Below are positions 1 through 64,000 of a DNA stretch of 64,000 nt, in pieces. The stretch is taken from the NCBI GenBank assembly GCA_030710605.1, contig CP092874.1:19315205-19379204 (forward strand), written 5' to 3'. The notes beneath the pieces are model-generated. The model saw nothing but the letters and a program-made list of their open reading frames with translations. It made no database searches and was not told where the DNA came from. This stretch comes from Cordylochernes scorpioides. Its lineage: Eukaryota > Arthropoda > Arachnida > Pseudoscorpiones > Chernetidae. Position 1 is the first letter of the stretch, and every line of letters starts with the position of its first letter. The position numbers and the translations under genes were made by a program.

Positions 1-826
1 CAATAACTCTGAAAGATATTACAGTGACCTTTATTGAAGATACACGAGATAACCAAGTGTATATACACTCATGGACAAAACTTAAGGAAGTTGTACCTTT
101 TAGCATGTATATCGGGATTCAGACAATAACTCTGAAAGATATTACAGTGACCTTTATTGAAGATACACGAGATAACCAAGTGTATATACACTCATGGACA
201 AAACTTAAGGAAGTTGTACCTTTTAGCATGTATATCGGGATTCAGACAATAAATCTGAAAGATATTACAGTGACCTTTATTGAAGATACACGAGATAACC
301 AAGTGTATATACACTCATGGACAAAACTTAAGGAAGTTGTACCTTTTAGCATGTATATCGGGATTCAGACAATAACTCTGAAAGATATTACAGTGACCTT
401 TATTGAAGATACACGAGATAACCAAGTGTATATACACTCATGGACAAAACTTAAGGAAGTTGTACCTTTTACCATGTATATCGGGACAATAACTCTGAAA
501 GATATTACAGTGACCTTTATTGAAGACACACGAGATAACCAAGTGTATATACACTCATGGACAAAACTTAAGGAAGTTGTACCTTTTACCATGTATATCG
601 GGACAATAACTCTGAAAGATAATACAGTGACCTTTATTGAAGATACACGAGATAACCAAGTGTATATACACTCATGGACAAAACTTAAGGAAGTTGTACC
701 TTTTACCATGTATATCGGGACAATAACTCTGAAAGATAATACAGTGACCTTTATTGAAGATACACGAGATAACCAAGTGTATATACACTCATGGACAAAA
801 CTTAAGGAAGTTGTACCTTTTACTAT
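1..826. repeat. 123/117-bp tandem array derived from an inverted-repeat transposon
   Basis: About seven head-to-tail units begin at 1, 124, 247, 370, 487, 604 and 721. The first three steps are 123 bp and the later ones 117 bp, the short form lacking six bases (attcag). Each unit holds the left end (acactcatggacaaaac) and part of the interior of the short transposon seen complete at 32296-32515 and 51499-51717. Both periods are multiples of three, so long open frames exist on both strands (24-851 plus, 365-709 minus); I read these as by-products of the period, not genes. The array continues off the left edge and is cut on the right by a Penelope-like element. Confidence 0.9.
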
Positions 827-986
827 AGGCGATAGAACTCTTCCTGTTTAGATAATCAAATAAAGTAAAGCACGAAGGAAGATGTGTTTCTTTTTAATAA
901 ACGCGAGCGAGCTTTCGGGCCACACGCCCTTCTACAAAGGGACAAATACCGTTGTATTGGATCGTTCAGCCTATCACTAAAAAATA

Positions 987-1880
987 TTGGACATTTTACA
1001 AGACAGGTCTACCTTTACCCCCATCTCTGCCCAAGATAGCACTAATGCGTATGAGGAATTCAAGAAATCGCTTAGCAGGTTAAAAAAGACCGGCTGCCTA
1101 TCCCCCGAGGAATACAAGTCCTTCTTGACGAACCATTCTAGCAATGCCTACATATATGGTCTACCCAAGATCCATAAATCCTCAGTGCCACTACGACCCA
1201 TTATAGCCTACCGCCTCTCCCCAGCCTTCCCCCTAGCTAAATTTCTTTCAAGCTACCTCTCCCTCTTTTTGAACAGTCATAGGCAGAGTTATACCATATC
1301 CAACACCAATGCTTTCATACAGGAAATAATCAAACTAAAACCTCCTCCCCATTACACTATGTGCTCATACGACGCCATCTCTCTATACCTCAGCCTCCCC
1401 CACTCACTTATAATAGACAGTTTGCACTAATTCCTAAATGCCATCAATCGTTCACCTACAATCATCAATTCTATAGACAAATCAGAGGCTCCCCGATGGG
1501 AAGTCCTCTTTTAACAATAGCCGCAGAAATCGTTATGACCAGACTTGACACTTGGATCAACCAAAGGCACTTATCTGATATACTCATATGGCGCAGATAT
1601 GTCGATGACATTTTCTGCATATGCAAAAACAGTCAGGAAAACCTCATTCAAAGTGATATAAACAGTTACCATCCCGATCTATCCTTTACCATAGAAAAAG
1701 AACAGTCAGGCCATTCCCTTTTTAGACATTCTAATTTTACGTACCCCTAATGCCTTCCACACTACAGTCTACTACAAGAAAAACTGTCGCCCTTGTTACA
1801 CCCACTTTAGTTCTTTCTGCCCGATAGCACACAAAATTAACCTTGTAAAGGCCCTGACTAAACGCATCCACACCCATTGT
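987..1880 (+). pseudogene. Penelope-type reverse transcriptase fragment, frameshifted
   Basis: Three pieces in different frames read through a Penelope-type reverse transcriptase. The first (987-1430) holds YGLPKIHK and LRPI, the signature region of this family. The second (about 1440-1750) holds RGSPMGSPL and the catalytic YVDD motif (about 1600-1611). A third frame continues after about 1725 with FLDILI and VYYKK. At least two frameshifts separate the pieces, and the amino-terminal part expected of a complete element is missing. The protein would have copied element RNA at a nicked target. The frames are too damaged for function. Confidence 0.8.
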
Positions 1881-2169
1881 TCCCTCCCCATCTTTAAATC
1901 TATAGAAAAAGAAAATATAATTTCGAATCTCACCTTAGCAGATATCCCACTTCCTTTTATTAATAGACACACTTACAGGCTTAGTCCCCCCAACCCTCCA
2001 ACAGTTTACAGATCGACATGTGTTTTACCCTTTTCCTCCCACACAGTTAACATCTCAAGAATCCTTAAAACATATGGCATCCACACATATTTCAGTAATA
2101 CCCTAAATTTATCCACACACCTCAGACATCCCATAACCACATCAGACTCGCCCTGATCTCCTCCATAGT

Positions 2170-2460
2170 GTCTCATGCACGCAATGTGCTGCCACATATG
2201 TGGGTGAGACAGGTAGAAACGTGGCTCTTAGAATATCAGAACACAAAAGGAATATTAAGAACAGTGACCCCCGCTCCTTAATCTACCAACACATGTCTTC
2301 CACAGGCCACACATTCAACCTCAGCCAGCCGACCATTCACTACCATCACGTTCCAAACCAGCACCAAAGATTGGTGTTGGAAGCTATAACCTCTGTCAAT
2401 CTGAACAGTTTTAATAGAAAAATAGACATACCAGATATTTATAAAGTATTCCTGTCCTGA
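2170..2460 (+). pseudogene. GIY-YIG endonuclease domain of the Penelope-like element
   Basis: The frame 2200-2460, with a little coding sequence upstream (C-x-x-C then TYVGETGR), matches the GIY-YIG nuclease domain that follows the reverse transcriptase in Penelope-like elements. Visible motifs are YVGETGR, a conserved R and EHK (RISEHKRNIK). It ends at a stop at 2458-2460, about 255 bp before the terminal repeat. The domain itself reads well, but it is separated from the reverse transcriptase by stops near 2155-2165. Confidence 0.75.
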
Positions 2461-2810
2461 CGTGTTTATTCTGTCTTCCCTTCACAGTGATATTCCGGTC
2501 TCCCCTAATGTATCAGATTTAGAATTTACCTCATTGTCCTTTCTTCCCTATATTTGCATACCTTAATTGTAATCATAGTCATATTTGCATATCTTAATTG
2601 TAATCATAGTTGTATTGTGTTTCTCCGTCTATAAGGAAAATGTAAATATGCTAAAATATTGCTTACCATAGTATAAATAGGCTTGTATCTCTCTGAATAT
2701 CTTAGCTTTGTTGCCAGTAGAAGGGCGTGTGGCCCGAAAGCTCGCTCGCGTTTATTAAAAAGAAACTCATCTTCCTTCGTACTTTATTTTATTTGATTAT
2801 CTTTTACTAT

Positions 2811-3226
2811 GTATAGCGGGATTGAGACAATAACTCTGAAAGATATTACAGTGACCTTTATTGAAGACACACGAGATAACCAAGTGTATATACACTCATG
2901 GACAAAACTTAAGGAAGTTATACCTTTTAACATTCATATCGCGATTCAGACAATAACTCTGAAAGATATTACAGTGACCTTTATTGAAGACACGAGATAA
3001 CCAAGTGTATATACACTCATAGACAAAACTTAAGGAAGTTATACCTTTTAACATTCATATCGCGATTCAGACAATAACTCTGAAAGATATTACAGTGACC
3101 TTTATTGAAGACACATGAGATATCCAAGTGTGAACAAATATGGTCTTCTTTGAAAATAAAAATATCTATAGACGACAGGCGATATCAAAGACTTTCCACT
3201 TCCTTAAATTTTTTTCCATGAGTGTA
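2811..3226. repeat. continuation of the tandem array and right end of the host transposon
   Basis: After the Penelope insertion about three further units follow (repeat starts at about 2828, 2951 and 3072). The sequence then runs into the unique right part of the short transposon (gacgacaggcgatatcaaag) and its right inverted terminus ending ccatgagtgtac at 3226. The array therefore lies inside one expanded copy of the transposon. Its left end lies outside the window. Confidence 0.8.
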
Positions 3227-3589
3227 CATATCAACATAAAGTTCCTACCTATAAAATTCTATATCTCATATAATACACTTGTTTATATAAATAATAGTGC
3301 AAAGTGCTAATAATAAAAAAACAAACTTTTATGAATTCTACATACACTAGAATGAATCATAAATAACCTATATTAATGTTTATAAAACAAATGATGGGCA
3401 ATTGACACAATCCCAATATCCCTACCAGAGTAACCCTAATCCCTCTATATCCCTATGGATAATCCCCTAATATCGTTACTATAAGTTTCTATATCCCTTT
3501 CATATCTAAATGATAATCCCAATATTTCTACGAAAAGGTTACTTCATATATATATGTTTTATTAAAAAAACGAGATTTTTGTTGATTTT
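3227..3589. other. AT-rich DNA, no gene seen
   Basis: No coding potential is visible. The stretch 3400-3540 is rich in the loose motif atccctata, which also recurs at 12045-12200 and 12355-12760, suggesting a degraded common repeat. Confidence 0.5.
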
Positions 3590-3912
3590 GATTATCTTGA
3601 GGATTATGCTATGGTAATGCAGTCGTGGTTAAAATACTAAAAATAGTTCAGATCAATATTGCTTTAATTTAGCCTATTAAAAAAAATATATAAACATAAT
3701 TTGAGAAAAGTACTGCCTGTCTTAAGGTGTAAGAATAAAAAAAAATTAAAAGATTATTTACATAATTACAAAGGTTTGAGCCGGCCATCGGGAAACAACA
3801 ACAATCGTTTTATATAGGGAAAGTCCCGACATCTGGTGGTAGATTTAAAAGAATATTTGAATCAATGAAATATAATTTGAAATAAAATAACATTTTAATA
3901 TAACATATATAT
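3590..3912 (+). repeat. dispersed repeat X, copy 1
   Basis: A repeat of about 320 bp with landmarks gcagtcgtgg, aaggtttgagccggcc, gggaaacaacaacaat, ctggtggtaga and a terminal taacatatat. Further copies lie at 41290-41612, 44390-44709 and, on the other strand, 52670-52925. It has no coding capacity. Gypsy-1 sits exactly at its AT-rich 3' end. Confidence 0.7.
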
Positions 3913-4148
3913 TGTCAAGAAGCCCAGCGGCTCCAATCACGAGAGGCCCCATGGGACGTTTGTCAATCATCGCTGGACACCGGGTGTGAGGGGTTCTGTG
4001 GAATCTGGCCGGCGGGGGGAGCTGAGGTCCCTCATTAGGATTAACCTTAACTTGGGGTAAGTTCTACTTTATCCATCTCCCTATAAAAACCCCTTATAAT
4101 AAATTAATTATCCCCAAACTTGCCCTTGCTTTATTTATCTCCGCGACA
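3913..4148 (+). repeat. 5' LTR of Gypsy-1
   Basis: A 236-bp direct repeat of 8969-9204. It contains a TATA-like box (ctataaaaacc, about 4081-4091) and an AATAAA-like signal (ataataaat, about 4097-4105), consistent with promoter and polyadenylation roles. Confidence 0.92.
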
Positions 4149-4248
4149 TATTTTGGCGGAGACGCTGGGTAGCGTGACGGAACTTCGAAGAAGTCGACGT
4201 CTACAGGGACGTGAACCAATTCTTCAACCTTTGCCACAACTAATAGAA

Positions 4249-5403
4249 ATGGAAGACGACCACAGACCTACTGTTAGCGGATCCTACCTCCCTTGTCAGC
4301 GCCAACGAGATCCTTCTACCTTTTCTGGAGATGGAAATATAAACCCTGGACAGTGGTTGAAAGAGTACGAGAGAGTGTCGAAGTACAACAGATGGGACGA
4401 GACCATGAAGCTTGCCAACGTCGTATTTTACTTGAACGGAACTGCTGGAAGGTGGTTTGATAATAACGAAGAATCACTCAACTCGTGGAGAAGCTTTGAA
4501 GACGCATTCCGCGGTGTGTTCGGACTGCAAGAGGATTCTGCTCGACGCGCCGAGGAAGTTCTGAAGTCAAGAGCACAGAAGGCCGAGGAATCCAGCGAGT
4601 CATACATCCAGGAGATTCTTAGTCTCTGCCACCAGGTGAACCCTCGCATGGAAGAAGGTGAGAGAGTTGCTCACATTATAAAGGGAATTTCGGAGGACAC
4701 ATACCAGGTATTGGTGGCGAAAGACATACAGACAGTAGATGAGATCCTGAAGTTTTGCCGTCATCTGACAACCGTCAAGCAGCGCAGGATCGGCCGTACG
4801 AAATTCGCCAGGTTGTCAAACGTAATGCCCATTTCGTGTGTTGACGACTCAGACGACTTGGCCGCGTTAATTCGCCGCATCGTTAGAGAAGAGATACAAA
4901 AGGTTTTCTCAGCACCTGAAGTGATCAATCCTCTCCGAGAGGTGAACGCACTGGAACAGACTGTGAGGGAAGAGGTCAGCCGTGCTCTACAACCTACCAG
5001 ACCACAAGTCAACGTGGTACAACAACAACCACGAACGCCCTATTATAATATCGACCGACCAACCCAACCCAGGAAAACGGAACATTGGAGAACCCACGAC
5101 GACAAACCTATCTGCTTCCACTGCGGACGACCCGGACATGTCGTCCGTTATTGTAGGGAACGACGGCAGGTCTTCGCTGAAGCCAGGTCAAGGAATGGCG
5201 GAGAAGGAAGAAATGTTGGATTTTCGAGTCGACCCCCGAGATATGACGCCGACGACGACTATGTAACGCCCCAAACCTCGACGTACTTCTACCGGAGCTC
5301 TTCCCCACATCCAAGCCGCGCAAGGTCGCCAGCCCGAAGACAATCCCAGTCGCCAGCCCGTCGTTTCAGCCGTTCTCCCATGCCTCAGAATGTGAAAAAC
5401 TAA
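4249..5403 (+). CDS. gag: Gypsy-1 Gag
   Basis: Gag packages element RNA into virus-like particles. The open frame extends upstream into the LTR without an ATG (it starts at a TTG at 4120), so the ATG at 4249 (MEDDHRP) is the first credible start, giving about 384 residues. The middle region (WLKEYERVSKYNRWDE, WFDNNEESLNSW) fits the retrotransposon Gag capsid domain. One zinc knuckle, CFHCGRPGHVVRYC, lies at about residues 289-302, followed by an Arg/Ser-Pro-rich tail. The upstream non-ATG extension is also possible coding sequence. Pol follows in the -1 frame relative to Gag. Confidence 0.85.
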   Translation: MEDDHRPTVSGSYLPCQRQRDPSTFSGDGNINPGQWLKEYERVSKYNRWDETMKLANVVFYLNGTAGRWFDNNEESLNSWRSFEDAFRGVFGLQEDSARRAEEVLKSRAQKAEESSESYIQEILSLCHQVNPRMEEGERVAHIIKGISEDTYQVLVAKDIQTVDEILKFCRHLTTVKQRRIGRTKFARLSNVMPISCVDDSDDLAALIRRIVREEIQKVFSAPEVINPLREVNALEQTVREEVSRALQPTRPQVNVVQQQPRTPYYNIDRPTQPRKTEHWRTHDDKPICFHCGRPGHVVRYCRERRQVFAEARSRNGGEGRNVGFSSRPPRYDADDDYVTPQTSTYFYRSSSPHPSRARSPARRQSQSPARRFSRSPMPQNVKN

Positions 5404-5489
5404 GTGGAGCGGCTTCTAACGGGGGTGAGGTCGCCATTGAGGAAAATCCTCCAGGGTATATCGCCGCTAAATTAAAAGAAAATTTTGTT

Positions 5490-8400
5490 ATGGTCGAAAT
5501 AAATGGACGCAAAATTAAAGCATTGGTGGATTCAGGAGCCGACTTTTCTGTTATTTCAGACAAATTTCGACGCGAACTAAAGACACCTCTCTTCAAAGAA
5601 CCAGGTCCCATTCTTAAAGCTGCAAACAAAAATTTAATAGAGACCCTAGGAAAATGTGTCCTGAACATAGAAGTTAATGGTCTGAATATCTCATTTGAAT
5701 TCGTTGTTATGGTGGAATGCAGCCATGACATCATATTTGGATGGGACTTCTTCAAGGCCACCGAAGCCGTCATTGATTGTGGCAGAAATGAACTCCATCT
5801 CGGGGAAACCTCCGTCCTGGAATCTCGAGAGGAGGAAAACCAGAGATTGTTTGCTTCCGACGACTTTGTCATCCCGCCTAAATCAATAAAGAAGATCAGT
5901 GTGATAAACGAAGAAATATGTGGTGTTAGAGATGTTTTAGTCTCAACTTCTAAGGACTTATTATTAAGAAAGGAAGTTCTTATACCAAACTCATTGGTTA
6001 CATTTCGACACGGCCGAGGTAGCATTTGGGTGGCGAATGGAGCGTCTAGGCCGCAACTGATTCCATCAGGAATGAATATGTGCACCATGGAAAGTTATGA
6101 GAATGGGAATATCTGCAATCTTATTGAATCCAGCGATAAGTTACAAGAAACGCAGCTAAAGTCACGTGAATGGTCACAGAAGATAAACCTTACTCTAGAT
6201 CCAGGGCTGTCTGAAATTCAAAGGTTACAGCTTGTTTCATGCCTTGACGAGTTTATTGGCATATTTGACTTTGGGAGTACTCCTATTAAGCCCACCAGTA
6301 CTGTGAAGCACAAGATAAACACAGGCGACCAGTCTCCTATCAAACAGCGGCCCTATAGAGTAGCACCAAGTGAACGACGACTAATTCAAGATGAAGTGAA
6401 CAAGATGATTGAAAATCACATCGTGAAGCCCTCTGAAAGTCCTTGGTCATCTCCAGTTATTCTAGTTCGAAAGAAAGACGGGACCTGGAGATTCTGCGTA
6501 GATTACCGTCGATTAAATAAGATAACAAAAAAAGATGTTTACCCGCTGCCACGCATTGACGATGCCTTGGACAGTTTAGCCGGCTCTAGTTACTTCTCCA
6601 CGATGGATCTTCGGTCCGGGTATTGGCAGATTGAAGTGGACGAAAAAGACAGGGAGAAAACTGCTTTCATCACTCCAGATGGGCTGTATGAATTCCAAGT
6701 AATGCCCTTCGGTCTTTGCAACGCTCCAGCAACGTTTGAAAGGATGATAGATAGTGTTCTGGGCAGTCTTAAATGGAACATGTGCCTTTGCTACCTGGAC
6801 GACATCGTAGTTTACGCACCTACCTTTGAAGAACTTGTACGTCGTCTACAACTTGTATTAAGCTGCATCCAGAAAGCTGGACTAAGCTTGAACCACAAAA
6901 AGTGTCTTTTTGGATCAAGGAGGATAAAGATTTTGGGACACCTTGTTGACGCCAATGGAATTCATCCAGATCCAGATAAAGTTGAAGCCGTCTCTAAATT
7001 TCCGAGGCCAAGGAATATCTCTGAACTGAAGAGCTTTCTTGGATTATGTTCCTATTACCGAAGATTTATTGAGAACTTTGCCGGCAAAGCTAGATCTTTG
7101 CATGACCTACTGAAGACTGAAAAACAATTTTATTGGGATGCAGCTCAAGAGAAAGCGTTTGAAGTCCTTAAAACAGCTCTAATTTCAGAGCCTGTCTTAG
7201 GACACTTTGATGAATCCGCTGATACCCATCTACACACGGATGCAAGCGGACATGGTATTGGAGCTGTTCTTCTACAAATACAAGGTGGAAAGGAGCGGCC
7301 TATAGCTTATGCATCTAGAAGCTTGACAAAGGCTGAAAATAACTATTCTACAACGGAAAAAGAATGCCTTGCTGTAGTCTGGTCTATTAGCAAATTCCGC
7401 CCATATTTGTTTGGTCGACCATTCACGGTTGTCACTGACCATCATTCTCTATGTTGGTTGGTAGGGCAGAAAGATCCTTCTGGCCGTTTGGCAAGATGGG
7501 CGCTGAAGTTGCAAGAATTTGACGTGACCGTTATCTACAAGAGCGGACGCAAACATAAGGATGCCGATTGTCTGTCAAGGAGCCCGCTTGAGAACGATCA
7601 ACCAAGTGCTGTGATGTCACTAACCAACGTCGATATAGAACAGACTAAAGACCCGGATTTAGCTAAAATAATCGATAATTTAAACTCGGGCTACACCAGA
7701 AAGGAATTCAGCATTATCGACGGCATCTTATACAAGAAAAACTATAGCACAACTGGAAGACCCTGGCTTATGATGATCCCTAAGCACTTAAGATCGGAAG
7801 TTATGGCAGATTTACATGATGCTCCTACAGCTGGGCATTTGGGTTTCGCCCGGACGTATGACAAAGTCAAAAAACGATTCTATTGGCCTGGCCTTTATAG
7901 AACTGTTCGCCAATATGTAAGCCATTGTCGGGAGTGTCAACGAAGGAAGAAATTACCTCGACGTCCGGCTGGACAACTTGTATCCATACCGCCCGTAGAA
8001 AAGCCATTCTATAAAATCGGGGTTGATCTCCTTGGAAGATTTCCAGTTTCTAAAGATGGAAACCGTTGGATCATTGTGTGCACCGATTATATGACAAGGT
8101 ATGCCATAACGAAAGCGATCCCAGACGGAGGAGCAATCGAAACAGCTAAGTTCCTGGTTGAAGACGTCATCTTGAAGCATGGAGCTCCTAGAGAAATGAT
8201 AACAGATCGCGGCAGAAATTTCATTTCTCAAGTAATAAAAGAGATCAATGCTCTGTGCGGAATTGTGCACAGATTTACAACGGCCTACCATCCCCAGACC
8301 AACGGCCTGACTGAAAGGTTCAACAAAACTCTGGAAGACATGCTGTCCATGTACACAGGTGTTGAGCAGAAGGACTGGGACCAAGTTTTGCCCTATGTAA

Positions 8401-8932
8401 CTTTTGCTTACAACACTGCTAAACAGGAGGCGACCGGTACACCCCGTTCTTTCTTGTCCACGCCCGCGAGGCCGAGACCTACATCGATGCCGTACTACCC
8501 TACCTACCAGATGAGATCTCTAACGACTACGTTGGAGAACTTGTGACCAGAGCTGAGGAAGCGCGTCAACTCTCCCGATCACGCCTTCTACAATCACAGG
8601 CGAAAGACCGTAGACTATACGACCAGAAACATACTCCAGTCTATTACCAGAAGGATGATCTTGTGTGGGTTTTTACTCCCATCCGAAAAGTAGGACTATC
8701 AGAAAAGCTACTGAAGAGATACTTCGGTCCCTATAAGGTGACCAAGAAGCTTTCAGAAGTTACGTATGAAGTAGAGCCCGTGGACCCCTCTCCCCGATCA
8801 CGGAAAGCCAAGGATATCGTCCATGTCATTCGGATGAAGCCCTACCTGGACCCTGAAGAACAACATTCTATTCTGCTAGGGAACACCAGCCGTGATAGAT
8901 TTCCTTCCAGAACAAGGGCTGAGACAAGCTAA
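5490..8932 (+). pseudogene. pol: Gypsy-1 Pol, one frameshift in integrase
   Basis: The polyprotein carries, in order, an aspartic protease (ALVDSGAD, about residues 11-18), a reverse transcriptase with the catalytic YLDD (about residue 435), an RNase H (HTDASGHGIGAV near residue 584), an H2C2 zinc domain (HLGFARTYDK with CRECQRRK) and an integrase core (DLLGRF, TDRGRNF, TERFNKTL). The frame is -1 relative to gag and stays open upstream of 5490, consistent with -1 frameshifting, though I could not identify a slip site. Near 8437 one base appears lost: the main frame ends at 8546, and the carboxy-terminal part, including the GPY/F motif (FGPYKVTKK), continues in the next frame at 8543-8932. This copy would make a truncated integrase. 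Confidence 0.92.
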
Positions 8933-8968
8933 TCAGCGGGTCGCTGTTTTTTTCTAAGGAGGGAATAA

Positions 8969-9204
8969 TGTCAAGAAGCCCAGCGGCTCCAATCACGAGA
9001 GGCCCCATGGGACGTTTGTCAATCATCGCTGGACACCGGGTGTGAGGGGTTCTGTGGAATCTGGCCGGCGGGGGGAGCTGAGGTCCCTCATTAGGATTAA
9101 CCTTAACTTGGTGTAAGTTCTACTTTATCCATCTCCCTATAAAAACCCCTTATAATAAATTAATTATCCCCAAACTTGCCCTTGCTTTATTTATCTCCGC
9201 GACA
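8969..9204 (+). repeat. 3' LTR of Gypsy-1
   Basis: A 236-bp copy of 3913-4148, preceded by the polypurine tract at 8956-8968. Confidence 0.92.
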
Positions 9205-9213
9205 ATATATATA

Positions 9214-10516
9214 CAAGGTATGTCCTATAAGTTCCCGGACTGGGTCCATAAAAAAATAAATAAATGAAAAATGTAAATGAATTTGACTGTTTATTATAGA
9301 AAAAATATCTGGCTACACGGTGGTACCAATATCGAGGCGGTACGTGCACGCGCCCCAAAGTTATTCTAATTTATTTAAAGGTTACACATAGCGCTGCGGC
9401 GATTTTACGATGGAACGAAAATTGAAGCAGAGGATTTGCATAGAATTTTGTGTGAAACTTCAAATATCAGCAACCGAAACTTTTTAAATGCTTAATAAAG
9501 CATTCCTCAAAGAGAACAATTGTTTTTGAATGGCATTCTAGATTTAAAGCTGGCAGAATTTCCATTGAAGATGATCTTCGTCAAGGACGCCCAAAAATTT
9601 CAAAGGACTGATGAAAATGTGCAAAAAATCACCGATTTGATAAAAGAAAATCCTCGAACCACTTTGCTGGAGCTATAGCAAGACACAGGCATCTCTAAAA
9701 CAACGATTGGAAGGATCGTAACCAAATCAAAAAGACTCCTGCAAAATTCATCCCAAGATTCCTCACTAATGAGCAAAAACTGTGTCGGCTTGCAACCTGT
9801 GAGGACATGTTGGAAATGACAAGAACGGATCCGGAATGGAAAGACAAGATAATCACAGGCTACGAGACATGGGTCGATGGCTATGATCCTGAAACCAAGC
9901 ATCAATCTGCCGAGTGGAGATGTCAGGGTGAGCTTAGACCCAAAAAATCCAGATTATTGAAATCCAGAAACAAGGTGTTGCTGGTCGCTTTTTTGGATAA
10001 AAAGGGCATTTTTCACCACGAAGTATCTTCCTGCAGGCCAAACAGTTATCAAGGATATGTATTTGGGCATTCTTCGCCGTCTAAGGGAAGCGATTCGAAA
10101 AAAAAACCCCAGAAAATGGACTAATGGTGGCTGGATCCTACACCATGACAATGCTCGCCCTCACACAGCGCACTTGATGACTAGCTTTTCGGCGAAAAAC
10201 GGGACACAAATCCGACTTCAACCACCCTATTTCCCAGACATCGCACCAAATGACTTTTTCCTGTTCCCCAAACTTAAAGCAGTTCTAAAAGGAAGACATT
10301 TTGACACCAGGGATGACATAATAGAAAAATCGCCGTTAGCATTGAAGAGCATTCCAAAAGAGGCTTATAAAAACTGTTTCGACAATTGGGAGAAACGATG
10401 GCGCTGGTGCGTTGAAGCAAGGGGGGATTACTTTGAAAAGTTTTAATAAAAAAAATAAAAAAAATCTTACCTTTTTTTTTATGGACCCAGTCCGGGAACT
10501 TATGGGACATACCTTG
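9214..10516 (+). mobile_element. mariner DNA transposon, inactive (1.3 kb)
   Basis: Inverted termini of about 37 bp start caaggtatgtcc and contain agttcccggactgggtcc, with one mismatch seen (10480-10516 against 9214-9250). The element is flanked by TA dinucleotides (9212-9213 and 10517-10518), the mariner target. Its size of 1303 bp is normal for the family. It lies only nine bases from the end of Gypsy-1, in the same AT-rich target. Confidence 0.92.
9410..10446 (+). pseudogene. mariner transposase, broken
   Basis: The start MERKLKQRICIEFC at 9410 matches mariner transposases, but a stop follows after ATETF and more stops and frameshifts occur before 9807. The catalytic region survives in two frames. 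TGYETW (about 9858) should carry the first catalytic aspartate (usually TGDETW) but has Tyr. HHDNARPHTA and APNDFFLFPKLK (10057-10446 frame) carry the second and third aspartates, 34 residues apart, which is the D34D spacing of true mariners. Both the stops and the lost aspartate mean no activity. Confidence 0.88.
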
Positions 10517-10529
10517 TATTTACATATAT

Positions 10530-10800
10530 TTTAATTTAAATACCCATTTCTTGATTTCTCATAAAGCCATTTAGATCAAATATTTGGTCGTGGAGGTACA
10601 ACCTGCACCACGCTGACATGTCTAACAGCCTTAAACACGTTCGTGGTTGACTTTTCTTGATTTAACAATAAAATGAGCTGATCAAATATTATTGAACAAG
10701 TTAAATCAACTTTTAGTTTATTTTTGCTCCACTAGATGGCGCTCAGCCATCTAAAATGTTCATGTGAGAGGTCAGGATATGTCTTTTGTTCTTATATAAA
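10530..10800 (+). repeat. relic hammerhead element, family B-like
   Basis: The copy runs through taaatacccatttcttgat, ggtcgtggaggtaca, a mutated hammerhead (10605-10647), gacttttcttgattta, the gctccactagatggcgctc block and gtcaggatatg, in the same order as the better copy at 38105-38471. The ribozyme core reads CTGACAT instead of CTGACGA, and GAAA is TAAA, so it is dead. Confidence 0.7.
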
Positions 10801-10809
10801 TTACGAGAA

Positions 10810-11090
10810 AGGTATCTTCTGATCGTGCAAATAAGAGTAGGTAATGGGTTGCGCCATCTATCGGAATAAATATCAACCAAACGTTAATTTTTTGTGATTC
10901 CAGAAATAGTAAAATACCCTTTCTCCTAATTAATCAAGGAAAGCTAACCACCTACGCGTTTCAAGGCTGTTGGCCCTAATCAGCGTGATGCAATCAGTAC
11001 CTCAACGACCGAAAAAAAAGACTTGTCTTTCAGGCTTCCTGAAAAAAATCAAAGAATGGGTTCCTTGATCTTATATAAAACACACCTATT
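10810..11090 (-). repeat. relic hammerhead element, family A-like
   Basis: Opposite orientation and head-to-head with the preceding relic. From the right it has the cctgaaag / ggtcgttgaggta region, a hammerhead remnant at about 10949-10987 (core CTGATTA instead of CTGATGA, GAAACGCG kept), the wobbly ttgattaattagg strand and the gatggcgcaacccatt and ttgcacgatcag landmarks of the full copies at 41866 and 56689. Confidence 0.7.
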
Positions 11091-11454
11091 TCCCACAATA
11101 GATAAACTCAATAGCTCAGAGCTCTTCTTAAATAAATATATCGATAGATAAAAGAAGTAATTTTTTTGCATAATCCTATATAAAAATATGCAAATATAGC
11201 CTTACATAAAACAGCTTAAATTGAAACTATAAGTGAAGTGTGAAACAATGGGAATCTATTATCCCAACCAATATCCTTATATATATATATATGTCGTATC
11301 ATGTTTTGGAAATTGCAGAGAAAACATTTTTTAAATAAATAATCAAGTATTCTACAAAAGGTTTATTCACTAATTAATTAGTATTTAACTAATTTTTAAC
11401 TCGAAAGCTTGCAAATACTAATAAATTAGTAAATAAACTTTGATATTATTTGAT
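11091..11454. other. AT-rich DNA, no feature seen
   Basis: Short imperfect AT palindromes and a (TA)n run at about 11279-11290. No coding potential or recognisable repeat end. Confidence 0.5.
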
Positions 11455-11640
11455 TAACTTTTTTTTTTTTTTTTTGCTTATCCCTAGTACACGTGGTACA
11501 GGCCATGATTATCATGGTGGGTAGTTAGCAACTGCTTTTACTGTAAGCGCACCACATGTCTACACATGTGAAAAGCAGGTTAACTATTTTAAAAATCTGT
11601 ACTACTGGAATATCCACTTTTCTTCACCGCTAGACAACAG
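11455..11640 (-). mobile_element. tRNA-derived SINE, 5'-truncated
   Basis: A poly-T run (11460-11475) followed by cttatccctagtacacgtgg, acaggccatgattatcatgg and ctgcttttactgtaagc matches the 3' half of the SINE seen complete at 54944-55246. On the minus strand the element ends in poly-A. The tRNA-like head is missing. Confidence 0.75.
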
Positions 11641-13700
11641 ATAATGTTGTAGATCTATATCAATTTGTAAATAGCAGAAAGAATTATCATAGATTTAACT
11701 ATTTTTGTAAATATATTTGTGATTATCTTTCTAACCTGAAAGGTTCAGGTTCCTAATATATATTATTGTTTCTCTTTTTATTTCGATTACTTTTTTTGTA
11801 TAATATGTTTATAACTGTTTCTGTTAAAAAAAAATGTAAATCGACGCAATTATCCCTTCGCGTTTTATGTGTTGAAATAAAATAAAATATTTTTAAAATC
11901 CTTGTGTATATATCCTATATATATCAACACACACGGTAACAAATAAGATTAAGAAATAAGAGAAGAATCCTATATTCACTTTATCATAAAAATGTAACAC
12001 AGAGGTAGATCCTAAATATAAATTATTTACAAAATAAATCAATCCCAATTAATCCCTATATCCCAATGACAAATCTCCCAATATATCAAAAGACGATAAA
12101 GAAGAAATGCCTATGTGCATCCCACCATAAAAAGATATCCCCCCAATTACCAATAGATTAGTTAATTGTGAGATATTAATCCCTAAATTCCCATTCGCAA
12201 AAATTACCTAAATAGCTCAATTAAAAATTCATATCATTCTAATTGTGGATTCTTAAAAGAATAAATAAAGACGTATCTTAATGTAAAAGAAATCCATCTT
12301 CTGTATATTGCTTAAAATTTGACGCTAATTATTAATAAAGCTTTAACAAGATGAATCCCAATATCCCCATCATAATCCCTACATATCCCTAAAATCCCCA
12401 TAATGGATTTTAGATTACTAAAAGAGGAAGAAATAGACATGCAAATCTACAATCAAATATAATTTCACTAATAGACAGGAATAAAACACACAAGACTAAT
12501 TAAACTAGAGTTATTTAGAACTAGGGATAAATATAAGGCATTATCAAAATCCCCATCAAAATCCCTACATATCCCTATATCCCCATAATGGATTAGATTA
12601 CTAAAAGAGGAAGAAATAGACATGCAAAAATCTACAATCAAAAATTGTTCACAAGAATATAACATACAAGACCAATTAGAGTTATTTAGAATCAGGGATA
12701 AATACAAGAAATTATCAAAATCCCCAACAAGATCCCTACATATCCCTATAGGTATCCCTAGGGATCCTACCGGCAGGGAAGGCCAGGAGGAGCAGGAGCA
12801 GCGCAGCTCCCACCGCCATGGTCCAATCAATGGATCGACCCGTTCCAAGGACGTCAAGCAACAGGGCTACACACTCCCCCTAGCGGTGAAATGATAAATT
12901 AACACAACCAAGAAGCGATCGTATCATCTTCAGACTATCATCACACACAAATAACGTTCAATTTATCCCATGAGTGATCATACATTTCAAAAAATCAAAA
13001 AGAGTACGAAAACAACCATTATTTATAAGGTACCAGGCCATTTAAGACAATAAGCTTCATTCTAAGGCCAACCCTAAGTTAACAGAATGGAGAGAAGACC
13101 AACTAGAGTTAAGGTTCTTGAAGCCTCGATAGGTGGTTTCTTGCATATGCTCCAGAGGACAAACTTTCTTCCTGGTTGTATAATAAGTCCTTGGAACAGC
13201 ACGTTTTGACTGAGATTGGATCAACCAAGGATGAATCTGTCCGTAGACACAATAGACGCTGACACTGGTAGATTCCTCGAAACAGGGGCTGACCTCTACC
13301 ACTTCGATTCTCCCTTTTATTCCCAGGATTTTTCAGGTTGTCATGTTCTGAGAATGCCGTGTCATTCCAGAAATTGGAACGATGGCTCCAATAAAGAAAA
13401 CCAACCAGAAGTAAAAGATTTATGAGAAGCTACATTGAAAGATTCCATCCTCAAAATACAAAGTATGCAAAATATTTGACTTACTAAAGTTGCATAAACA
13501 AGCTTTTGTATTTGTTGTCATGTCCTTTAAACGGAATTTCTATGCTATAAGAATTTTTGTGGAATTTCTCAAATTCTAGACACAAATTTCCATAGTTTCG
13601 TTTTACACTTTCACCAAGAATAAGCCTACAAATTCAGATACTATCTAAGCAGATTAGACATACAATAAAGAAAAAGGCATTTTCTAAACGTACATCTAAA
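11641..13700. other. AT-rich region with a short tandem duplication, no gene accepted
   Basis: The part 12045-12200 is loosely repetitive (aatccctatatccc-like). At 12366, 12549 and 12719 a segment of about 170-183 bp repeats, with landmarks gaggaagaaatagacatgc and gagttatttagaa. Short frames at 12622-12894 (plus) and 12468-12857 (minus) run through this duplication and look incidental. A segment at about 13057-13430 has higher GC and frames of 69-81 codons but no motif I recognise. Confidence 0.5.
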
Positions 13701-13704
13701 AGTT

Positions 13705-14270
13705 TATAATGGCTTGCGCCATCTGCCGGAATAAATATTAACTAATCGTTGTTTTTATTATTATTAATATTATTATTCCAGAGGGTCAACAGTCTGGAAA
13801 GAGTTCGTATAATGAGCTTTTCTTGATTAAGAGTATTTTCGGCCAATTCTGGAATAAATAAAAAAATCAATGATTAGAGTATGTTTCGATGCATTAGCGC
13901 GCCATCTGTTATGAAAATTCGAAACTATTTTAGACGCGTAAGATTCTTTTTGAAATTAAACAATTTCTACTGCCCTTAATGCAATGGAAAAATTAAAGGA
14001 AGGGCCTGGCTCATCAGTGGTGAACCCTCCCAACGTAGATTAAACTGGCAAAACCGCTGGGAGAGTTCACCACTGATGAGCCAGGCGCTCCTTTTAATTT
14101 TTCCATTGCAGTAAGGGCAGTAGAAATTGTTTATTATCAAAAAGAATCTTACTCGTCTAAAATAGTTTCTAGTTGATATTTATTCCGACAGATGGCGCAA
14201 GCCATCAGCAACTTTTAGTTGCACGATCAGGAGATGCCTTTTTTTTCCCTTAATTTATCCACTGATCCCA
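13705..14270. repeat. hammerhead-element arms interrupted by a foldback of repeat W
   Basis: The outer parts (atggcttgcgccatctgccg at 13711; gatggcgcaagccatcagca, then gttgcacgatcaggagatgcc to about 14240) are ends of the family A hammerhead element. The centre, about 13925-14172, is a near-palindrome: arms of about 100 bp contain ctactgcccttaatgcaatgg and its complement and face each other across the W core (gaaaccgctgggag / ctcatcagtggtgaac). Confidence 0.65.
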
Positions 14271-15009
14271 GTACAATTTCACTTTGGTACTAATTTTTGA
14301 GCATACGATGGCTCTAGCTTTGATCTGGTGGATTAAATTGGCGAAAACATTGGGAAAACACTACTGATAAGTCAAGCCTTACCAGTCCTTTTTTGTATGA
14401 AATATTGTCCTTTGTTAAAAAAAGATAATAATAATTTTATGACTCTCCATCCTCAATGTAAGAAAGCTTTAAAAAAATTATTTAAAATCCACATTAATAT
14501 GACAGGTAGTTTTTTACGAAAGAAATAATATATTTTGAAAGAGATTCCACAAAAGTTTAAAAAAAAAAACTTTTGTTGACTTCTGAGACAATCCCATTTT
14601 GCATATAGACTTATGCAAATCAGCATAGATCAGATCAAAGATTTGCTAACATTCTTCAATAGACTATAAGCCAGATAAAAGAAATACATGTAAAATTTCA
14701 TGTTGAAAAGCTTTGTTTTCTATAAATTGGGAAGGAAAAATTAGCGAAAAATGATTTCCTAAAAAATAAAAAATTCGTATAATTAAAAAAGTAGAAGTTG
14801 CTGTAATAATTTTCCCATCACCTGTAAACCTCTGCACAAAATGGCGTGCTGGATAATCCAAGATGGCGCGAGGCTCATTAACTTTTTCTAATTGAAAACT
14901 GCGAGATATAAACGAGGCCTAGCTCCTCTTTCGCCTAACTTTGGTTCAATGTCTCGTTTGGAAACTTTGTAGTAGTTTGGATTCTTGAGTTATAAAACTT
15001 TGTTTATCT
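14271..15009. other. AT-rich DNA with a decayed W core, no gene
   Basis: A diverged W core (gatctggtggattaaattgg, then gaaaacattggg) lies at about 14320-14380. Nothing else is recognisable up to the satellite. The 65-codon frame at 14664-14861 is not supported by any motif. Confidence 0.5.
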
Positions 15010-17690
15010 TACTATAAGCCTTGTTGTTGTTGTCGTGTCCAATGAAGAACCTCAGATGTCTCCATACATCTCTATCACAGCATTCGTTCTCTATCTTGGG
15101 TGTGTAAAGCTGCTGTTCTGGGTCCATGTCAATTGTCTGTTGTTGTTGTCGTGTCCAATGAAGAGTCTCAGATGTCTCCATACATCTCTATCACGGCATT
15201 CGTTCTCTATCTTGGGTGTGTAAAGCTGCTGTTCTGGGTCCATGTCAATTGTCTGTTGTTGTTGTCGTGTCCAATGAAGAGCCTCAGATGTCTCCATACA
15301 TCTCTATCACAGCAGTCATTCTCTATCTTGGGTGTGTAAAGCTGCTGTTCTGGGTCCATGTCAATTGTCTGTTGTTGTTGTCGTGTCCAATGAAGAACCT
15401 CAGATGTCTCCATACATCTCTATCACAGCAGTCGTTCTCTATCTTGGGTGTGTAAAGCTGCTGTTCTGGGTCCATGTCAATTGTCTGTTGTTGTTGTCGT
15501 GTCCAATGAAGAGTCTCAGATGTCTCCATACATCTCTATCACAGCAGTCGTTCTCTATCTTGGGTGTGTAAAGCTGCTGTTCTGGGTCCATGTCAATTTT
15601 CTGTTGTTGTTGTGTCCAATGAAGAGCCTCAGATGTCTCCATACATCTCTATCACAGCAGTCGTTCTCTATCTTGGGTGTGTAAAGCTGCTGTTCTGGGC
15701 CATGTCAATTGTCTGTTGTTGTTGTCGTGTCCAATGAAGAGCCTCAGATGTCTCCATACATCTCTATCACAGCAGTCGTTCTCTATCTTGGGTGTGTAAA
15801 GCTGCTGTTCTGGGTCCAAGTCAATTGTCTGTTGTTGTTGTCGTGTCCAATGAAGAGTCTCAGATGTCTCCATACATCTCTATCACAGCAATGTCCTCTA
15901 TCTTGGGTGTGTAGAGCTGCTTTTCTGGGTCCATGTCAATTGTTTGTTGTTGTTGTCGTGTCCAATGAAGAGCCTCAGATGTCTCCATACATCTCTATCA
16001 CAGCATTCGTTCTCTATCTTGGGTGTGTAAAGCTGCTGTTCTGGGTCCATGTCAATTGTCTGTTGTTGTTGTCGTGTCCAATGAAGAGCCTCAGATGTCT
16101 CCATACATCTCTATCACAGCATTCATTCTCTATCTTGGGTGTGTAAAGCTGCTGTTCTGGGTCCATGTCAATTGTCTGTTGTTGTTGTCGTGTCCAATGA
16201 AGAGCCTCAGATGTCTCCATACATCTCTATCACAGCATTCGTTCTCTATCTTGGGTGTGTAAAGCTGCTGTTCTGGGTCCATGTCAATTGTCTGTTGTTG
16301 TTGTCGTGTCCAATGAAGAGCCTCAGATGTCTCCATACATCTCTATCACAGCATTCGTTCTCTATCTTGGGTGTGTGAAGCTGCTGTTCTGGGTCTATGT
16401 CAATTGTCTGTTGTTGTTGTCGTGTCCAATGAAGAGCCTCAGATGTCTCCATACATCTCTATCACAGCAGTCGTTCTCTATCTTGGGTGTGTAAATCTGC
16501 TGTTCTGGGTCCATGTCAATTGTCTGTTGTTGTTGTCGTGTCCAATGAAGAGTCTCAGATGTCTCCATACATCTCTATCACAGCAATGTCCTCTATCTTG
16601 GGTGTGTAAAGCTGCTGTTCTGGGTCCATGTCAATTGTCTGTTGTTGTTGTCGTGTCCAATGAAGAGTCTCAGATGTCTCCATATATCTCTATCACAGCA
16701 GTCGTTCTCTATCTTGGGTGTGTAAAGCTGCTGTTCTGGGTCATGTCAATTGTCTGTTGTTTTCGTGTCCAATGAAGAGTCTCAGATGTCTCCATACATC
16801 TCTATCACAGCAATGTTCTCTATCTTGGGTGTGTAAAGCTGCTGTTCTGGGTCCATGTCAATTTTCTATTGTTTTTGTTGTTGTCGTGTCCAATGAAGAG
16901 CCTCAGATGTCTCCATACATCTCTATCATAGCATTCGTTCTCTATCTTGGGTGTGTAAAGCTGCTGTTCTGGGTCCATGTCAATTGTCTGTTGTTGTTGT
17001 CGTGTCCAATGAAGAGCCTCATATGTCTCCATACATTTATATCACAGCAATGTTCTCTATCTTGGGTGTGTAAAGCTGCTGTTCTGGGTCATGTCAATTG
17101 TCTGTTGTTTTCGTGTCCAATGAAGAGTCTCAGATGTCTCCATACATCTCTATCACAGCAATGTTCTCTATCTTGGGTGTGTAAAGCTGCTGTTCTGGGT
17201 CCATGTCAATTTTCTATTGTTTTTGTTGTTGTCGTGTCCAATGAAGAGCCTCAGATGTCTCCATACATCTCTATCATAGCATTCGTTCTCTATCTTGGGT
17301 GTGTAAAGCTGCTGTTCTGGGTCCATGTCAATTGTCTGTTGTTGTCGTCGTGTCCAATGAAGAGCCTAAGATGTCTCTATGAATCTCTATCACAGCAGTA
17401 TTCTCTATCTTGGGTGTGTGAAACTGCTGTTCTGGGTCAGTTTCTGTTGTTGTTTTTATTTTTGTGTGTCTAATGAAAAGCCTCTGATGTCTCCGTACAT
17501 CTCTATCACAGAAGTCGTAAAACTGCTGTTCTGGGCTATGTCAATTTTCTGTTGTTGTTGTCGTGTCTAATGAAAAGCCTCAGATGTCTCCGTGCATCTC
17601 TATCACAGCAATGTTCTCTATCTTGGGTGTGTAAAGCTGCTGTTCTGGGTCCATGTCAATTATCTGCAAGACTACGGCCATTGCTGGACA
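15010..17690 (-). repeat. 116-bp satellite built from a LINE 3' end (about 23 units)
   Basis: Units repeat every 116 bp over most of the array (for example the same base at 15100, 15216, 15332, 15448), with some shortened units and longer ones near 16870 and 17220. On the minus strand each unit encodes the last residues of a LINE open frame (DMDPEQQLYTPKIEN, then HLRLFIGHDNNN) and a short (CAA)n tail, which joins directly to the start of the next unit. The single-copy version, in the plus orientation and with the tail, is at 40571-40815. The open frames on both strands of the array are therefore not independent genes. Confidence 0.88.
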
Positions 17691-18060
17691 TGAGAATATG
17701 TGGGTAGTTCCACATCAGGACCTTTATTACATGTCCTGTAGGTTCTTGTACCATCTGGATGTATTGTCATTCCTTTATAGTGTTTCATTGTTTCATTTCA
17801 TCTATTGTTTTTGTTATTCTTCTCTCAGCGTTTATGTCGCATATTGCATATTTGACCTTTCCTTGTCTTTTGTTTGATTATCTTGTATTTTGACAAAGCA
17901 TCAGCGTCAAATACTGACATTTGTTCTTTCCTTTGGCTCAACCTCCTGGCTTCCTTTGCTGGTTCATCGGCCATTTCATTACCCCCGATCCCAACATGGG
18001 CAGGAATCTATTGTAGAATGCAGTTCTCTCTCTCTCTCTGCTTTTATTACATATTAGACT
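17650..18060 (-). pseudogene. LINE carboxy-terminal remnant (RNase H and zinc-finger region)
   Basis: Reading on the minus strand from about 18035, IPAHVGIGGNEMADEPAKEA matches the RNase H domain that follows reverse transcriptase in I/Jockey-type LINEs; the Trp expected before IPAHVG is a TAG stop. Downstream (17770 to 17650) come the THIFSCPAMA zinc-finger-like region and the QQLYTPKIEN end, which pass straight into the satellite. The satellite is thus the amplified tail of this very copy. It is 5'-truncated and stop-interrupted. Confidence 0.75.
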
Positions 18061-18195
18061 GGCAGATACTGTAACTAGCCTCAATAGTTGAAAATTAAAC
18101 TTCAGTTATAATTGATATTTTTGATTATTAAAATAACTTTTATATAGTATTCCAAAGCTTTTGTCTTTTAAATTTGACATTTTTTTCTAAATACA

Positions 18196-18357
18196 GTCGA
18201 ACTTGGATAATTCGAACCCCAAGGGACCATAAAAAAAATTAGAATTATCCAAAAATTCGAATTAAAAACGGAAATTTTATTTATTTCAAATTCTAGGGAC
18301 CAAGATAAATATTCGAATTAAAGAGGTTTTCGAATTAAAGAAGTTCGAATTATCCAA
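18196..18357. mobile_element. small inverted-repeat transposon (MITE)
   Basis: Starts acagtcgaacttggataatt; the terminus ccttggataattcgaa-type sequence faces its complement ttcgaattatccaag at 18343-18357. There is no coding capacity. The left end resembles pogo/Tigger-type termini. It separates the LINE remnant from further satellite units. Confidence 0.65.
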
Positions 18358-18705
18358 GTGTCTCCGTGCATCTCTATCACAGCAGTCTTTCTCTATCTTG
18401 AGTGTGTGAAACTGCTGTTCTGGGTGAGTTTTCTGTTGTTTTTGTGTTTATTTTCGTGTCCAATGAAAAGCTTATGATGTCTCCGTGCATCTCTATCACA
18501 GCAGTCTTTCTCTATCTTGAGTGTGTGAAACTGCTGTTCTGGGTGAGTTTTCTGTTGTTTTTGTGTTTATTTTCGTGTCCAATGAAAGCTTATGATGTCT
18601 CCGTGCATCTATATCACAGCAGTCGTTCTCTATCTTGGGCGTGTGAAGCGGCTGTTCTGGGTCCATGCCAATTTTCTGTTGTTTCTGTTGTTTTCTGTTT
18701 AGAGA
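18358..18705 (-). repeat. diverged units of the LINE-tail satellite
   Basis: Three units (tgtctccgtgcatctctatcac ... aactgctgttctgggt) continue the 15010-17690 family with longer T-rich spacers (ttctgttgtttttgtgttta) corresponding to an expanded (CAA)n-type tail on the minus strand. Confidence 0.7.
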
Positions 18706-18907
18706 CAAAAATAATTAGGGATTCAAAAACGATACAATATCCCCACATTAGAGAAAATATTAATAACCAAATATATATTCCTATTTTCAATTTTACATAT
18801 CGGACGCGATATCCCAGCTCGAGATACTTGCGCCTAAATACATTCTATCAACTTATATACAATTCATTTTATATACAATTCAATAAACAAGACTAGAAAC
18901 ATGATTA

Positions 18908-19207
18908 AAACTGAAAGGATTTAAAAGCACGAATGTTTCTTTTATACATAATAGAAACTTCTACTGTCCTTACTGCGATGAAAAAATATATTGGGAGGGC
19001 TTGGCTCATCAGTAGTGAACCCTCCCAGCGGTTTCGCCAATTTAATCCACCAGACCGCTTCTCAGAGCTCTAATACTTTATTGGACGATTCTGCTTATAT
19101 ACGCAACACTGAAGGATGGAATATCAGAATTTTTCATCGCAGTAAGGGCAGTAGAAGTTTGTATTATGTATAAAATAAACATTCGTGCTTTTAAATCCTT
19201 TCATTTT
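18908..19207. mobile_element. repeat W, inverted-repeat element
   Basis: Inverted arms of about 80 bp (18908-18990 against 19128-19207) include gcacgaatgtttctttta and ctactgtccttactgcgatg. The centre holds the conserved core gcttggctcatcagtagtga, accctcccagcggtttcgcc and aatttaatccaccagaccgc. Other copies or pieces: 13925-14172, 39465-39600, 50925-51010, 56155-56290, 59804-59880. It has no open frame and is probably a non-autonomous element. Confidence 0.65.
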
Positions 19208-19446
19208 ATATGTATAGATGGCGCGTTATTGCTTTGTGATGATTAAAACTGAAACGATGATTTTCTCAAAAGAAGAGAAATTCTAAAATGAATTTACAAA
19301 AATTATTGAATTATACATACGTTTCTTTTTTTATATACAAATTCGCAAATTTCTTCGATGGGATAAAAATGATTACTAAATAAATTCCTATGCTAATTAC
19401 ATATTCAAACAATAACTAAACATTTGCAAGTTATCTTTAAATTGAG

Positions 19447-20266
19447 TACACTCATGGACAAAATTTAAGGGGGTGGAAAGTCTTTGATGTCGCCGGTCTT
19501 CTTCTTTTTTTTTTTGTAGGAGACAGATGTTTTTCACACTTGGTTATCTCGTGTCTTCAAAAAAGGTCACTGCAATATCTTTGAGAGTTATTGTCTGAAT
19601 CCGAATATACATGCTAAAAGGTACACCTTCCTTAAGTTTTGTCCATGAGTGTATATACACTTGGTTATCTCGTGTCTTCAAAAAAGGTCACTGCAATATC
19701 TTTGAGAGTTATTGTCTGAATCCGAATATACATGCTAAAAGGTACACCTTCTTTAAGTTTTGTCCATGAATGTATATACACTTGGTTATCTCATGTGTCT
19801 TCAATAAATGTCACTGTAATATCTTTCAGAATTATTGTCTGAATCCCGATATAATGCTGAAAGGTACAACTTCCTTAAGTTTTGTCCATGAGTGTATATA
19901 CACTTGGTTATCTTGTGTCTTCAATAAAGGTCACTGTAATATCTTTCAGAGTTATTGTCTGAATCCCAATATACATAGTAAAAGGTACAACTTCCACATA
20001 AGTTTTGTCCATGAGTGTATATACACTTGGTTATCTCATGTGTCTTCAATAAATGTCACTGTAATATCTTTCAGAGTTATTGTCTGAATCCCGATATACA
20101 TGCTGAAAGGTACAACTTCCTTAAGTTTTGTCCATGAGTGTATATACACTTGGTTATCTCGTGTGTCTTCAATAAAGGTCACTGTAATATCTTTCAGAGT
20201 TATTGTCTTAATCCCGATATACATGGTAAAAGGTACAACTTCCTTAAGTTTTCTCCATGAGTGTAC
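19447..20266 (-). repeat. second tandem-expanded copy of the inverted-repeat transposon
   Basis: This copy has both ends: tacactcatggacaaaattt at 19447 and ccatgagtgtac at 20255-20266. Between them the interior segment is repeated about six times with period about 115-123 bp, in the opposite orientation to the array at 1-3226. Units at the left are diverged (gaatccgaatatacatgcta), those at the right close to the array at the window start. Confidence 0.85.
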
Positions 20267-20871
20267 CTATTGTCTCTTTATGTAAAGTGATAAAAAAAAA
20301 GAAAACACAGTGCATAATTAACAAAATACTTTTTATGTTCATTTATATTCTCATAGACAAGACCTAGAATTTTGGAGCTCACAATATATTTGCATAAGTA
20401 ACGTATAGCTTTTCCTGAAACATTGTACCTTTGAACAGAAAAAGGAAAATATTCCGAAATCTCATAATCATATAAATATAAAAAAATAAATAGCGTTAAA
20501 TATTCATTCATTTTAATATCATCATAAATGGATTATTATTTTGAAAAAAATTTTTTTTTTTTCAAATAAGTTTGAACAATTTGTGTGTCTTCTCAAAACT
20601 CTTCAATCTAACTTCCCATAATAAAAAAGAAAATGATGATGATAAAATTTCACTGAGGAAAATATTCCGAAAGATCTTCATATAAATAGAAAAAATAACG
20701 TTAAATCTTTATTCAATTTAATATCATTATAAATACACAATTATTTAGAAAGAAAAAAAAATGTATTTCAATTTGTCTTCTCAAAACCCTCCAATCTAAC
20801 ATCCCATGATAAACAAAAACAATGATAATGATAAAAACTTCACTGATTAAAAAAAAAAAAAATCTCAATAT
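20267..20871. other. AT-rich 3' flank of the group 7 gene, with a duplicated segment
   Basis: A segment of about 180 bp occurs twice (about 20560-20660 and 20755-20850; cttctcaaaac and aatctaac landmarks). The same arrangement, diverged by several percent, lies at 63455-63760 next to the second gene copy. Confidence 0.6.
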
Positions 20872-21489
20872 TCACAGAGGGATTTTAATTCTTTCTAAAT
20901 ATGTTTCAATAATTTGTGTTATATGTTCTTCAATCGCTTTTCTAATTTCCTCATGAAAAACATCATTAACTAAATCAACAAGAATTTTAGTGATACGATT
21001 AAGTGGACCTAAACCTTTAATAAAAATTTGCATATTTTTTATTTTGTCAAGAGAAAATTGGAGTAATTTACCTTTACCTTTTTTAATAAAAATTTCTTGT
21101 GTTATACGGATATACTTGACTAAAGCTCGTATTTTCACTGTAGGACCAAATTTCATAAATTTGACATCAGCAAAGGAATTAAAATGAAGATTTATAGCAT
21201 CTAGTTCAGCTTTGATTTTAGTACCACATCGTGGTAGTATTGTCACGTGACTGTCTCCACGTCGTTGTAAGGTTTTTAAACCTCTAAGAATACACTTTCT
21301 TAATACTAATTGTCCTGAAGGTTCAAAGATAAAATGCCTAACTGAAAAATATCGGCTGATTTCTTCGATTAAAAATGGATCTAATTTGTCGAGGAATTGT
21401 GTTCGGGCGACTTTCAGCATGAAATCCACAATTTGGTTGCCGTTTGAAGTTACTGCATCAAACAATGGTAGTATTTCAGTACCTTGCAT
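20872..21489 (-). CDS. group 7 allergen-like / BPI-fold lipid-binding protein, probable 3' exon
   Basis: A 205-codon frame, not transposon-derived. The pattern of a FEPSGQL segment, RGLKTLQRRGDSHVTI, alternating hydrophobic strands, GLGPLNRITKILVDLVND and a helical end (EHITQIIETYLERIKI) resembles mite group 7 allergens, secreted proteins of about 200 residues related to bactericidal permeability-increasing protein. No signal peptide follows the first Met (MQGTEILP). A possible splice acceptor (gcaag) just inside the frame suggests this is a terminal exon whose true start lies upstream. The stop TGA is at 20872-20874. Family assignment is by pattern; ligand and role are unknown. Confidence 0.6.
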   Translation of the reverse strand: MQGTEILPLFDAVTSNGNQIVDFMLKVARTQFLDKLDPFLIEEISRYFSVRHFIFEPSGQLVLRKCILRGLKTLQRRGDSHVTILPRCGTKIKAELDAINLHFNSFADVKFMKFGPTVKIRALVKYIRITQEIFIKKGKGKLLQFSLDKIKNMQIFIKGLGPLNRITKILVDLVNDVFHEEIRKAIEEHITQIIETYLERIKIPL

Positions 21490-22734
21490 ATTTCATATAT
21501 ATTTATTTTCAAATAATACACAACATATTTCATATATATTTATTCTATAATACACTGCATATTTCAATATCATTAATATTTAAAATATGTATATAAAAAT
21601 AGTATTTATCATCAATTTATTATCCTAATACTCCTGTTGCAGGACTGACAAGTCCGAAAGATTAAAAATAAAAATTTGGAAGCTTTATTTATTTTATAAT
21701 ATCATATCTATATTTATTTAAATACACTGCATGCTTCATATATATTTATTTTTAAATATACACTGTCAGCTCCATATATATTTATTTAAATAACTTACAC
21801 TATATATTTCATGAATATTTATTTAAATACACTGCATGCTTCATATATATTTATTTTTTAAAATACACTGCATATTTCTTATATGCGCCGCACACGCGCA
21901 AATATTTTAGGATTTTAAAACAAAATTGCAAGGTTTAACAATTACATATATCAAAGTATAATATCAACGTTTGAAACTACATTTTTAAAAAATACCAATA
22001 TTTTAACATTTATAAATATAACATTTAGTAATTATTTACCAAAAATTTAAATTAAATAATGTTTTTTTTTCGATTTTTATTTAAATTTCATATTAAAACC
22101 TCCACCGCATTTTAACACAACTTTCTATTAAAATAAAAACTTTCTATATTCATTTTATTATATTTCAATATTTTCCATTTTCCACAAATGATTAAAACTT
22201 AATACGTATCTATAAATGATAAGTGCAAGAAAGTTTTATTGAATAAAATAGATATTAAAAAGTATATTAATAGGGTGGGGGGGTGTAAGGGGAAGGTGTT
22301 AATAATAAAATTTTCAATTTAAATCGAAAATGTTATTTTTAAACCTCAAAATATTGTTAATCAATATATAGGTTTATTTTTTAAAAGTATAAAATATTGT
22401 TTTTTACATTAAATTTAGTTTTGAAACCTTAACCGATGATATTATACTTTGATATGCCGTGTTTAAACTCCAAAATTATGTTTTGATATCTTAAATAAAT
22501 CGCATTTGAATTATAATTTGTTGATATTTTACCATAAAATTTAATCATAACAACCTATTTTACCATGAAATAGCTTTTAAATATATTTATTAAGAGGTCA
22601 AAACCTTTAATATGAGTACAAAAATAAAATAGGCACTTAATAGAATCAAAAATGTGCTTATATTAAATATATATTGAATAAAAATGTTCCTTTCAAAATC
22701 AAAAATGACCTTAACAAAAATAATTAAATATACT
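21490..22734. other. AT-rich DNA upstream of the group 7 gene, nothing else seen
   Basis: Repeated short motifs (atatatttattt, cactgcat) at 21490-21880 form a loose low-complexity array. I could not place an upstream exon for the group 7 gene: no short signal-peptide frame with a convincing donor site stood out. Confidence 0.5.
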
Positions 22735-22943
22735 TGTTGTAAGATTTAAGTACTTACAGCTTGTATGAAGGCATGAGGACGTTGATGATTATATGATAAT
22801 AATCTTTATTATCCATTTAGTAAGAAAAGACAAAGTTATGGTAGCGAACAGTTATTGTAATATAGAGAAGAAGGTAAACAAAACGTTGTGATGATGATAG
22901 GTCCAGTGTGGCGCTAGCTGTCGTAGCATTCAGTTATCCAACA
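22735..22943 (-). repeat. 3' LTR of the Copia element
   Basis: A 209-bp copy of 27015-27223. The polyprotein stop (22934-22936) falls inside it. Confidence 0.93.
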
Positions 22944-25900
22944 AATCCCCGGCATGAATGTGGAGACATCACGAGGTTGTAGCGTAACTTCTCAAATGTC
23001 GGCCTTGGTAGCGGCTTGGTCAGAATGTCCGCCTTCATGTCGCCAGTTGGGCAGTAGACCATTTTTATCACTGTCTTCTTCTGAAGATCCTTCAGGTGAT
23101 GGATCTTGGTTGCGATGTGCTTGGTTCTAGAAGACACTTTTTCGGATGAACATATCTTGAGACATGATTGATTGTCTTGGTGGAAGTAGATTGGAGCTTT
23201 CTGTTCCAGTTCGAGATCCTTTAGCAAGTCGAGAAGCCATAACAGTTCTTGTGAGGCTTCAGCTGCGGAGATAAGTTCCGCTTCGGTGGATGAGAGAGAT
23301 ACGCAACCTTGTTTCCCAGTCATCCATGAGATGGGGTTTGAACCCAGTAGGAACAAGTTTCCGCTTAGTGATTTTCTGTCGGTGTTGTCGCTTGCCCATG
23401 TGGCATCGCTGTATGCTTCCAGCGTGGGAGGTTTTTGGTTAGATATGCGTAGCTCGAGTTCTTTAGTAGTTTTTAGATATCTTACGATTCTTTTTGCTGC
23501 ATTCCAGTCACAATTTCTAGGATTCTGGTTTCTGCTGCTGAGTATGCAGACTGGAGCTGCGATATCTGGTCTGGATACTACGCTTAGGTACAATAGTGAG
23601 CCTATCAGTTGTTGGTATTGGACGTTGTTTGGTAGAAGTTTTTCATCAGATATACCGGGATATCCGCTTTCCATGGGAGTGAAAGTAGGTTTCGCTTCTT
23701 GGAGATTGTACCTTTCAACTAATTCTTGGATTTTACTCTTTTGGCTCAGTAGGAGTTCACCTTCTCTGTTCCTGGAGATTTCTATACCAATGAATTGAGT
23801 GGGGTCTCCAAGGTTCTTTATTTCGAATTATTTTTCGAGAGTTTTTACAGTGTTTTGGATGATTATTTCGGAATCGCTTGCAAGGAGCATGTCATCCACA
23901 TATAGAATCAAGTAGATGGAATGGTTTTCTTCATTCTTGGTGAATAGGCATGGGTCTACAGTGCTCTGTTTGAAGTTATTTTTAATTAGAGTGCTTGCGA
24001 TTTTTGTGTTCCAAGATCTTCCAGCTTGTTTTAGACCGTAAATTGCCTTCTTTAGTTTGCAGACTTTGTTTGTTTGTTTTGTATGGAGTCCTTCTGGGAG
24101 TTCCATGTAGAGTTCTTTATCTAGGTCGCCGTGTAGGAACGCTGTCTTCACATCGAGGTGGATCACTTGCATCCCTTTGTAGACTGATGCAGCTAGGAAG
24201 GCTCTAATTGTAGAATGCTTCACAATTGGTGCAAAGGTTTCTTCGTAGTCTCGGCCAAATTTCTGATTGAACCCTTTTGCTACGAGTCTGGCTTTGTACC
24301 GCTCTATTTCTCCTTTGGAATTGAGTTTTTGTTTATAGGTCCATTTACATCCTATGATCTTTTTGTCCTTAGGTAGAGGGGTTAGTTCCCAGACATTGTT
24401 CTTCTCAAGAGAATTTAGTTCTTCGTTCATTGCTTGTAGCCATTTTTCTCTTTCTATTTTTGGTAATTGTAGGACTTCTGAGTAGCTGGTGGGTGTCTGA
24501 ATGTCTTGAGCTTCAGTTTTGTACAGCATGTAGTCATTTCTTATGGGAGGTATTCCCTTTGTTGGTCTCGTGGATCTTCTTTGTGTGACCACTTGTGTTC
24601 CTGTGCTTGTACCGGGTGGAAGGTAATCCTCGGTTTCTGAGTCCTCAAGGTTTTCGGGTTGTGTTCCTGGTTCCTGACTTTCCTCTGCATCTCCAATATG
24701 ATTAGAGGAAGTTAGATCTGTACTTAGTACTTGTGGTGAAGTTGTTTTTGTGGAAGCGAGGTGAAACCCATTTTCTTTTTCTATAAATTTTACGGATCTG
24801 CTGATTGTGATGTTGTCTGTATCGTGCAGGATTCTGTATCCTTTGCTTCGATCATCGTATCCAAGAAAGATCCCTTCGATAACTTTGCTATCCAACTTGT
24901 TTCTTTTTATCTTGGGAATATAGGCGAAGGCTTTACATCCGAATCTTTTTAGATGCTTCAGACTGGGCTTCCTGTTGGTCCATAGTTCAAATGGAGTCTT
25001 GTCTGTAGCTTTCGAGGGTATTCGGTTGTGTAGGTAATTAGCTGTGGTAACCGCTTCCGCCCATAGAGACTGTGGGAGTCCTGAGTCAAACAGCATGCAT
25101 CTTGTCATCTCCATTAGTGATCGATTTTTCCTTTCGGCTACTCCGTTCTGGGCTGGTGAGTAGGGGACTGTTAGCTGATGTCTGATTCCGCTTAGGTTCA
25201 GGAAATCTTCGACTTGTTGGTTTACGTACTCACGACCGTTGTCTGTCCGTATGGTTTGGATATTTTTTCCAAATTCCGTGTGTGCTGAGATGACGTAGTC
25301 TTTTATTTTTTCATAGGCTTCGTCTTTTCCTTTCAGGAGGTAGGTCTTCGTGTATCTGCTGTAGTCATCAGTGAAGGTGATGAAGTATCTCTTACCGCTG
25401 AGAGAGTTAGTTGGTAATGGACCGCAGATATCACTGTGGACAAGTTGAAGCGTTTCAGTTGCTCTGTACTCTGTCTTCTTTGGAAATGGGGTTTCGGTGA
25501 GTTTTCCTTGAATGCACTGAACGCAGTCTGTGCTGTGCGAACAGTTATTTAGACTTAGTCCTCTTGCTAGGTTCTCATTTCGAATCTTCTTAATTGATTC
25601 TATATTTCTGTGTCCTAGTCTGTCGTGCCAGAGCATGAGGCAATTTTTGTTCTTGCAGTGGTTTTGTTTTGCTACATTTGCTTTGAATGTGCGAGTTTGG
25701 AGGTTGTCATCCAGGCGGAGTCGGTACATTCCATTGTCAAGTATACCGTTCGCGAGGGCTGTGTTGTCTCTTTCGATGGTACACCAATCTCTTTTGAACG
25801 TCACTTTACATCCGTTGGAGGTGGCCGCACTCACTGACAGAAGGTTGTCTGTTAGTTCCGGGATGTAGAGAACTTTTGTGAGAAGTAAGGTGTCAGTCTT

Positions 25901-26941
25901 TCCTTGGGGTGTGATGACTTTGATTTCTCCTTGTCCTATCCCTTTGACCTGCAGCTTATTGCCATTAGCAACCACAACATTTTGTGTTTGTTCTCTGTTA
26001 AGTTCAGTGAAGAAGCTTTCATCGTACGCCATATGAGATGTGGCTCCAGAGTCGACGAACCAGTTGTGTACACTTGCTTCTCGTTGAGTGCAATTGAGGG
26101 CTTTTGGGTTAGGTCCTTTTGTTGTTCTCTGATTTGTGGGTTGTTCTTGGGTGACACTCGACTGATTTGTGTACTTTGGTACGTTTCCTCTTCTGAAGTT
26201 TTCATATTTGTACTCTTTGTTGCTGTTGTTTCGCTTTTGATAGTGCCAACATTCTTCTTTGGAGTGGTTTGGTTTGTGGCAGAAAGAACAGAATTTCTTC
26301 TCTTTTTCTCTTCTTTGGCTTGGAGCTCCGTGGAGGCTTTTTAAGGCTTTTGATGCGGTGCTTTCGTCTTTCGAGCTTTCTACTCTGCGTGTGTGTTCAT
26401 CAAGGAGTTTGTTCTTGGTGAATTCAAGCGTTAGCTCGTCATCAGGCCTTGATTCCAACATCGTGATGAGATTTGAGTAGCTCTTTGGAAGCGAGCAAAG
26501 CAGTATAGCCGTGATGTGAGAGTCCTTTAGTGTTTCGCCAATAGTTCGCAGTTTGTCAACTATTTCCATCATGGTAGTGATGTGCTGCTGCATGTCTTTG
26601 TCTTCTTCGAGTTTTAAGCTGTATAGTTTCCTTAGCAAATAAATTTTTCCTGAGAGTGTTTTTCTTTCATAGATATTTTTAAGAGTGTCCCAGGTAGCTT
26701 TGGCTGTTAGTAGGTTTTTGACATGCACTATTTGTGAGTCGGCGATGCTTAGATTAATGATAGCTCTAGCTTTTGAGTCTTTCTTTTTCCATTCGATTTT
26801 AGGTTCATCTGGAATATTTTCGGTGACAACTTCCCAAAGATCTTCCTTTTGCAAGAGCATTTCAATTTTGAAAGACCATAGTGAGTAGTTATAGCCGTCG
26901 AGCTTATTTAGGGTTACATCGTGGCTCGGGAGTGACGCCAT
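22934..26941 (-). pseudogene. Copia Gag-Pol polyprotein with one internal stop
   Basis: A single frame of 1336 codons from ATG at 26941, broken only by a TAA at 23828-23830. Domains in order: Gag of the UBN2 type (KLDGYNYSLWSFKIEM at the start), zinc knuckle CSFCHKPNHSKEECW (about residue 215), protease WFVDSGATSHM (about 293), integrase zinc region and core (HDRLGHRN, DICGPL, TIRTDNGREYV, SPAQNGVAERKNR; about 430-640), reverse transcriptase with YVDDM (about 1015), the internal stop shortly after, then RNase H (KQGCVSLSSTEAELISA). The stop lies late in the reverse transcriptase region and removes RNase H. Everything after it stays in the same frame, so it looks like one point mutation. Confidence 0.93.
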
Positions 26942-27014
26942 TTTTGCTAAGCCTTTTTTCTTTGTCTTAACTCGTTAGTTGAATTTCATGCAATATTCAG
27001 TCTCATAATCTAAT

Positions 27015-27223
27015 TGTTGTAAGATTTAAGTACTTACAGCTTGTATGAAGGCATGAGGACGTTGATGATTATATGATAATAATCTTTATTATCCATTTAG
27101 TAAGAAAAGACAAAGTTATGGTAGCGAACAGTTATTGTAATATAGAGAAGAAGGTAAACAAAACGTTGTGATGATGATAGGTCCAGTGTGGCGCTAGCTG
27201 TCGTAGCATTCAGTTATCCAACA
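27015..27223 (-). repeat. 5' LTR of the Copia element
   Basis: A 209-bp copy of 22735-22943, upstream of the polyprotein on the minus strand. Confidence 0.93.
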
Positions 27224-27228
27224 ATACT

Positions 27229-27930
27229 AATTACATTTTTAAATGAATATATATGTTTTTAAATTAAAAAATTTGAAAAAGAAAACATATATTACGGTTA
27301 AACTTTCAAATAAAATCGATTAATATCACTCGAAAATAAAAATAAAATTATTAAAGTGTAAAATGTTGTAATTAAAATGTAAAATATGTGCGTTTGTCTT
27401 AAAAGCCTATATACACACATATTCGTTTGGCAAGCATTCATTCGGACAGAACCCGGGCGAAGCCATATCATTTGCCTTGTTTTCCATATTAACCCTTTTC
27501 AAATGTGTTTATAAATATTAATAAGAAATATTGCAATATATTTGATATAACATTCCTATTTAAATACTTTAAAAACTGTTAATATGTTTCATTTCATAAT
27601 ATGACTGTAATGTATCTTGCGATTTCTTCTATCTGCTTATGATGTTACTTATTTGTTTAATGTATATGTTTATTCAATGCTCTTTTTCTTAATTGTTTAT
27701 TTTCTTTTTGATAATTCTGTTACCTATTCTACTACAATATGAATTACTGTAAATAGTTTCACCCGCAATTATCCAGATCGGATATAGCGTGTTTTTTTTG
27801 CAACTGGTATTAAATAAATATGACTTTAGTGTGTGCCACATTAATACTTAATATTTAGCAGTATTTTAGTATATTCTTATTAAAAGTTTAATAACTGAAA
27901 AAACAATAGAAAAAAATAAAAGATAAGTGG
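27229..27930. other. AT-rich DNA, possible Helitron 3' remnant
   Basis: The phrase acccgggcgaagccatatca at about 27451 resembles the terminal hairpin region of the Helitrons at 44322 and 59325 but lacks a CTAG end. Nothing else is recognisable. Confidence 0.4.
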
Positions 27931-27939
27931 GTCAGGTGT

Positions 27940-28112
27940 TGATATTAAAAATAAAGAAGGCATCTCCTGACCACGAGCACATGTGCTTTTTAGATGGCAG
28001 AGTGCCTAAATAAACGTTTAGTTTATTTTTGATCCACTAGATGGCGCTTTGCCATCTAAAAAGCACATGTGCTCGTGGTCAGGAGAGAGATAGCCTTCTT
28101 TATTTTTAGCTT
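27940..28112. repeat. palindromic derivative of hammerhead element family B
   Basis: Left arm: aaataaagaaggcatctcct, gaccacgagcacatgtgc, tttttagatggcag. Right arm: the complement, ending gtggtcaggag ... ccttctttattttta. The arms face each other across aataaacgtttagtttattt. The ribozyme itself is absent. The same foldback form is at 37514-37745. Confidence 0.75.
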
Positions 28113-29955
28113 AATAACTATTATAAAGGTTATTAATGATATAGAATAATATATTCTAAACATTGTATTTTCGCTTGGTTTTATTTGTGTTATAAATTAA
28201 ATTTGCAGGTTTAAACTATCCAAGATTAACCTCTCTTTCTTTCTCTTTTTAAAAGAAATTCTCTACAGAAAAACAAAAATGCGTTTCTCAACATTTATTC
28301 AGCTTTAATCAATTTCCAATTAATTTTACTTTTCGAATTTAATTTTTTTCACATTTAAAACTCAAATTCTATGTGTTTTTTTTTTGTATTTAATTTTATT
28401 TATCTGTGAATTTTAATTAATTGAGTCGTAGCCAGACGATTTATTATTTTTTAATAAATAAATTAGTTGATAAAATATCTCTCACTTTATTCCTTTATAT
28501 GTTTATTTTAAATATTAAATGTCATAGAACCTTTATTGAAATTTATTTTTTATATAATTTTTACTAATTATATATATATGTATATATGTATTTATATAAT
28601 TTTTTTTCACTTTTGTGTTATAATATTTCCAATATATTTGACACACATTTATTAAATGTTTTACTTTTTAAATGTCGATTAGTAAATTTATTTTTAATCA
28701 ATCTTTTTTTTTAAATCGTAGTTAAATTTACTATGTATTTTTATATATATGTGGTGTGGTTAATTAACAATAATTCACATAAACATTTCTTGCAAAATCA
28801 AGTTTTGTTTTATTGTATCACTAAAGTTATACCTTGTTATTTTTACTATATTCAGACAACAACAAAAATAAAAGAATAACTCCAATTAAATAGAAAAGAT
28901 ATATATATAAATTAGATAATAAAAATTTTGCATATTTGCAACAAACAAATATGAATTTTTAAAAAGCAACTAAAATTTACATAAAATAGAAATACAAAAC
29001 AATAATTTTTACATGTCCCCTACATATACAACAAAATCATAATATTGTCAAGAAATTGGTTTATGTGAATCAAATGTCTCTATTAGTAAATATGTAAATA
29101 CGTTTATGTTTAATGTTATATAAGGAAGGTATGTAAATTCAATAACTGATTTTTCTTGTTTCTAGTTTTGTTGTGAGGAAAACATCACTCACAAAGTTTA
29201 TCAATTGATCAATAAAACTCTAAATTGATATTGCGATAAAATTATTGGGTAAAACCTTTTTTCTCATTTTTATTTTAAAATGTATATCGTGGCATACACA
29301 TATAAATCTGAGCTTGCACGATTTGCACAGTGATATATAGAAATTTTCATGATTTTAATGTTTGTTGAAGTTATTTGAACAAATTTTCTCAAAGCCAATA
29401 TAATGGCTTGATTATTTAAAATTCACATAAATGTGTTTTTTAAGGTCACACAGTTATTTTGTTCACTATTTTATATCACGATTAAAGAAAGAATTTAAAA
29501 TATTAAAATTCCCAAATATTTTTAGAACAACACAAAAGCAATTTATAGAATAAAATAATATGTAAATCATTCCCGTTTCTAGTTTTTTTTACCCTTCTAT
29601 ATAAATATATAAGTCATCTTACTTTTAAAACATCTATCTAGCTACACGGATGAAACAAATGGCTTTTGACCTGAAAAAAACATGACGTATATCAAACTTT
29701 GTTTTAAAGTGTCACTTTCAATTTTGCTTAATAAGCTAAAACTTTTATAAAATAATAAATTTCTTACCTAATTAAATTAGTTACTTAGATGAGAAGAGAG
29801 AGGAATGAAAACAAACCAACCAGGTAAGTTATTTAATTATGTTTATATTCGCATTTTGAATACTCATTTAATAGTTGGAAACACACACACACATACACAC
29901 AAAAAACATATGCAATCTTACACATTTAAATTTTAATGTAACATTTTAAGGTATA
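28113..29955. other. AT-rich DNA, no gene or repeat end recognised
   Basis: Very AT-rich throughout, with (TA)n and (AC)n microsatellites (for example 28566-28590 and 29882-29905). No frame of interest on either strand. Confidence 0.5.
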
Positions 29956-29959
29956 TTAT

Positions 29960-30282
29960 TCTATATACAGTTACGAGCGTCATTCTTCATCTCCTAATCA
30001 ATCAACTCTGTCACCGTTTGCTTTTTTTTTTTTTTGAATGGCGCCCTCCTATTGGTTGGCTACGATCACGCCACCTTTGCCCCCCCATCATTCCTCCCCC
30101 CTTTCCCAGTATGAGACGCCTACGGAAGCCAACAGTACATAGACAGATAAAGCACATAGGCTATAGTTATTAACTAATATATGCATTTATATAAGGTGCC
30201 AATTTATAATTGTAACAAATAGTATTTGAATAAAAACATTCAATCGGGTAAAACACGGGCGTTGCCCGGGTCATTCGGCTAG
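29960..30282 (+). mobile_element. non-autonomous Helitron, 3' end clear
   Basis: The 3' end is typical: a hairpin acgggcgttgcccg, then a short linker and CTAG at 30279-30282, followed by T. The 5' end is not certain and the start given is approximate. There is no RepHel coding sequence. It abuts repeat Y directly. Confidence 0.6.
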
Positions 30283-30493
30283 TTGTTGTATATATATTAA
30301 TTAATTGTTCCACAGAGTGTCTGTAAGCTCACAGGTAAATAGGCGCTAACCGAAAGAGAAGAAAAGTTCCTTTGTTTAATATTAGTTTCCCTTTTATATT
30401 TTGTTCTGTCTCTTGTAATTCAATAAATATAATGTTTAGTTAATAATTCTTGGAATCAGTTTCATTAAATATTCTAAGCAAAGTCAACAATTA
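30283..30493 (+). repeat. dispersed repeat Y, copy 1
   Basis: About 210 bp (tgttgtatatatattaatta, ccacagagtgtctgtaagct, ttaatattagtttccctttt). The second copy at 60086-60095 plus 62112-62315 is interrupted by a pogo element, so this copy shows the uninterrupted site. No coding capacity. Confidence 0.7.
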
Positions 30494-30545
30494 TATATAC
30501 GTGTGTGAAAACGGATACAAATTTTATAGCTTATACATTATTATA

Positions 30546-30880
30546 TTATAATTACAATTACAATTATTTTATTTCCAAAGCGCTATATCCCGCAAGGGAT
30601 ACTTGCGCCAAACAAGGAGAAAAGTTTATTTACATAAGTTATTTACATTATTCAACTCATGAAAACATTAGAGATCCAGATTTTGTAGAAAGTTTAGAAT
30701 GTATTTACAAAATGAATTGAACTTTAAATATGATTTTTTATCGGAAATCAAATCGTTAAGTTTACAAACAACTAGTTCATTCTTCATTCTATAATCTTGA
30801 AATGCTGGGCAATCGATCAGTAGATGTCTTGAGGTTTGTTCCTCAATACCACAATTGTAATTGTAATAATATTATAATAA
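30546..30880 (-). repeat. LINE 3' end (tail facing left)
   Basis: Starts after attacaattacaattatttt and contains agcgctatatcccgcaaggg and atacttgcgcc. The same start lies at 36945-37100, and a related version (gcgatatccctacaagggat) at 55270 and 55790. On the minus strand it ends in an (ATTT/AATTGT)n tail, as a LINE 3' untranslated region would. Confidence 0.55.
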
Positions 30881-32295
30881 TATAATAAATGGGCGCGTAA
30901 AATTATGTTTAAAAATTAAACTATACCTGCTGTTTTATTCTCTAAATGGCATTTTATAGCTGGAGATTCCGAAGTAATTCCTAAAAAAATGACAAAACAA
31001 TTAGATTTTTATATTTACATATTTTCATATTAATTATTAAAATATATATATGAAATATCACATTATTTTAGGTTATTAAAAAGAAAAAGAAAATAAAAAA
31101 AAACATTCTCGTAATTTACAAAATTCCTTGAATTAATATTTTTATATAATAATATTACAAAATAAAACTTTTATATAAATTTAAAAAATTCGTGCATTTA
31201 TAATAAAAGAATATTAAAATACTCTAGATTATAATATTCGTTATATATAAAAAATCTATATACATTAAATTTTAGAGGTATATTTCTCTCCACAATAATG
31301 TTTTAAGATATAAAAACAAAATGCGTCTTTTTTTTTATTAAACATTCATATTTAAAAAATTAATTTCTTAAATATTTTTTTGCAAGTTTAATTTATTTTG
31401 TAACTTTATATATCCTCACAAATAGTTCTTTAATAATTGTTTATTTTTATAATTTACCAATATAGTAAATACATTTTTATATGATATATCTTTTGATAAT
31501 AAATACTAATATAAAAATAAATATGTTATATGTATATATATATATATATTAAGGATTCCCCCCGTTTTTTAGGTTATTTGACTTTTAAAAAAAAAGTAAT
31601 TAAGTCTATTTTTTGTTTAAAATTTTTAAAATGTCTTACCCATTTTTAATATATTTTCGCCTCAAATTTATTTTGTTTTTTAATAGCGTTTTTATAATAT
31701 AGTAAATGACACTTTTAAAATCTATAATGGCTATACCTTTTATAATTATCTTTTGTTTTTTAATTTATCACTAACAAGCGCGTAATAAATTTGAAAATTA
31801 AAAACAAAAATTTATCTACACTTTTTTTTATATATAGAATATTTTCGCATTGGGATATTATTTGTTTAATATTTATATATTTTTCATTATTTTAAAATAT
31901 TTACAGATATTGTTTTTTTACAATATTCATAGAAAATATTTTATTTTTGATCTCAAAGAAAAATATGCTCGGCGTAAAATATTTTCTCCGCAATGAAACC
32001 TGTCTGCCAATATGACAAATTTGATTATAGAAAACTTTTCATTTCTCATGAAAAATAATATAAATTTTAAAATATTTATTTCAAAAATTCCTTTTTCCAC
32101 AAACAATTTTTGAATTTATAATATGCAGTGGTTTGTTTTGTTAATGCAGAGAGAGGGGGGGATATTTAATAAATTACATAATCCTCTCTGAAATATTATA
32201 ATAAATAAAATGTGAATTTGTTTGCTTTTATAACCTTAAAATTAAATACTCGGGTATTATCATTGTTGCATAGCTCCGTTTTTTTTGCATAAAAA
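30881..32295. other. AT-rich DNA, nothing recognised
   Basis: Simple A/T runs and a (TA)n microsatellite at about 31528-31550. No reading frame or repeat terminus was identified. Confidence 0.5.
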
Positions 32296-32515
32296 TACAC
32301 TCATAGACAAAACTTAATTAAATTGTATCTTTTAGCATGTATATTGGGATTCAGACAATAACTCTGAAAGATATTACAGTGATCTTTATTGAAGATAAAC
32401 GAGATAACCAAGTGTGAATAAAATTGTCTCTATCTCCTTAGAAAAAATAAAAATAAACAGACGACCGGCGATATCAAATACTTTCCACTACCTTATGTTT
32501 TGTCCCCATAAGTAT
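32296..32515 (+). mobile_element. single-unit copy of the inverted-repeat transposon
   Basis: About 220 bp with inverted termini (tacactcatagacaaaactt; complement at ctaccttatgttttgtcccc) and the interior landmarks acaataactctgaaagat and gacgaccggcgatatcaaa. This form, without internal expansion, defines the element that is tandemly expanded at 1-3226 and 19447-20266. TA flanks suggest a Tc1/mariner-type target. Confidence 0.75.
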
Positions 32516-32521
32516 ATTTAT

Positions 32522-32797
32522 CTTCTTATATATAAAAGTTAATGTCTGTTGTCTGTTTCGCGATAAACTCAAAACCTACTGAACCAATTGGTACCAAATT
32601 TTGCATGTCGCTTTTTATAACCCCGAGGAAAGTTTTCGGCTACATTTTGATTAGTATTTTTGGCTATTTATTTTTTCATTTGAAGAACTTTTTTTTTATG
32701 CGGAGTAAATACGAGGCGAAGTAACAATACCAGGCCAATTAAGCGACCAATGAGCGTTCTGCATTTTTTTCAAGTTCAAGCCGGGTCATTCGTTTAG
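32522..32797 (+). mobile_element. non-autonomous Helitron, diverged
   Basis: The 5' part tcttatatataaaagttaat then gtctgttgtctgttt is typical of Helitron starts in arthropods. The 3' end (caagccgggtcattcg then tttagtta) keeps the pattern but the CTAG is mutated to TTAG. The frame 32542-32724 has no support as a gene. Confidence 0.6.
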
Positions 32798-33640
32798 TTA
32801 GATAATAAAAAGGTATATATGTCTTTAATTATTTAAGTATGGATTGTGTGTGCTCTATTTTCATTTGTTTTATATTTTAGGCTTCTGCTTAATTAATAAT
32901 ACATTAAGAGGTCATTGATTGCCCCTTACATCAGGCTAAGAATTTAGAGGATGTCTGAACCAGCCGAATCCACAACTTATTTGAAAGTTCCATTTAGCTT
33001 TGTTTTTTTTTTTTTTAAATCATTTTTAAACTAGACGTGTCATAAGAAAATGACTGAGGCTGTCAAGAAAAGCTGAAACACATAAAAAGTGAAACCGTGT
33101 ATAAAAATAACAAAGTTTATTCTATTGAAAAAGTTAGTATATACATGACATTAGATACTTACTATGGCAGAAGATTCCACCAATCAGAAGAGAGAACAAT
33201 AAACACCAAACGATCATATCTTTATCTGCACATACGACCATTTATTTACATACTAACTTTTCTCACTTATGCAAATGTATTATAATTTTTAATCAATACG
33301 GAATATTGTTAAAGTTCCAAGTCAAGCAAGCTTTCAAAGATAAGTTAATTTGTTTTAAAAAATTAATTCATATCTTTAGCTTTAGGGCATTAAAATGCTA
33401 GAAATATTTTTTAAGATTAATATTATAAAAATAAACTTATTTCAGAAAACTTGAAGTTTGTTTTTCACCTAAAATATTAATACATGGGATTAATTTATGG
33501 AATATGTAATATTATATGGGGATAATGAAATAAAGGATATTTTTCTGTTTTTTTTTGTAAAAATTGCTGAGTTTGAAGTATATTAGTTCACTTCTGGGTT
33601 TAACAGGTTTATTGTTTAAATATTTTTTATTTAATTAAAA
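32798..33640. other. AT-rich DNA, nothing recognised
   Basis: No motif-bearing frame; the 62-codon frame at 33097-33285 is unremarkable. Confidence 0.45.
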
Positions 33641-33800
33641 AGGCATATATTGGATCAAAAAATAATTTATTTTACCAATATTCCAGTTGGCTGAACGCCA
33701 ACCTTTATCAAGGTATTATAACCTTTTAAAGTGTGTCAACAACAAACTCAGCACCACATAACGTCAACAGAATTAAGCTTTTAAAATATTTTGTTATATT
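33640..33800 (-). repeat. Penelope-type terminal fragment (family with gttggctgaacgccaac)
   Basis: Contains aggcatatattggatcaaa, tattccagttggctgaacgc and caacctttatcaaggtatta. A similar copy lies at 42735-42905 and a palindromic one at 52417-52590. On the minus strand the hairpin gttggc/gccaac is followed by GAAA-like sequence and preceded by TTGATAA, a degenerate hammerhead layout. Confidence 0.5.
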
Positions 33801-33802
33801 CA

Positions 33803-34694
33803 ATATATATATGTCATAATATATGCTCTTCCAGGATTAATAAAACAATCCAACAGCCAACGAGAGAGAGATGGGCAGCTAAAGCTAAGAAAACTAACTT
33901 ACGACCATTTTTTGGTCACATTCCTGAGGGGGGCGTCACCACCTGGCGCTTATCTTTTGTTAGCCCCGCTTGTGTACACAGGGAAAAACAGTCGTTCAGT
34001 AGATAACGTGGCACTCGCCACCACTTTCTCTCTCGGGTGACTGCCTGGATTTTGCCTCTAACAACTCGTCGTGTGATTTTTTCTCTCCTCACCACATTTA
34101 CCACTATATTGCCACACAGAAAAGTCGACAGGATAAGATCTGACCGGGAAACAAATCCCTCATATACCAGAGTATGAAGAAAACAAGAAGCAATACCACG
34201 ATGATCGAACAAACCCACAACCAAGTTCCACAAGAACCAACGACCGACTCTACTGTAGCCGCTTCCCTTCAAACGCTCACCCTCTGTCTCGACCAACTTT
34301 TAAACCGTGAGTCTGAAGAAACAATCACCTACGACGGAGATGAACCTGCCGCACACTTCTTCTCACAACTTGAGTCTCAGCCGAACTTCCACAACTTAGA
34401 GCCAGCACGCCAAGCTCGAAAGGCTCTATCATCACTCAGAGGCAAAATCCAGGCAGTCACCCGAGAGAGAAAGTGGTGGCGAGTGCCACGTTATCTACTG
34501 AACGACTGTTTTTCCCTGTGTACACAAGCGGGGCTAACAAAAGATAAGCGCCAGGTGGTGACGCCCCCCTCAGGAATGTGACCAAAAAATGGTCGTAAGT
34601 TAGTTTTCTTAGCTTTAGCTGCCCATCTCTCTCTCGTCGGCTGTTGGATTGTTTTATTAATCCTGGAAGAGCATATATTATGACATATATATAT
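33803..34694. mobile_element. foldback element carrying a gypsy-like gag start
   Basis: Two 257-bp arms (33803-34059 and 34438-34694) are inverted copies with only one mismatch noticed. The 378-bp spacer is single-copy. A plus-strand frame from 34174 (MKKTRSNTTM) through ITYDGDEPAAHFFSQL resembles the amino end of a gypsy-type Gag and runs into the right arm. The arms contain an AATCC/TTAAT-rich end and may be LTR-derived. The structure looks like an LTR retrotransposon collapsed into a foldback. Confidence 0.75.
34174..34581 (+). pseudogene. truncated gypsy-like Gag fragment
   Basis: The first 90 or so residues read like a retrotransposon Gag (DQLLNRESEETITYDGDEP, FFSQLE, RQARKALSSLRG). After about 34438 the frame enters the inverted arm and the sequence (KIQAVTRERKWWRVPRY onward) is shared with the mirror-image frame at 33916-34296. 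No zinc knuckle, protease or pol follows. Confidence 0.55.
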
Positions 34695-35329
34695 ATGGGG
34701 GGAGAATATACTATTTATACTATAAACATACTATTATATACAATTTTTATACTTTGACGTTCAGAAATAAATACCCCCTATTGAAGAATAAGCGTTTAGA
34801 TGCTATTAAGGTAAAAAATATCAGTCCTGCGTGTTTTATCCGTGTCTGGTGATCTCCTCGCATACCTGTGTAACCCCGGTCCGATCCCTACCAACGCTAC
34901 AATAAAGTACTGTTTTGTTTTTATATAGCAAATTGTGAGTTTTTTCTTTTTTATCTCCTTTTTGTTGTTGGTGTTGTACTCTTGAGTGTACGTTTTTCTG
35001 TGTATTAAGTTACTCTTACTGTAGGCCCTAGTTTATTGCTTTTTAGATGATAACCCGTAAAAGTAACTTTTGTCATCCAGTCCTCAGTGGATAAGTTTCT
35101 TTTAAAACATTTTAATTTGCATATATCCAGCTTTCAGGCATCAAATACCTTCTGCAGGAGAAACCACTCTGCAATATATCGCCAATAGGACAAGACTTGA
35201 CAATATAATCAAATACAGAGGATTCTTATAGTATAGATTCGGAATTACTATATATAAGCGCCCTATGTATTTGATTTTATTATTTATAAATTTATTAATT
35301 TTATTATTTTTATTAACAGAGTGGTCATT
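34695..35329. other. AT-rich DNA, possible LTR debris
   Basis: The part about 34790-34925 (cgtgtctggtgatctcctcg, taacccc, ctacaataaagtactg) has the look of an LTR end but has no partner in the window. The rest is featureless. Confidence 0.4.
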
Positions 35330-35470
35330 TTTATGTTTATATTTTGCTACTTTGTAAATTTCCCTCGTGGCTTATCCTTTGTTTACCATTCATAGTTTGT
35401 CCTTGCCTGAAATAAATTGTTGTCTCATCCCGAAGTTGGTCTTCCCTAATTTTCCACGTGGCAATTTTGT
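35330..35470 (+). repeat. LTR fragment of a third gypsy family
   Basis: Contains tttatattttgctactttgt, tatcctttgtttaccattca and aataaattgttgtctcatcc. A similar sequence is inverted at 36765-36905, and its end recurs at about 35935-36015 before a primer-site-like tagagatgctgggtag. Confidence 0.6.
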
Positions 35471-35800
35471 AGCAAAGTATTTATTACAAAGTTTGACAAT
35501 TATACCGCAAATGTTTCTTTTTGAACGAAAAATTGTATTTTATTTTAAGGAGAAATAACGATTATTTTTAACCTTAAGGATGAAGTATGATAGAATGAAT
35601 TGTAAAGAGTAATGATAAACGTAAAAATAAAAGTGTCCAGGGATGGGAATTTTTTTTCCGATTATCATTACCCTTCACATTTCATCCTTTCATACTTCAT
35701 CCCTAAGGTTAGAAATAATCGTTATTTCTCCTTAAAATAAATTTCGATTTTTCGTTCAAAAGAAACATTTGCGGTATAATTGTCAAACTTTGTTCTACAA
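35470..35800. repeat. foldback within LTR debris
   Basis: Arms of about 140 bp: 35470-35615 (aaagtttgacaattataccg, aaatgtttctttttgaacga) and its complement at 35660-35797, around a short spacer. No coding sequence. Confidence 0.65.
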
Positions 35801-35929
35801 TCATAAGCCGCATTATTTTGTATTATGAAGTATTTATTATTTAATTAACAAATCATTAATTTTGAAAATTATATATTTCATTAATCTTCGTATATAAACT
35901 TCTCTCATTTCTTCTCTCATATATTTTTA

Positions 35930-36060
35930 TCAATTTTAGTTTATGTCTTAAATAAATTGCTGTGTCATCCTGAAGAGTTTGTCTTTCCTAATTTCTCTAC
36001 GTTACATTTTTGTAGAGATGCTGGGTAGATTAGAGAAGACAAACTGAAGATCGCCGAGAA
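35930..36060 (+). repeat. solo LTR end and primer-site-like sequence
   Basis: Sequence aaataaattgctgtgtcatc ending near 36008 is followed by tagagatgctgggtag (36014-36029). The same primer-site pattern (gagaygctggg) follows the LTR of Gypsy-1, and a close variant follows that of Gypsy-2. Confidence 0.5.
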
Positions 36061-36071
36061 GACCTTGAAGA

Positions 36072-36690
36072 CATGATTGCTATGATCTACATTTTCAGAG
36101 ATTGGTTCCAGGATTCAACCACCGTGTCAAAGCCAAGATTTCCTTCCGAAATGACGATGTAGACGATATGACGACAAAGCCGCTCTTCACTGTCTCTCCA
36201 CTCCGTACTGACTTCTGACCGTGAGCTATCTACCGAGGGTTACCTAATGACCAATAAGATGATGATACGTCATAGTAAAATGGCTGACATGTTAGCATGG
36301 TCAAGAAGCATCTGATTCTAGCTGTGAAACCCCTCTGTTTCCCCACCTATGTCATGTAACCGACTTACTTCTTGTGTGAAACCATGGCTGCTATGATCTA
36401 CATTTTCAGAGATTGGCTCCAGGATTCAACCACCGTTTCAAAACCAAGATTTCCTTCCGAGATGAGGATGTAGACGATATGACGACAAAGCCGCTCTTCA
36501 CTGTCCGTACTGACTTCTGACCGTGATCCATCTATTGAGGGTTACCTGATGACCAATCATGATGACACGTCATAACAAAATGGCTGACATGTTAGCATGG
36601 TCAAGAAGCATTGATTCTAGCTGTGAAACCCCTCTGTTTTTCACCCATGCGATGTAACCGACTTACTTCCTGTGTATCTTTGTCAGAGAT
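36072..36690 (+). repeat. tandem duplication of a 311-bp segment
   Basis: The segment starting catgattgctatgatctaca at 36072 repeats from 36383 (catggctgctatgatctaca). Copies differ by small indels (for example tctctccac at 36199 is absent from the second). No open frame spans it. Confidence 0.8.
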
Positions 36691-36764
36691 TTACAAACTT
36701 GAGATTTGTGAATTAAAATGTTTTAAAAGAAACTTATATTCCTGAAAGCAGCCTGATATTTTCA

Positions 36765-36905
36765 CCTTGATATTGTCACATGGAAAATTAAGGAAGACCA
36801 ACTTCAGGATGAGACAACAATTTTATTTAAGGCAAGAACCAACTATGAGTGATAAACAAAAGATAAGCAAAAGAGGGAAGAGGTATACAGAGTATAGCAA
36901 AATAT
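36765..36905 (-). repeat. inverted LTR fragment
   Basis: Reverse complement of the 35330-35470 fragment (ggatgagacaacaattttat, aagataagcaaaagaggg). Confidence 0.6.
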
Positions 36906-36944
36906 AAACAAAAAAAAATAATGCTTTTTTTACAATTTTACAAT

Positions 36945-37100
36945 TATTTTATTTCCAAAGCGCTATATCACGCAAGGGATACTTGCGCCAAACAAGGAGA
37001 AAAGTTTATTTACATAAGTTATTTACATTATTCAACGCATGAAAACATTAGAGATCCATATTTTGTAGAAAGTTTAGAATGTATTTACAAAATGTGAATT
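36945..37100 (-). repeat. LINE 3' end
   Basis: Matches 30546-30720 closely (ttattttatttccaaagcgc, gggatacttgcgccaaacaa), truncated after about 155 bp. Confidence 0.6.
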
Positions 37101-37361
37101 GAACTTTAAATATAATACTTTGCTAATAAAATAATAAATACTTTGTAACAATATTGATACAAGTATTTATTCTATTGAACTGTTCAGTGGCTATATTGTT
37201 CCCTATAATGACACTTTACTAACTTGTGTCTAGTTGTTTTATTATGTTAAATAGTTTTGTAGTGTTTAAATACTAGAGAAATCGCTAAAGCAATATTTAC
37301 CTTCTAATTTGTATATAGATAAAGAATTCTTCCTGATTTGAAATTAAACGAAAAAAAACAT

Positions 37362-37445
37362 GGTGAAGGAAGACGAGTTTCTTTTATTGATGTATAGGTG
37401 CAAGCTTTCGGGTAAAAACCCTTCAACAGGCGAGAAATAAAGCGC
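37362..37445 (-). repeat. Penelope-type terminus with hammerhead-like hairpin
   Basis: The part gaaggaagacgagtttcttt parallels the terminus of the Penelope element at 880. On the minus strand CTGTTGA, the hairpin AGGG ... CCC and GAAAGC follow each other, one core base away from a hammerhead (CTGATGA). It is followed by a (TA)n run at 37483-37514. Confidence 0.5.
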
Positions 37446-37479
37446 GACTTAAAAGAACTATGGTACAAATGGTAGGAAG

Positions 37480-37513
<34 letters not shown>

Positions 37514-37519
<6 letters not shown>

Positions 37520-37745
37520 AAAACAATAGAAATAAATAAAAAATAAGTGGGTCAGGTGTTGATATTAAAAATAAAAAAGGCATCTCCTGACCACGAGCAC
37601 ATGTGCTTTTTAGATGGGAGAGCGCCAAATATCACGGAGCAAGCTAAATAAACGTTTAGTTTATTTTTGCTCCACTAGATGGCGCTCTGCCATCTAAAAA
37701 ACACATGTGCTCGTGGTCAGGAGATGCCTTTTTTATTTTTAATAT
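37514..37745. repeat. palindromic derivative of hammerhead element family B
   Basis: Left arm cctgaccacgagcacatgtg, right arm cacatgtgctcgtggtcagg, facing across aataaacgtttagtttattt. No ribozyme. The structure matches 27940-28112. Confidence 0.75.
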
Positions 37746-37756
37746 ATATATATATA

Positions 37757-38164
37757 TATGAAAAAACAATAGAAAAAAAATAAAAGATAAGTGGGTCAGG
37801 TGTTGATATTAAAAATAAAGAAGACATCTCCTGACCACAAGCACATGTGCTTTTTAGATGGCAGAGCGCCATCTAGTGGAGTAAAAATAAACTAAACGTT
37901 TATTTAGCTTACTCCGAGATATTTGGCCAACCCAATTTCTTGATAAATCAAGAAAAGCCATCCACGAACGCGTTTCGCGCTGTTGGCGCTCGTCAGCGTC
38001 ATATCTCGGAGTAAGCTAAATAAACGTTTAGTTTATTTTACTCCACTAGATGGCGCTCTGCCATCTAAAAAGCACATGTGCTCGTGGTCAGGAGATGTCT
38101 TCTTTATTTTTAATATCAACACCTGACCCACTTATCTTTTATTTTTTTCTATTGTTTTTTTCAT
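37757..38164 (-). mobile_element. foldback hammerhead element, ribozyme in the loop
   Basis: Arms of about 165 bp (37757-37922 and 38000-38164), which pair from aaaaaacaatag through ggtcaggtgttgatatt, acatctcctgaccac and gatggcagagcgccatct. The spacer of about 77 bp contains ttcttgataaatcaagaaaa and the hammerhead core on the minus strand (37961-38000). Stem I of this ribozyme is cut to about 3 bp by the junction. Confidence 0.8.
37961..38000 (-). ncRNA. hammerhead ribozyme, stem I truncated
   Basis: On the minus strand CTGACGA (37990-37996), stem II gcgc/gcgc around caaca, GAAA and CGCGTT are intact, but the 5' strand of stem I reads tgacg instead of ccacg, leaving about three pairs. Probably inactive. 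Confidence 0.65.
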
Positions 38165-38462
38165 GTGTTAAGCGTCTTTACGCAAATTTGGCCTTAAATA
38201 CCCATTTCTTGATTTCTCGGGAAGCCATTGGGTCCAAAAAAAAAAATCTTTTTGGTCGCAGTGGTTACAGCCTTCTCCACGCTGACGAGCGCCAACAGCG
38301 CGAAACGCGTTCGTGGATGGCTTTTCTTAATTTATCAAGAAATTGGGTTGGCCAAATATCTCGGAGTAAGCTAAATAAACGTTTAGTTTATTTTTACTCC
38401 ACTAGATGGCGCTCTGCCATCTAAAAAGCACATGTGCTTGTGGTCAGGAGATGCCTTCTTTA

Positions 38463-38471
<9 letters not shown>
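38000..38471 (+). mobile_element. retrozyme-like hammerhead element, family B (unit 356 bp)
   Basis: A direct repeat of about 115 bp (38000-38115 and 38357-38471; cggagtaagctaaataaacg through gtcaggagatg) flanks one interior with the ribozyme at 38276-38317, so the copy is about 1.3 units long with period 356. That is the expected shape of an insert copied from a circular or multimeric RNA. Interior landmarks shared with family A: ggccttaaatacccatttct, ggtcgcagtgg, gcttttcttaatttatcaag and a gatggcgc/gccatct hairpin. There is no protein-coding capacity. The first direct repeat also serves as the right arm of the preceding foldback. Confidence 0.8.
38276..38317 (+). ncRNA. type I hammerhead ribozyme, family B
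   Basis: Stem I tccacg (38276-38281) pairs with cgtgga (38312-38317), 6 bp. Core CTGACGA is at 38282-38288. Stem II gcgc/gcgc surrounds the loop caaca (38289-38301). GAAA is at 38302-38305. Stem III has only two pairs (A-T and C-G, loop GC), and cleavage is predicted after GTT at 38311. The short stem III is known from hammerheads of Penelope-like elements and retrozymes, thought to work as dimers. The C at core position 7 is tolerated in the family. Confidence 0.85.
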
Positions 38472-38493
<22 letters not shown>

Positions 38494-38784
38494 GTGTAAA
38501 AACTATATAATAAAAATATAACAGTGATTCTATATTTAAAACTCAAGGAGCAAACTGATAAGAATGATAAATCATATCAAGTAGATTTGGTTAGATTATA
38601 TATATAAAGAAAGTTTTTAAACTATTTATATATGTTAATATGTTAAAATTCTAATTTGTGTGTATATGTGACTTAAACTCCTTCGCAATCTTATCTTTTC
38701 GGCAGTAATTATTGTTGAAATAGAAAGAAACAGAGCAGTGAAAAATAGCGCAAAAGTGAAATTGTATTGGGATCAGGTAGAACA

Positions 38785-39010
38785 ATTAAGAAAAAGGCAT
38801 CTTCTGATCGTGCAACTAAAAAACTTGTTAATGGCTTGCGCCATCTGTCGGAATAAATAACAATTAATCATATATTTTTAATTATTCTAGAATTGGCCAA
38901 ATACCCATTCTTGATTAATAAAGAAAATCTAACCACGTACGGGTTTCGGGCTGTTAGCCTTCATCAGCGTGGTGCAAACTGTATCTCGACGACCAAAATA
39001 ATTTAAATAT
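38785..39010 (-). mobile_element. hammerhead element, family A, left part
   Basis: From the left: aaggcatcttctgatcgtgc, atggcttgcgccatctgtcg, aattggccaaatacccattc, the ribozyme (38932-38973), and cgacgaccaaaat. The remainder is displaced by a foldback at 39050-39245. The far end (gatggcacaagccatcagca to gttgcacgatcaggaaatg) is at 39268-39330. Confidence 0.75.
38932..38973 (-). ncRNA. type I hammerhead ribozyme with GTA cleavage triplet
   Basis: Minus strand: stem I accacg (38973-38968) pairs with cgtggt (38937-38932), 6 bp. Core CTGATGA is at 38967-38961. Stem II has three pairs (ggc/gcc) plus a mismatched closing A-C around taaca. GAAA is at 38947-38944, stem III has two pairs with loop CC, and the predicted cleavage triplet is GTA. 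The stem II mismatch may weaken it. Confidence 0.75.
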
Positions 39011-39049
39011 ATACAATTAGTTTCTATTCATGATAAAATTGTGAAAAAA

Positions 39050-39245
39050 AGTATTAAAATTACAAATATATTCTCACAATGAGTATCTTTTTTATTTAAA
39101 CTAGCTTTCAAGCATTATTCGCTCTTCAACGGTGGGATAAAGTCCATATTATTGTAAGCCCGTTGAAGAGCAATTAACGCTTGAAAGCTAGCGTTTTTTA
39201 AATAAAAAAGATACTCATTGTCAGAATATAATCGTAATTTTAATA
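39050..39245. repeat. foldback of a Penelope-type terminus
   Basis: Arms carry acaatgagtatcttttttat and its relatives around ctagctttcaagc ... gcttgaaagctag. On the plus strand CGTTGAAGAGC, the complementary GCTTGAAAGC and a short loop again mimic stem II and the GAAA strand of a hammerhead. It interrupts the family A element. Confidence 0.5.
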
Positions 39246-39464
39246 CAATTAGTTTATTTTTATCCCGATAGATGGCACAAGCCATCAGCATCTTTTAGTT
39301 GCACGATCAGGAAATGTATTTTTCTTAATAAAGAGCGGTGTTAGTTTGGCTATTTCCAATAGTAGAAATGTTTATTAACAATCGTAGAGGGTTAGAGAAG
39401 GCCATCTGTATTCAAAATTAGAAAGTATTTAGCGCGATTATATATTTTTCTAATAATGCAATTT

Positions 39465-39600
39465 CCTACTGCCCTCACTGAAATACTGAGGCTAAACAGC
39501 TTACTATAATATTAGAGATGTATAATGGATTAAACTGGCGAAACCGCTGGGAGGGTTCACTACAGATGAGCTAGGTACTTTCAATAATATCTCGAAAGAG
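39465..39600. repeat. repeat W fragment
   Basis: Has ctactgccctcactgaaata and the core ggattaaactggcgaaaccg, ctgggagggttcac, tacagatgagct. Confidence 0.55.
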
Positions 39601-39955
39601 ACCTCCGCCATACCATCAAAACCCAATGCCTGCAGGAATGGAAATCTAATGCTGCACATATATGACTGGTACAGAGCAGGAGGGACAAGCACCGGTTCTG
39701 TCCTCCCAAGAGAACAGCAGTCTTTGATTTCCAAACTTGAGTCTGGTCATCTACGGACAATGATAGAATGGTTGCAAGGTTTTCCCACTATGTACTAAGT
39801 GTCAACCTGCAACCCCAAGATATATTATTGACTGTATTGACTCATCCATTGATGAACTCTACTCTTCCCCGGCAGACACCATCAACAAGCTTTACAAGCT
39901 TGATACCTTAGTGTGATTGAGTGGAGATAAGAGAGAAGAAGGATAATAATAATAT
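39590..39955 (+). pseudogene. LINE 3' fragment (carboxy end and untranslated tail)
   Basis: The plus-strand carboxy end reads ATPRYIIDCIDSSIDELY, then INKLYKLDTLV and a stop (39914-39916), like the zinc-finger tail of Jockey/I-type LINEs. It is followed by gattgagtggagataagaga and a (TAA)n tail at about 39945-39955. The same 3' end occurs at 58170-58232. The copy is 5'-truncated. Confidence 0.65.
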
Positions 39956-40439
39956 CTAATCGCATTAAAGTCAGTATGAAATTGCTGTATTTGAAAAATA
40001 AAAGAAACAATATCTCTATAAATAATTTAACATTTTGAATTTTTAACAGTTCTATCCGGTTAAGAAATGGATGATTTGCCTTTTAGGAATAATAAAAAAA
40101 ATTGAATGTAATGCTACGACAGGTGCCTTAACAACATAGAATGAGCCTATGCTAACTGCCCGATTCCAGAAATAAACACTAACTAAGAAATGAAGAAGTA
40201 CCTGCTCGCCGCCCCAAAGTTGCATAAGGCATCCTTATTTACATAGGTAAGAAACATCAACGACAACAGACTTGTTTATCTCGGCTTCCTATTGGACGCT
40301 TAGAAGGAAGATATACCTTCCAAAATAGGTGACGTCATCAGAATGTTTAGAAAGTTTCTAATTTGCTCTTGTTTTCTTTCTTTTTTTTTTAAATTCCCAC
40401 GGAATATAGAGTTCGCCGGATACGCATTTCGTGGTTGTT
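39956..40439. other. no feature recognised
   Basis: Mixed sequence with somewhat higher GC around 40190-40330, without a credible frame. It may include more LINE or LTR debris. Confidence 0.4.
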
Positions 40440-40499
40440 GGTCCACACCAATGGCTCAGGCTGAGACAATTAGATATTTTAAAAAGCATAGAAGTAGAA

Positions 40500-40815
40500 G
40501 TTGATGTTGAAGCTCTAAGAGAAAACTGACAAAATCTATAACAAGACTCAGAACAAAACACTATAAAGGAATGACAATACATCCAGATGGCACAAAAACC
40601 TATAGGACATGTAACAATTGTCCTGGTGTGGAATTAACACCTACTCACATATTCTCATGCCCAGCAATGGCCGCAGCCTTGCAGAAAATTGACATGGACT
40701 CAGAACAACAGCTTTACATACCCAAGATAATAGACATTGCTGCTGCTGTGATGAAGATGCATGAAGACATCTGAGGCTCTTCATTGGACACGACAACAAC
40801 AACAAAAAAACATAA
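40500..40815 (+). pseudogene. LINE 3' end, single-copy relative of the 116-bp satellite
   Basis: The frame to the stop at 40772-40774 reads TKHYKGMTIHPDGTKTYRTC, then CPGVELTPTHIFSCPAMA and DMDSEQQLYIPKI. This is the carboxy end of a LINE polyprotein with a C-C-H-C-like finger. The tail cattggacacgacaacaaca then (CAA)n and AAAAA is at 40785-40808. The satellite at 15010-17690 is made of the last part of this region. The copy is 5'-truncated. Confidence 0.75.
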
Positions 40816-40887
40816 CCTCTCGTTGAACTGATATTGTGAAATTGTGATGATTCCTAACAGCTAATTGGCCTGTTTAATCAATAAAAA

Positions 40888-41100
40888 TACACTCATAGAT
40901 AAAACTTATGGAAGTTGTTCTTTTTAACATGTATATCGGGGGATTCAGACAATAACTCTAAAAGATATTACAGTGACCCCTATATTATTGAAGACACCTG
41001 AGATAACCAAGTATGAAAAAAATTGTCTCTGTCTCCTTCAAAAAAATAACAGACGACCGGCGACATCAAAGTGTGTCCACTTATTTTGACCATGAGTGTA
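40888..41100 (+). mobile_element. single-unit copy of the inverted-repeat transposon
   Basis: Left end tacactcatagataaaactt, right end gaccatgagtgta, interior acaataactctaaaagatat and gacgaccggcgacatcaaa. About 213 bp, no internal expansion. Confidence 0.75.
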
Positions 41101-41289
41101 CATATAAACTTGTTCATCAAATTTTTATAAAGATGGGGAAGATAACAATATTTTGTGTGAACTGTAATGACAATCGTGACGTGTGCAGACTTCGGAATAG
41201 GCTGGCCACAATCCATCGGTGTGATAGAAACACTCGATTGGATATTGACTATATATGATATAAAAATAAAAAAGATTTTCTGTCTGAAT
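41101..41289. other. short unique stretch
   Basis: A plus-strand frame (41013-41258) crosses from the transposon into this part without a recognisable motif. Confidence 0.35.
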
Positions 41290-41612
41290 TTAGATCATGT
41301 TGAGGATTATGGTAATGTAGTCGTGGCAAAAATATTTAAAAGAGTTTTAATTAGTGATTTCTTTAATTGAGCTAAGGAATATATATATATAACATAATTT
41401 GGTAAAAGTACTGCCTGGCTTAAGGCGTAATAATCTAAAAAATGAAAAACTTATTTACATAATGTACAAAAGATTTGAGCAGGCCAACGGGAAAGAACAA
41501 CAATGAGTTTTTAAAGGGGAAGCCTGACCTCTGGTGGTCGATTTAACAGAGTATTTGAATCTATGAAATTATAATTTTTTAAATAAGATGATATTTTAAT
41601 ATAACATATATT
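41290..41612 (+). repeat. dispersed repeat X, copy 2 (no insertion at its end)
   Basis: Matches 3590-3912 and ends atataacatatatttg without an LTR element. It therefore shows the empty form of the site used by Gypsy-1 and Gypsy-2. Confidence 0.7.
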
Positions 41613-41865
41613 TGTTTTATTTTTTTAAAATTCAATATGGTAAAAATACAAACGCTTGCGTTGTTCTTTAATGGACGCCACTTCTGCTTTAACAAGACCG
41701 GCAAGCTCACGTGACAATTTGTACATGCGATTTTGTGGGTTATCCACCACCCGTTTGTGCACATGCAACGGCTCTAGAAAGGAAATGAACTGCGCACGCG
41801 TTACCAAGATAACGCTAGGAAGTAAGTAAAAGCCAATAAGACAGGCAATAATAAATATAAAAAGG

Positions 41866-42250
41866 TTTCAGTTGCACGATAAGGAGATGCCTTTTTCATA
41901 ATTTATACACCTTATCCCAGTACAATATCACATTTGTACTATTATTTCACATTGTGTCGCGGTCTCACGCAATTCTGGCCTTAACTACCCGTTTCATGAT
42001 TTTTCAAGATGCCTGAAGGACCAGTTTTTTTTTTTTTTTTTTTGGTCGTTGAGGTACAGCTTGTACCACGCTGATGAGGGCCAACAGCCCGAAACGCGTC
42101 CGTGGTCAGCTTTTCTTGATTAATCAAGAATGGGTATTTGGCCAATTCTGGAATAATTAAAAATCAACGAGAATAGTTGATATTTATTTCGATAGATGGC
42201 GCAAGCCATCAGCAACTTTCAGTTGCACGATAAGGAGATGCCTTTTTCTT
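41866..42250 (+). mobile_element. retrozyme-like hammerhead element, family A (unit 351 bp)
   Basis: A direct repeat of about 32 bp (tttcagttgcacgataagga then gatgcctttttc) lies at 41866 and again at 42217, giving a unit of 351 bp. Inside, in order: ggccttaactacccgtttca, a T-run, ggtcgttgaggtacagc, the ribozyme (42065-42106), gcttttcttgattaatcaag, gggtatttggcca and the gatggcgcaagccatc hairpin. There is no open frame of note. The layout of a little more than one unit fits reverse transcription of a circular or tandem RNA. Confidence 0.8.
42065..42106 (+). ncRNA. type I hammerhead ribozyme, family A
   Basis: Stem I accacg (42065-42070) pairs with cgtggt (42101-42106). Core CTGATGA is at 42071-42077. 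Stem II gggc/gccc surrounds caaca (42078-42090). GAAA is at 42091-42094. Stem III is two pairs with loop GC (42094-42099). Predicted cleavage is after GTC at 42100. Every core base is canonical. Confidence 0.9.
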
Positions 42251-42339
42251 AATAATAAATATAGGTTATAAAAATAAAGGTCACTTCTCCCGTCAAAATA
42301 GACTCTAAAACTAATCGTCATATATTGACCGTCTCCGCA

Positions 42340-42420
42340 AACTAGTGGATTCAGGTCGTTGACAAAGCCACAACACCGGTTTTGGCAAACTGAGAAGCGT
42401 CCACCTAGAGACAATGGTTT
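42340..42420. repeat. short repeat shared with 55849-55960
   Basis: The sequence aagccacaacaccggttttg then gcaaactgagaagc resembles the arms of the foldback at 55849-55960. Function unknown. Confidence 0.35.
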
Positions 42421-42603
42421 CGTGATAATGGCTCTAGTCAGTTTAGAGCGGACTTTATTATTCTGGTTTCATGGCTTTGTCACCGATAGGCTATGTAAAT
42501 ATACCCGGGTATTTGATGTACTGGTATGTAAATAAGTTAAGACGTACATTATGAGAGATGTGACTATTATATTTCTTCCCTTTTTATTTTATTTTTTTAA
42601 TGG

Positions 42604-42735
42604 AGACATCGGTAAACGAGTATTATAAACCGTCGCACACTTTTTTTCTGAAAAAAAAAATTGCTCCAATCTGGTCCCCGATTCCGGTACGCTTTCAAGT
42701 GCAAAAGTCGAACTGCTTTTTACATCTGTAGATAT
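42604..42735 (+). repeat. diverged tRNA-derived SINE, head part
   Basis: Contains cggtaaacgagtattataaa (decayed tRNA-like head), then ttttttctgaaaaaaa and attgctccaa, and tgcaaaagtcgaactgcttt, in the order expected for the plus orientation of the SINE at 54944-55246. It is interrupted at 42735 by a Penelope-type fragment. Confidence 0.45.
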
Positions 42736-42905
42736 TTAAATAAAAAGGCATATATTGGATCAAAATATCATCTATTTTACCAATATTTCAGTTGGCTGAA
42801 CGCCAACCTTTATCAAGGTATTATAAAATATTAATGTGTGTCAACAACAATCTCAGCGCCACATAACGTCAACAGAATTAAGTTTTAAAAATATTTTGTT
42901 ATATT
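42735..42905 (-). repeat. Penelope-type terminal fragment
   Basis: Closely similar to 33640-33800 (aggcatatattggatcaaaa, cagttggctgaacgccaacc). Confidence 0.55.
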
Positions 42906-43184
42906 CAATGAGGAGAAAAAGTTTGATATACGAGATTATATATATTATATTGATTATATTATATTTGTAGCTATATGGAGCACTTACATTTAAAGAAATC
43001 GCCAACTTCTACCCATCATGATTATCATGGACTCGATTGCTAAGGATAACATACAAAAAAGACATCGACTATTTCCTAATGTTGAAAGACTTAAAAAAAA
43101 AAAAAAAAATAGGATACCTATATGTATTACTAACTTTGCAGGAGCCGCCACGTACAGATATCCCCAACTACTGGACTTATTGAC

Positions 43185-43288
43185 TGTTTTCTAACATGTG
43201 TAGACATGTGGTACTTACAGTAAACGCCAACTACTACCCACCATGATTATCATGGTCTATACCACGTGTGTATTAGGAATAATATATA
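43185..43288 (+). repeat. SINE 3' part
   Basis: Contains acatgtgtagacatgtggta, ttacagtaaacgcc, caccatgattatcatgg and taccacgtgtgtattagga, the 3' half of the tRNA-derived SINE in plus orientation. Confidence 0.6.
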
Positions 43289-43291
43289 TAT

Positions 43292-43950
43292 ACAACAACA
43301 ACAAAAAAGCCTTTATTTAGGGTCACTGACCCTATACAGGATTCACCAGAGGTATGCATAAGAACAAAGCAGTGAGACAAAGGAAATAACGATATATACA
43401 GAGTAAGAAGAAAAAGAAAAAAAAAAACAAGAAAAGAAAAAAAAAAGAAAGAGGGAAGCAAGAAATCAACACAAAAAGAGTAGCAGTAAGAAAGTGAGGA
43501 GTGAGTATCACTTGGCCTTCTTCTGAGATATGGACTTGTGGAAACCATAAAACGCCGTAGCAATATACTTATTCTGGGTCATATTGTCAATTATTGATGG
43601 AAGTGAAGCACAGAGTTGCCCAGTTTTGAGCATAAGGGTTCTTCTTTCAGAGCAGGGCAATCAAAAATATAGTGAGTGATTTCATTTTTTAGTTTTGAAT
43701 TACAGAAGGTACAAGTCGGGTCCTCACCGCAGAGCATCTTGGTGTGGTTTTCTCTAAAAAAACTTGAAAGTATTCTAACTTGTGCGAGTAGTCTTACAAC
43801 CGGGAAAGGAAAATCTCCTAAAAGTTATCCCTCCGTCATGAAAGATATGTGAATGTCTTTGTAGTGAGAGTATAACTTAGATTTATCCATTCTTGTAAGG
43901 TCGTTTTGTATAGATTGGTCTGCCGCTGTTTTTAAGAGCCCTGTAATAAT
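43292..43950 (-). repeat. LINE 3' region with (CAA)n end
   Basis: Starts (CAA)n then agcctttatttagggtcact and gaccctatacaggattcacc. The same 3' end lies in plus orientation at 56385-56577. The part 43640-43790 (gcagagcatcttggtgtggt, cagaaggtacaagtcgggtc) looks coding on the minus strand, consistent with a LINE carboxy end, but stops interrupt it. Confidence 0.6.
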
Positions 43951-43965
43951 ATATATATATTATTT

Positions 43966-44322
43966 TTTATATATATATAAAAATCAATGTTTGTATATTT
44001 GTTTGTTTGTTTATCCGGTATACAAATTCGCAGTAGTTCACTAATTCAAACCAAAATTTCAATACATAGGTAATAAAATACGGGGAACCGATAGGCTATT
44101 TCAAAAAATATATAAATCATTTATTAAAACTATATATTCAAATTATTCTACTTAGCTCACGAACAGCGCCCTCTATCAAAGATTAGATTAAATAATGCTA
44201 ATGCAAACAAATAGATAATGCTAATAACAAACAATTATAAAAAAATCTTATATAAATATATATCACTCGGGTAGATATGCACATGGGTCAATCCCGGGGC
44301 GAAGCCCGGGTCACCCGTCTAG
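43966..44322 (+). mobile_element. non-autonomous Helitron
   Basis: The 5' part is tatataaaaatcaatgtttg with (TTTG)n. The 3' end has the hairpin cccggggcgaagcccggg, then tcacccgt and CTAG at 44319-44322, followed by T. A second copy of the same family lies inverted at 59325-59674. No RepHel frame, so it depends on an autonomous partner. Confidence 0.85.
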
Positions 44323-44389
44323 TATATTATAATTAAAATTATTTTCTGCTGTTGACTTTGGAATATTATTTTCTAATTATTATTATTTT

Positions 44390-44709
44390 TTTTTTTTGAT
44401 AAATGAGTATCATTATGATATTGTTTTGCAGTCATGGGAAAGATAATAAGAACTGTTTAGTACATTATTGCTTTAATTAAGCTTATAAAACACAAAATAA
44501 ATAATCTGAGAAAATATTGCCTGATTTGAGGCGTAAGAATAAAAAAAAATGAAAAACTTATTTACATAATTTACAAAAGGTTTGAGCCGGCCAACATGAA
44601 ACAACAACAATAGGTTATATAAAGGGAAGTCGTGACATCTGGTGGTAGACTTAATAGAATAGTTTAATCTATGAAATATAATTTAAAATAATATTTTTAT
44701 ATAACATAT
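44390..44709 (+). repeat. dispersed repeat X, copy 3
   Basis: Matches copies 1 and 2 (aaggtttgagccggccaaca, catctggtggtagactta) and ends tataacatat, where Gypsy-2 begins. Confidence 0.7.
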
Positions 44710-45046
44710 TGTTGCACCAGGTTGCGGCTTGGCAGACTCTTCAGCCTTGATTCTCTCCTGTGCTGGGTCTTGCATCTTACCAGAGCGTGTTTCAACCATC
44801 CTACAAATTTATATAAGGGAATAATGAGATAAGTCTACTTTAAGTAACCTCCAGAATGCTTTATTTATTTTCTCACATCAAAGAGAGCAGTGAAGTCACA
44901 GTGTACCTAAATACAAATGATGATAATCTAATCTGTTTTAAATAAATATCATAGAATATTTTATATAAAAATAAATAAATATATAATTTAAATTTCAAAT
45001 ATATTAAAAATAATATAAGAAATACGCCATTAATCATGATGTAACA
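44710..45046 (-). repeat. 3' LTR of Gypsy-2
   Basis: 337 bp, matching 49568-49904. The pol stop (45030-45032) lies inside it, and the copied gag start region is at 44710-44799. Confidence 0.93.
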
Positions 45047-48000
45047 CTTCCCCCTCTCCAGAGGTCGTCACGTCCTCGTGATTGACCTCATCAATTCTTT
45101 CAAAATAGGGTTTGATTCTTGAGATATGGACAATCAATGGGTCTTGGCCAGGATTATCTTTTGGTTCAATTAAGTAATTTACGTTGGACAGCTTCTTTAA
45201 TATTTTATATGGGCCAAAATATTTTCTCAGTAATTTCTCACACTTTCCTATTTTCCTAATTGGTGTCCAAACTGCTACTAATTCTCCTGGTTCGTAGCTT
45301 CTTTCCATGTGTTTCTTGTCATAGTTCTTTTTCATTCTTTCTTGAGTCTTTATTGTGTTGTTAATAACTAATTTTCTTGTTCTGTTTATTTTGTCTAAGT
45401 GATGTTTTATGTATTCATCATAATCATCCTTGTCAATGTCCACCGAGATATTCCTGTCGTCCAAAAGAGACGTGGGTTCTCTTCCAAACATCAGGAAAAA
45501 GGGAGAATATCCTGTGGTTTCCTGAATTGTAGTATTGTAAGCGTGAGTGATGAATGGGAGTATTTCGTCCCAATTCTTCTGATCAGTGTTCACATACATA
45601 CTGAGCATATTGATCAATGTTCTATTTAACCGCTCTGTCAATCCATTAGTCTGGGGATGATAGCTCGTTGTGAAGCAATGTTTAATCTTGCACGTTTTCA
45701 TCACCTCTTTCATTAAATTACTGGTAAATTGAGAGCCTCTGTCACTAATAAGATATTGTGGGGCTCCGTGCCGGAGAAAAATATCCTCTACTAGAAATTT
45801 TGAAACTTCTTTCACTGTTGCTTCCGAGACTGCTTTTGTTTCTGCATATCTAGTGTAGTAGTCCGTCAGCACGATTATCCATTTTTTCCTGTTTTTCGTA
45901 GATGGCAATGGACCAACAAAGTCAATTCCAATTCTTTCGAAAGGAAAGTTGGCTGGGGGAATGGGCTGTAGTAGTCCAGAAGGTAATTGGTTTGAGCCTT
46001 TTCTACTTTGGCAAAGATGACACGTCTTAACGAACTCTGAGACATCCTTTAGCATGGATGGCCAAAAGTATTTACTCTTTATTCGGTACATGGTTCTGGC
46101 GACACCCAGATGGCCATTCGACATATGATTGTGATATTCTTTCATAATGCCTCTCTTTTTCTTCTCTGGTACCACAAGCAACCACGCCCTGCCTTCAGGG
46201 TTCGGGTTCTTCTTAAAGAGGCATCCATCTTCTACTTTAAAGTTTTGCGCAATTGATCGCCTGCTTCCATTAAGGTTTTTCTTAACACTTTCGATAAACT
46301 TATCCTCTTCGTCTGTTATTTGATTTAAAAATAGCCTTTCAAAATCCTCATCCCAATCAGTTTCTGGTAAGGGTCCCCTAGATAAGCCATCGGCGTCCAG
46401 ATGTTTCTTTCCTGATTTATGTATTATATCGAAGTCATATTCTTGAATTTTCAATGCCCATCTTGCCAATCGACCTGTTGGATCCTTCAAGTTTTTGAGC
46501 CAGCATAAGGCGTGGTGGTCTGTTACTATTTTAAAGTGTCTTCCATAAAGGTAGGGTCGTAATTTTGACATTGACCAGACAACGGCCAGACATTCTTTTT
46601 CAGTGGTTGAATAATTTTGCTCCGCTTTACTTAGGGTACGACTCAAATATGAGATCACCTTCTCTTCACCACCGATGTCTTGGACAAGTGTTGCACCTAT
46701 GCCGATGTTGGACGCATCAGTATGAACATAAGTAGGTGCATTTGGATTGAAGTGACCTAAAATTGGTGGACTTAATAGTGCTGTTTTTAGGGTTTGAAAC
46801 GCTTCCTCTTGTCTTTCTGTCCAGATAAATGATACACTTTTTTTTATAAGGTTGGTCAAAGGGTCAGCAATTTTTGAGAAGTCTTTGATAAATTTTCTAT
46901 AATATGAACACATTCCCAAAAAGGATTGTACTTCTTTGACCTTTTTGGGCCGAGGGAAATTTCTGACAGCTTTGATGTTATGTTCCGCGGGTTTTATACC
47001 ATGTTTGCTCGTTATATAGCCGAGAATCTCCAATTCTTCAAAAGCAAATCGGCATTTTTTGTCGTTTAACCTTAAATTAGATTCACGAAAACATCTAAAA
47101 ACAGCTTCAAGTCTTTTGAGGTGCGTTGGAAAATCCGGGCTATATATGATAACATCATCCAGATAACACAAACAAATTTGCCATCTCAGATTTCCAAGCA
47201 TATTCTCCATATTTCTCTCAAAGGTAGCAGGCGCGTTACAAAGTCCAAAAGGCATCACGTTGAATTCATATAATCCATGTGCTGTAGTGAAAGCTGTTTT
47301 CTCTTTGTCTCTTTCTTCGACTTCAACTTGCCAATATCCAGATCTCAGGTCTATTGCTGAGAAGTGTGTAGATCCTTGGAGAGTATCCATAACTTCGTCT
47401 ATTCTAGGGATCGGATAGACATCTTTTACTGTCACATTATTCAGTTTTCTGTAGTCCACACAAAATCTGTATTTACCATCTCGCTTCTTGACCAATATTA
47501 CTGGAAAAGACCAGGGGCTAGAAGATGGCCTAATTATGCCTTCTGTAAGCATCTCGTCAATTTGCTCTTTTATAATATCTCGTTCTTTAGCACTTACCCG
47601 GTAAGGCTTGTGTTTAATTGGCTTCGCGTCTTCTGTGTCTATCCGATGTTTTGCCAAATTGGTTCTCCCTAATCTCGACGAAAAAAGATCTCCATACCTT
47701 TCTAAAACTTGTTTTAACTCCTTCTGTTCCTTTGGTGAAAGATTTTCGTTTATTTGGAATCTAGGTTCTTTGTTCTCTTCTACCTCTCTTTCTCGACTCA
47801 CATTTATTTTCGCTGGACTACTTCCAAAAGCCAATGTTTGGTTTTTCATTATTTTTAACGGTCGAGGATACGGATTAGTTATCCAGATGTGTGTTTCCCT
47901 ATTTATAACATTGATCAAGCTTCTTGCTAGACGAAGTCCATTTGTTTGAAACATTTTGCTGCTCTCCTCGATAATATATTCTCCATCCTCTGTTTCTACC

Positions 48001-48437
48001 AATGCCTTGATCAATTTCATGGAACATTCCGGTACAATGGAATCCTTGGCACTCTTTATTTTCAACATTTCAAAATTGATTTCGTCATGATTATTCGTCA
48101 AATCGTATTTGATAGTTTCTTGCTTACAATCTATTTTTGCGTTCATTTTCTTAAGGAAATCTCTCCCAAGAATTAATGTCCGTAAATGCGTTTTCAATAT
48201 CACAAAGTTGTGTGATAATGTTTCGTCATCAATTTTTATATTTAAAAATATACTTCCTACCATGTCCAATTTTTTTCCATCGGGTCCTGCACAAATTTTT
48301 GCGAGTTTACTTATACCATGGCCTGTATCGAGGGCCGTTCTGAGGTCGACCACTGAGAGGTCAGCACCTGTATCAACCAAAGCTTCAAAAGTCCCTATCT
48401 TGTCCACGTTAATTTTTAATTTGTATTTAGGGTCCAA
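45030..48437 (-). CDS. pol: Gypsy-2 Pol polyprotein
   Basis: 1135 residues, uninterrupted. Protease ALVDTGADLSVVD (catalytic D at about residue 22). Reverse transcriptase RKRDGKYRFCVDYRKLN-type core, with LCYLDDVIIYS (YLDD at about 425). RNase H with HTDASNIGIGATLV and TEKECLAVVWSMSKLRPYLY. Integrase with HLGVARTMYRI ... CHLCQSRK, the core IGIDFVGPLP, LISDRGSQFTS and GLTERLNRTL, and a carboxy-terminal GPY/F motif (YFGPYKILKKL). It lies in the -1 frame relative to gag. The Met at 48437 is only the first ATG; the protein is probably made as a Gag-Pol fusion by -1 frameshifting. The last codons run through the polypurine tract into the 3' LTR. Confidence 0.95.
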   Translation of the reverse strand: MDPKYKLKINVDKIGTFEALVDTGADLSVVDLRTALDTGHGISKLAKICAGPDGKKLDMVGSIFLNIKIDDETLSHNFVILKTHLRTLILGRDFLKKMNAKIDCKQETIKYDLTNNHDEINFEMLKIKSAKDSIVPECSMKLIKALVETEDGEYIIEESSKMFQTNGLRLARSLINVINRETHIWITNPYPRPLKIMKNQTLAFGSSPAKINVSREREVEENKEPRFQINENLSPKEQKELKQVLERYGDLFSSRLGRTNLAKHRIDTEDAKPIKHKPYRVSAKERDIIKEQIDEMLTEGIIRPSSSPWSFPVILVKKRDGKYRFCVDYRKLNNVTVKDVYPIPRIDEVMDTLQGSTHFSAIDLRSGYWQVEVEERDKEKTAFTTAHGLYEFNVMPFGLCNAPATFERNMENMLGNLRWQICLCYLDDVIIYSPDFPTHLKRLEAVFRCFRESNLRLNDKKCRFAFEELEILGYITSKHGIKPAEHNIKAVRNFPRPKKVKEVQSFLGMCSYYRKFIKDFSKIADPLTNLIKKSVSFIWTERQEEAFQTLKTALLSPPILGHFNPNAPTYVHTDASNIGIGATLVQDIGGEEKVISYLSRTLSKAEQNYSTTEKECLAVVWSMSKLRPYLYGRHFKIVTDHHALCWLKNLKDPTGRLARWALKIQEYDFDIIHKSGKKHLDADGLSRGPLPETDWDEDFERLFLNQITDEEDKFIESVKKNLNGSRRSIAQNFKVEDGCLFKKNPNPEGRAWLLVVPEKKKRGIMKEYHNHMSNGHLGVARTMYRIKSKYFWPSMLKDVSEFVKTCHLCQSRKGSNQLPSGLLQPIPPANFPFERIGIDFVGPLPSTKNRKKWIIVLTDYYTRYAETKAVSEATVKEVSKFLVEDIFLRHGAPQYLISDRGSQFTSNLMKEVMKTCKIKHCFTTSYHPQTNGLTERLNRTLINMLSMYVNTDQKNWDEILPFITHAYNTTIQETTGYSPFFLMFGREPTSLLDDRNISVDIDKDDYDEYIKHHLDKINRTRKLVINNTIKTQERMKKNYDKKHMERSYEPGELVAVWTPIRKIGKCEKLLRKYFGPYKILKKLSNVNYLIEPKDNPGQDPLIVHISRIKPYFERIDEVNHEDVTTSGEGEVLHHD

Positions 48438-48493
48438 CTTCTTGATTCCGTTTATGGTCGACTTGCTTTGATTGACAGATTCAGGCGCGACGC

Positions 48494-49657
48494 TTAGTTT
48501 AAATCTTCCAACACGGAATATCTATTCCGGGTAGGAATATTTGTCTGCGTGTTATGACATACATCGGCATAAAGCCGAGGTCCTGATTTCTCTGATATTT
48601 CATTCATTTGGCATTTCTCTTCGACCTTCTCTTGGGTATCTGCTGGATCCTCTTCTAAGATTCTTATAAACTTGACCCTACAATAACGGGCCACGTGCCC
48701 TGGCTTGTTACATTTAAAGCAGATTGGTCTCCCGTCTTCTGTCCTATTCCTAATTGAATTTGGATTCTTATTGTATGTTTTACTTGGGTAGACCGGTTTT
48801 GGCTCAGGATTAGGAGTGTAAGATCGTCTAGGGGCAGATACCTGGGGCAGAGGTTTGTCCTGGTAGTACCTCGGAGTGGGGGCCTGGGGCTTGGAGGTGT
48901 TCTGGTAGTACCTCGGAGCGGGGGCCTGGGGCTTGGAGGTGTTCTGATATGGTCTTCTGAACGACGTAGCATTCTTCCATTGCTCTTGATGATGGGGACG
49001 AGGAGAGCGTGGTCCATTATATAGAGCTTTTGATTTTTCTGCACGTTCTTGGTAATTCTTTTCGAACAAATCCAGCTTCTTACAAATTTCTAGGAGTTCA
49101 TTGGTATTTTTAGGAGGGTTTAGGTGAAGGGCAAAAGAGTATTCTTTCTTTAACCCTCCAATAACCCAGTTTATTTTAGTCTTTTCTTCCATTTGGGGGT
49201 CGACCTTGTTGCACAGTACAAGGATATCCTCTGCGAACCTGATTGCAGGTTCATTCCACTGTTGCATCCTGTTTAGTTTCATCTTAATTTCTTCTTTGTT
49301 GGCGTCTGAGGCAAAATCCTCAATTAGGCGGCTCTTGAAATTTTCCCAGCTGGTGAAACTTATCTTGTGTAGGTTCAGCCAGGTTTTGGCGCTACCAATC
49401 ATATTCATGGCAGCATAACGAGAGATAATGTAGTCTGCCCAATGGTACAGGAAGCCAATTTCTTCAAGAGATTCAATCCATGGGCGAGGGTCTTCCGTTC
49501 CATCATACTTGGGGATGTCGATGTTGGGATTCAGGACAACTGGGTCGGAACTAGCATCTCTACCAATTGTTGCACCAGGTTGCGGCTTGGCAGACTCTTC
49601 AGCCTTGATTCTCTCCTGTGCTGGGTCTTGCATCTTACCAGAGCGTGTTTCAACCAT
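48494..49657 (-). CDS. gag: Gypsy-2 Gag, start inside the 5' LTR
   Basis: 387 residues starting MVETRSGKMQD at 49657, about 90 bp before the inner edge of the 5' LTR, so the first 30 residues are LTR-encoded and the primer-binding site is within the coding sequence. Capsid-like region about residues 45-200 (YDGTEDPRPWIESLEE, WLNLHKISFTSWENFKSRLI). A duplicated proline-rich repeat (NTSKPQAPAPRYYQ and variants) lies at about 228-265, and one zinc knuckle, CFKCNKPGHVARYC, at about 311-324. A TATA-like tatataa lies only about 15 bp upstream of the first ATG, so the second Met (49633) could be the real start if that box is used. Confidence 0.9.
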   Translation of the reverse strand: MVETRSGKMQDPAQERIKAEESAKPQPGATIGRDASSDPVVLNPNIDIPKYDGTEDPRPWIESLEEIGFLYHWADYIISRYAAMNMIGSAKTWLNLHKISFTSWENFKSRLIEDFASDANKEEIKMKLNRMQQWNEPAIRFAEDILVLCNKVDPQMEEKTKINWVIGGLKKEYSFALHLNPPKNTNELLEICKKLDLFEKNYQERAEKSKALYNGPRSPRPHHQEQWKNATSFRRPYQNTSKPQAPAPRYYQNTSKPQAPTPRYYQDKPLPQVSAPRRSYTPNPEPKPVYPSKTYNKNPNSIRNRTEDGRPICFKCNKPGHVARYCRVKFIRILEEDPADTQEKVEEKCQMNEISEKSGPRLYADVCHNTQTNIPTRNRYSVLEDLN

Positions 49658-49904
49658 CCTACAAATTTATATAAGGGAATAATGAGATAAGTCTACTTTA
49701 AGTAACCTCCAGAATGCTTTATTTATTTTCTCACATCAAAGAGAGCAGTGAAGTCACAGTGTACCTAAATACAAATGATGATAATCTAATCTGTTTTAAA
49801 TAAATATCATAGAATATTTTATATAAAAATAAATAAATATATAATTTAAATTTCAAATATATTAAAAATAATATAAGAAATACGCCATTAATCATGATGT
49901 AACA
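49568..49904 (-). repeat. 5' LTR of Gypsy-2
   Basis: 337 bp matching 44710-45046. It includes the gag start codon and a TATA-like box at about 49670-49676 (minus strand). Confidence 0.93.
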
Positions 49905-50240
49905 ATATATTTATATGATAATTTAAACCAACAACCCCATATTGTATATAACATAACAAGATTTTCATGTTGTATAATAGAAACACATCTGTAAATGATT
50001 ATATGCATGATTGACATGTGTCATTACATCATCATATGTATTGTAATTTGTACAAACTGAGGATAAATAAATGAAACTCTGCAATAGATTAAGAATTGAG
50101 CTGAAGCAAGAGATAGAAGTCATAACGTCTAAAATCGAGCATATAGCAGTCCCAAAACAAGGTCTAAAGATGGAAACTGCCACGGCACCAGTGTCCAATT
50201 TCACCAGACGATCCACGCCCCTGTCGCATATGCTGTAATG
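49905..50240. other. AT-rich flank, no feature accepted
   Basis: A 92-codon minus frame at 49965-50243 has no motif. Confidence 0.4.
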
Positions 50241-50311
50241 CAATACTTCTTTTCTCGGAAAAGATATATAAGGCCCCCCCCGTCTTAGCCAAAAATACAG
50301 TCACTTGATAG

Positions 50312-50675
50312 TCAGTTCACCATCAGCGCAAGCCCTCGTCGGTTGTACCCCAGGCCCACCTCATCCACCATGTAGTCAGTAAGAACTCTTCTATCTCCAT
50401 CTTTCGCTCCTAGCTCAACTTTTATCTGTTCACGGAACTTTCTTAGTGCAACTGTGTCTTCGTTTTTTGTATGGACATTCCCAAGCTTTCCACTCTGCCT
50501 CGACCACGACTGCCTGTACTTTGTGAGAACTGTTAAAGGTCTTCCAAGGTGCAGAGAGGTACTGGAAAACTCCACATCCTGACTGTTCCTCTCGGTCAAC
50601 ACAGTATAGCGAGAGTTGACAGGGACTCACACCATAGTTTAAGTCGACTGGATACCTCATCACAGTTTTAGTCAA
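50312..50675 (-). pseudogene. unidentified coding-like fragment
   Basis: Composition here is closer to coding than its surroundings, with two overlapping minus-strand frames: 50430-50675 (MRYPVDLNYGVSPCQLSLYC, VEAEWKAWECPYKK) and 50312-50602 (LRKFREQIKVELGAKDGD, TDYMVDEVGLGYNRRG). Reading the first frame and then the second after about 50480 would give a longer continuous product, which suggests one frameshifted gene or exon. I do not recognise the family. It could be the relic of a transposon-encoded or host protein. No splice signals were assigned. Confidence 0.35.
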
Positions 50676-50924
50676 CAGGACTTCACCACATTTATATATT
50701 AAAAGTTAATTGACGACTTCAAACGAAGTTTTACATTTCAGTTGAAATGTCTTAGGAATCCTGCGTGTGATGGGCGGATGTTTTGGAGAACTATATTTAA
50801 AATGTTTTATACAATTCTTAAAGCTTATACCTGTCAATTCATCAAGAAACTTAACCAAGAATGTCTTCCTAGGGCTATAAACACAGAATATCCCAATATC
50901 ATATTAGATGGATGCATGTAATAT

Positions 50925-51010
50925 CCCAGCGGTCTGGTGGATTACATTGACGAAACCATTGGAAGGGTTCCCCACCGATGAGCCAGGCCATTCCAATATG
51001 TTTATCATCG
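50925..51010. repeat. repeat W core fragment
   Basis: Contains cagcggtctggtggattaca, cgaaaccattggaagggttc and gatgagccaggcc. Confidence 0.5.
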
Positions 51011-51069
51011 TAAAAAGTGCATTAAGATGAAGTTTTAGCTTTATCATTTTCTTATAATAAAGGTAATAT

Positions 51070-51360
51070 ATCACACACACAAAGTTTTATTAAGACCATC
51101 AGTCTTATACAGATTCATCACAGGAAGAAAGGAAGCATAGATGGAGCTCCTATACACCAGACAGCGTAGCACCCAACAACAGCCTCCTGGTCCGACGCAT
51201 GTCCAGTGGCCACACCGTACATACGTCATGGTTAGCGTATCACTGAACAGGCTAGTGTGGAATCAGCTGTCTTCTAGTCTTCACTTTCCTCATCCAAATG
51301 GACCACGACATTCGGCGATTCAATTAATCTCCTCCGAACGGTGACTGCGGCCTTGTAGAA
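51070..51360 (-). repeat. LINE 3' end with (CA)n edge
   Basis: After (CA)n, aaagttttattaagaccatc and cttatacagattcatcacag parallel the 3' end at 43310 (gcctttatttagggtcactg). It is probably a related LINE tail in minus orientation. The frame 51141-51344 is unsupported. Confidence 0.45.
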
Positions 51361-51498
51361 TTTATATAAACCAAAAAAGAAGACCTAAAGGTAATATATC
51401 AATTTACGTAAAATGTTAAATTCAGCCAAGGCTGTGTGTCGAATTGAAGTTTGACTAGAGCATTGTCCATCTTGGAGAAAATTATAGATTGCTAACAT

Positions 51499-51717
51499 AT
51501 ACACTCATGAACAAGACTTACGGAATTGGAAAGTCTTTCATGTCGCCGGTCGTCTGCTTTTTTTTTTTTTTAATGAGACAGAGGCAATTTTGTTCACACT
51601 TGGTTATCTCGTGTGTCTTCAATAAAGGTCACTGTAATATCTTTCAGAGTTATTGTTTGAATCCTGATATACATGGTAAAAGGTACAACTTCCTTAAAGT
51701 TTTGTCCATGAGTGTAT
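51499..51717 (-). mobile_element. single-unit copy of the inverted-repeat transposon
   Basis: Ends tacactcatgaacaagactt and gttttgtccatgagtgta, with interior landmarks gtcgccggtcgtctgc and atctttcagagttattg. It is flanked by TA. About 219 bp, opposite in orientation to 32296-32515. Confidence 0.8.
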
Positions 51718-52416
51718 ATAAAAAGTTTTTTTATTTTTTTATTTTGGATGTGCGTATTATTATAATGTTTTTCAATTGATGCCCTACACTTTCTCTTTCA
51801 CTTCTTTTTTAAAGTCAATATTGTTTATAAAAATTTAATATATAATTAAAAGGTATCTTTAATTTCTCTTTATACTTCGTGGTATGATACAAAATAAAAT
51901 AAAGACTATTATTTAAACATTTGATTTAGATTTTTTTAAGGGATTAAAAATCCAATTCCCCTTTTTTTTATTATTATTTTTTAAAGTTTGTTTTGAAACC
52001 TGAACAAATAGCCTCTATATCTCGAAAATAAGTAATTAACTTTTTAATTATCTATGACTCTATTTACATATCCCATTTAAATATCTATTTTCTATCCATC
52101 ACACCGATACATTTACATAAATAATGTTTTCTATTCCATTTTACAAGTCATCAAGGCAACGCTAAAGTTTTGCTGGTTCTTTTTTACATCCTCTCTTTCT
52201 TACTTGTGTTGGAAAAATTAAATAAAAAACAAATTGGAAACAATTCTAACCTTTAATAAAATGTTGGTTTGACCTTTTCTAACACTTTTCAATTTTATAT
52301 TACAACTCCCGTAATATACTGATTCCTTATTATCTTTTTTTTTTTTTTAGAATTATCTATACTATATATATGTGTGGTTTTTGAAAATAGAGCAATTCAT
52401 AAATAAATCTTTAATT
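51718..52416. other. AT-rich DNA, no feature recognised
   Basis: No frame or repeat end stands out. Confidence 0.45.
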
Positions 52417-52590
52417 AAAAAAGACATATATTGGATCAAAATATAATTTATTTTACCAATATTTCAGTTGGCTGAACGCCCTTGATATATAACACCATAA
52501 TGTTATAATACCTTGATAAAGGTTGGCGTTCAGCTAACTGAAGTATTGGTAAAATAAATGATATTTTGATCCAATATATGTCTTTTTAAA
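52417..52590. repeat. palindromic Penelope-type terminus
   Basis: Two inverted copies of the 33640/42735 sequence meet at a short centre (cttgatatataacaccataatg): gacatatattggatcaaaat faces its complement at 52556-52585. Arms are about 75 bp. Confidence 0.65.
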
Positions 52591-52669
52591 TTAAATATGC
52601 ATGTGTGTGTGTTATATACAAATTATTTGATTTAAAATTATATTGTTTTATAATACAAAACTACTCTGT

Positions 52670-52925
52670 AAGGTTGACCGCCAGACGTTGCGGCTTTCCC
52701 TATATAAACCTATTAGTTGTTGTTTCCCGTTGGCCGTCTCAAATATTTCTGTAGATATGTAAATAAGTCTTTTATTTTTTTTTCATTCTTCTCGCCTTAA
52801 GTAAGGTAATACTTCCTCAAATTATGTATTCAATATCTCTTTAGCACAATTAAAGCTAATTCTGATCTAAATTATTTTTATCATTCTGTTCACGACTGCA
52901 TTTCAATATCTCAATAATATTCCAA
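52670..52925 (-). repeat. dispersed repeat X, copy 4
   Basis: Reverse complement of the X consensus (gttgttgtttcccgttggcc, cgccttaagtaaggtaatac, cacgactgcatttcaata), lacking the AT-rich end. Confidence 0.6.
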
Positions 52926-52959
52926 AATCACCAGAAATAGTTTTTGTAATATATATATA

Positions 52960-53252
52960 TGTAGTACAGGCCATGATAATCATGGTGGTTGGAAGTTAGC
53001 GATTGATAATTTACTGTAAGTACATCACGTGTCTACATATGTTAGAAAGCAGTTCGACTTTTGCGATTTGAAAATGTGCCAGAGCCCCATTTGGTTACTT
53101 GTTTGGTTACTCAATGGTGGGGTTAGACTTTTTCAATAATTAGGGGCCATTGAAGCAACTTTTTTTTTTTTCAGAAAAAAGTGTCCAATGCGGGATTTGA
53201 ACCCGCGTCGTGGTTGTCGAAAATCGACAGTTTATACCAATCTTCCACCGAC
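52960..53252 (-). mobile_element. tRNA-derived SINE
   Basis: Nearly full length. On the minus strand a tRNA-like head (B-box-like gggttcaaatcccgc, complement at about 53194-53208) lies at 53182-53252, followed by the TTTCTGA/T-rich linker and the body (tgtaagtacatcacgtgtct, gccatgataatcatgg). Tail sequence is lost. Confidence 0.75.
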
Positions 53253-53442
53253 CTTCCAGTTTTTTCTTAACTTTACATATTTAACTTGAAAGAGAACTAT
53301 CACAAATTGTAGATATTGCTTTATCCTCTCTCTCTCTCTATATTATATTTATACATCGTTGGATATATATAGAATTGAAGAAATACACTCATGGACAAAA
53401 CTTGAGGAAGTTGTACCTTTTACCATGTATATCGGGACAATA

Positions 53443-53684
53443 AAGCAGAGCGCCATCTAGTTGAACAGAAATCAACTAAACATTGATTTAGCCTGTTCCC
53501 TGATATTTGGCCAACCCAGTATTTTGATAAATCAAGAAAAGCCATCCACGAACGCGTTTCGCGCTGTTGGCGCTCGTCAGCGTGGAATAGGCTGTACCTC
53601 TGCGACCAAAAAGATTTTTTGCTCCCAGAGGCTTCTTGAGAAACCAAGAAATGGGTATTTAAGGCCAAACTTGCTTCTATATCC
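53443..53684 (-). mobile_element. hammerhead element, family B, single partial unit
   Basis: From the left: agcgccatctagttgaacag, ggccaacccagtattttgat, agaaaagcc, the ribozyme (53545-53586), cctctgcgaccaaaaag and ccaagaaatgggtatttaag. It lacks the long direct repeats and is nested inside the older transposon. Confidence 0.75.
53545..53586 (-). ncRNA. type I hammerhead ribozyme, family B
   Basis: The minus-strand sequence appears the same as the copy at 38276-38317: stem I tccacg/cgtgga (6 bp), CTGACGA, stem II gcgc/gcgc with caaca, GAAA, two-pair stem III, predicted cleavage after GTT. All core elements are intact. Confidence 0.85.
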
Positions 53685-53970
53685 TTAAAAAAAACGGACG
53701 ACCGGTGATATCAAAGACTTTCCATTTCCATAAGTTTTGTCCGTAAGTTTATATATAATTTTTATATTTGTGTGTCAAATTATCTTTCAATGCTACAAAA
53801 AAGGATATTTCGGAGAGAGAGAAAGAGAATCTCTATGTAATTACAAATTGAATCGATTTTCTCCGAAAGCTCTATCTTTTTTTCAGAACATTGAAATACG
53901 CGCACATTTGGCATACACAAAGGTAAGAGTATATGGTCATCTTGTTGTTAGTGTCCATCAAGTTCGAATT

Positions 53971-54737
53971 TTGGTGACTATATGGTGACAAATATTCTCC
54001 AATTTGATCTGTTAGTGACCATCACTCTCATCTAGTGACCTTCTGGTAGCTTTCTTGACCTCTTCTAGCCAGCTTATTGCAGGTCTTCCTCTCTTCCTTT
54101 GGTGACTATATGGTGACAAATATTCTCCAATTTGATCTTTTAGTGACCATCACTCTCATCTAGTGACCTTCTGGTAACTTTCTTGACCTCTTCTAGCCAG
54201 CTCATTGCAGGTCTTCCTCTCTTCCTTTGGTGACTATATGGTGACAAATATTCTCCAATTTGATCTGTTAGTGACCATTACTCTCATCTAGTGACCTTCT
54301 GGTAACTTTCTTGACCTCTTCTAGCCAGCTTATTGCAGGTCTTCCTCTCTTCCTTTGGTGACTATATGGTGACAAATATTCTCCAATTTGATCTGTTAGT
54401 GACCATTACTCTCATCTAGTGACCTTCTGGTAACTTTCTTGACCTCTTCTAGCCAGCTCATTGCAGGTCTTCCTCTCTTCCTTTGGTGACTATATGGTGA
54501 CAAATATTCTCCAATTTGATCTTTTAGTGACCATTACTCTCATCTAGTGACCTTCTGGTAGCTTTCTTGACCCCTTCTAGCCAGCTTATTGCAGGTCTTT
54601 CTCTTTCCTTTGGTGACTATAGGGTGACAAATATTCTCCAATTTAATCTGTTAGTGACCATCACTCTCATCTAGTGACCTTCTGGTAACTTTCTTGACCC
54701 CTTCTAGCCAGCTTATTGCAGGTCTTTCTCTCTTCTC
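53971..54737 (-). repeat. 128-bp satellite derived from a LINE coding end (6 units)
   Basis: Units start at 53971, 54099, 54227, 54355, 54483 and 54610 (period 128, last step 127). On the minus strand a unit encodes KRGRPAISWLEEVKKATRRS and, after a shift, RSNWRIFVTI and a stop. That is the typical carboxy-terminal sequence (GRP..W..DV...W) of LINE reverse-transcriptase proteins. Copies differ at a few positions (for example gacctcttc / gaccccttc). Confidence 0.8.
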
Positions 54738-54940
54738 CTTCTACCTACAATTTAAAAAAGTGTATTTACATCTTAATTTATATATCAAACAATATTTTAA
54801 AAAACATTTTCGGCTTAAAACACTTGAAAAACATATTTTTATGTATCAAATGAAGAACCTCTCCCTTTATTTGCACATCAAAACAATTCACTGTGTGCAA
54901 CAATAACGATACCCCAGTAGAATACTTCACTAGTTTTTTT
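54738..54940. other. unique stretch
   Basis: Crossed by a 70-codon frame (54694-54906) starting in the satellite, with no motif. Confidence 0.35.
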
Positions 54941-54943
54941 TTT

Positions 54944-55246
54944 ACTTATCCCTAGTACACGTGGTACAGGCCATGATAATCATGGTGGGTAGAAGTAGGC
55001 GACTGCTTTTACTGTAAGTACAGCACATATCTAGACATGTGAAAATCAGTTCGACTTTGCACTTACAAATGTGCCAGAACCCCGTTTGATTACTTGCACT
55101 CACTGGTGGGGTTGGACTTTTGCAAGAATCGGGAGCCATTGGAGCATTTTTTTTTTTATCAGAAAAAAGTGCCCAATTCGGGAATCGAACCCGGGTCTTA
55201 GTGGTCGAAAACCAACGCTTTAGACCATCCTTCCACCGACCCCCGA
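54944..55246 (-). mobile_element. full-length tRNA-derived SINE
   Basis: On the minus strand: tRNA-like head at 55168-55246 (A-box-like ggaaggatggtctaaagcg, B box gggttcgattccc at about 55179-55191), a linker with aaaaaagt/ttctgat, the body, the palindrome ccatgattatcatgg (complement near 54972) and an end ctagggataagt followed by poly-A (T-run 54934-54942). This copy defines the family; partners are at 11455, 42604/43185, 52960, 57577 and 60013. Confidence 0.8.
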
Positions 55247-55254
55247 CTTCACTA

Positions 55255-55817
55255 GTGATTTATTTATTTATTTATTTATCAAATCAGACGCGATATCCCT
55301 ACAAGGGATGCTTGCGTCAATAACAACACTAAATTCAGATACTATATTACATTAAAAAAAATTAAATAATTACAAGATTTGAAAAGATAAGAAAGAGGAC
55401 ATTAAAATCATTCTTGATTTTACATCACAACCAACAAAATAAATAAACCAAAAGGTGCCCAATCTTCCAGAACTACAGAAACCGGGAAAACATCGAATAC
55501 AAGGATCTTTTTATGTTTGTAAATAGTAAGGACTCGTATTTTAAATTTAGAAAATTCTGTAAATATATCTATGATTTTCTCTCTTGGTTAAAAAAAACCT
55601 TAATTATTACCTATTTGTATATTTTTGGTTTGTTTATATTGTTGGTTGTGATGTAAAATCAAGAATGATTTTAATGTCCTCATTCTTATCTTTTCAAATC
55701 TTGTAATTATTTAATTTTTTTTTAAATGTAATATAGTATCTGAATTTAGTGTTGTTATTGACGCAAGCATCCCTTGTAGGGATATCGCGTCTGATTTGAT
55801 AAATAAATAAATAAATG
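55255..55817. repeat. foldback of a LINE 3' end
   Basis: Outer arms begin (ATTT)n then gacgcgatatccctacaagg at 55257-55320, and mirror at 55752-55817. Arms of about 170 bp include aagaatgattttaatgtcct and its complement. The spacer, about 55440-55640, is single-copy. Confidence 0.7.
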
Positions 55818-55848
55818 TTACTTCTACTTCACTAGTGATTGATAAAGA

Positions 55849-55965
55849 ATGATCCACAACACCAGTTTTCGGCAAACTCAGACAATATGCAAACCTGTAT
55901 ACCATTATTTCGGGCTTTCTGCCTGAGTTTTCCTAAACTGGTGTTGTGGCTCATTCTTTTTTTAC
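55849..55965. repeat. small foldback
   Basis: Arms of about 38 bp: gaatgatccacaacaccagt and actggtgttgtggctcattc. Related to the piece at 42340-42420. Confidence 0.55.
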
Positions 55966-56154
55966 GATAATTAGTAAAGTTTTTTATTAGGATGATGCAC
56001 AGTGCATCGTTCGGATGCATAACTAAAGGGAGAGGTTCTTTTTTTTATATACATGAATATGATTAAATTAAATTTGATGGCCATCTATCGTTAAAATTTT
56101 ACACAAATAAATTTACTGGCAATGCGCTTCTTTTAAATATCACCAAATATTATC

Positions 56155-56360
56155 TCTACAGACCTTACTGCAATGATACGAGGTATTGAATGAGAGGGCT
56201 TGGCTCATCAGCAGTGAACCCTCTCAGCGGTTTCGCCAAATTAATCTCTAGACCGCTCTACGATTGTATTGGATTGGTTTGGAATATACCCTGTATTTTC
56301 TATGGAAGGCAGCTTAGGGCTGTTTAGTGAACTATGGACATAAGCTTATAGGTCTGTAGA
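56155..56360. repeat. repeat W copy
   Basis: Contains ccttactgcaatgatacgag, ttggctcatcagcagtgaac, ctcagcggtttcgccaaatt and ctagaccgctct. Confidence 0.6.
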
Positions 56361-56384
56361 GGTACATACATACATATTATTTCA

Positions 56385-56577
56385 AGGTATTTTTTGTTTT
56401 GTTTTTTCTTGCTCCCCTCTTTCTCTTTCTTGTTTTTTTTTTTTCTTTTTCTTCTGTCTATATCGGTATTTTCTTTGTCTCACTGCTTTGTTCTTATGCA
56501 TACCTCTGGTGAATCCTGTATAGGGTCAGTGACCCTAAATAAAGGCTTTTTGTTGTTGTTGTTGTTGTATAATTTCA
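56385..56577 (+). repeat. LINE 3' end with (TTG)n tail
   Basis: Ends ctgtatagggtcagtgaccc, taaataaaggctttt then (TTG)n at about 56551-56568. It is the reverse complement of 43292-43440. 5'-truncated. Confidence 0.65.
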
Positions 56578-56688
56578 AGGTATTGCTTCGAGCAAAGCTC
56601 TTCCGCAAAATGAATATGATTCTCCGCAACTTTATACTGTACATATTTCTATATAAATACTTAATATATTAGTCTCGGTGAAAAAAAC

Positions 56689-57067
56689 TTTCAGTTGCAC
56701 GATAAGGAGATGCCTTTTTCTTAATATATGCACCTTATCCCAGTACAATATTACATTTGTACTATTTTTTTTTCATTATGTCGCGGTCTCACGCAATTCT
56801 GGCCTTAACTACCCGTTTCATGATTTTTCAGGATGCCTTAATGACCAATTTTTTGGTCGTTGAGGTACAGCTTGCACCACGCTGATGAGGGCCAAACAGC
56901 CCGAAACGCGTCCGTGGTTAGCTGTTCTTGATTAATCAAGAATGGGTATTTGGCCAATTCCGGAATAATTAGAAATCAACGAGAATAGTTGATATTTATT
57001 CCGATAGATGGCGCAAGCCATCAGCAACTTTCAGTTACACGATAAGGACATGTCTTTTTCTTAATAT
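56689..57067 (+). mobile_element. retrozyme-like hammerhead element, family A (unit 340 bp)
   Basis: The direct repeat tttcagttgcacgataagga at 56689 recurs at 57029 (tttcagttacacgataagga), giving a 340-bp unit with the same internal order as 41866-42250. Right-hand repeat mutations (ttacac, ggacatg, gtctttt) show independent decay. No open frame. Confidence 0.8.
56876..56918 (+). ncRNA. type I hammerhead ribozyme, family A
   Basis: Stem I accacg (56876-56881) pairs with cgtggt (56913-56918). CTGATGA is at 56882-56888. Stem II gggc/gccc has a 6-base loop (caaaca), one base more than at 42065. GAAA is at 56903-56906, stem III has two pairs, and predicted cleavage is after GTC at 56912. All core bases are intact. 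Confidence 0.88.
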
Positions 57068-57575
57068 TAGTTTCTATGTAATCGAATTTTCTTAAGGAAT
57101 ATTTCAATTACAGTGTTTTTAAAACTGGCGAGAAATTCCTATTATATAAAAAATTATATTTTTCTTCCAAGGCGTTACGATTTGAATTCCCATCAATACG
57201 CTATGCAAATTGATTCCGAGCAAGCACATTTTTCTCTTAATATATTTGGTCCTAATGGAAACTCTTTTTTTTTTCTTCTGCATTCAAAGATTTTTTTTAT
57301 TTCCTGTTTAAATTGATTCTCGGGACACAGGAATTTAATGGCAATTCTCCCCCGGCAATATATGTATTTCAATGAATGAGATCTATGGTAGAATTGGAAC
57401 ATTTTACAAATGTTTTTAAACATTTTAAAAGGGGAGTTTATATAAAAAATCTTTTTTTCTATTTGGGTTTATTTGTATTAAAGAATTTTGTAAGTTTGAC
57501 CTTTTCGAATCTTTAGATTTGAAGATCCCCATTGGGCAATTTTTTTTTTTCTAATTTAAAAATAAAAAATGATCC
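57068..57575. other. AT-rich DNA, no feature recognised
   Basis: Two overlapping frames (57113-57316 plus, 57193-57423 minus) lack motifs. Confidence 0.45.
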
Positions 57576-57599
57576 AATCATGGTGGATAGTAGTTAGCG

Positions 57600-57784
57600 A
57601 GAATAAAAAAGTCGATGGACAAGTGGGTAACACCCTCGATTCCCGACAGTCATAAACCGGGATTGAATCCCACGTTAACATTTTTTTTAATATGTAAATA
57701 ACCTTCACATATTATTCATTGTTGTAATTATCATAAACTAGGTTGTTCTTGTTGAGCTGTACCTAATAAAGGGATTTTGGAACC
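57600..57784 (+). mobile_element. second SINE family, nested
   Basis: A tRNA-like start (gtcgatggacaagtgggtaa, B-box-like gggattgaatccca) with T-rich linker and an end acctaataaagggattttgg. It interrupts the first SINE with a similar 9-base flank on both sides (agttagcga / agttaggga). Confidence 0.55.
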
Positions 57785-57887
57785 GAAGTTAGGGAATGCT
57801 TTTACTATTAAATACATGATCGACTTTTGTACTTACAAGTGTGTTAGAGCCCTGTTTGGTTACTTGCACTCACTAGAGAACTCCACC

Positions 57888-58232
57888 TTTGCCGGTCCCA
57901 AGCCCGGATGAAAAAGGAGGAGGGGGAGTAGTAACAAGCTCACTAAAAAACCTGGGCTCAGCTGGCCCGGCTGATAGTACCCTGTAAGGTCTCCAGGAAA
58001 ACAGGATGAGCAGTGTTTGTACTCCATGTTAGGAGCGGCTGCACATGGCGTCTGTTCCTTATGTCAGAGGCGGCCATTTCTTTTGGAACTAAGTCGGCCT
58101 GCCACTGAGTAGTGCTCCCAGTCTTAATGACAAAGGCAGACGCATTCTACTTCACCCAGTCATGATCTCAAGCTTTACAAGCTTGATACCCTAATATGAT
58201 TGAGTGGAGATAAGAAAGAAGAAGACTAGTGG
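57888..58232 (+). mobile_element. LINE-derived insert with internal deletion
   Basis: Starts gaactccacctttgccggtc, ccaagcccggatgaaaaagg and ends tcaagctttacaagcttgat, then gattgagtggagataagaaa, the 3' end also seen at 39880-39945. The actag flank on both sides (57884-57888, 58227-58231) fits a short target duplication. Confidence 0.6.
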
Positions 58233-58380
58233 AGTTCAACTACTTTTGCAATAATCGGGAGCCACATTAGAGTAATTTCTTTTTATTCGGAAAAAAAAGT
58301 GTCCAATGCGGGATTCGATCCCAGGTCGTAGCAGTCAAAAACCGACAGTTTAGACCACTCGCCTAGCTACCCACTAAACC

Positions 58381-59040
58381 CCAAAGTTAGAAAGTCGTTA
58401 TAAACTATTTGTATGAAAAAGTGAAAGTTGCATAAGCTTATGATTTATGCTTTGTTTTTTAAAATGAATCGATGTTGGTTCCATATGCTTGAATTGAATA
58501 TATTACACCTTAGTTCTACATATATTTTATTGCTTAAAAAGGAACACAACAAAAACGAAACTACAATTGCAAAATTATTTGATAACTAAGAAAAACAAAA
58601 ATAATATCATTGATAATGATGATAAAAAATTGAATATGTCTGCCAGAAAAATGCTTCTATGAATTAAAAAAATTAACATATAAACTTCAAACATTCTTTT
58701 TAAAAGAAATTCATCCTTGGAAAACGCCTGATGTTTTTCATCTTTAAAATTCTAAAATGTTTTGATAGAAAAAAAAACATTTAAAAAAATTAAAATACGC
58801 AAAGCAAATTAAATCTGAAAGGTAAAAAGTTTCAAATCAAAATTCGAAATGTTTAATTTAAAGTAACAAGAGCCTATAAGTCAAAACTCTTCTACTTTGA
58901 AATAAAATACTTTTTTTTTTTATAAATGAAAATTTTAGATTAAAACGTAAAATCCTAGATTAAGAATATATTCACTGAATAATAATATTTACTCTGTTTT
59001 ATTATTGTTTGACCAAATAGTATTATCGTTGGGTTTGTTG
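58381..59040. other. AT-rich DNA, no feature recognised
   Basis: No repeat terminus and no frame of note. Confidence 0.45.
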
Positions 59041-59089
59041 TTGTTTATATTGAAAAATTGTGGCTGCCTTTATAATATTCATTCAGTAC

Positions 59090-59240
59090 TTTTGTCTGAA
59101 GATGGTAACAACGCTGTTACCGAAACGTCACACACTATTTATTTGTATTTGGTCTTATTACCTTGTGTTTATAATCTATAATCCAAATTGTGCCTTATCA
59201 ATTCTCACAATGAGTTTCTTTTTATTACAAAACGCTCCGC
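59090..59240 (+). repeat. Penelope-type terminus with hammerhead-like core
   Basis: From ctgaagatggtaacaacgct to caatgagtttctttttatta the order matches Penelope-type termini elsewhere in the window. The core lies at 59096-59129: CTGAAGA, a perfect 6-bp hairpin ggtaac/gttacc (one extra T before it) and GAAACGTC. Core position 7 is A, which the family tolerates, but stem I has only about three pairs. Confidence 0.5.
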
Positions 59241-59324
59241 TTTGACCTTCTATGAGATATTATTGAGGTATTTTAGCCTTTTAACTACTTTGAATAATAT
59301 TTTAAAATTTGTCTTTATAAGAAA

Positions 59325-59674
59325 CTAGACGGGTGACCCGGGCTTCGCCCCGGGATTGACCCGTGTGCATATCTACCCGAGTGATATATATTTAGATAAG
59401 ATTTTTTTTATAATTGTTTGTTATTAGCATTATCTATTTGTTTGCATCAGCATAATTTAATCTAATCTTTGATAGAGGGCGCTGTTCGTGAGCTAAGTAG
59501 AATAATTTGAATATATAGTTTTAATAATTGATTTATATATTTTTTAAAATAGCCTATCGTCTTCCCCGTATTTTTTTACCTATGTATGGAAATTTTGGTT
59601 TGAATTAGTGAACTACTGCGAATTTGTATACCGGACATACAAACAAACATACAAACATTGACATATATAGATTT
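59325..59674 (-). mobile_element. non-autonomous Helitron
   Basis: The inverted copy of 43966-44322. The 3' end CTAG is at 59325-59328, next to gacgggtgacccgggcttcg and the gggcttcgccccg hairpin. The 5' end lies near tacaaacattgacatatata at about 59650-59674. No coding sequence. Confidence 0.82.
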
Positions 59675-59803
59675 ATCGTCAATAGCTTATAAATATTTTT
59701 CTCGTATCCGAAATTATCGGATAGATCTTTACACAGGCTACAGACATTACTTGGAGTACTAGACTTCAGCCCTACTTACTGACTCAGTCTGTTATGTATA
59801 TTC

Positions 59804-59880
59804 GAAACTATTATAGACGCGTATGATTCTTTTTGAAAATTAAACCATTTCTACTGCCCTTACTGCAATGGAAAAATTAT
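59804..59880. repeat. repeat W arm fragment
   Basis: Contains cgaaactattatagacgcgt and ctactgcccttactgcaatg, as at 13917-13995. Confidence 0.5.
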
Positions 59881-60012
59881 GTGCCCTTATAATAAAAAAT
59901 ATTTTTTCCGCATTAAATTTTTTTAAAATAAAATAATCCAATCGAAACTATACTTTTTAGATCAATATATTTAATACAATGGCTGAATGCATTCAATTTT
60001 TCGTTTCTGTGG

Positions 60013-60085
60013 GGAGGATCGGTGGAATGATGGTCTAAACCGTTGGTTTTCGACCGCTACGATAGGGATCAAACCCCGCATTATT
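60013..60085 (+). repeat. SINE tRNA-like head
   Basis: Contains aggatcggtggaatgatggt, ctaaaccgttggttttcgac and a B-box-like gggatcaaacccc, then stops at repeat Y. It is the plus-strand equivalent of the head at 55168-55246. Confidence 0.6.
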
Positions 60086-60095
60086 GTTGTATATA
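60086..60095 (+). repeat. left piece of repeat Y, copy 2
   Basis: The start of repeat Y (tgttgtatata), separated by the pogo element from its continuation at 62112-62315. Confidence 0.5.
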
Positions 60096-62111
60096 CAGTC
60101 TACTCTCGTTATAACGCCACCATCCGGATTTTGAAAAAAAGCGGCGTAAGGCGAGGGTGGCGTTGTATCGAACAAACACGTTTAAAATGTGAAATTTAAA
60201 GATACAATAAATTATTTATAACAATTACTAATAACAATCTATACTCTAAGTCAATATATAGAATGCCGGCATTAAATAATTAATATGATAAATAGAAAGC
60301 ATTAATTTATAATTTCTTCATAAAAAAGTAATTACATTTTCTCAAAAGAAGTCTGTGATCCCAACTTGTCTTTTCTCTCCCTAACTTATGGCATAGACAC
60401 GGCGTAACAAACCCGCAGATAGATTGACATCGTCAGATGTTGCTCTCTTGGAGTGCTCAAGAAACAACAAAACTGTCTCAGCAGCTGTTCAGGCTTCCCT
60501 TAACGATGGTAGGCACGGAGTCACTGTTGCATCATCATCCTCGCCAAGTTCTTCTTTCGCTGTAACAGTGGACACCAGAAAATTGTCATCTGTTAGCTTC
60601 ATTTCCGCCTCCTGGGAATCATCAACCAGTTGAAGCTTCCTTTCAGTCATCAAATTCTCTGGTGTAATAGCGAAGATGTCGCGAATGCGATCGAGCAGAT
60701 TTCCATAATTAAGAGGCTCAACTGCAGCAGTAGAAGTGAAGCGCACAGCGTAATCCAGACGTTATTCTGTGAGTAGATGGGCATCCACCAATTCCACCAT
60801 TTTCTGGAGTTGAAGCTTGCGATATTGAGCCTTGAAACTTTTGATGATACCACTATCCAGTGACTGGCAGTCATATTTGGTGGAAGGAATCTTTATGTCG
60901 CTGAGACCATCATTAGAAACGCAGTGAGACGTTATCTAACAACAGTAGGATACCTTCAGAGACAAGCTGCTTGTTGAACTGCAGTAGCCATTCTTGAAAG
61001 ATGCTAGAGGTCATCCATGCTTTGCTGTTAGATGTGTAAGTGCAGTAGAAGTGTGGACTGAAGTTTCTGAAGCATCGAGGCTTTGCCGATTTTCCAATAA
61101 TCAGCAATTGCCGCTTGTCTGTTCCAGTAGAGTTGCAGCACAGTAGAACAGTGATTCGTTGTTTCATCCTTTTGACACCACGGCAGTTTTCATCTTTGTG
61201 AGCAAGTTTTCGGTCAGGAATGAGCTGAAAAAATAATCCTGTTTCGTCTGCATTGTATATGTTGGCTGGGTCATATCCGGAGTTCGCCAGCATACTGTTC
61301 AAATTTGTAAGGTGTTCATCAATGATAGCTTGAGAAATCGATGCGCCTTCCCCACAGAGTCGTCGTTGCGAAATATGGAATCTCCCTTTAAATCGCTGCA
61401 GCCACCCACTGCTGACGTGAAATTTTCTGGTACGTCCAACTGCCCGCCAAGTTTTTTGCCTTTTCTCTTAGGAGGTCATCAGTAATAATAATAGTATTGG
61501 CACGCTTTTGGGTAAACCAGTTGAAGAGAGCGTCTTCCAAGTCACTAAATTTTCCGACACTTTGAAGAACCAACAGTATAATTTTTCCACTTCTCAGCCT
61601 GAGTGAGAATATCACGGACAGTTGTTCATGGAAGTGAAAAACGCTCTCCAATCTCATTCTTCGACATCGTAGGGTTATTTCTTGCCAACTGGCATATCTC
61701 ATTTTCAATGGTGATCGACTCACGTTTATGCTTTTGGGAACTCATGATACGACAATATGGTTGCTGTGTTGACGTTAGCAAAAGATGAAGCGACTGTGTA
61801 TGTCCCAGGCACAAGAAGGAAAAGGGTCTGCTGGCGTTCACACAATCTGTTGTGTCAACAGCAGGCAAAGTCCGGTGCCGCTGGCGGAAAAAATGCAGAC
61901 AGGAAAAGGGGGGGTTGAGGGATGTTGTGAGCGGCGCTATAACGAATGGTTTTTGCTACTTGGGATACGAAAAATCAGCGGCGGAAGGCGAACAGCGAGG
62001 GAGTGGCGTTATATCGAGAAAAGTACATTGATGTCGATTGGGACAAAACGAAAAAGCGGCGTAAGGCGAGGGTGGCGTTATATCGAGTGGCGTTATAACG
62101 AGAGTAGACTG
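60096..62111 (-). mobile_element. pogo/Tigger-type DNA transposon, decayed (2.0 kb)
   Basis: Inverted termini of about 25 bp start cagtctactctcgttataac and are flanked by TA (60094-60095 and 62112-62113). Subterminal motifs agcggcgtaaggcgagggtg occur near both ends. The minus strand encodes a Tigger-like transposase in several frames. The insertion site is seen without the element in repeat Y copy 1 at 30284-30300. Confidence 0.9.
60489..61745 (-). pseudogene. Tigger-like transposase, frameshifted
   Basis: From Met at 61745 (MSSQKHKRESITIENE) the amino end reads as a CENP-B-type helix-turn-helix. Then come NWFTQKRANTIIITDDLLRE (about 61520), the DDE core with IYNADETGLFF (first aspartate, frame 60913-61302) and ILLLLDN (second), and, after a shift, SLDSGIIKSFKAQYRK (third, about 60840). 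A carboxy tail follows in frame 60489-60746. At least three frameshifts separate the parts, so no transposase is made. Confidence 0.82.
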
Positions 62112-62315
62112 TATATTAATTAATTGTTACCACAGAGTGTGTGTAAGCTCACAGGTAAAATAGACGCTAACCGAAAGAAAAAAAAATTCCATTGTTTAAT
62201 ATAAGTTTCCCTTTTATATTTTGTTCTCTCTCTTGTAAATCAATATATATAATGTTTGATTAATAATTATTGGAATCATTTTCATTAAAAATTCTAAACA
62301 AAGTCAACAATTAGG
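62112..62315 (+). repeat. dispersed repeat Y, copy 2
   Basis: Parallels 30294-30493 (ccacagagtgtgtgtaagct, ataagtttcccttttatatt, aaacaaagtcaacaatta). Confidence 0.7.
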
Positions 62316-62398
62316 CACTTTTTTTATTTAAAAGAAATGCTTCTATGGCCTCCGATTCTTGTGTGATTTTTATCTTTGTTGTTTTTTGTCTCTCACTA

Positions 62399-62916
62399 CA
62401 GTAAAACGTTCCTGTAGAGAGGTTGCAGAGCCAAACTGTTTTGTTGAGAGGTTGAAACTGATTTATTACAATGTCCATATATGATTATATAAGGTTAAAT
62501 ACAGAATAAATATAAATATGAATAAATAAGATTATATAATGATAAATATATGAATAAATAGATAAAAAATATATATAAGAATTGACATAAATATATATAC
62601 AAGGTCTTCATTGGTGGCGTCTACCACGGAAAAGACTCCGCCAAAGATGGACTGCGAGAGTTCTTTCCCACAGAGTGGGCAGGTCGATGTGATGGCTGGT
62701 GTTACCCACCTCAAGACCAAGATGGTACTTGTAGATGGTAGCCACACTTGTTGTCGATTGTAAATATCTCTCTCCATTCCTACCATTATTATTACCTTAT
62801 AACTCCCTTTGAGTGTAAAGATTGACGAGATGTCAATAAAGTTGTTTAATTGTCATTGTCTTGTAGAGAGAGGTATCCTCTAGCAGGAGTGTCCTCACAT
62901 GGAGGTTGTTGTACTG
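62399..62916. mobile_element. non-autonomous pogo-like element (tentative)
   Basis: Begins cagtaaaacgttcctgtaga and ends gttgttgtactg, flanked by TA (62397-62398 and 62917-62918). The subterminal gtagagaggttg and tgtagagagagg are similar. The 84-codon minus frame 62532-62786 contains CPLCGKELSQSIFGG, which I do not recognise; it could be captured host sequence. Confidence 0.45.
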
Positions 62917-62918
62917 TA

Positions 62919-63246
62919 TTTAGATCAGAGATCTATGAAGCTCCCAAAGAGATCCTTCTTTCACTTCCGTTTGTAGATGAGGAGTGTAGGTAAAATATTT
63001 TATTGAACTTCAGATTATTTGATTTCTAGCGAACTTCAATGGATAAATAGCAGAGGCGATAGAAATCCATCAGCTTTCATGTTGACATTTTCTTTCGTCC
63101 TGGTACAACTCCCATGAAGTTGAACATAAGGTAGTGGCCAGGCAGGCGTGAGATGGTATATAGTGTGGATGTGGTTTCAGGAATGTATATTTAGAGGAAA
63201 GAGTTAATAGATATAAATATATTATTTAGAAAGATGTTAATTTAAA
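62919..63246. other. no feature seen
   Basis: Unremarkable sequence leading to the tRNA gene. Confidence 0.45.
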
Positions 63247-63333
63247 CCCTCGATAGCTCAGTTGGTAAAGCGGAGGACTGTTGATATATCAACGGTGATC
63301 CTTAGGTCGCTGGTTCAATTCCGGCTTGAGGGA
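63247..63333 (+). tRNA. tRNA-Tyr-like gene with intron, anticodon reads GTT
   Basis: The cloverleaf is clear. Acceptor ccctcga pairs with ttgaggg. The D arm tagctcagttggtaa contains the A box; its last pair is mismatched by A at 63268. Anticodon stem gagga/tcctt, T arm gctggttcaattccggc (B box), discriminator A. A T6 terminator follows at 63334-63339. The body matches eukaryotic tRNA-Tyr, and a 14-base intron (63284-63297) sits one base after the anticodon, where such introns occur. The anticodon, however, is GTT (63280-63282), read by rule as Asn, not GTA. The anticodon and intron form the palindrome gttgatatatcaac. It may be a decayed or recoded Tyr gene. Confidence 0.75.
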
Positions 63334-63354
63334 TTTTTTCGATGGCTTGATATA

Positions 63355-63454
63355 NNNNNNNNNNNNNNNNNNNNNNNNNNNNNNNNNNNNNNNNNNNNNN
63401 NNNNNNNNNNNNNNNNNNNNNNNNNNNNNNNNNNNNNNNNNNNNNNNNNNNNNN
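63355..63454. other. assembly gap (100 N)
   Basis: A run of exactly 100 N, the usual symbol for a gap of unknown size. The frames translated across it have no meaning. Confidence 0.98.
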
Positions 63455-63764
63455 TTTTTCAAAAAAGTTTGAACAATTTGTCTTCTCAAAACCCTCCAAT
63501 CTAACATCCCATGATAAACCAAAAACAATGATGATAATAAAATTTCACTGAGGAAAATAGTTCGAAAGATCTTCGTATAAATAGAAAAAAATAAATATCA
63601 TTAGATATTTATTCAATTTAATTATAAATGCACTATTATTTAGAAAGAAAAAAGTATTTTAATTTGTCTTCTCAAAACCCTCTAATCTAACATCCCATGA
63701 TAAAGAAAGACAATGATGATGATAAAAATTTCACTGAGTCAAAAAAAAAAAAAAATCTCAATAT
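63455..63764. repeat. duplicated 3' flank of the group 7 gene
   Basis: Matches 20560-20871 with several substitutions and small indels. Confidence 0.7.
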
Positions 63765-64000
63765 TCACAGAGGGATTTTAATTCTTTCTAAATATGTTTC
63801 AATAATTTGTGTTATATGTTCTTCAATCGCTTTTCTAATTTCCTCATGAAAAACATCATTAACTAAATCAACAAGAATTTTAGTGATACGATTAAGTGGA
63901 CCTAAACCTTTAATAAAAATTTGCATATTTTTTATTTTGTCAAGAGAAAATTGGAGTAATTTACCTTTACCTTTTTTAATAAAGATTTCTTGTGTTATAC
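63765..64000 (-). CDS. second group 7 allergen-like gene, partial (carboxy end only)
   Basis: The last 78 or so codons of a copy of 20872-21489; the stop TGA corresponds to 63765-63767. Over the shared 236 bp I see one difference (aaagatttc against aaaaatttc, near 63982). The rest lies beyond the window. It may be a true paralogue or an assembly duplicate across the gap. Confidence 0.6.
   Translation of the reverse strand, partial: ITQEIFIKKGKGKLLQFSLDKIKNMQIFIKGLGPLNRITKILVDLVNDVFHEEIRKAIEEHITQIIETYLERIKIPL

Follow-up and report, generated by a model that had tools for sequence, protein, structure and literature searches.

Double-ended retrozyme insertions in the pseudoscorpion Cordylochernes scorpioides and their likeness to Penelope-like elements

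How does a repeat of about 350 bp come to be copied throughout an animal genome when its units (336-356 nt, with tandem copies present) are too short to encode a reverse transcriptase (RT) or a GIY-YIG endonuclease? The question is raised by a window of 64,000 nucleotides of Cordylochernes scorpioides, meaning the whole stretch of DNA analysed here, in which two retrozyme families are represented, family A, with units of 350-356 bp, and family B, with units of 336-351 bp; exact copies of their cores number 7,610 and 8,819, respectively, in the genome of this species. According to the original prediction, repeats of about 340-356 bp each carry one hammerhead and are retrozyme-like, with a type I ribozyme of a known class, and this reading was supported, as were the proposed periods (about 355-356 at 38000/38356, 351 at 41866/42217, and 340 at 56689/57029). 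What is new here is the anatomy of the insertions, with paired outer ends at two fixed sites.

A strict hammerhead descriptor (CTGANGA, stem I of 5 bp, stem II of at least 4 bp, GAAA, a stem III pair, and TH) gave four matches in the window, with cores at 38282, 42071, and 56882 on the plus strand and at 53580 on the minus strand, while 200 dinucleotide shuffles of the window gave none. All three predicted repeats were among the matches, and their ribozymes are as follows.

38257..38335, plus strand: hammerhead ribozyme of insertion A2, core CTGACGA at 38282, cleavage triplet GTT
42050..42126, plus strand: family B hammerhead ribozyme, core at 42071, cleavage triplet GTC
56858..56938, plus strand: family B hammerhead ribozyme, core at 56882, cleavage triplet GTC, fold z -2.44

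In the Rfam search of the window no hammerhead reached the gathering score; below that cut-off, HH9 (RF02275) matched three of the four strict-descriptor ribozymes, at 56863-56935 on the plus strand (35.2 bits, E 3.7e-5), 38266-38331 on the plus strand (28.5 bits, E 0.0053), and 53531-53596 on the minus strand (28.0 bits, E 0.0081). Many sub-threshold miRNA matches in the same database are taken for palindrome noise. When folded alone, the ribozymes had z values from -2.44 to +0.38, and the minimum-energy folds of those at 42050 and 38257 were not hammerheads. The retrozyme hammerhead is of type I with stem I open, 92% of the cells in its alignment are paired, and its covariation score exceeds all 500 shuffles, although as high a count of changed pairs occurs in 204 of 500 shuffles.

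The outer ends of the insertions do not lie at the cleavage site. One site, T1, is found within a hairpin loop about 155-160 nt downstream of the cleavage site, and the other, T2, lies 43-45 nt beyond T1, about 200 nt downstream. The hairpin of family A reads GGTCAGG...CCTGACC. Among five sequences, the covariation score of the T1 hairpin was reached by 11 of 500 shuffles and its changed-pair count by 72 of 500. The hairpin and the copies of the window are listed below.

56701..56739, plus strand: putative RT-start hairpin of family B, GATAAGG...CCTTATC, T1 site in the loop
37758..38471, unstranded: family A insertion A2, two arms meeting head to head at junction 37999/38000
37758-37999, minus strand: A2 minus arm, T2 end at left
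38000-38471, plus strand: A2 plus arm, 1.33 laps, T1 end at right
about 37514..37744, unstranded: family A short insertion A1, T2 left, T1 right, without a hammerhead
27897..28108, unstranded: family A short insertion A3, T2 left, T1-like end right (read by eye)
41866..42253, plus strand: family B insertion of 1.1 laps with its right end at T1
56679..57067, plus strand: family B insertion, T2 remnant followed by a 1.1-lap plus arm ending at T1
53445..53674, minus strand: D, diverged A-like copy, 86% to A, hammerhead core at 53580
38738..39003, minus strand: C, diverged B-like copy, degraded hammerhead at 38967
10536..10785, plus strand: A-like relic
10800..11046, minus strand: B-like relic
14170..14306, plus strand: E, 3' piece of a B-like copy, carrying the T1 hairpin
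13662..13876, unstranded: degraded B-like relic in two opposed pieces, about 13662-13765 minus and 13781-13876 plus

The repeat at 38000-38471 had been correctly credited with a hammerhead, but it is not a whole element, being only the plus arm of a larger insertion that spans about 37758-38471 and is built head to head; the minus arm of that insertion (37758-37999) holds a hammerhead core truncated at its 5' side (37996-). A 124-aa stop-to-stop frame spans the lap boundaries at 38050-38424, and an (AT)n stretch sits between A2 and the adjoining A1. By eye, A3 is flanked on either side by TTAATAACT, the insertion at 41866..42253 is bordered on both sides by AATAATAAATATA, and that at 56679..57067 has a short T2 remnant, TGAAAAAA, at about 56679-56687, with the flanks TATTAGTCTC and TATTAGTTTC. 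Two further ribozymes had been proposed: the copy at 53545, here joined to a piece of a 123-bp satellite, bears a strict match (core 53580, minus), but the copy at 38932 is a degraded B relative whose core (38967, minus) fails the descriptor. Relics indicated at 10530-11090 are indeed present and could be refined to two copies lying tail to tail.

Across the genome, 40 candidates were scored per search and the best-scoring loci were taken, so the sample favours long, young copies; merging of overlaps reduced 60 loci to 53 rows. The window's own B copy (L001) fell outside the filter, L018 duplicates L009, L035 and L037, with a common left flank, possibly represent a single insertion, L031 combines the window's two adjoining A insertions, and the left end of L032 is a neighbouring piece misread as truncated. 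Two head-to-head arms with RNA 3' ends pointing outward and duplicated flanks were seen in 37 of the 53 rows. Ends were T1 plus T2 in 33 rows and T2 plus T2 in none, 18 rows had one end truncated or unclassified, and the two T1 plus T1 rows are both one segmentally duplicated insertion; these 18 rows and that insertion count against strict pairing. Distinct insertions with both ends so classified number 34, of which 33 carry one T1 and one T2 end. The pairing was retested without requiring a full unit, on the first 100 T1 places and 55 T2 places of the same C1 stretch. Within 3 kb, this gave 12 outward T1/T2 pairs (two of which look like one segmental duplication), no T2/T2 pair, and one outward T1/T1 pair, at a nested site that also yields one same-strand T1/T2 pair.

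Among the first 100 listed places, orientations were eight diverging, none converging, and one tandem in family A, and eight diverging, one converging, and 12 tandem in family B. The string shared by the two flanks averaged 13.6 nt versus 10.4 nt with mispaired flanks (0 of 1000 as high), target-site duplications of more than 4 bp are present, as in metazoan retrozymes, and the flanking DNA looks mostly AT-rich. In family B, variability is higher in the T1 and T2 regions (0.040 and 0.038) than elsewhere in the unit (0.025), which counts against these sites; family A shows no such excess.

The window also contains traces of Penelope-like elements (PLEs).

981..2156, plus strand: Penelope-like reverse transcriptase fragment, candidate helper class
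37400..37434, minus strand: PLE pLTR piece with a hammerhead-like motif (read by eye)

In this genome, all eight PLE insertions read at both ends (seven of family P1, one of P2), which were chosen for full-length geometry, have the same end pair as the retrozymes, one end between the hairpin arms and the other just beyond the hairpin, with the two sites about 24-33 nt apart versus 43-45 nt in retrozymes. Among the first 100 listed P1 places, 39 were diverging, none converging, and four tandem, and the P1 ORF has RVT_1 and a sub-threshold GIY-YIG match. The comparison rests on P1 and P2, since the hammerhead-like motif was absent from 10 of 10 421-bp pieces upstream of other PLE matches, including one (L100) in which the ORF start is present. 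Sequence homology between the retrozyme T1-T2 module and P1 was not supported (598 of 2000 shuffles as good for A, 717 of 2000 for B); in four earlier module tests, 40 of 1000 shuffles were as good for A against P1, and 120, 600, and 507 for the others. Neither was a recognition sequence common to retrozymes and families P1 and P2 found. The likeness is consequently one of layout only, as no sequence similarity was significant.

This layout has precedents. In the parts of the literature considered here, the PLE "tail" was explained in 2024 by two internal reverse-transcription start sites, with both strands extended, AT-rich targets, and a signature termed unique to PLEs (PMC11167929); Poseidon of Anolis, like the retrozymes, has two adjacent internal start sites and a hammerhead, with a tail of 30-40 bp (43-45 nt in retrozymes). 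Penelope of Adineta vaga shows inverted pLTRs, one with a tail, and 8-10 bp duplications where present (PMC3846280), and PLEs resemble the insertions described here in inverted plus tandem arrangement and short duplications, while their AT-rich targets may have a parallel in the flanks seen here (PMC11167929; PMC3846280). Membership in PLEs proper is ruled out, because PLEs encode RT and GIY-YIG endonuclease and the units do not. The non-LTR retrozymes of Metazoa (Cervera and de la Pena, 2020, PMC7229834) share the type I hammerhead, form tandem multimers from units of about 170-400 nt, and show duplications of more than 4 bp. In contrast to that account, which leaves the helper open in the portions considered and whose main text lacks the words "inverted" and "head-to-head", the copies found here are double-ended and head to head, with two fixed paired end sites. 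The published passages considered name PLEs merely as candidate helpers of retrozymes. Plant LTR retrozymes likewise have a hammerhead, lack RT, and are described as spreading via circular RNA, but their hammerhead is of type III and lies in LTRs, with PBS, PPT, and a Ty3-gypsy helper (PMC7761336; PMC11722881), so the type I hammerhead rules out this identity.

Since head-to-head double ends with the "tail" signature point to PLEs as the likely machinery, we consider it probable that Penelope-like machinery copies these units, as non-autonomous metazoan retrozymes, from circles with T1/T2 starts. Multi-unit loci would be transcribed, the type I hammerhead would cut the RNA to unit lengths, probably as a dimer because stem III has only two pairs, and the unit-length RNAs would be ligated into circles. 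A PLE protein, probably dimeric, would bind the circle at its hairpin pole, the end opposite to the ribozyme, and would nick both strands of an AT-rich target about 10-12 nt apart. Reverse transcription would be primed inside the RNA, at T1 (the hairpin loop) on one strand and at T2 on the other, each reverse transcriptase travelling 0 to more than 3 laps round the circle. The two cDNAs would then be linked through their 5' ends in head-to-head orientation, which would leave T1 and T2 on the outside and the target site duplicated.

Arms extend to 3.37 laps (lap lengths exclude three arms with broken lap order), which fits the reverse transcription of circular or multimeric RNA predicted earlier. 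Mismatch in family B was 1.15% within the same arm, 0.97% to the other arm, and 3.06% between insertions; the family A values (0.63%, 0.29%, and 0.72%) are no test of the one-template point. The 5' ends were not enriched within 6 nt of the cleavage site (A 2/44 and B 0/41, 1.6 expected in each). A circular template fits these patterns, given the multi-lap arms, the closer family B laps within insertions, and the unenriched 5' ends. Circular folds of the units had z values of -8.2 and -8.4 (0 of 200 shuffles as low), and in 12 of 107 pairs of the fold both partners had changed, a count reached in 7 of 500 shuffles; slid versions gave 1-9. Separately, 5' ends clustered just before T1 (15/44 in A and 14/41 in B for the best window of 35 nt; as high in 0 and 8 of 2000 uniform draws, respectively), but this signal was set aside because loci chosen for a full unit favour arms just over one lap.

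Alternatively, PLE machinery could copy a linear multimer transcribed from a genomic array, the hammerhead being irrelevant to copying, which we regard as unlikely. Tandem loci do exist, such as C1:5965536-5966922, where five exact B cores are spaced at 338 bp, and two laps of a single arm disagree at 14 positions in one insertion (L019) and at 18 in another (L003), a heterogeneity that favours this explanation and implies that jumps or mixed multimers, or age, occur. Moreover, the parts of PMC11167929 considered here report that the Anolis PLE works on unprocessed RNA in vitro, where hammerhead cleavage is not needed, hammerhead mutants still insert, and start sites show no strand difference. 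Against it stand the covariation in the hammerhead and in the circle-closing structure, and family B laps and arms closer within than between insertions, although arrays of identical laps would give the same.

Target-site duplications and 5' truncation also occur in LINEs, and could suggest that LINE-type machinery mobilises the elements, with ordinary target-primed reverse transcription starting at the RNA 3' end; this is very improbable, as each of two intact ends is an RNA 3' end located at one of two fixed internal sites and the same end pair is seen in PLEs of this genome, the comparison having covered PLEs. Satellite-like repeats that carry hammerheads as passengers and multiply through DNA recombination (unequal exchange, inversion) would suit the tandem units, the palindromes, and the other satellites of the window, but this is scarcely credible when the dispersed places number in the thousands, have fixed ends and, in those examined, show duplicated flanks.

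Returning to copying of retrozyme circles by Penelope-like machinery, a common replication mode is possible, and we put it forward tentatively: a PLE dimer on a single hammerhead-made circle would produce T1 and T2 cDNAs, one per target strand, both rolling round that circle, so that retrozymes would be the minimal form and PLE hammerheads would exist for circle-making. Retrozyme ends, in thousands of copies, bear the fingerprint of PLEs, whose own insertions in this genome show it as well, and retrozyme insertions may serve as a natural record of how reverse transcription by PLEs begins and terminates on the two strands.

The repeats of this window (C12:19315205-19379204, in an assembly of 2.62 Gb) that the original prediction had read as retrozyme-like elements carrying hammerhead ribozymes were confirmed, and fall into two families, A (unit of 350-356 bp) and B (336-351 bp). 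A strict descriptor identified four hammerheads in the window, against zero in 200 dinucleotide-shuffled versions of it. Among seven window copies, 92% of cells in the structure were paired and the covariation score exceeded all 500 shuffles, with three of 16 pairs altered on both sides, a number that 204/500 shuffles reach. The cleavage triplet is GTT in A and GTC in B, and within each family the hammerhead varied less than the remainder of the unit (0.0044 vs. 0.0077 in A; 0.0154 vs. 0.0246 in B). Since stem III has two pairs and a two-base loop inside the self-complementary ACGCGT, a dimeric hammerhead form is likely here; dimers have been reported for axolotl retrozymes (PMC7229834). The window also contains the following features.

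4108-8932, plus strand, Ty3/gypsy-like element (frames, named by eye)
45030-49666, minus strand, Ty3/gypsy-like element (frames, named by eye)
22934-26974, minus strand, Copia-like element (frames, named by eye)
60913-61741, minus strand, Tc5/pogo-type transposase (DDE_1, HTH_Tnp_Tc5)
63247-63333, plus strand, tRNA gene carrying an insert close to its anticodon loop (ARAGORN, which gives no definite anticodon)
57874-57928, plus strand, weak twister-P1 match (37.2 bits, E 1.7e-4, gathering 67.2)
1-823, 2813-3131, 19536-20265 and the 53450 region, recurring satellite of ~121-123 bp, joined to the 3' side of a diverged A-like copy (53445-53674, minus strand)
39050-39246, foreign near-palindrome, arms ~81% alike, adjoining a diverged B-like copy (38738-39003, minus strand)

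For each family, 30 loci with 1.5 kb of flanking sequence were retrieved and mapped onto the unit (53 rows). In 37/53 rows two arms, one minus and one plus, were joined head to head with their RNA 3' ends facing out. Except in one locus (L055), the outer 3' ends of head-to-head insertions were all located at one of two fixed sites, T1 (..TTTATTTTTAATA in A, ..TTTTTCTTAATA in B) or T2 (..TTGTTTTTTTCAT in A, ..GTACTATTTTTTCA in B), the latter 43-45 nt beyond T1, in the next lap of the unit. T1 was paired with T2 in 33 of the 53 rows and with itself in two (one duplicated insertion), T2/T2 was never seen, and 18 rows had a truncated or unclassified end. Read by eye, some truncated ends concealed a very short second arm, such as TTTTCA in L002, and the window copy at 56679 begins with TGAAAAAA, a T2 end of ~8 nt. 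A second test on contig C1, for which presence of a full unit was no condition, agreed with this pairing: of the outward pairs lying within 3 kb, 12 were T1/T2 (two of which resemble a single segmental duplication) and one, at a nested site, was T1/T1; T2/T2 pairs were absent. Among the first 100 places listed for each family, exact ribozyme cores with neighbours within 2 kb were diverging, converging and tandem in 8, 0 and 1 cases for A, and in 8, 1 and 12 for B.

The string common to both flanks of the 33 insertions averaged 13.6 nt, against 10.4 nt for mispaired flanks (0/1000 as high). Fourteen strings passing a TA-repeat filter measured 7-14 nt, including up to 4 nt of the element end (e.g., TATAGAAGCG in L005). 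In a one-ended insertion (L020:1458-1952), the flanks are alike over ~25 nt with a few mismatches (by eye), longer than the usual short duplications.

T1 lies in a hairpin loop, and the arms of this hairpin co-change between families (GATAAGG/CCTTATC, GATCAG/CTGATC, GGTCAGG/CCTGACC). Across five sequences, 97% of cells were paired and 2/7 pairs altered on both sides; the score was reached in 11/500 shuffles and the pair count in 72/500. In family B, the T1 and T2 regions had variabilities of 0.040 and 0.038, above the remainder of the unit (0.0246). Folded as circles, the majority units gave -111.4 (A) and -114.7 (B) kcal/mol (z of -8.2 and -8.4; 0/200 shuffles as low); the predicted structure places the ribozyme and the T1 hairpin at opposite poles. 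In seven copies, 12/107 pairs of this fold were altered on both sides; slid versions gave 1-9, and as high a count was obtained in 7/500 shuffles, in a comparison biased in favour since the structure was drawn from one aligned copy.

Regarding the RNA template, 5' ends were scattered across the unit with no enrichment at the cleavage site, and arms passed through this site for up to 3.37 laps (unit lengths); therefore, the cleaved linear monomer was not the template. A ribozyme-made circle is the simplest source, but a linear multimer may have served instead. In family B, laps of the same insertion differed by 1.15% within an arm and 0.97% from the other arm, against 3.06% between different insertions, as expected if a single RNA served both strands. 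The family A values (0.63%, 0.29% and 0.72%, respectively) discriminate little, and laps were heterogeneous in L019 and L003.

Genome-wide, exact 35-nt ribozyme cores numbered 7,610 for A and 8,819 for B, with no match for reversed controls, and counts of exact A ends running into TA repeats were 2,343 (T1) and 1,311 (T2). Five exact B cores are spaced at 338 bp in C1:5965536-5966922, more laps than in any measured arm. Judged from the low mean lap difference between insertions (0.72% in A, 3.06% in B, among fetched loci selected for similarity to the window copy), both families are young.

Genomic counterparts of features described for Penelope-like elements (PLEs) were recognized in these retrozymes. 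A PLE protein cleaves AT-rich DNA and extends both strands; its reverse transcription begins at two neighbouring sites inside the RNA, and this accounts for the tail of PLE copies, a signature that the abstract calls unique to PLEs (Frangieh et al., 2024; PMC11167929). In A. vaga, the pLTRs of Penelope copies are inverted and one of them carries a 31-bp tail; duplications, where present, are of 8-10 bp (PMC3846280). The strict T1-T2 pairing suggests a different start site for each target strand; in the in vitro study, no such strand difference was observed (PMC11167929).

The reverse transcriptase fragment at 981-2156 is part of a large PLE population, of which 150 of 11,955 candidate matches were scored; in many of these a frame of 785-801 codons is open. 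Two families were distinguished, P1, whose ORF has an RVT_1 match (E 2.3e-8) and a sub-threshold one to GIY-YIG (E 0.0026), and P2, with an RVT_1 match only. The P1 pLTR pattern had 440 exact genome matches; 38 of the 42 P1 matches scored were 96-100% identical and four 90-91%. P1 neighbours within 6 kb, among the first 100 places listed, were diverging in 39 cases, converging in none and tandem in four. The canonical hammerhead core is CTGANGA; 5' of the start codon, both families carry a hammerhead-like motif (CTGT[AC]GA, a stem and GAAAGCTCGT) followed by a hairpin, ATCTTCC...GGAAGAG. This candidate motif reads CTGTAGA or CTGTCGA (L083:690-714, L082:3118-3142, L081:2928). Insertions chosen for full-length geometry were read at both outer ends on contigs C22, C12, C7, C21, C11, C24 and C17 (P1) and C2 (P2), and at one end in a ninth (C14). 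In 8/8, one outer end fell between the hairpin arms and the other just beyond the hairpin, ~24-33 nt apart. By eye, flanking duplications included TAATAGTTCGC at C7 and TTTAAAATAT at C21.

PLEs were proposed in 2020 as strong candidate helpers from common hammerheads, tandem copies and co-occurrence (PMC7229834; PMC7761336), a candidacy restated in a 2024 review (PMC11722881). Full-text literature searches, mostly at title/abstract level and no proof of absence, returned no report tying retrozyme ends to the PLE tail, and no paper combining 'pseudoscorpion' with 'hammerhead ribozyme'; the words 'retrozyme' and 'circular' are absent from the main text of PMC11167929. In brief, A and B represent new families within a known class, and the advance lies in the double-ended anatomy of their insertions and its tie to the PLE machinery.
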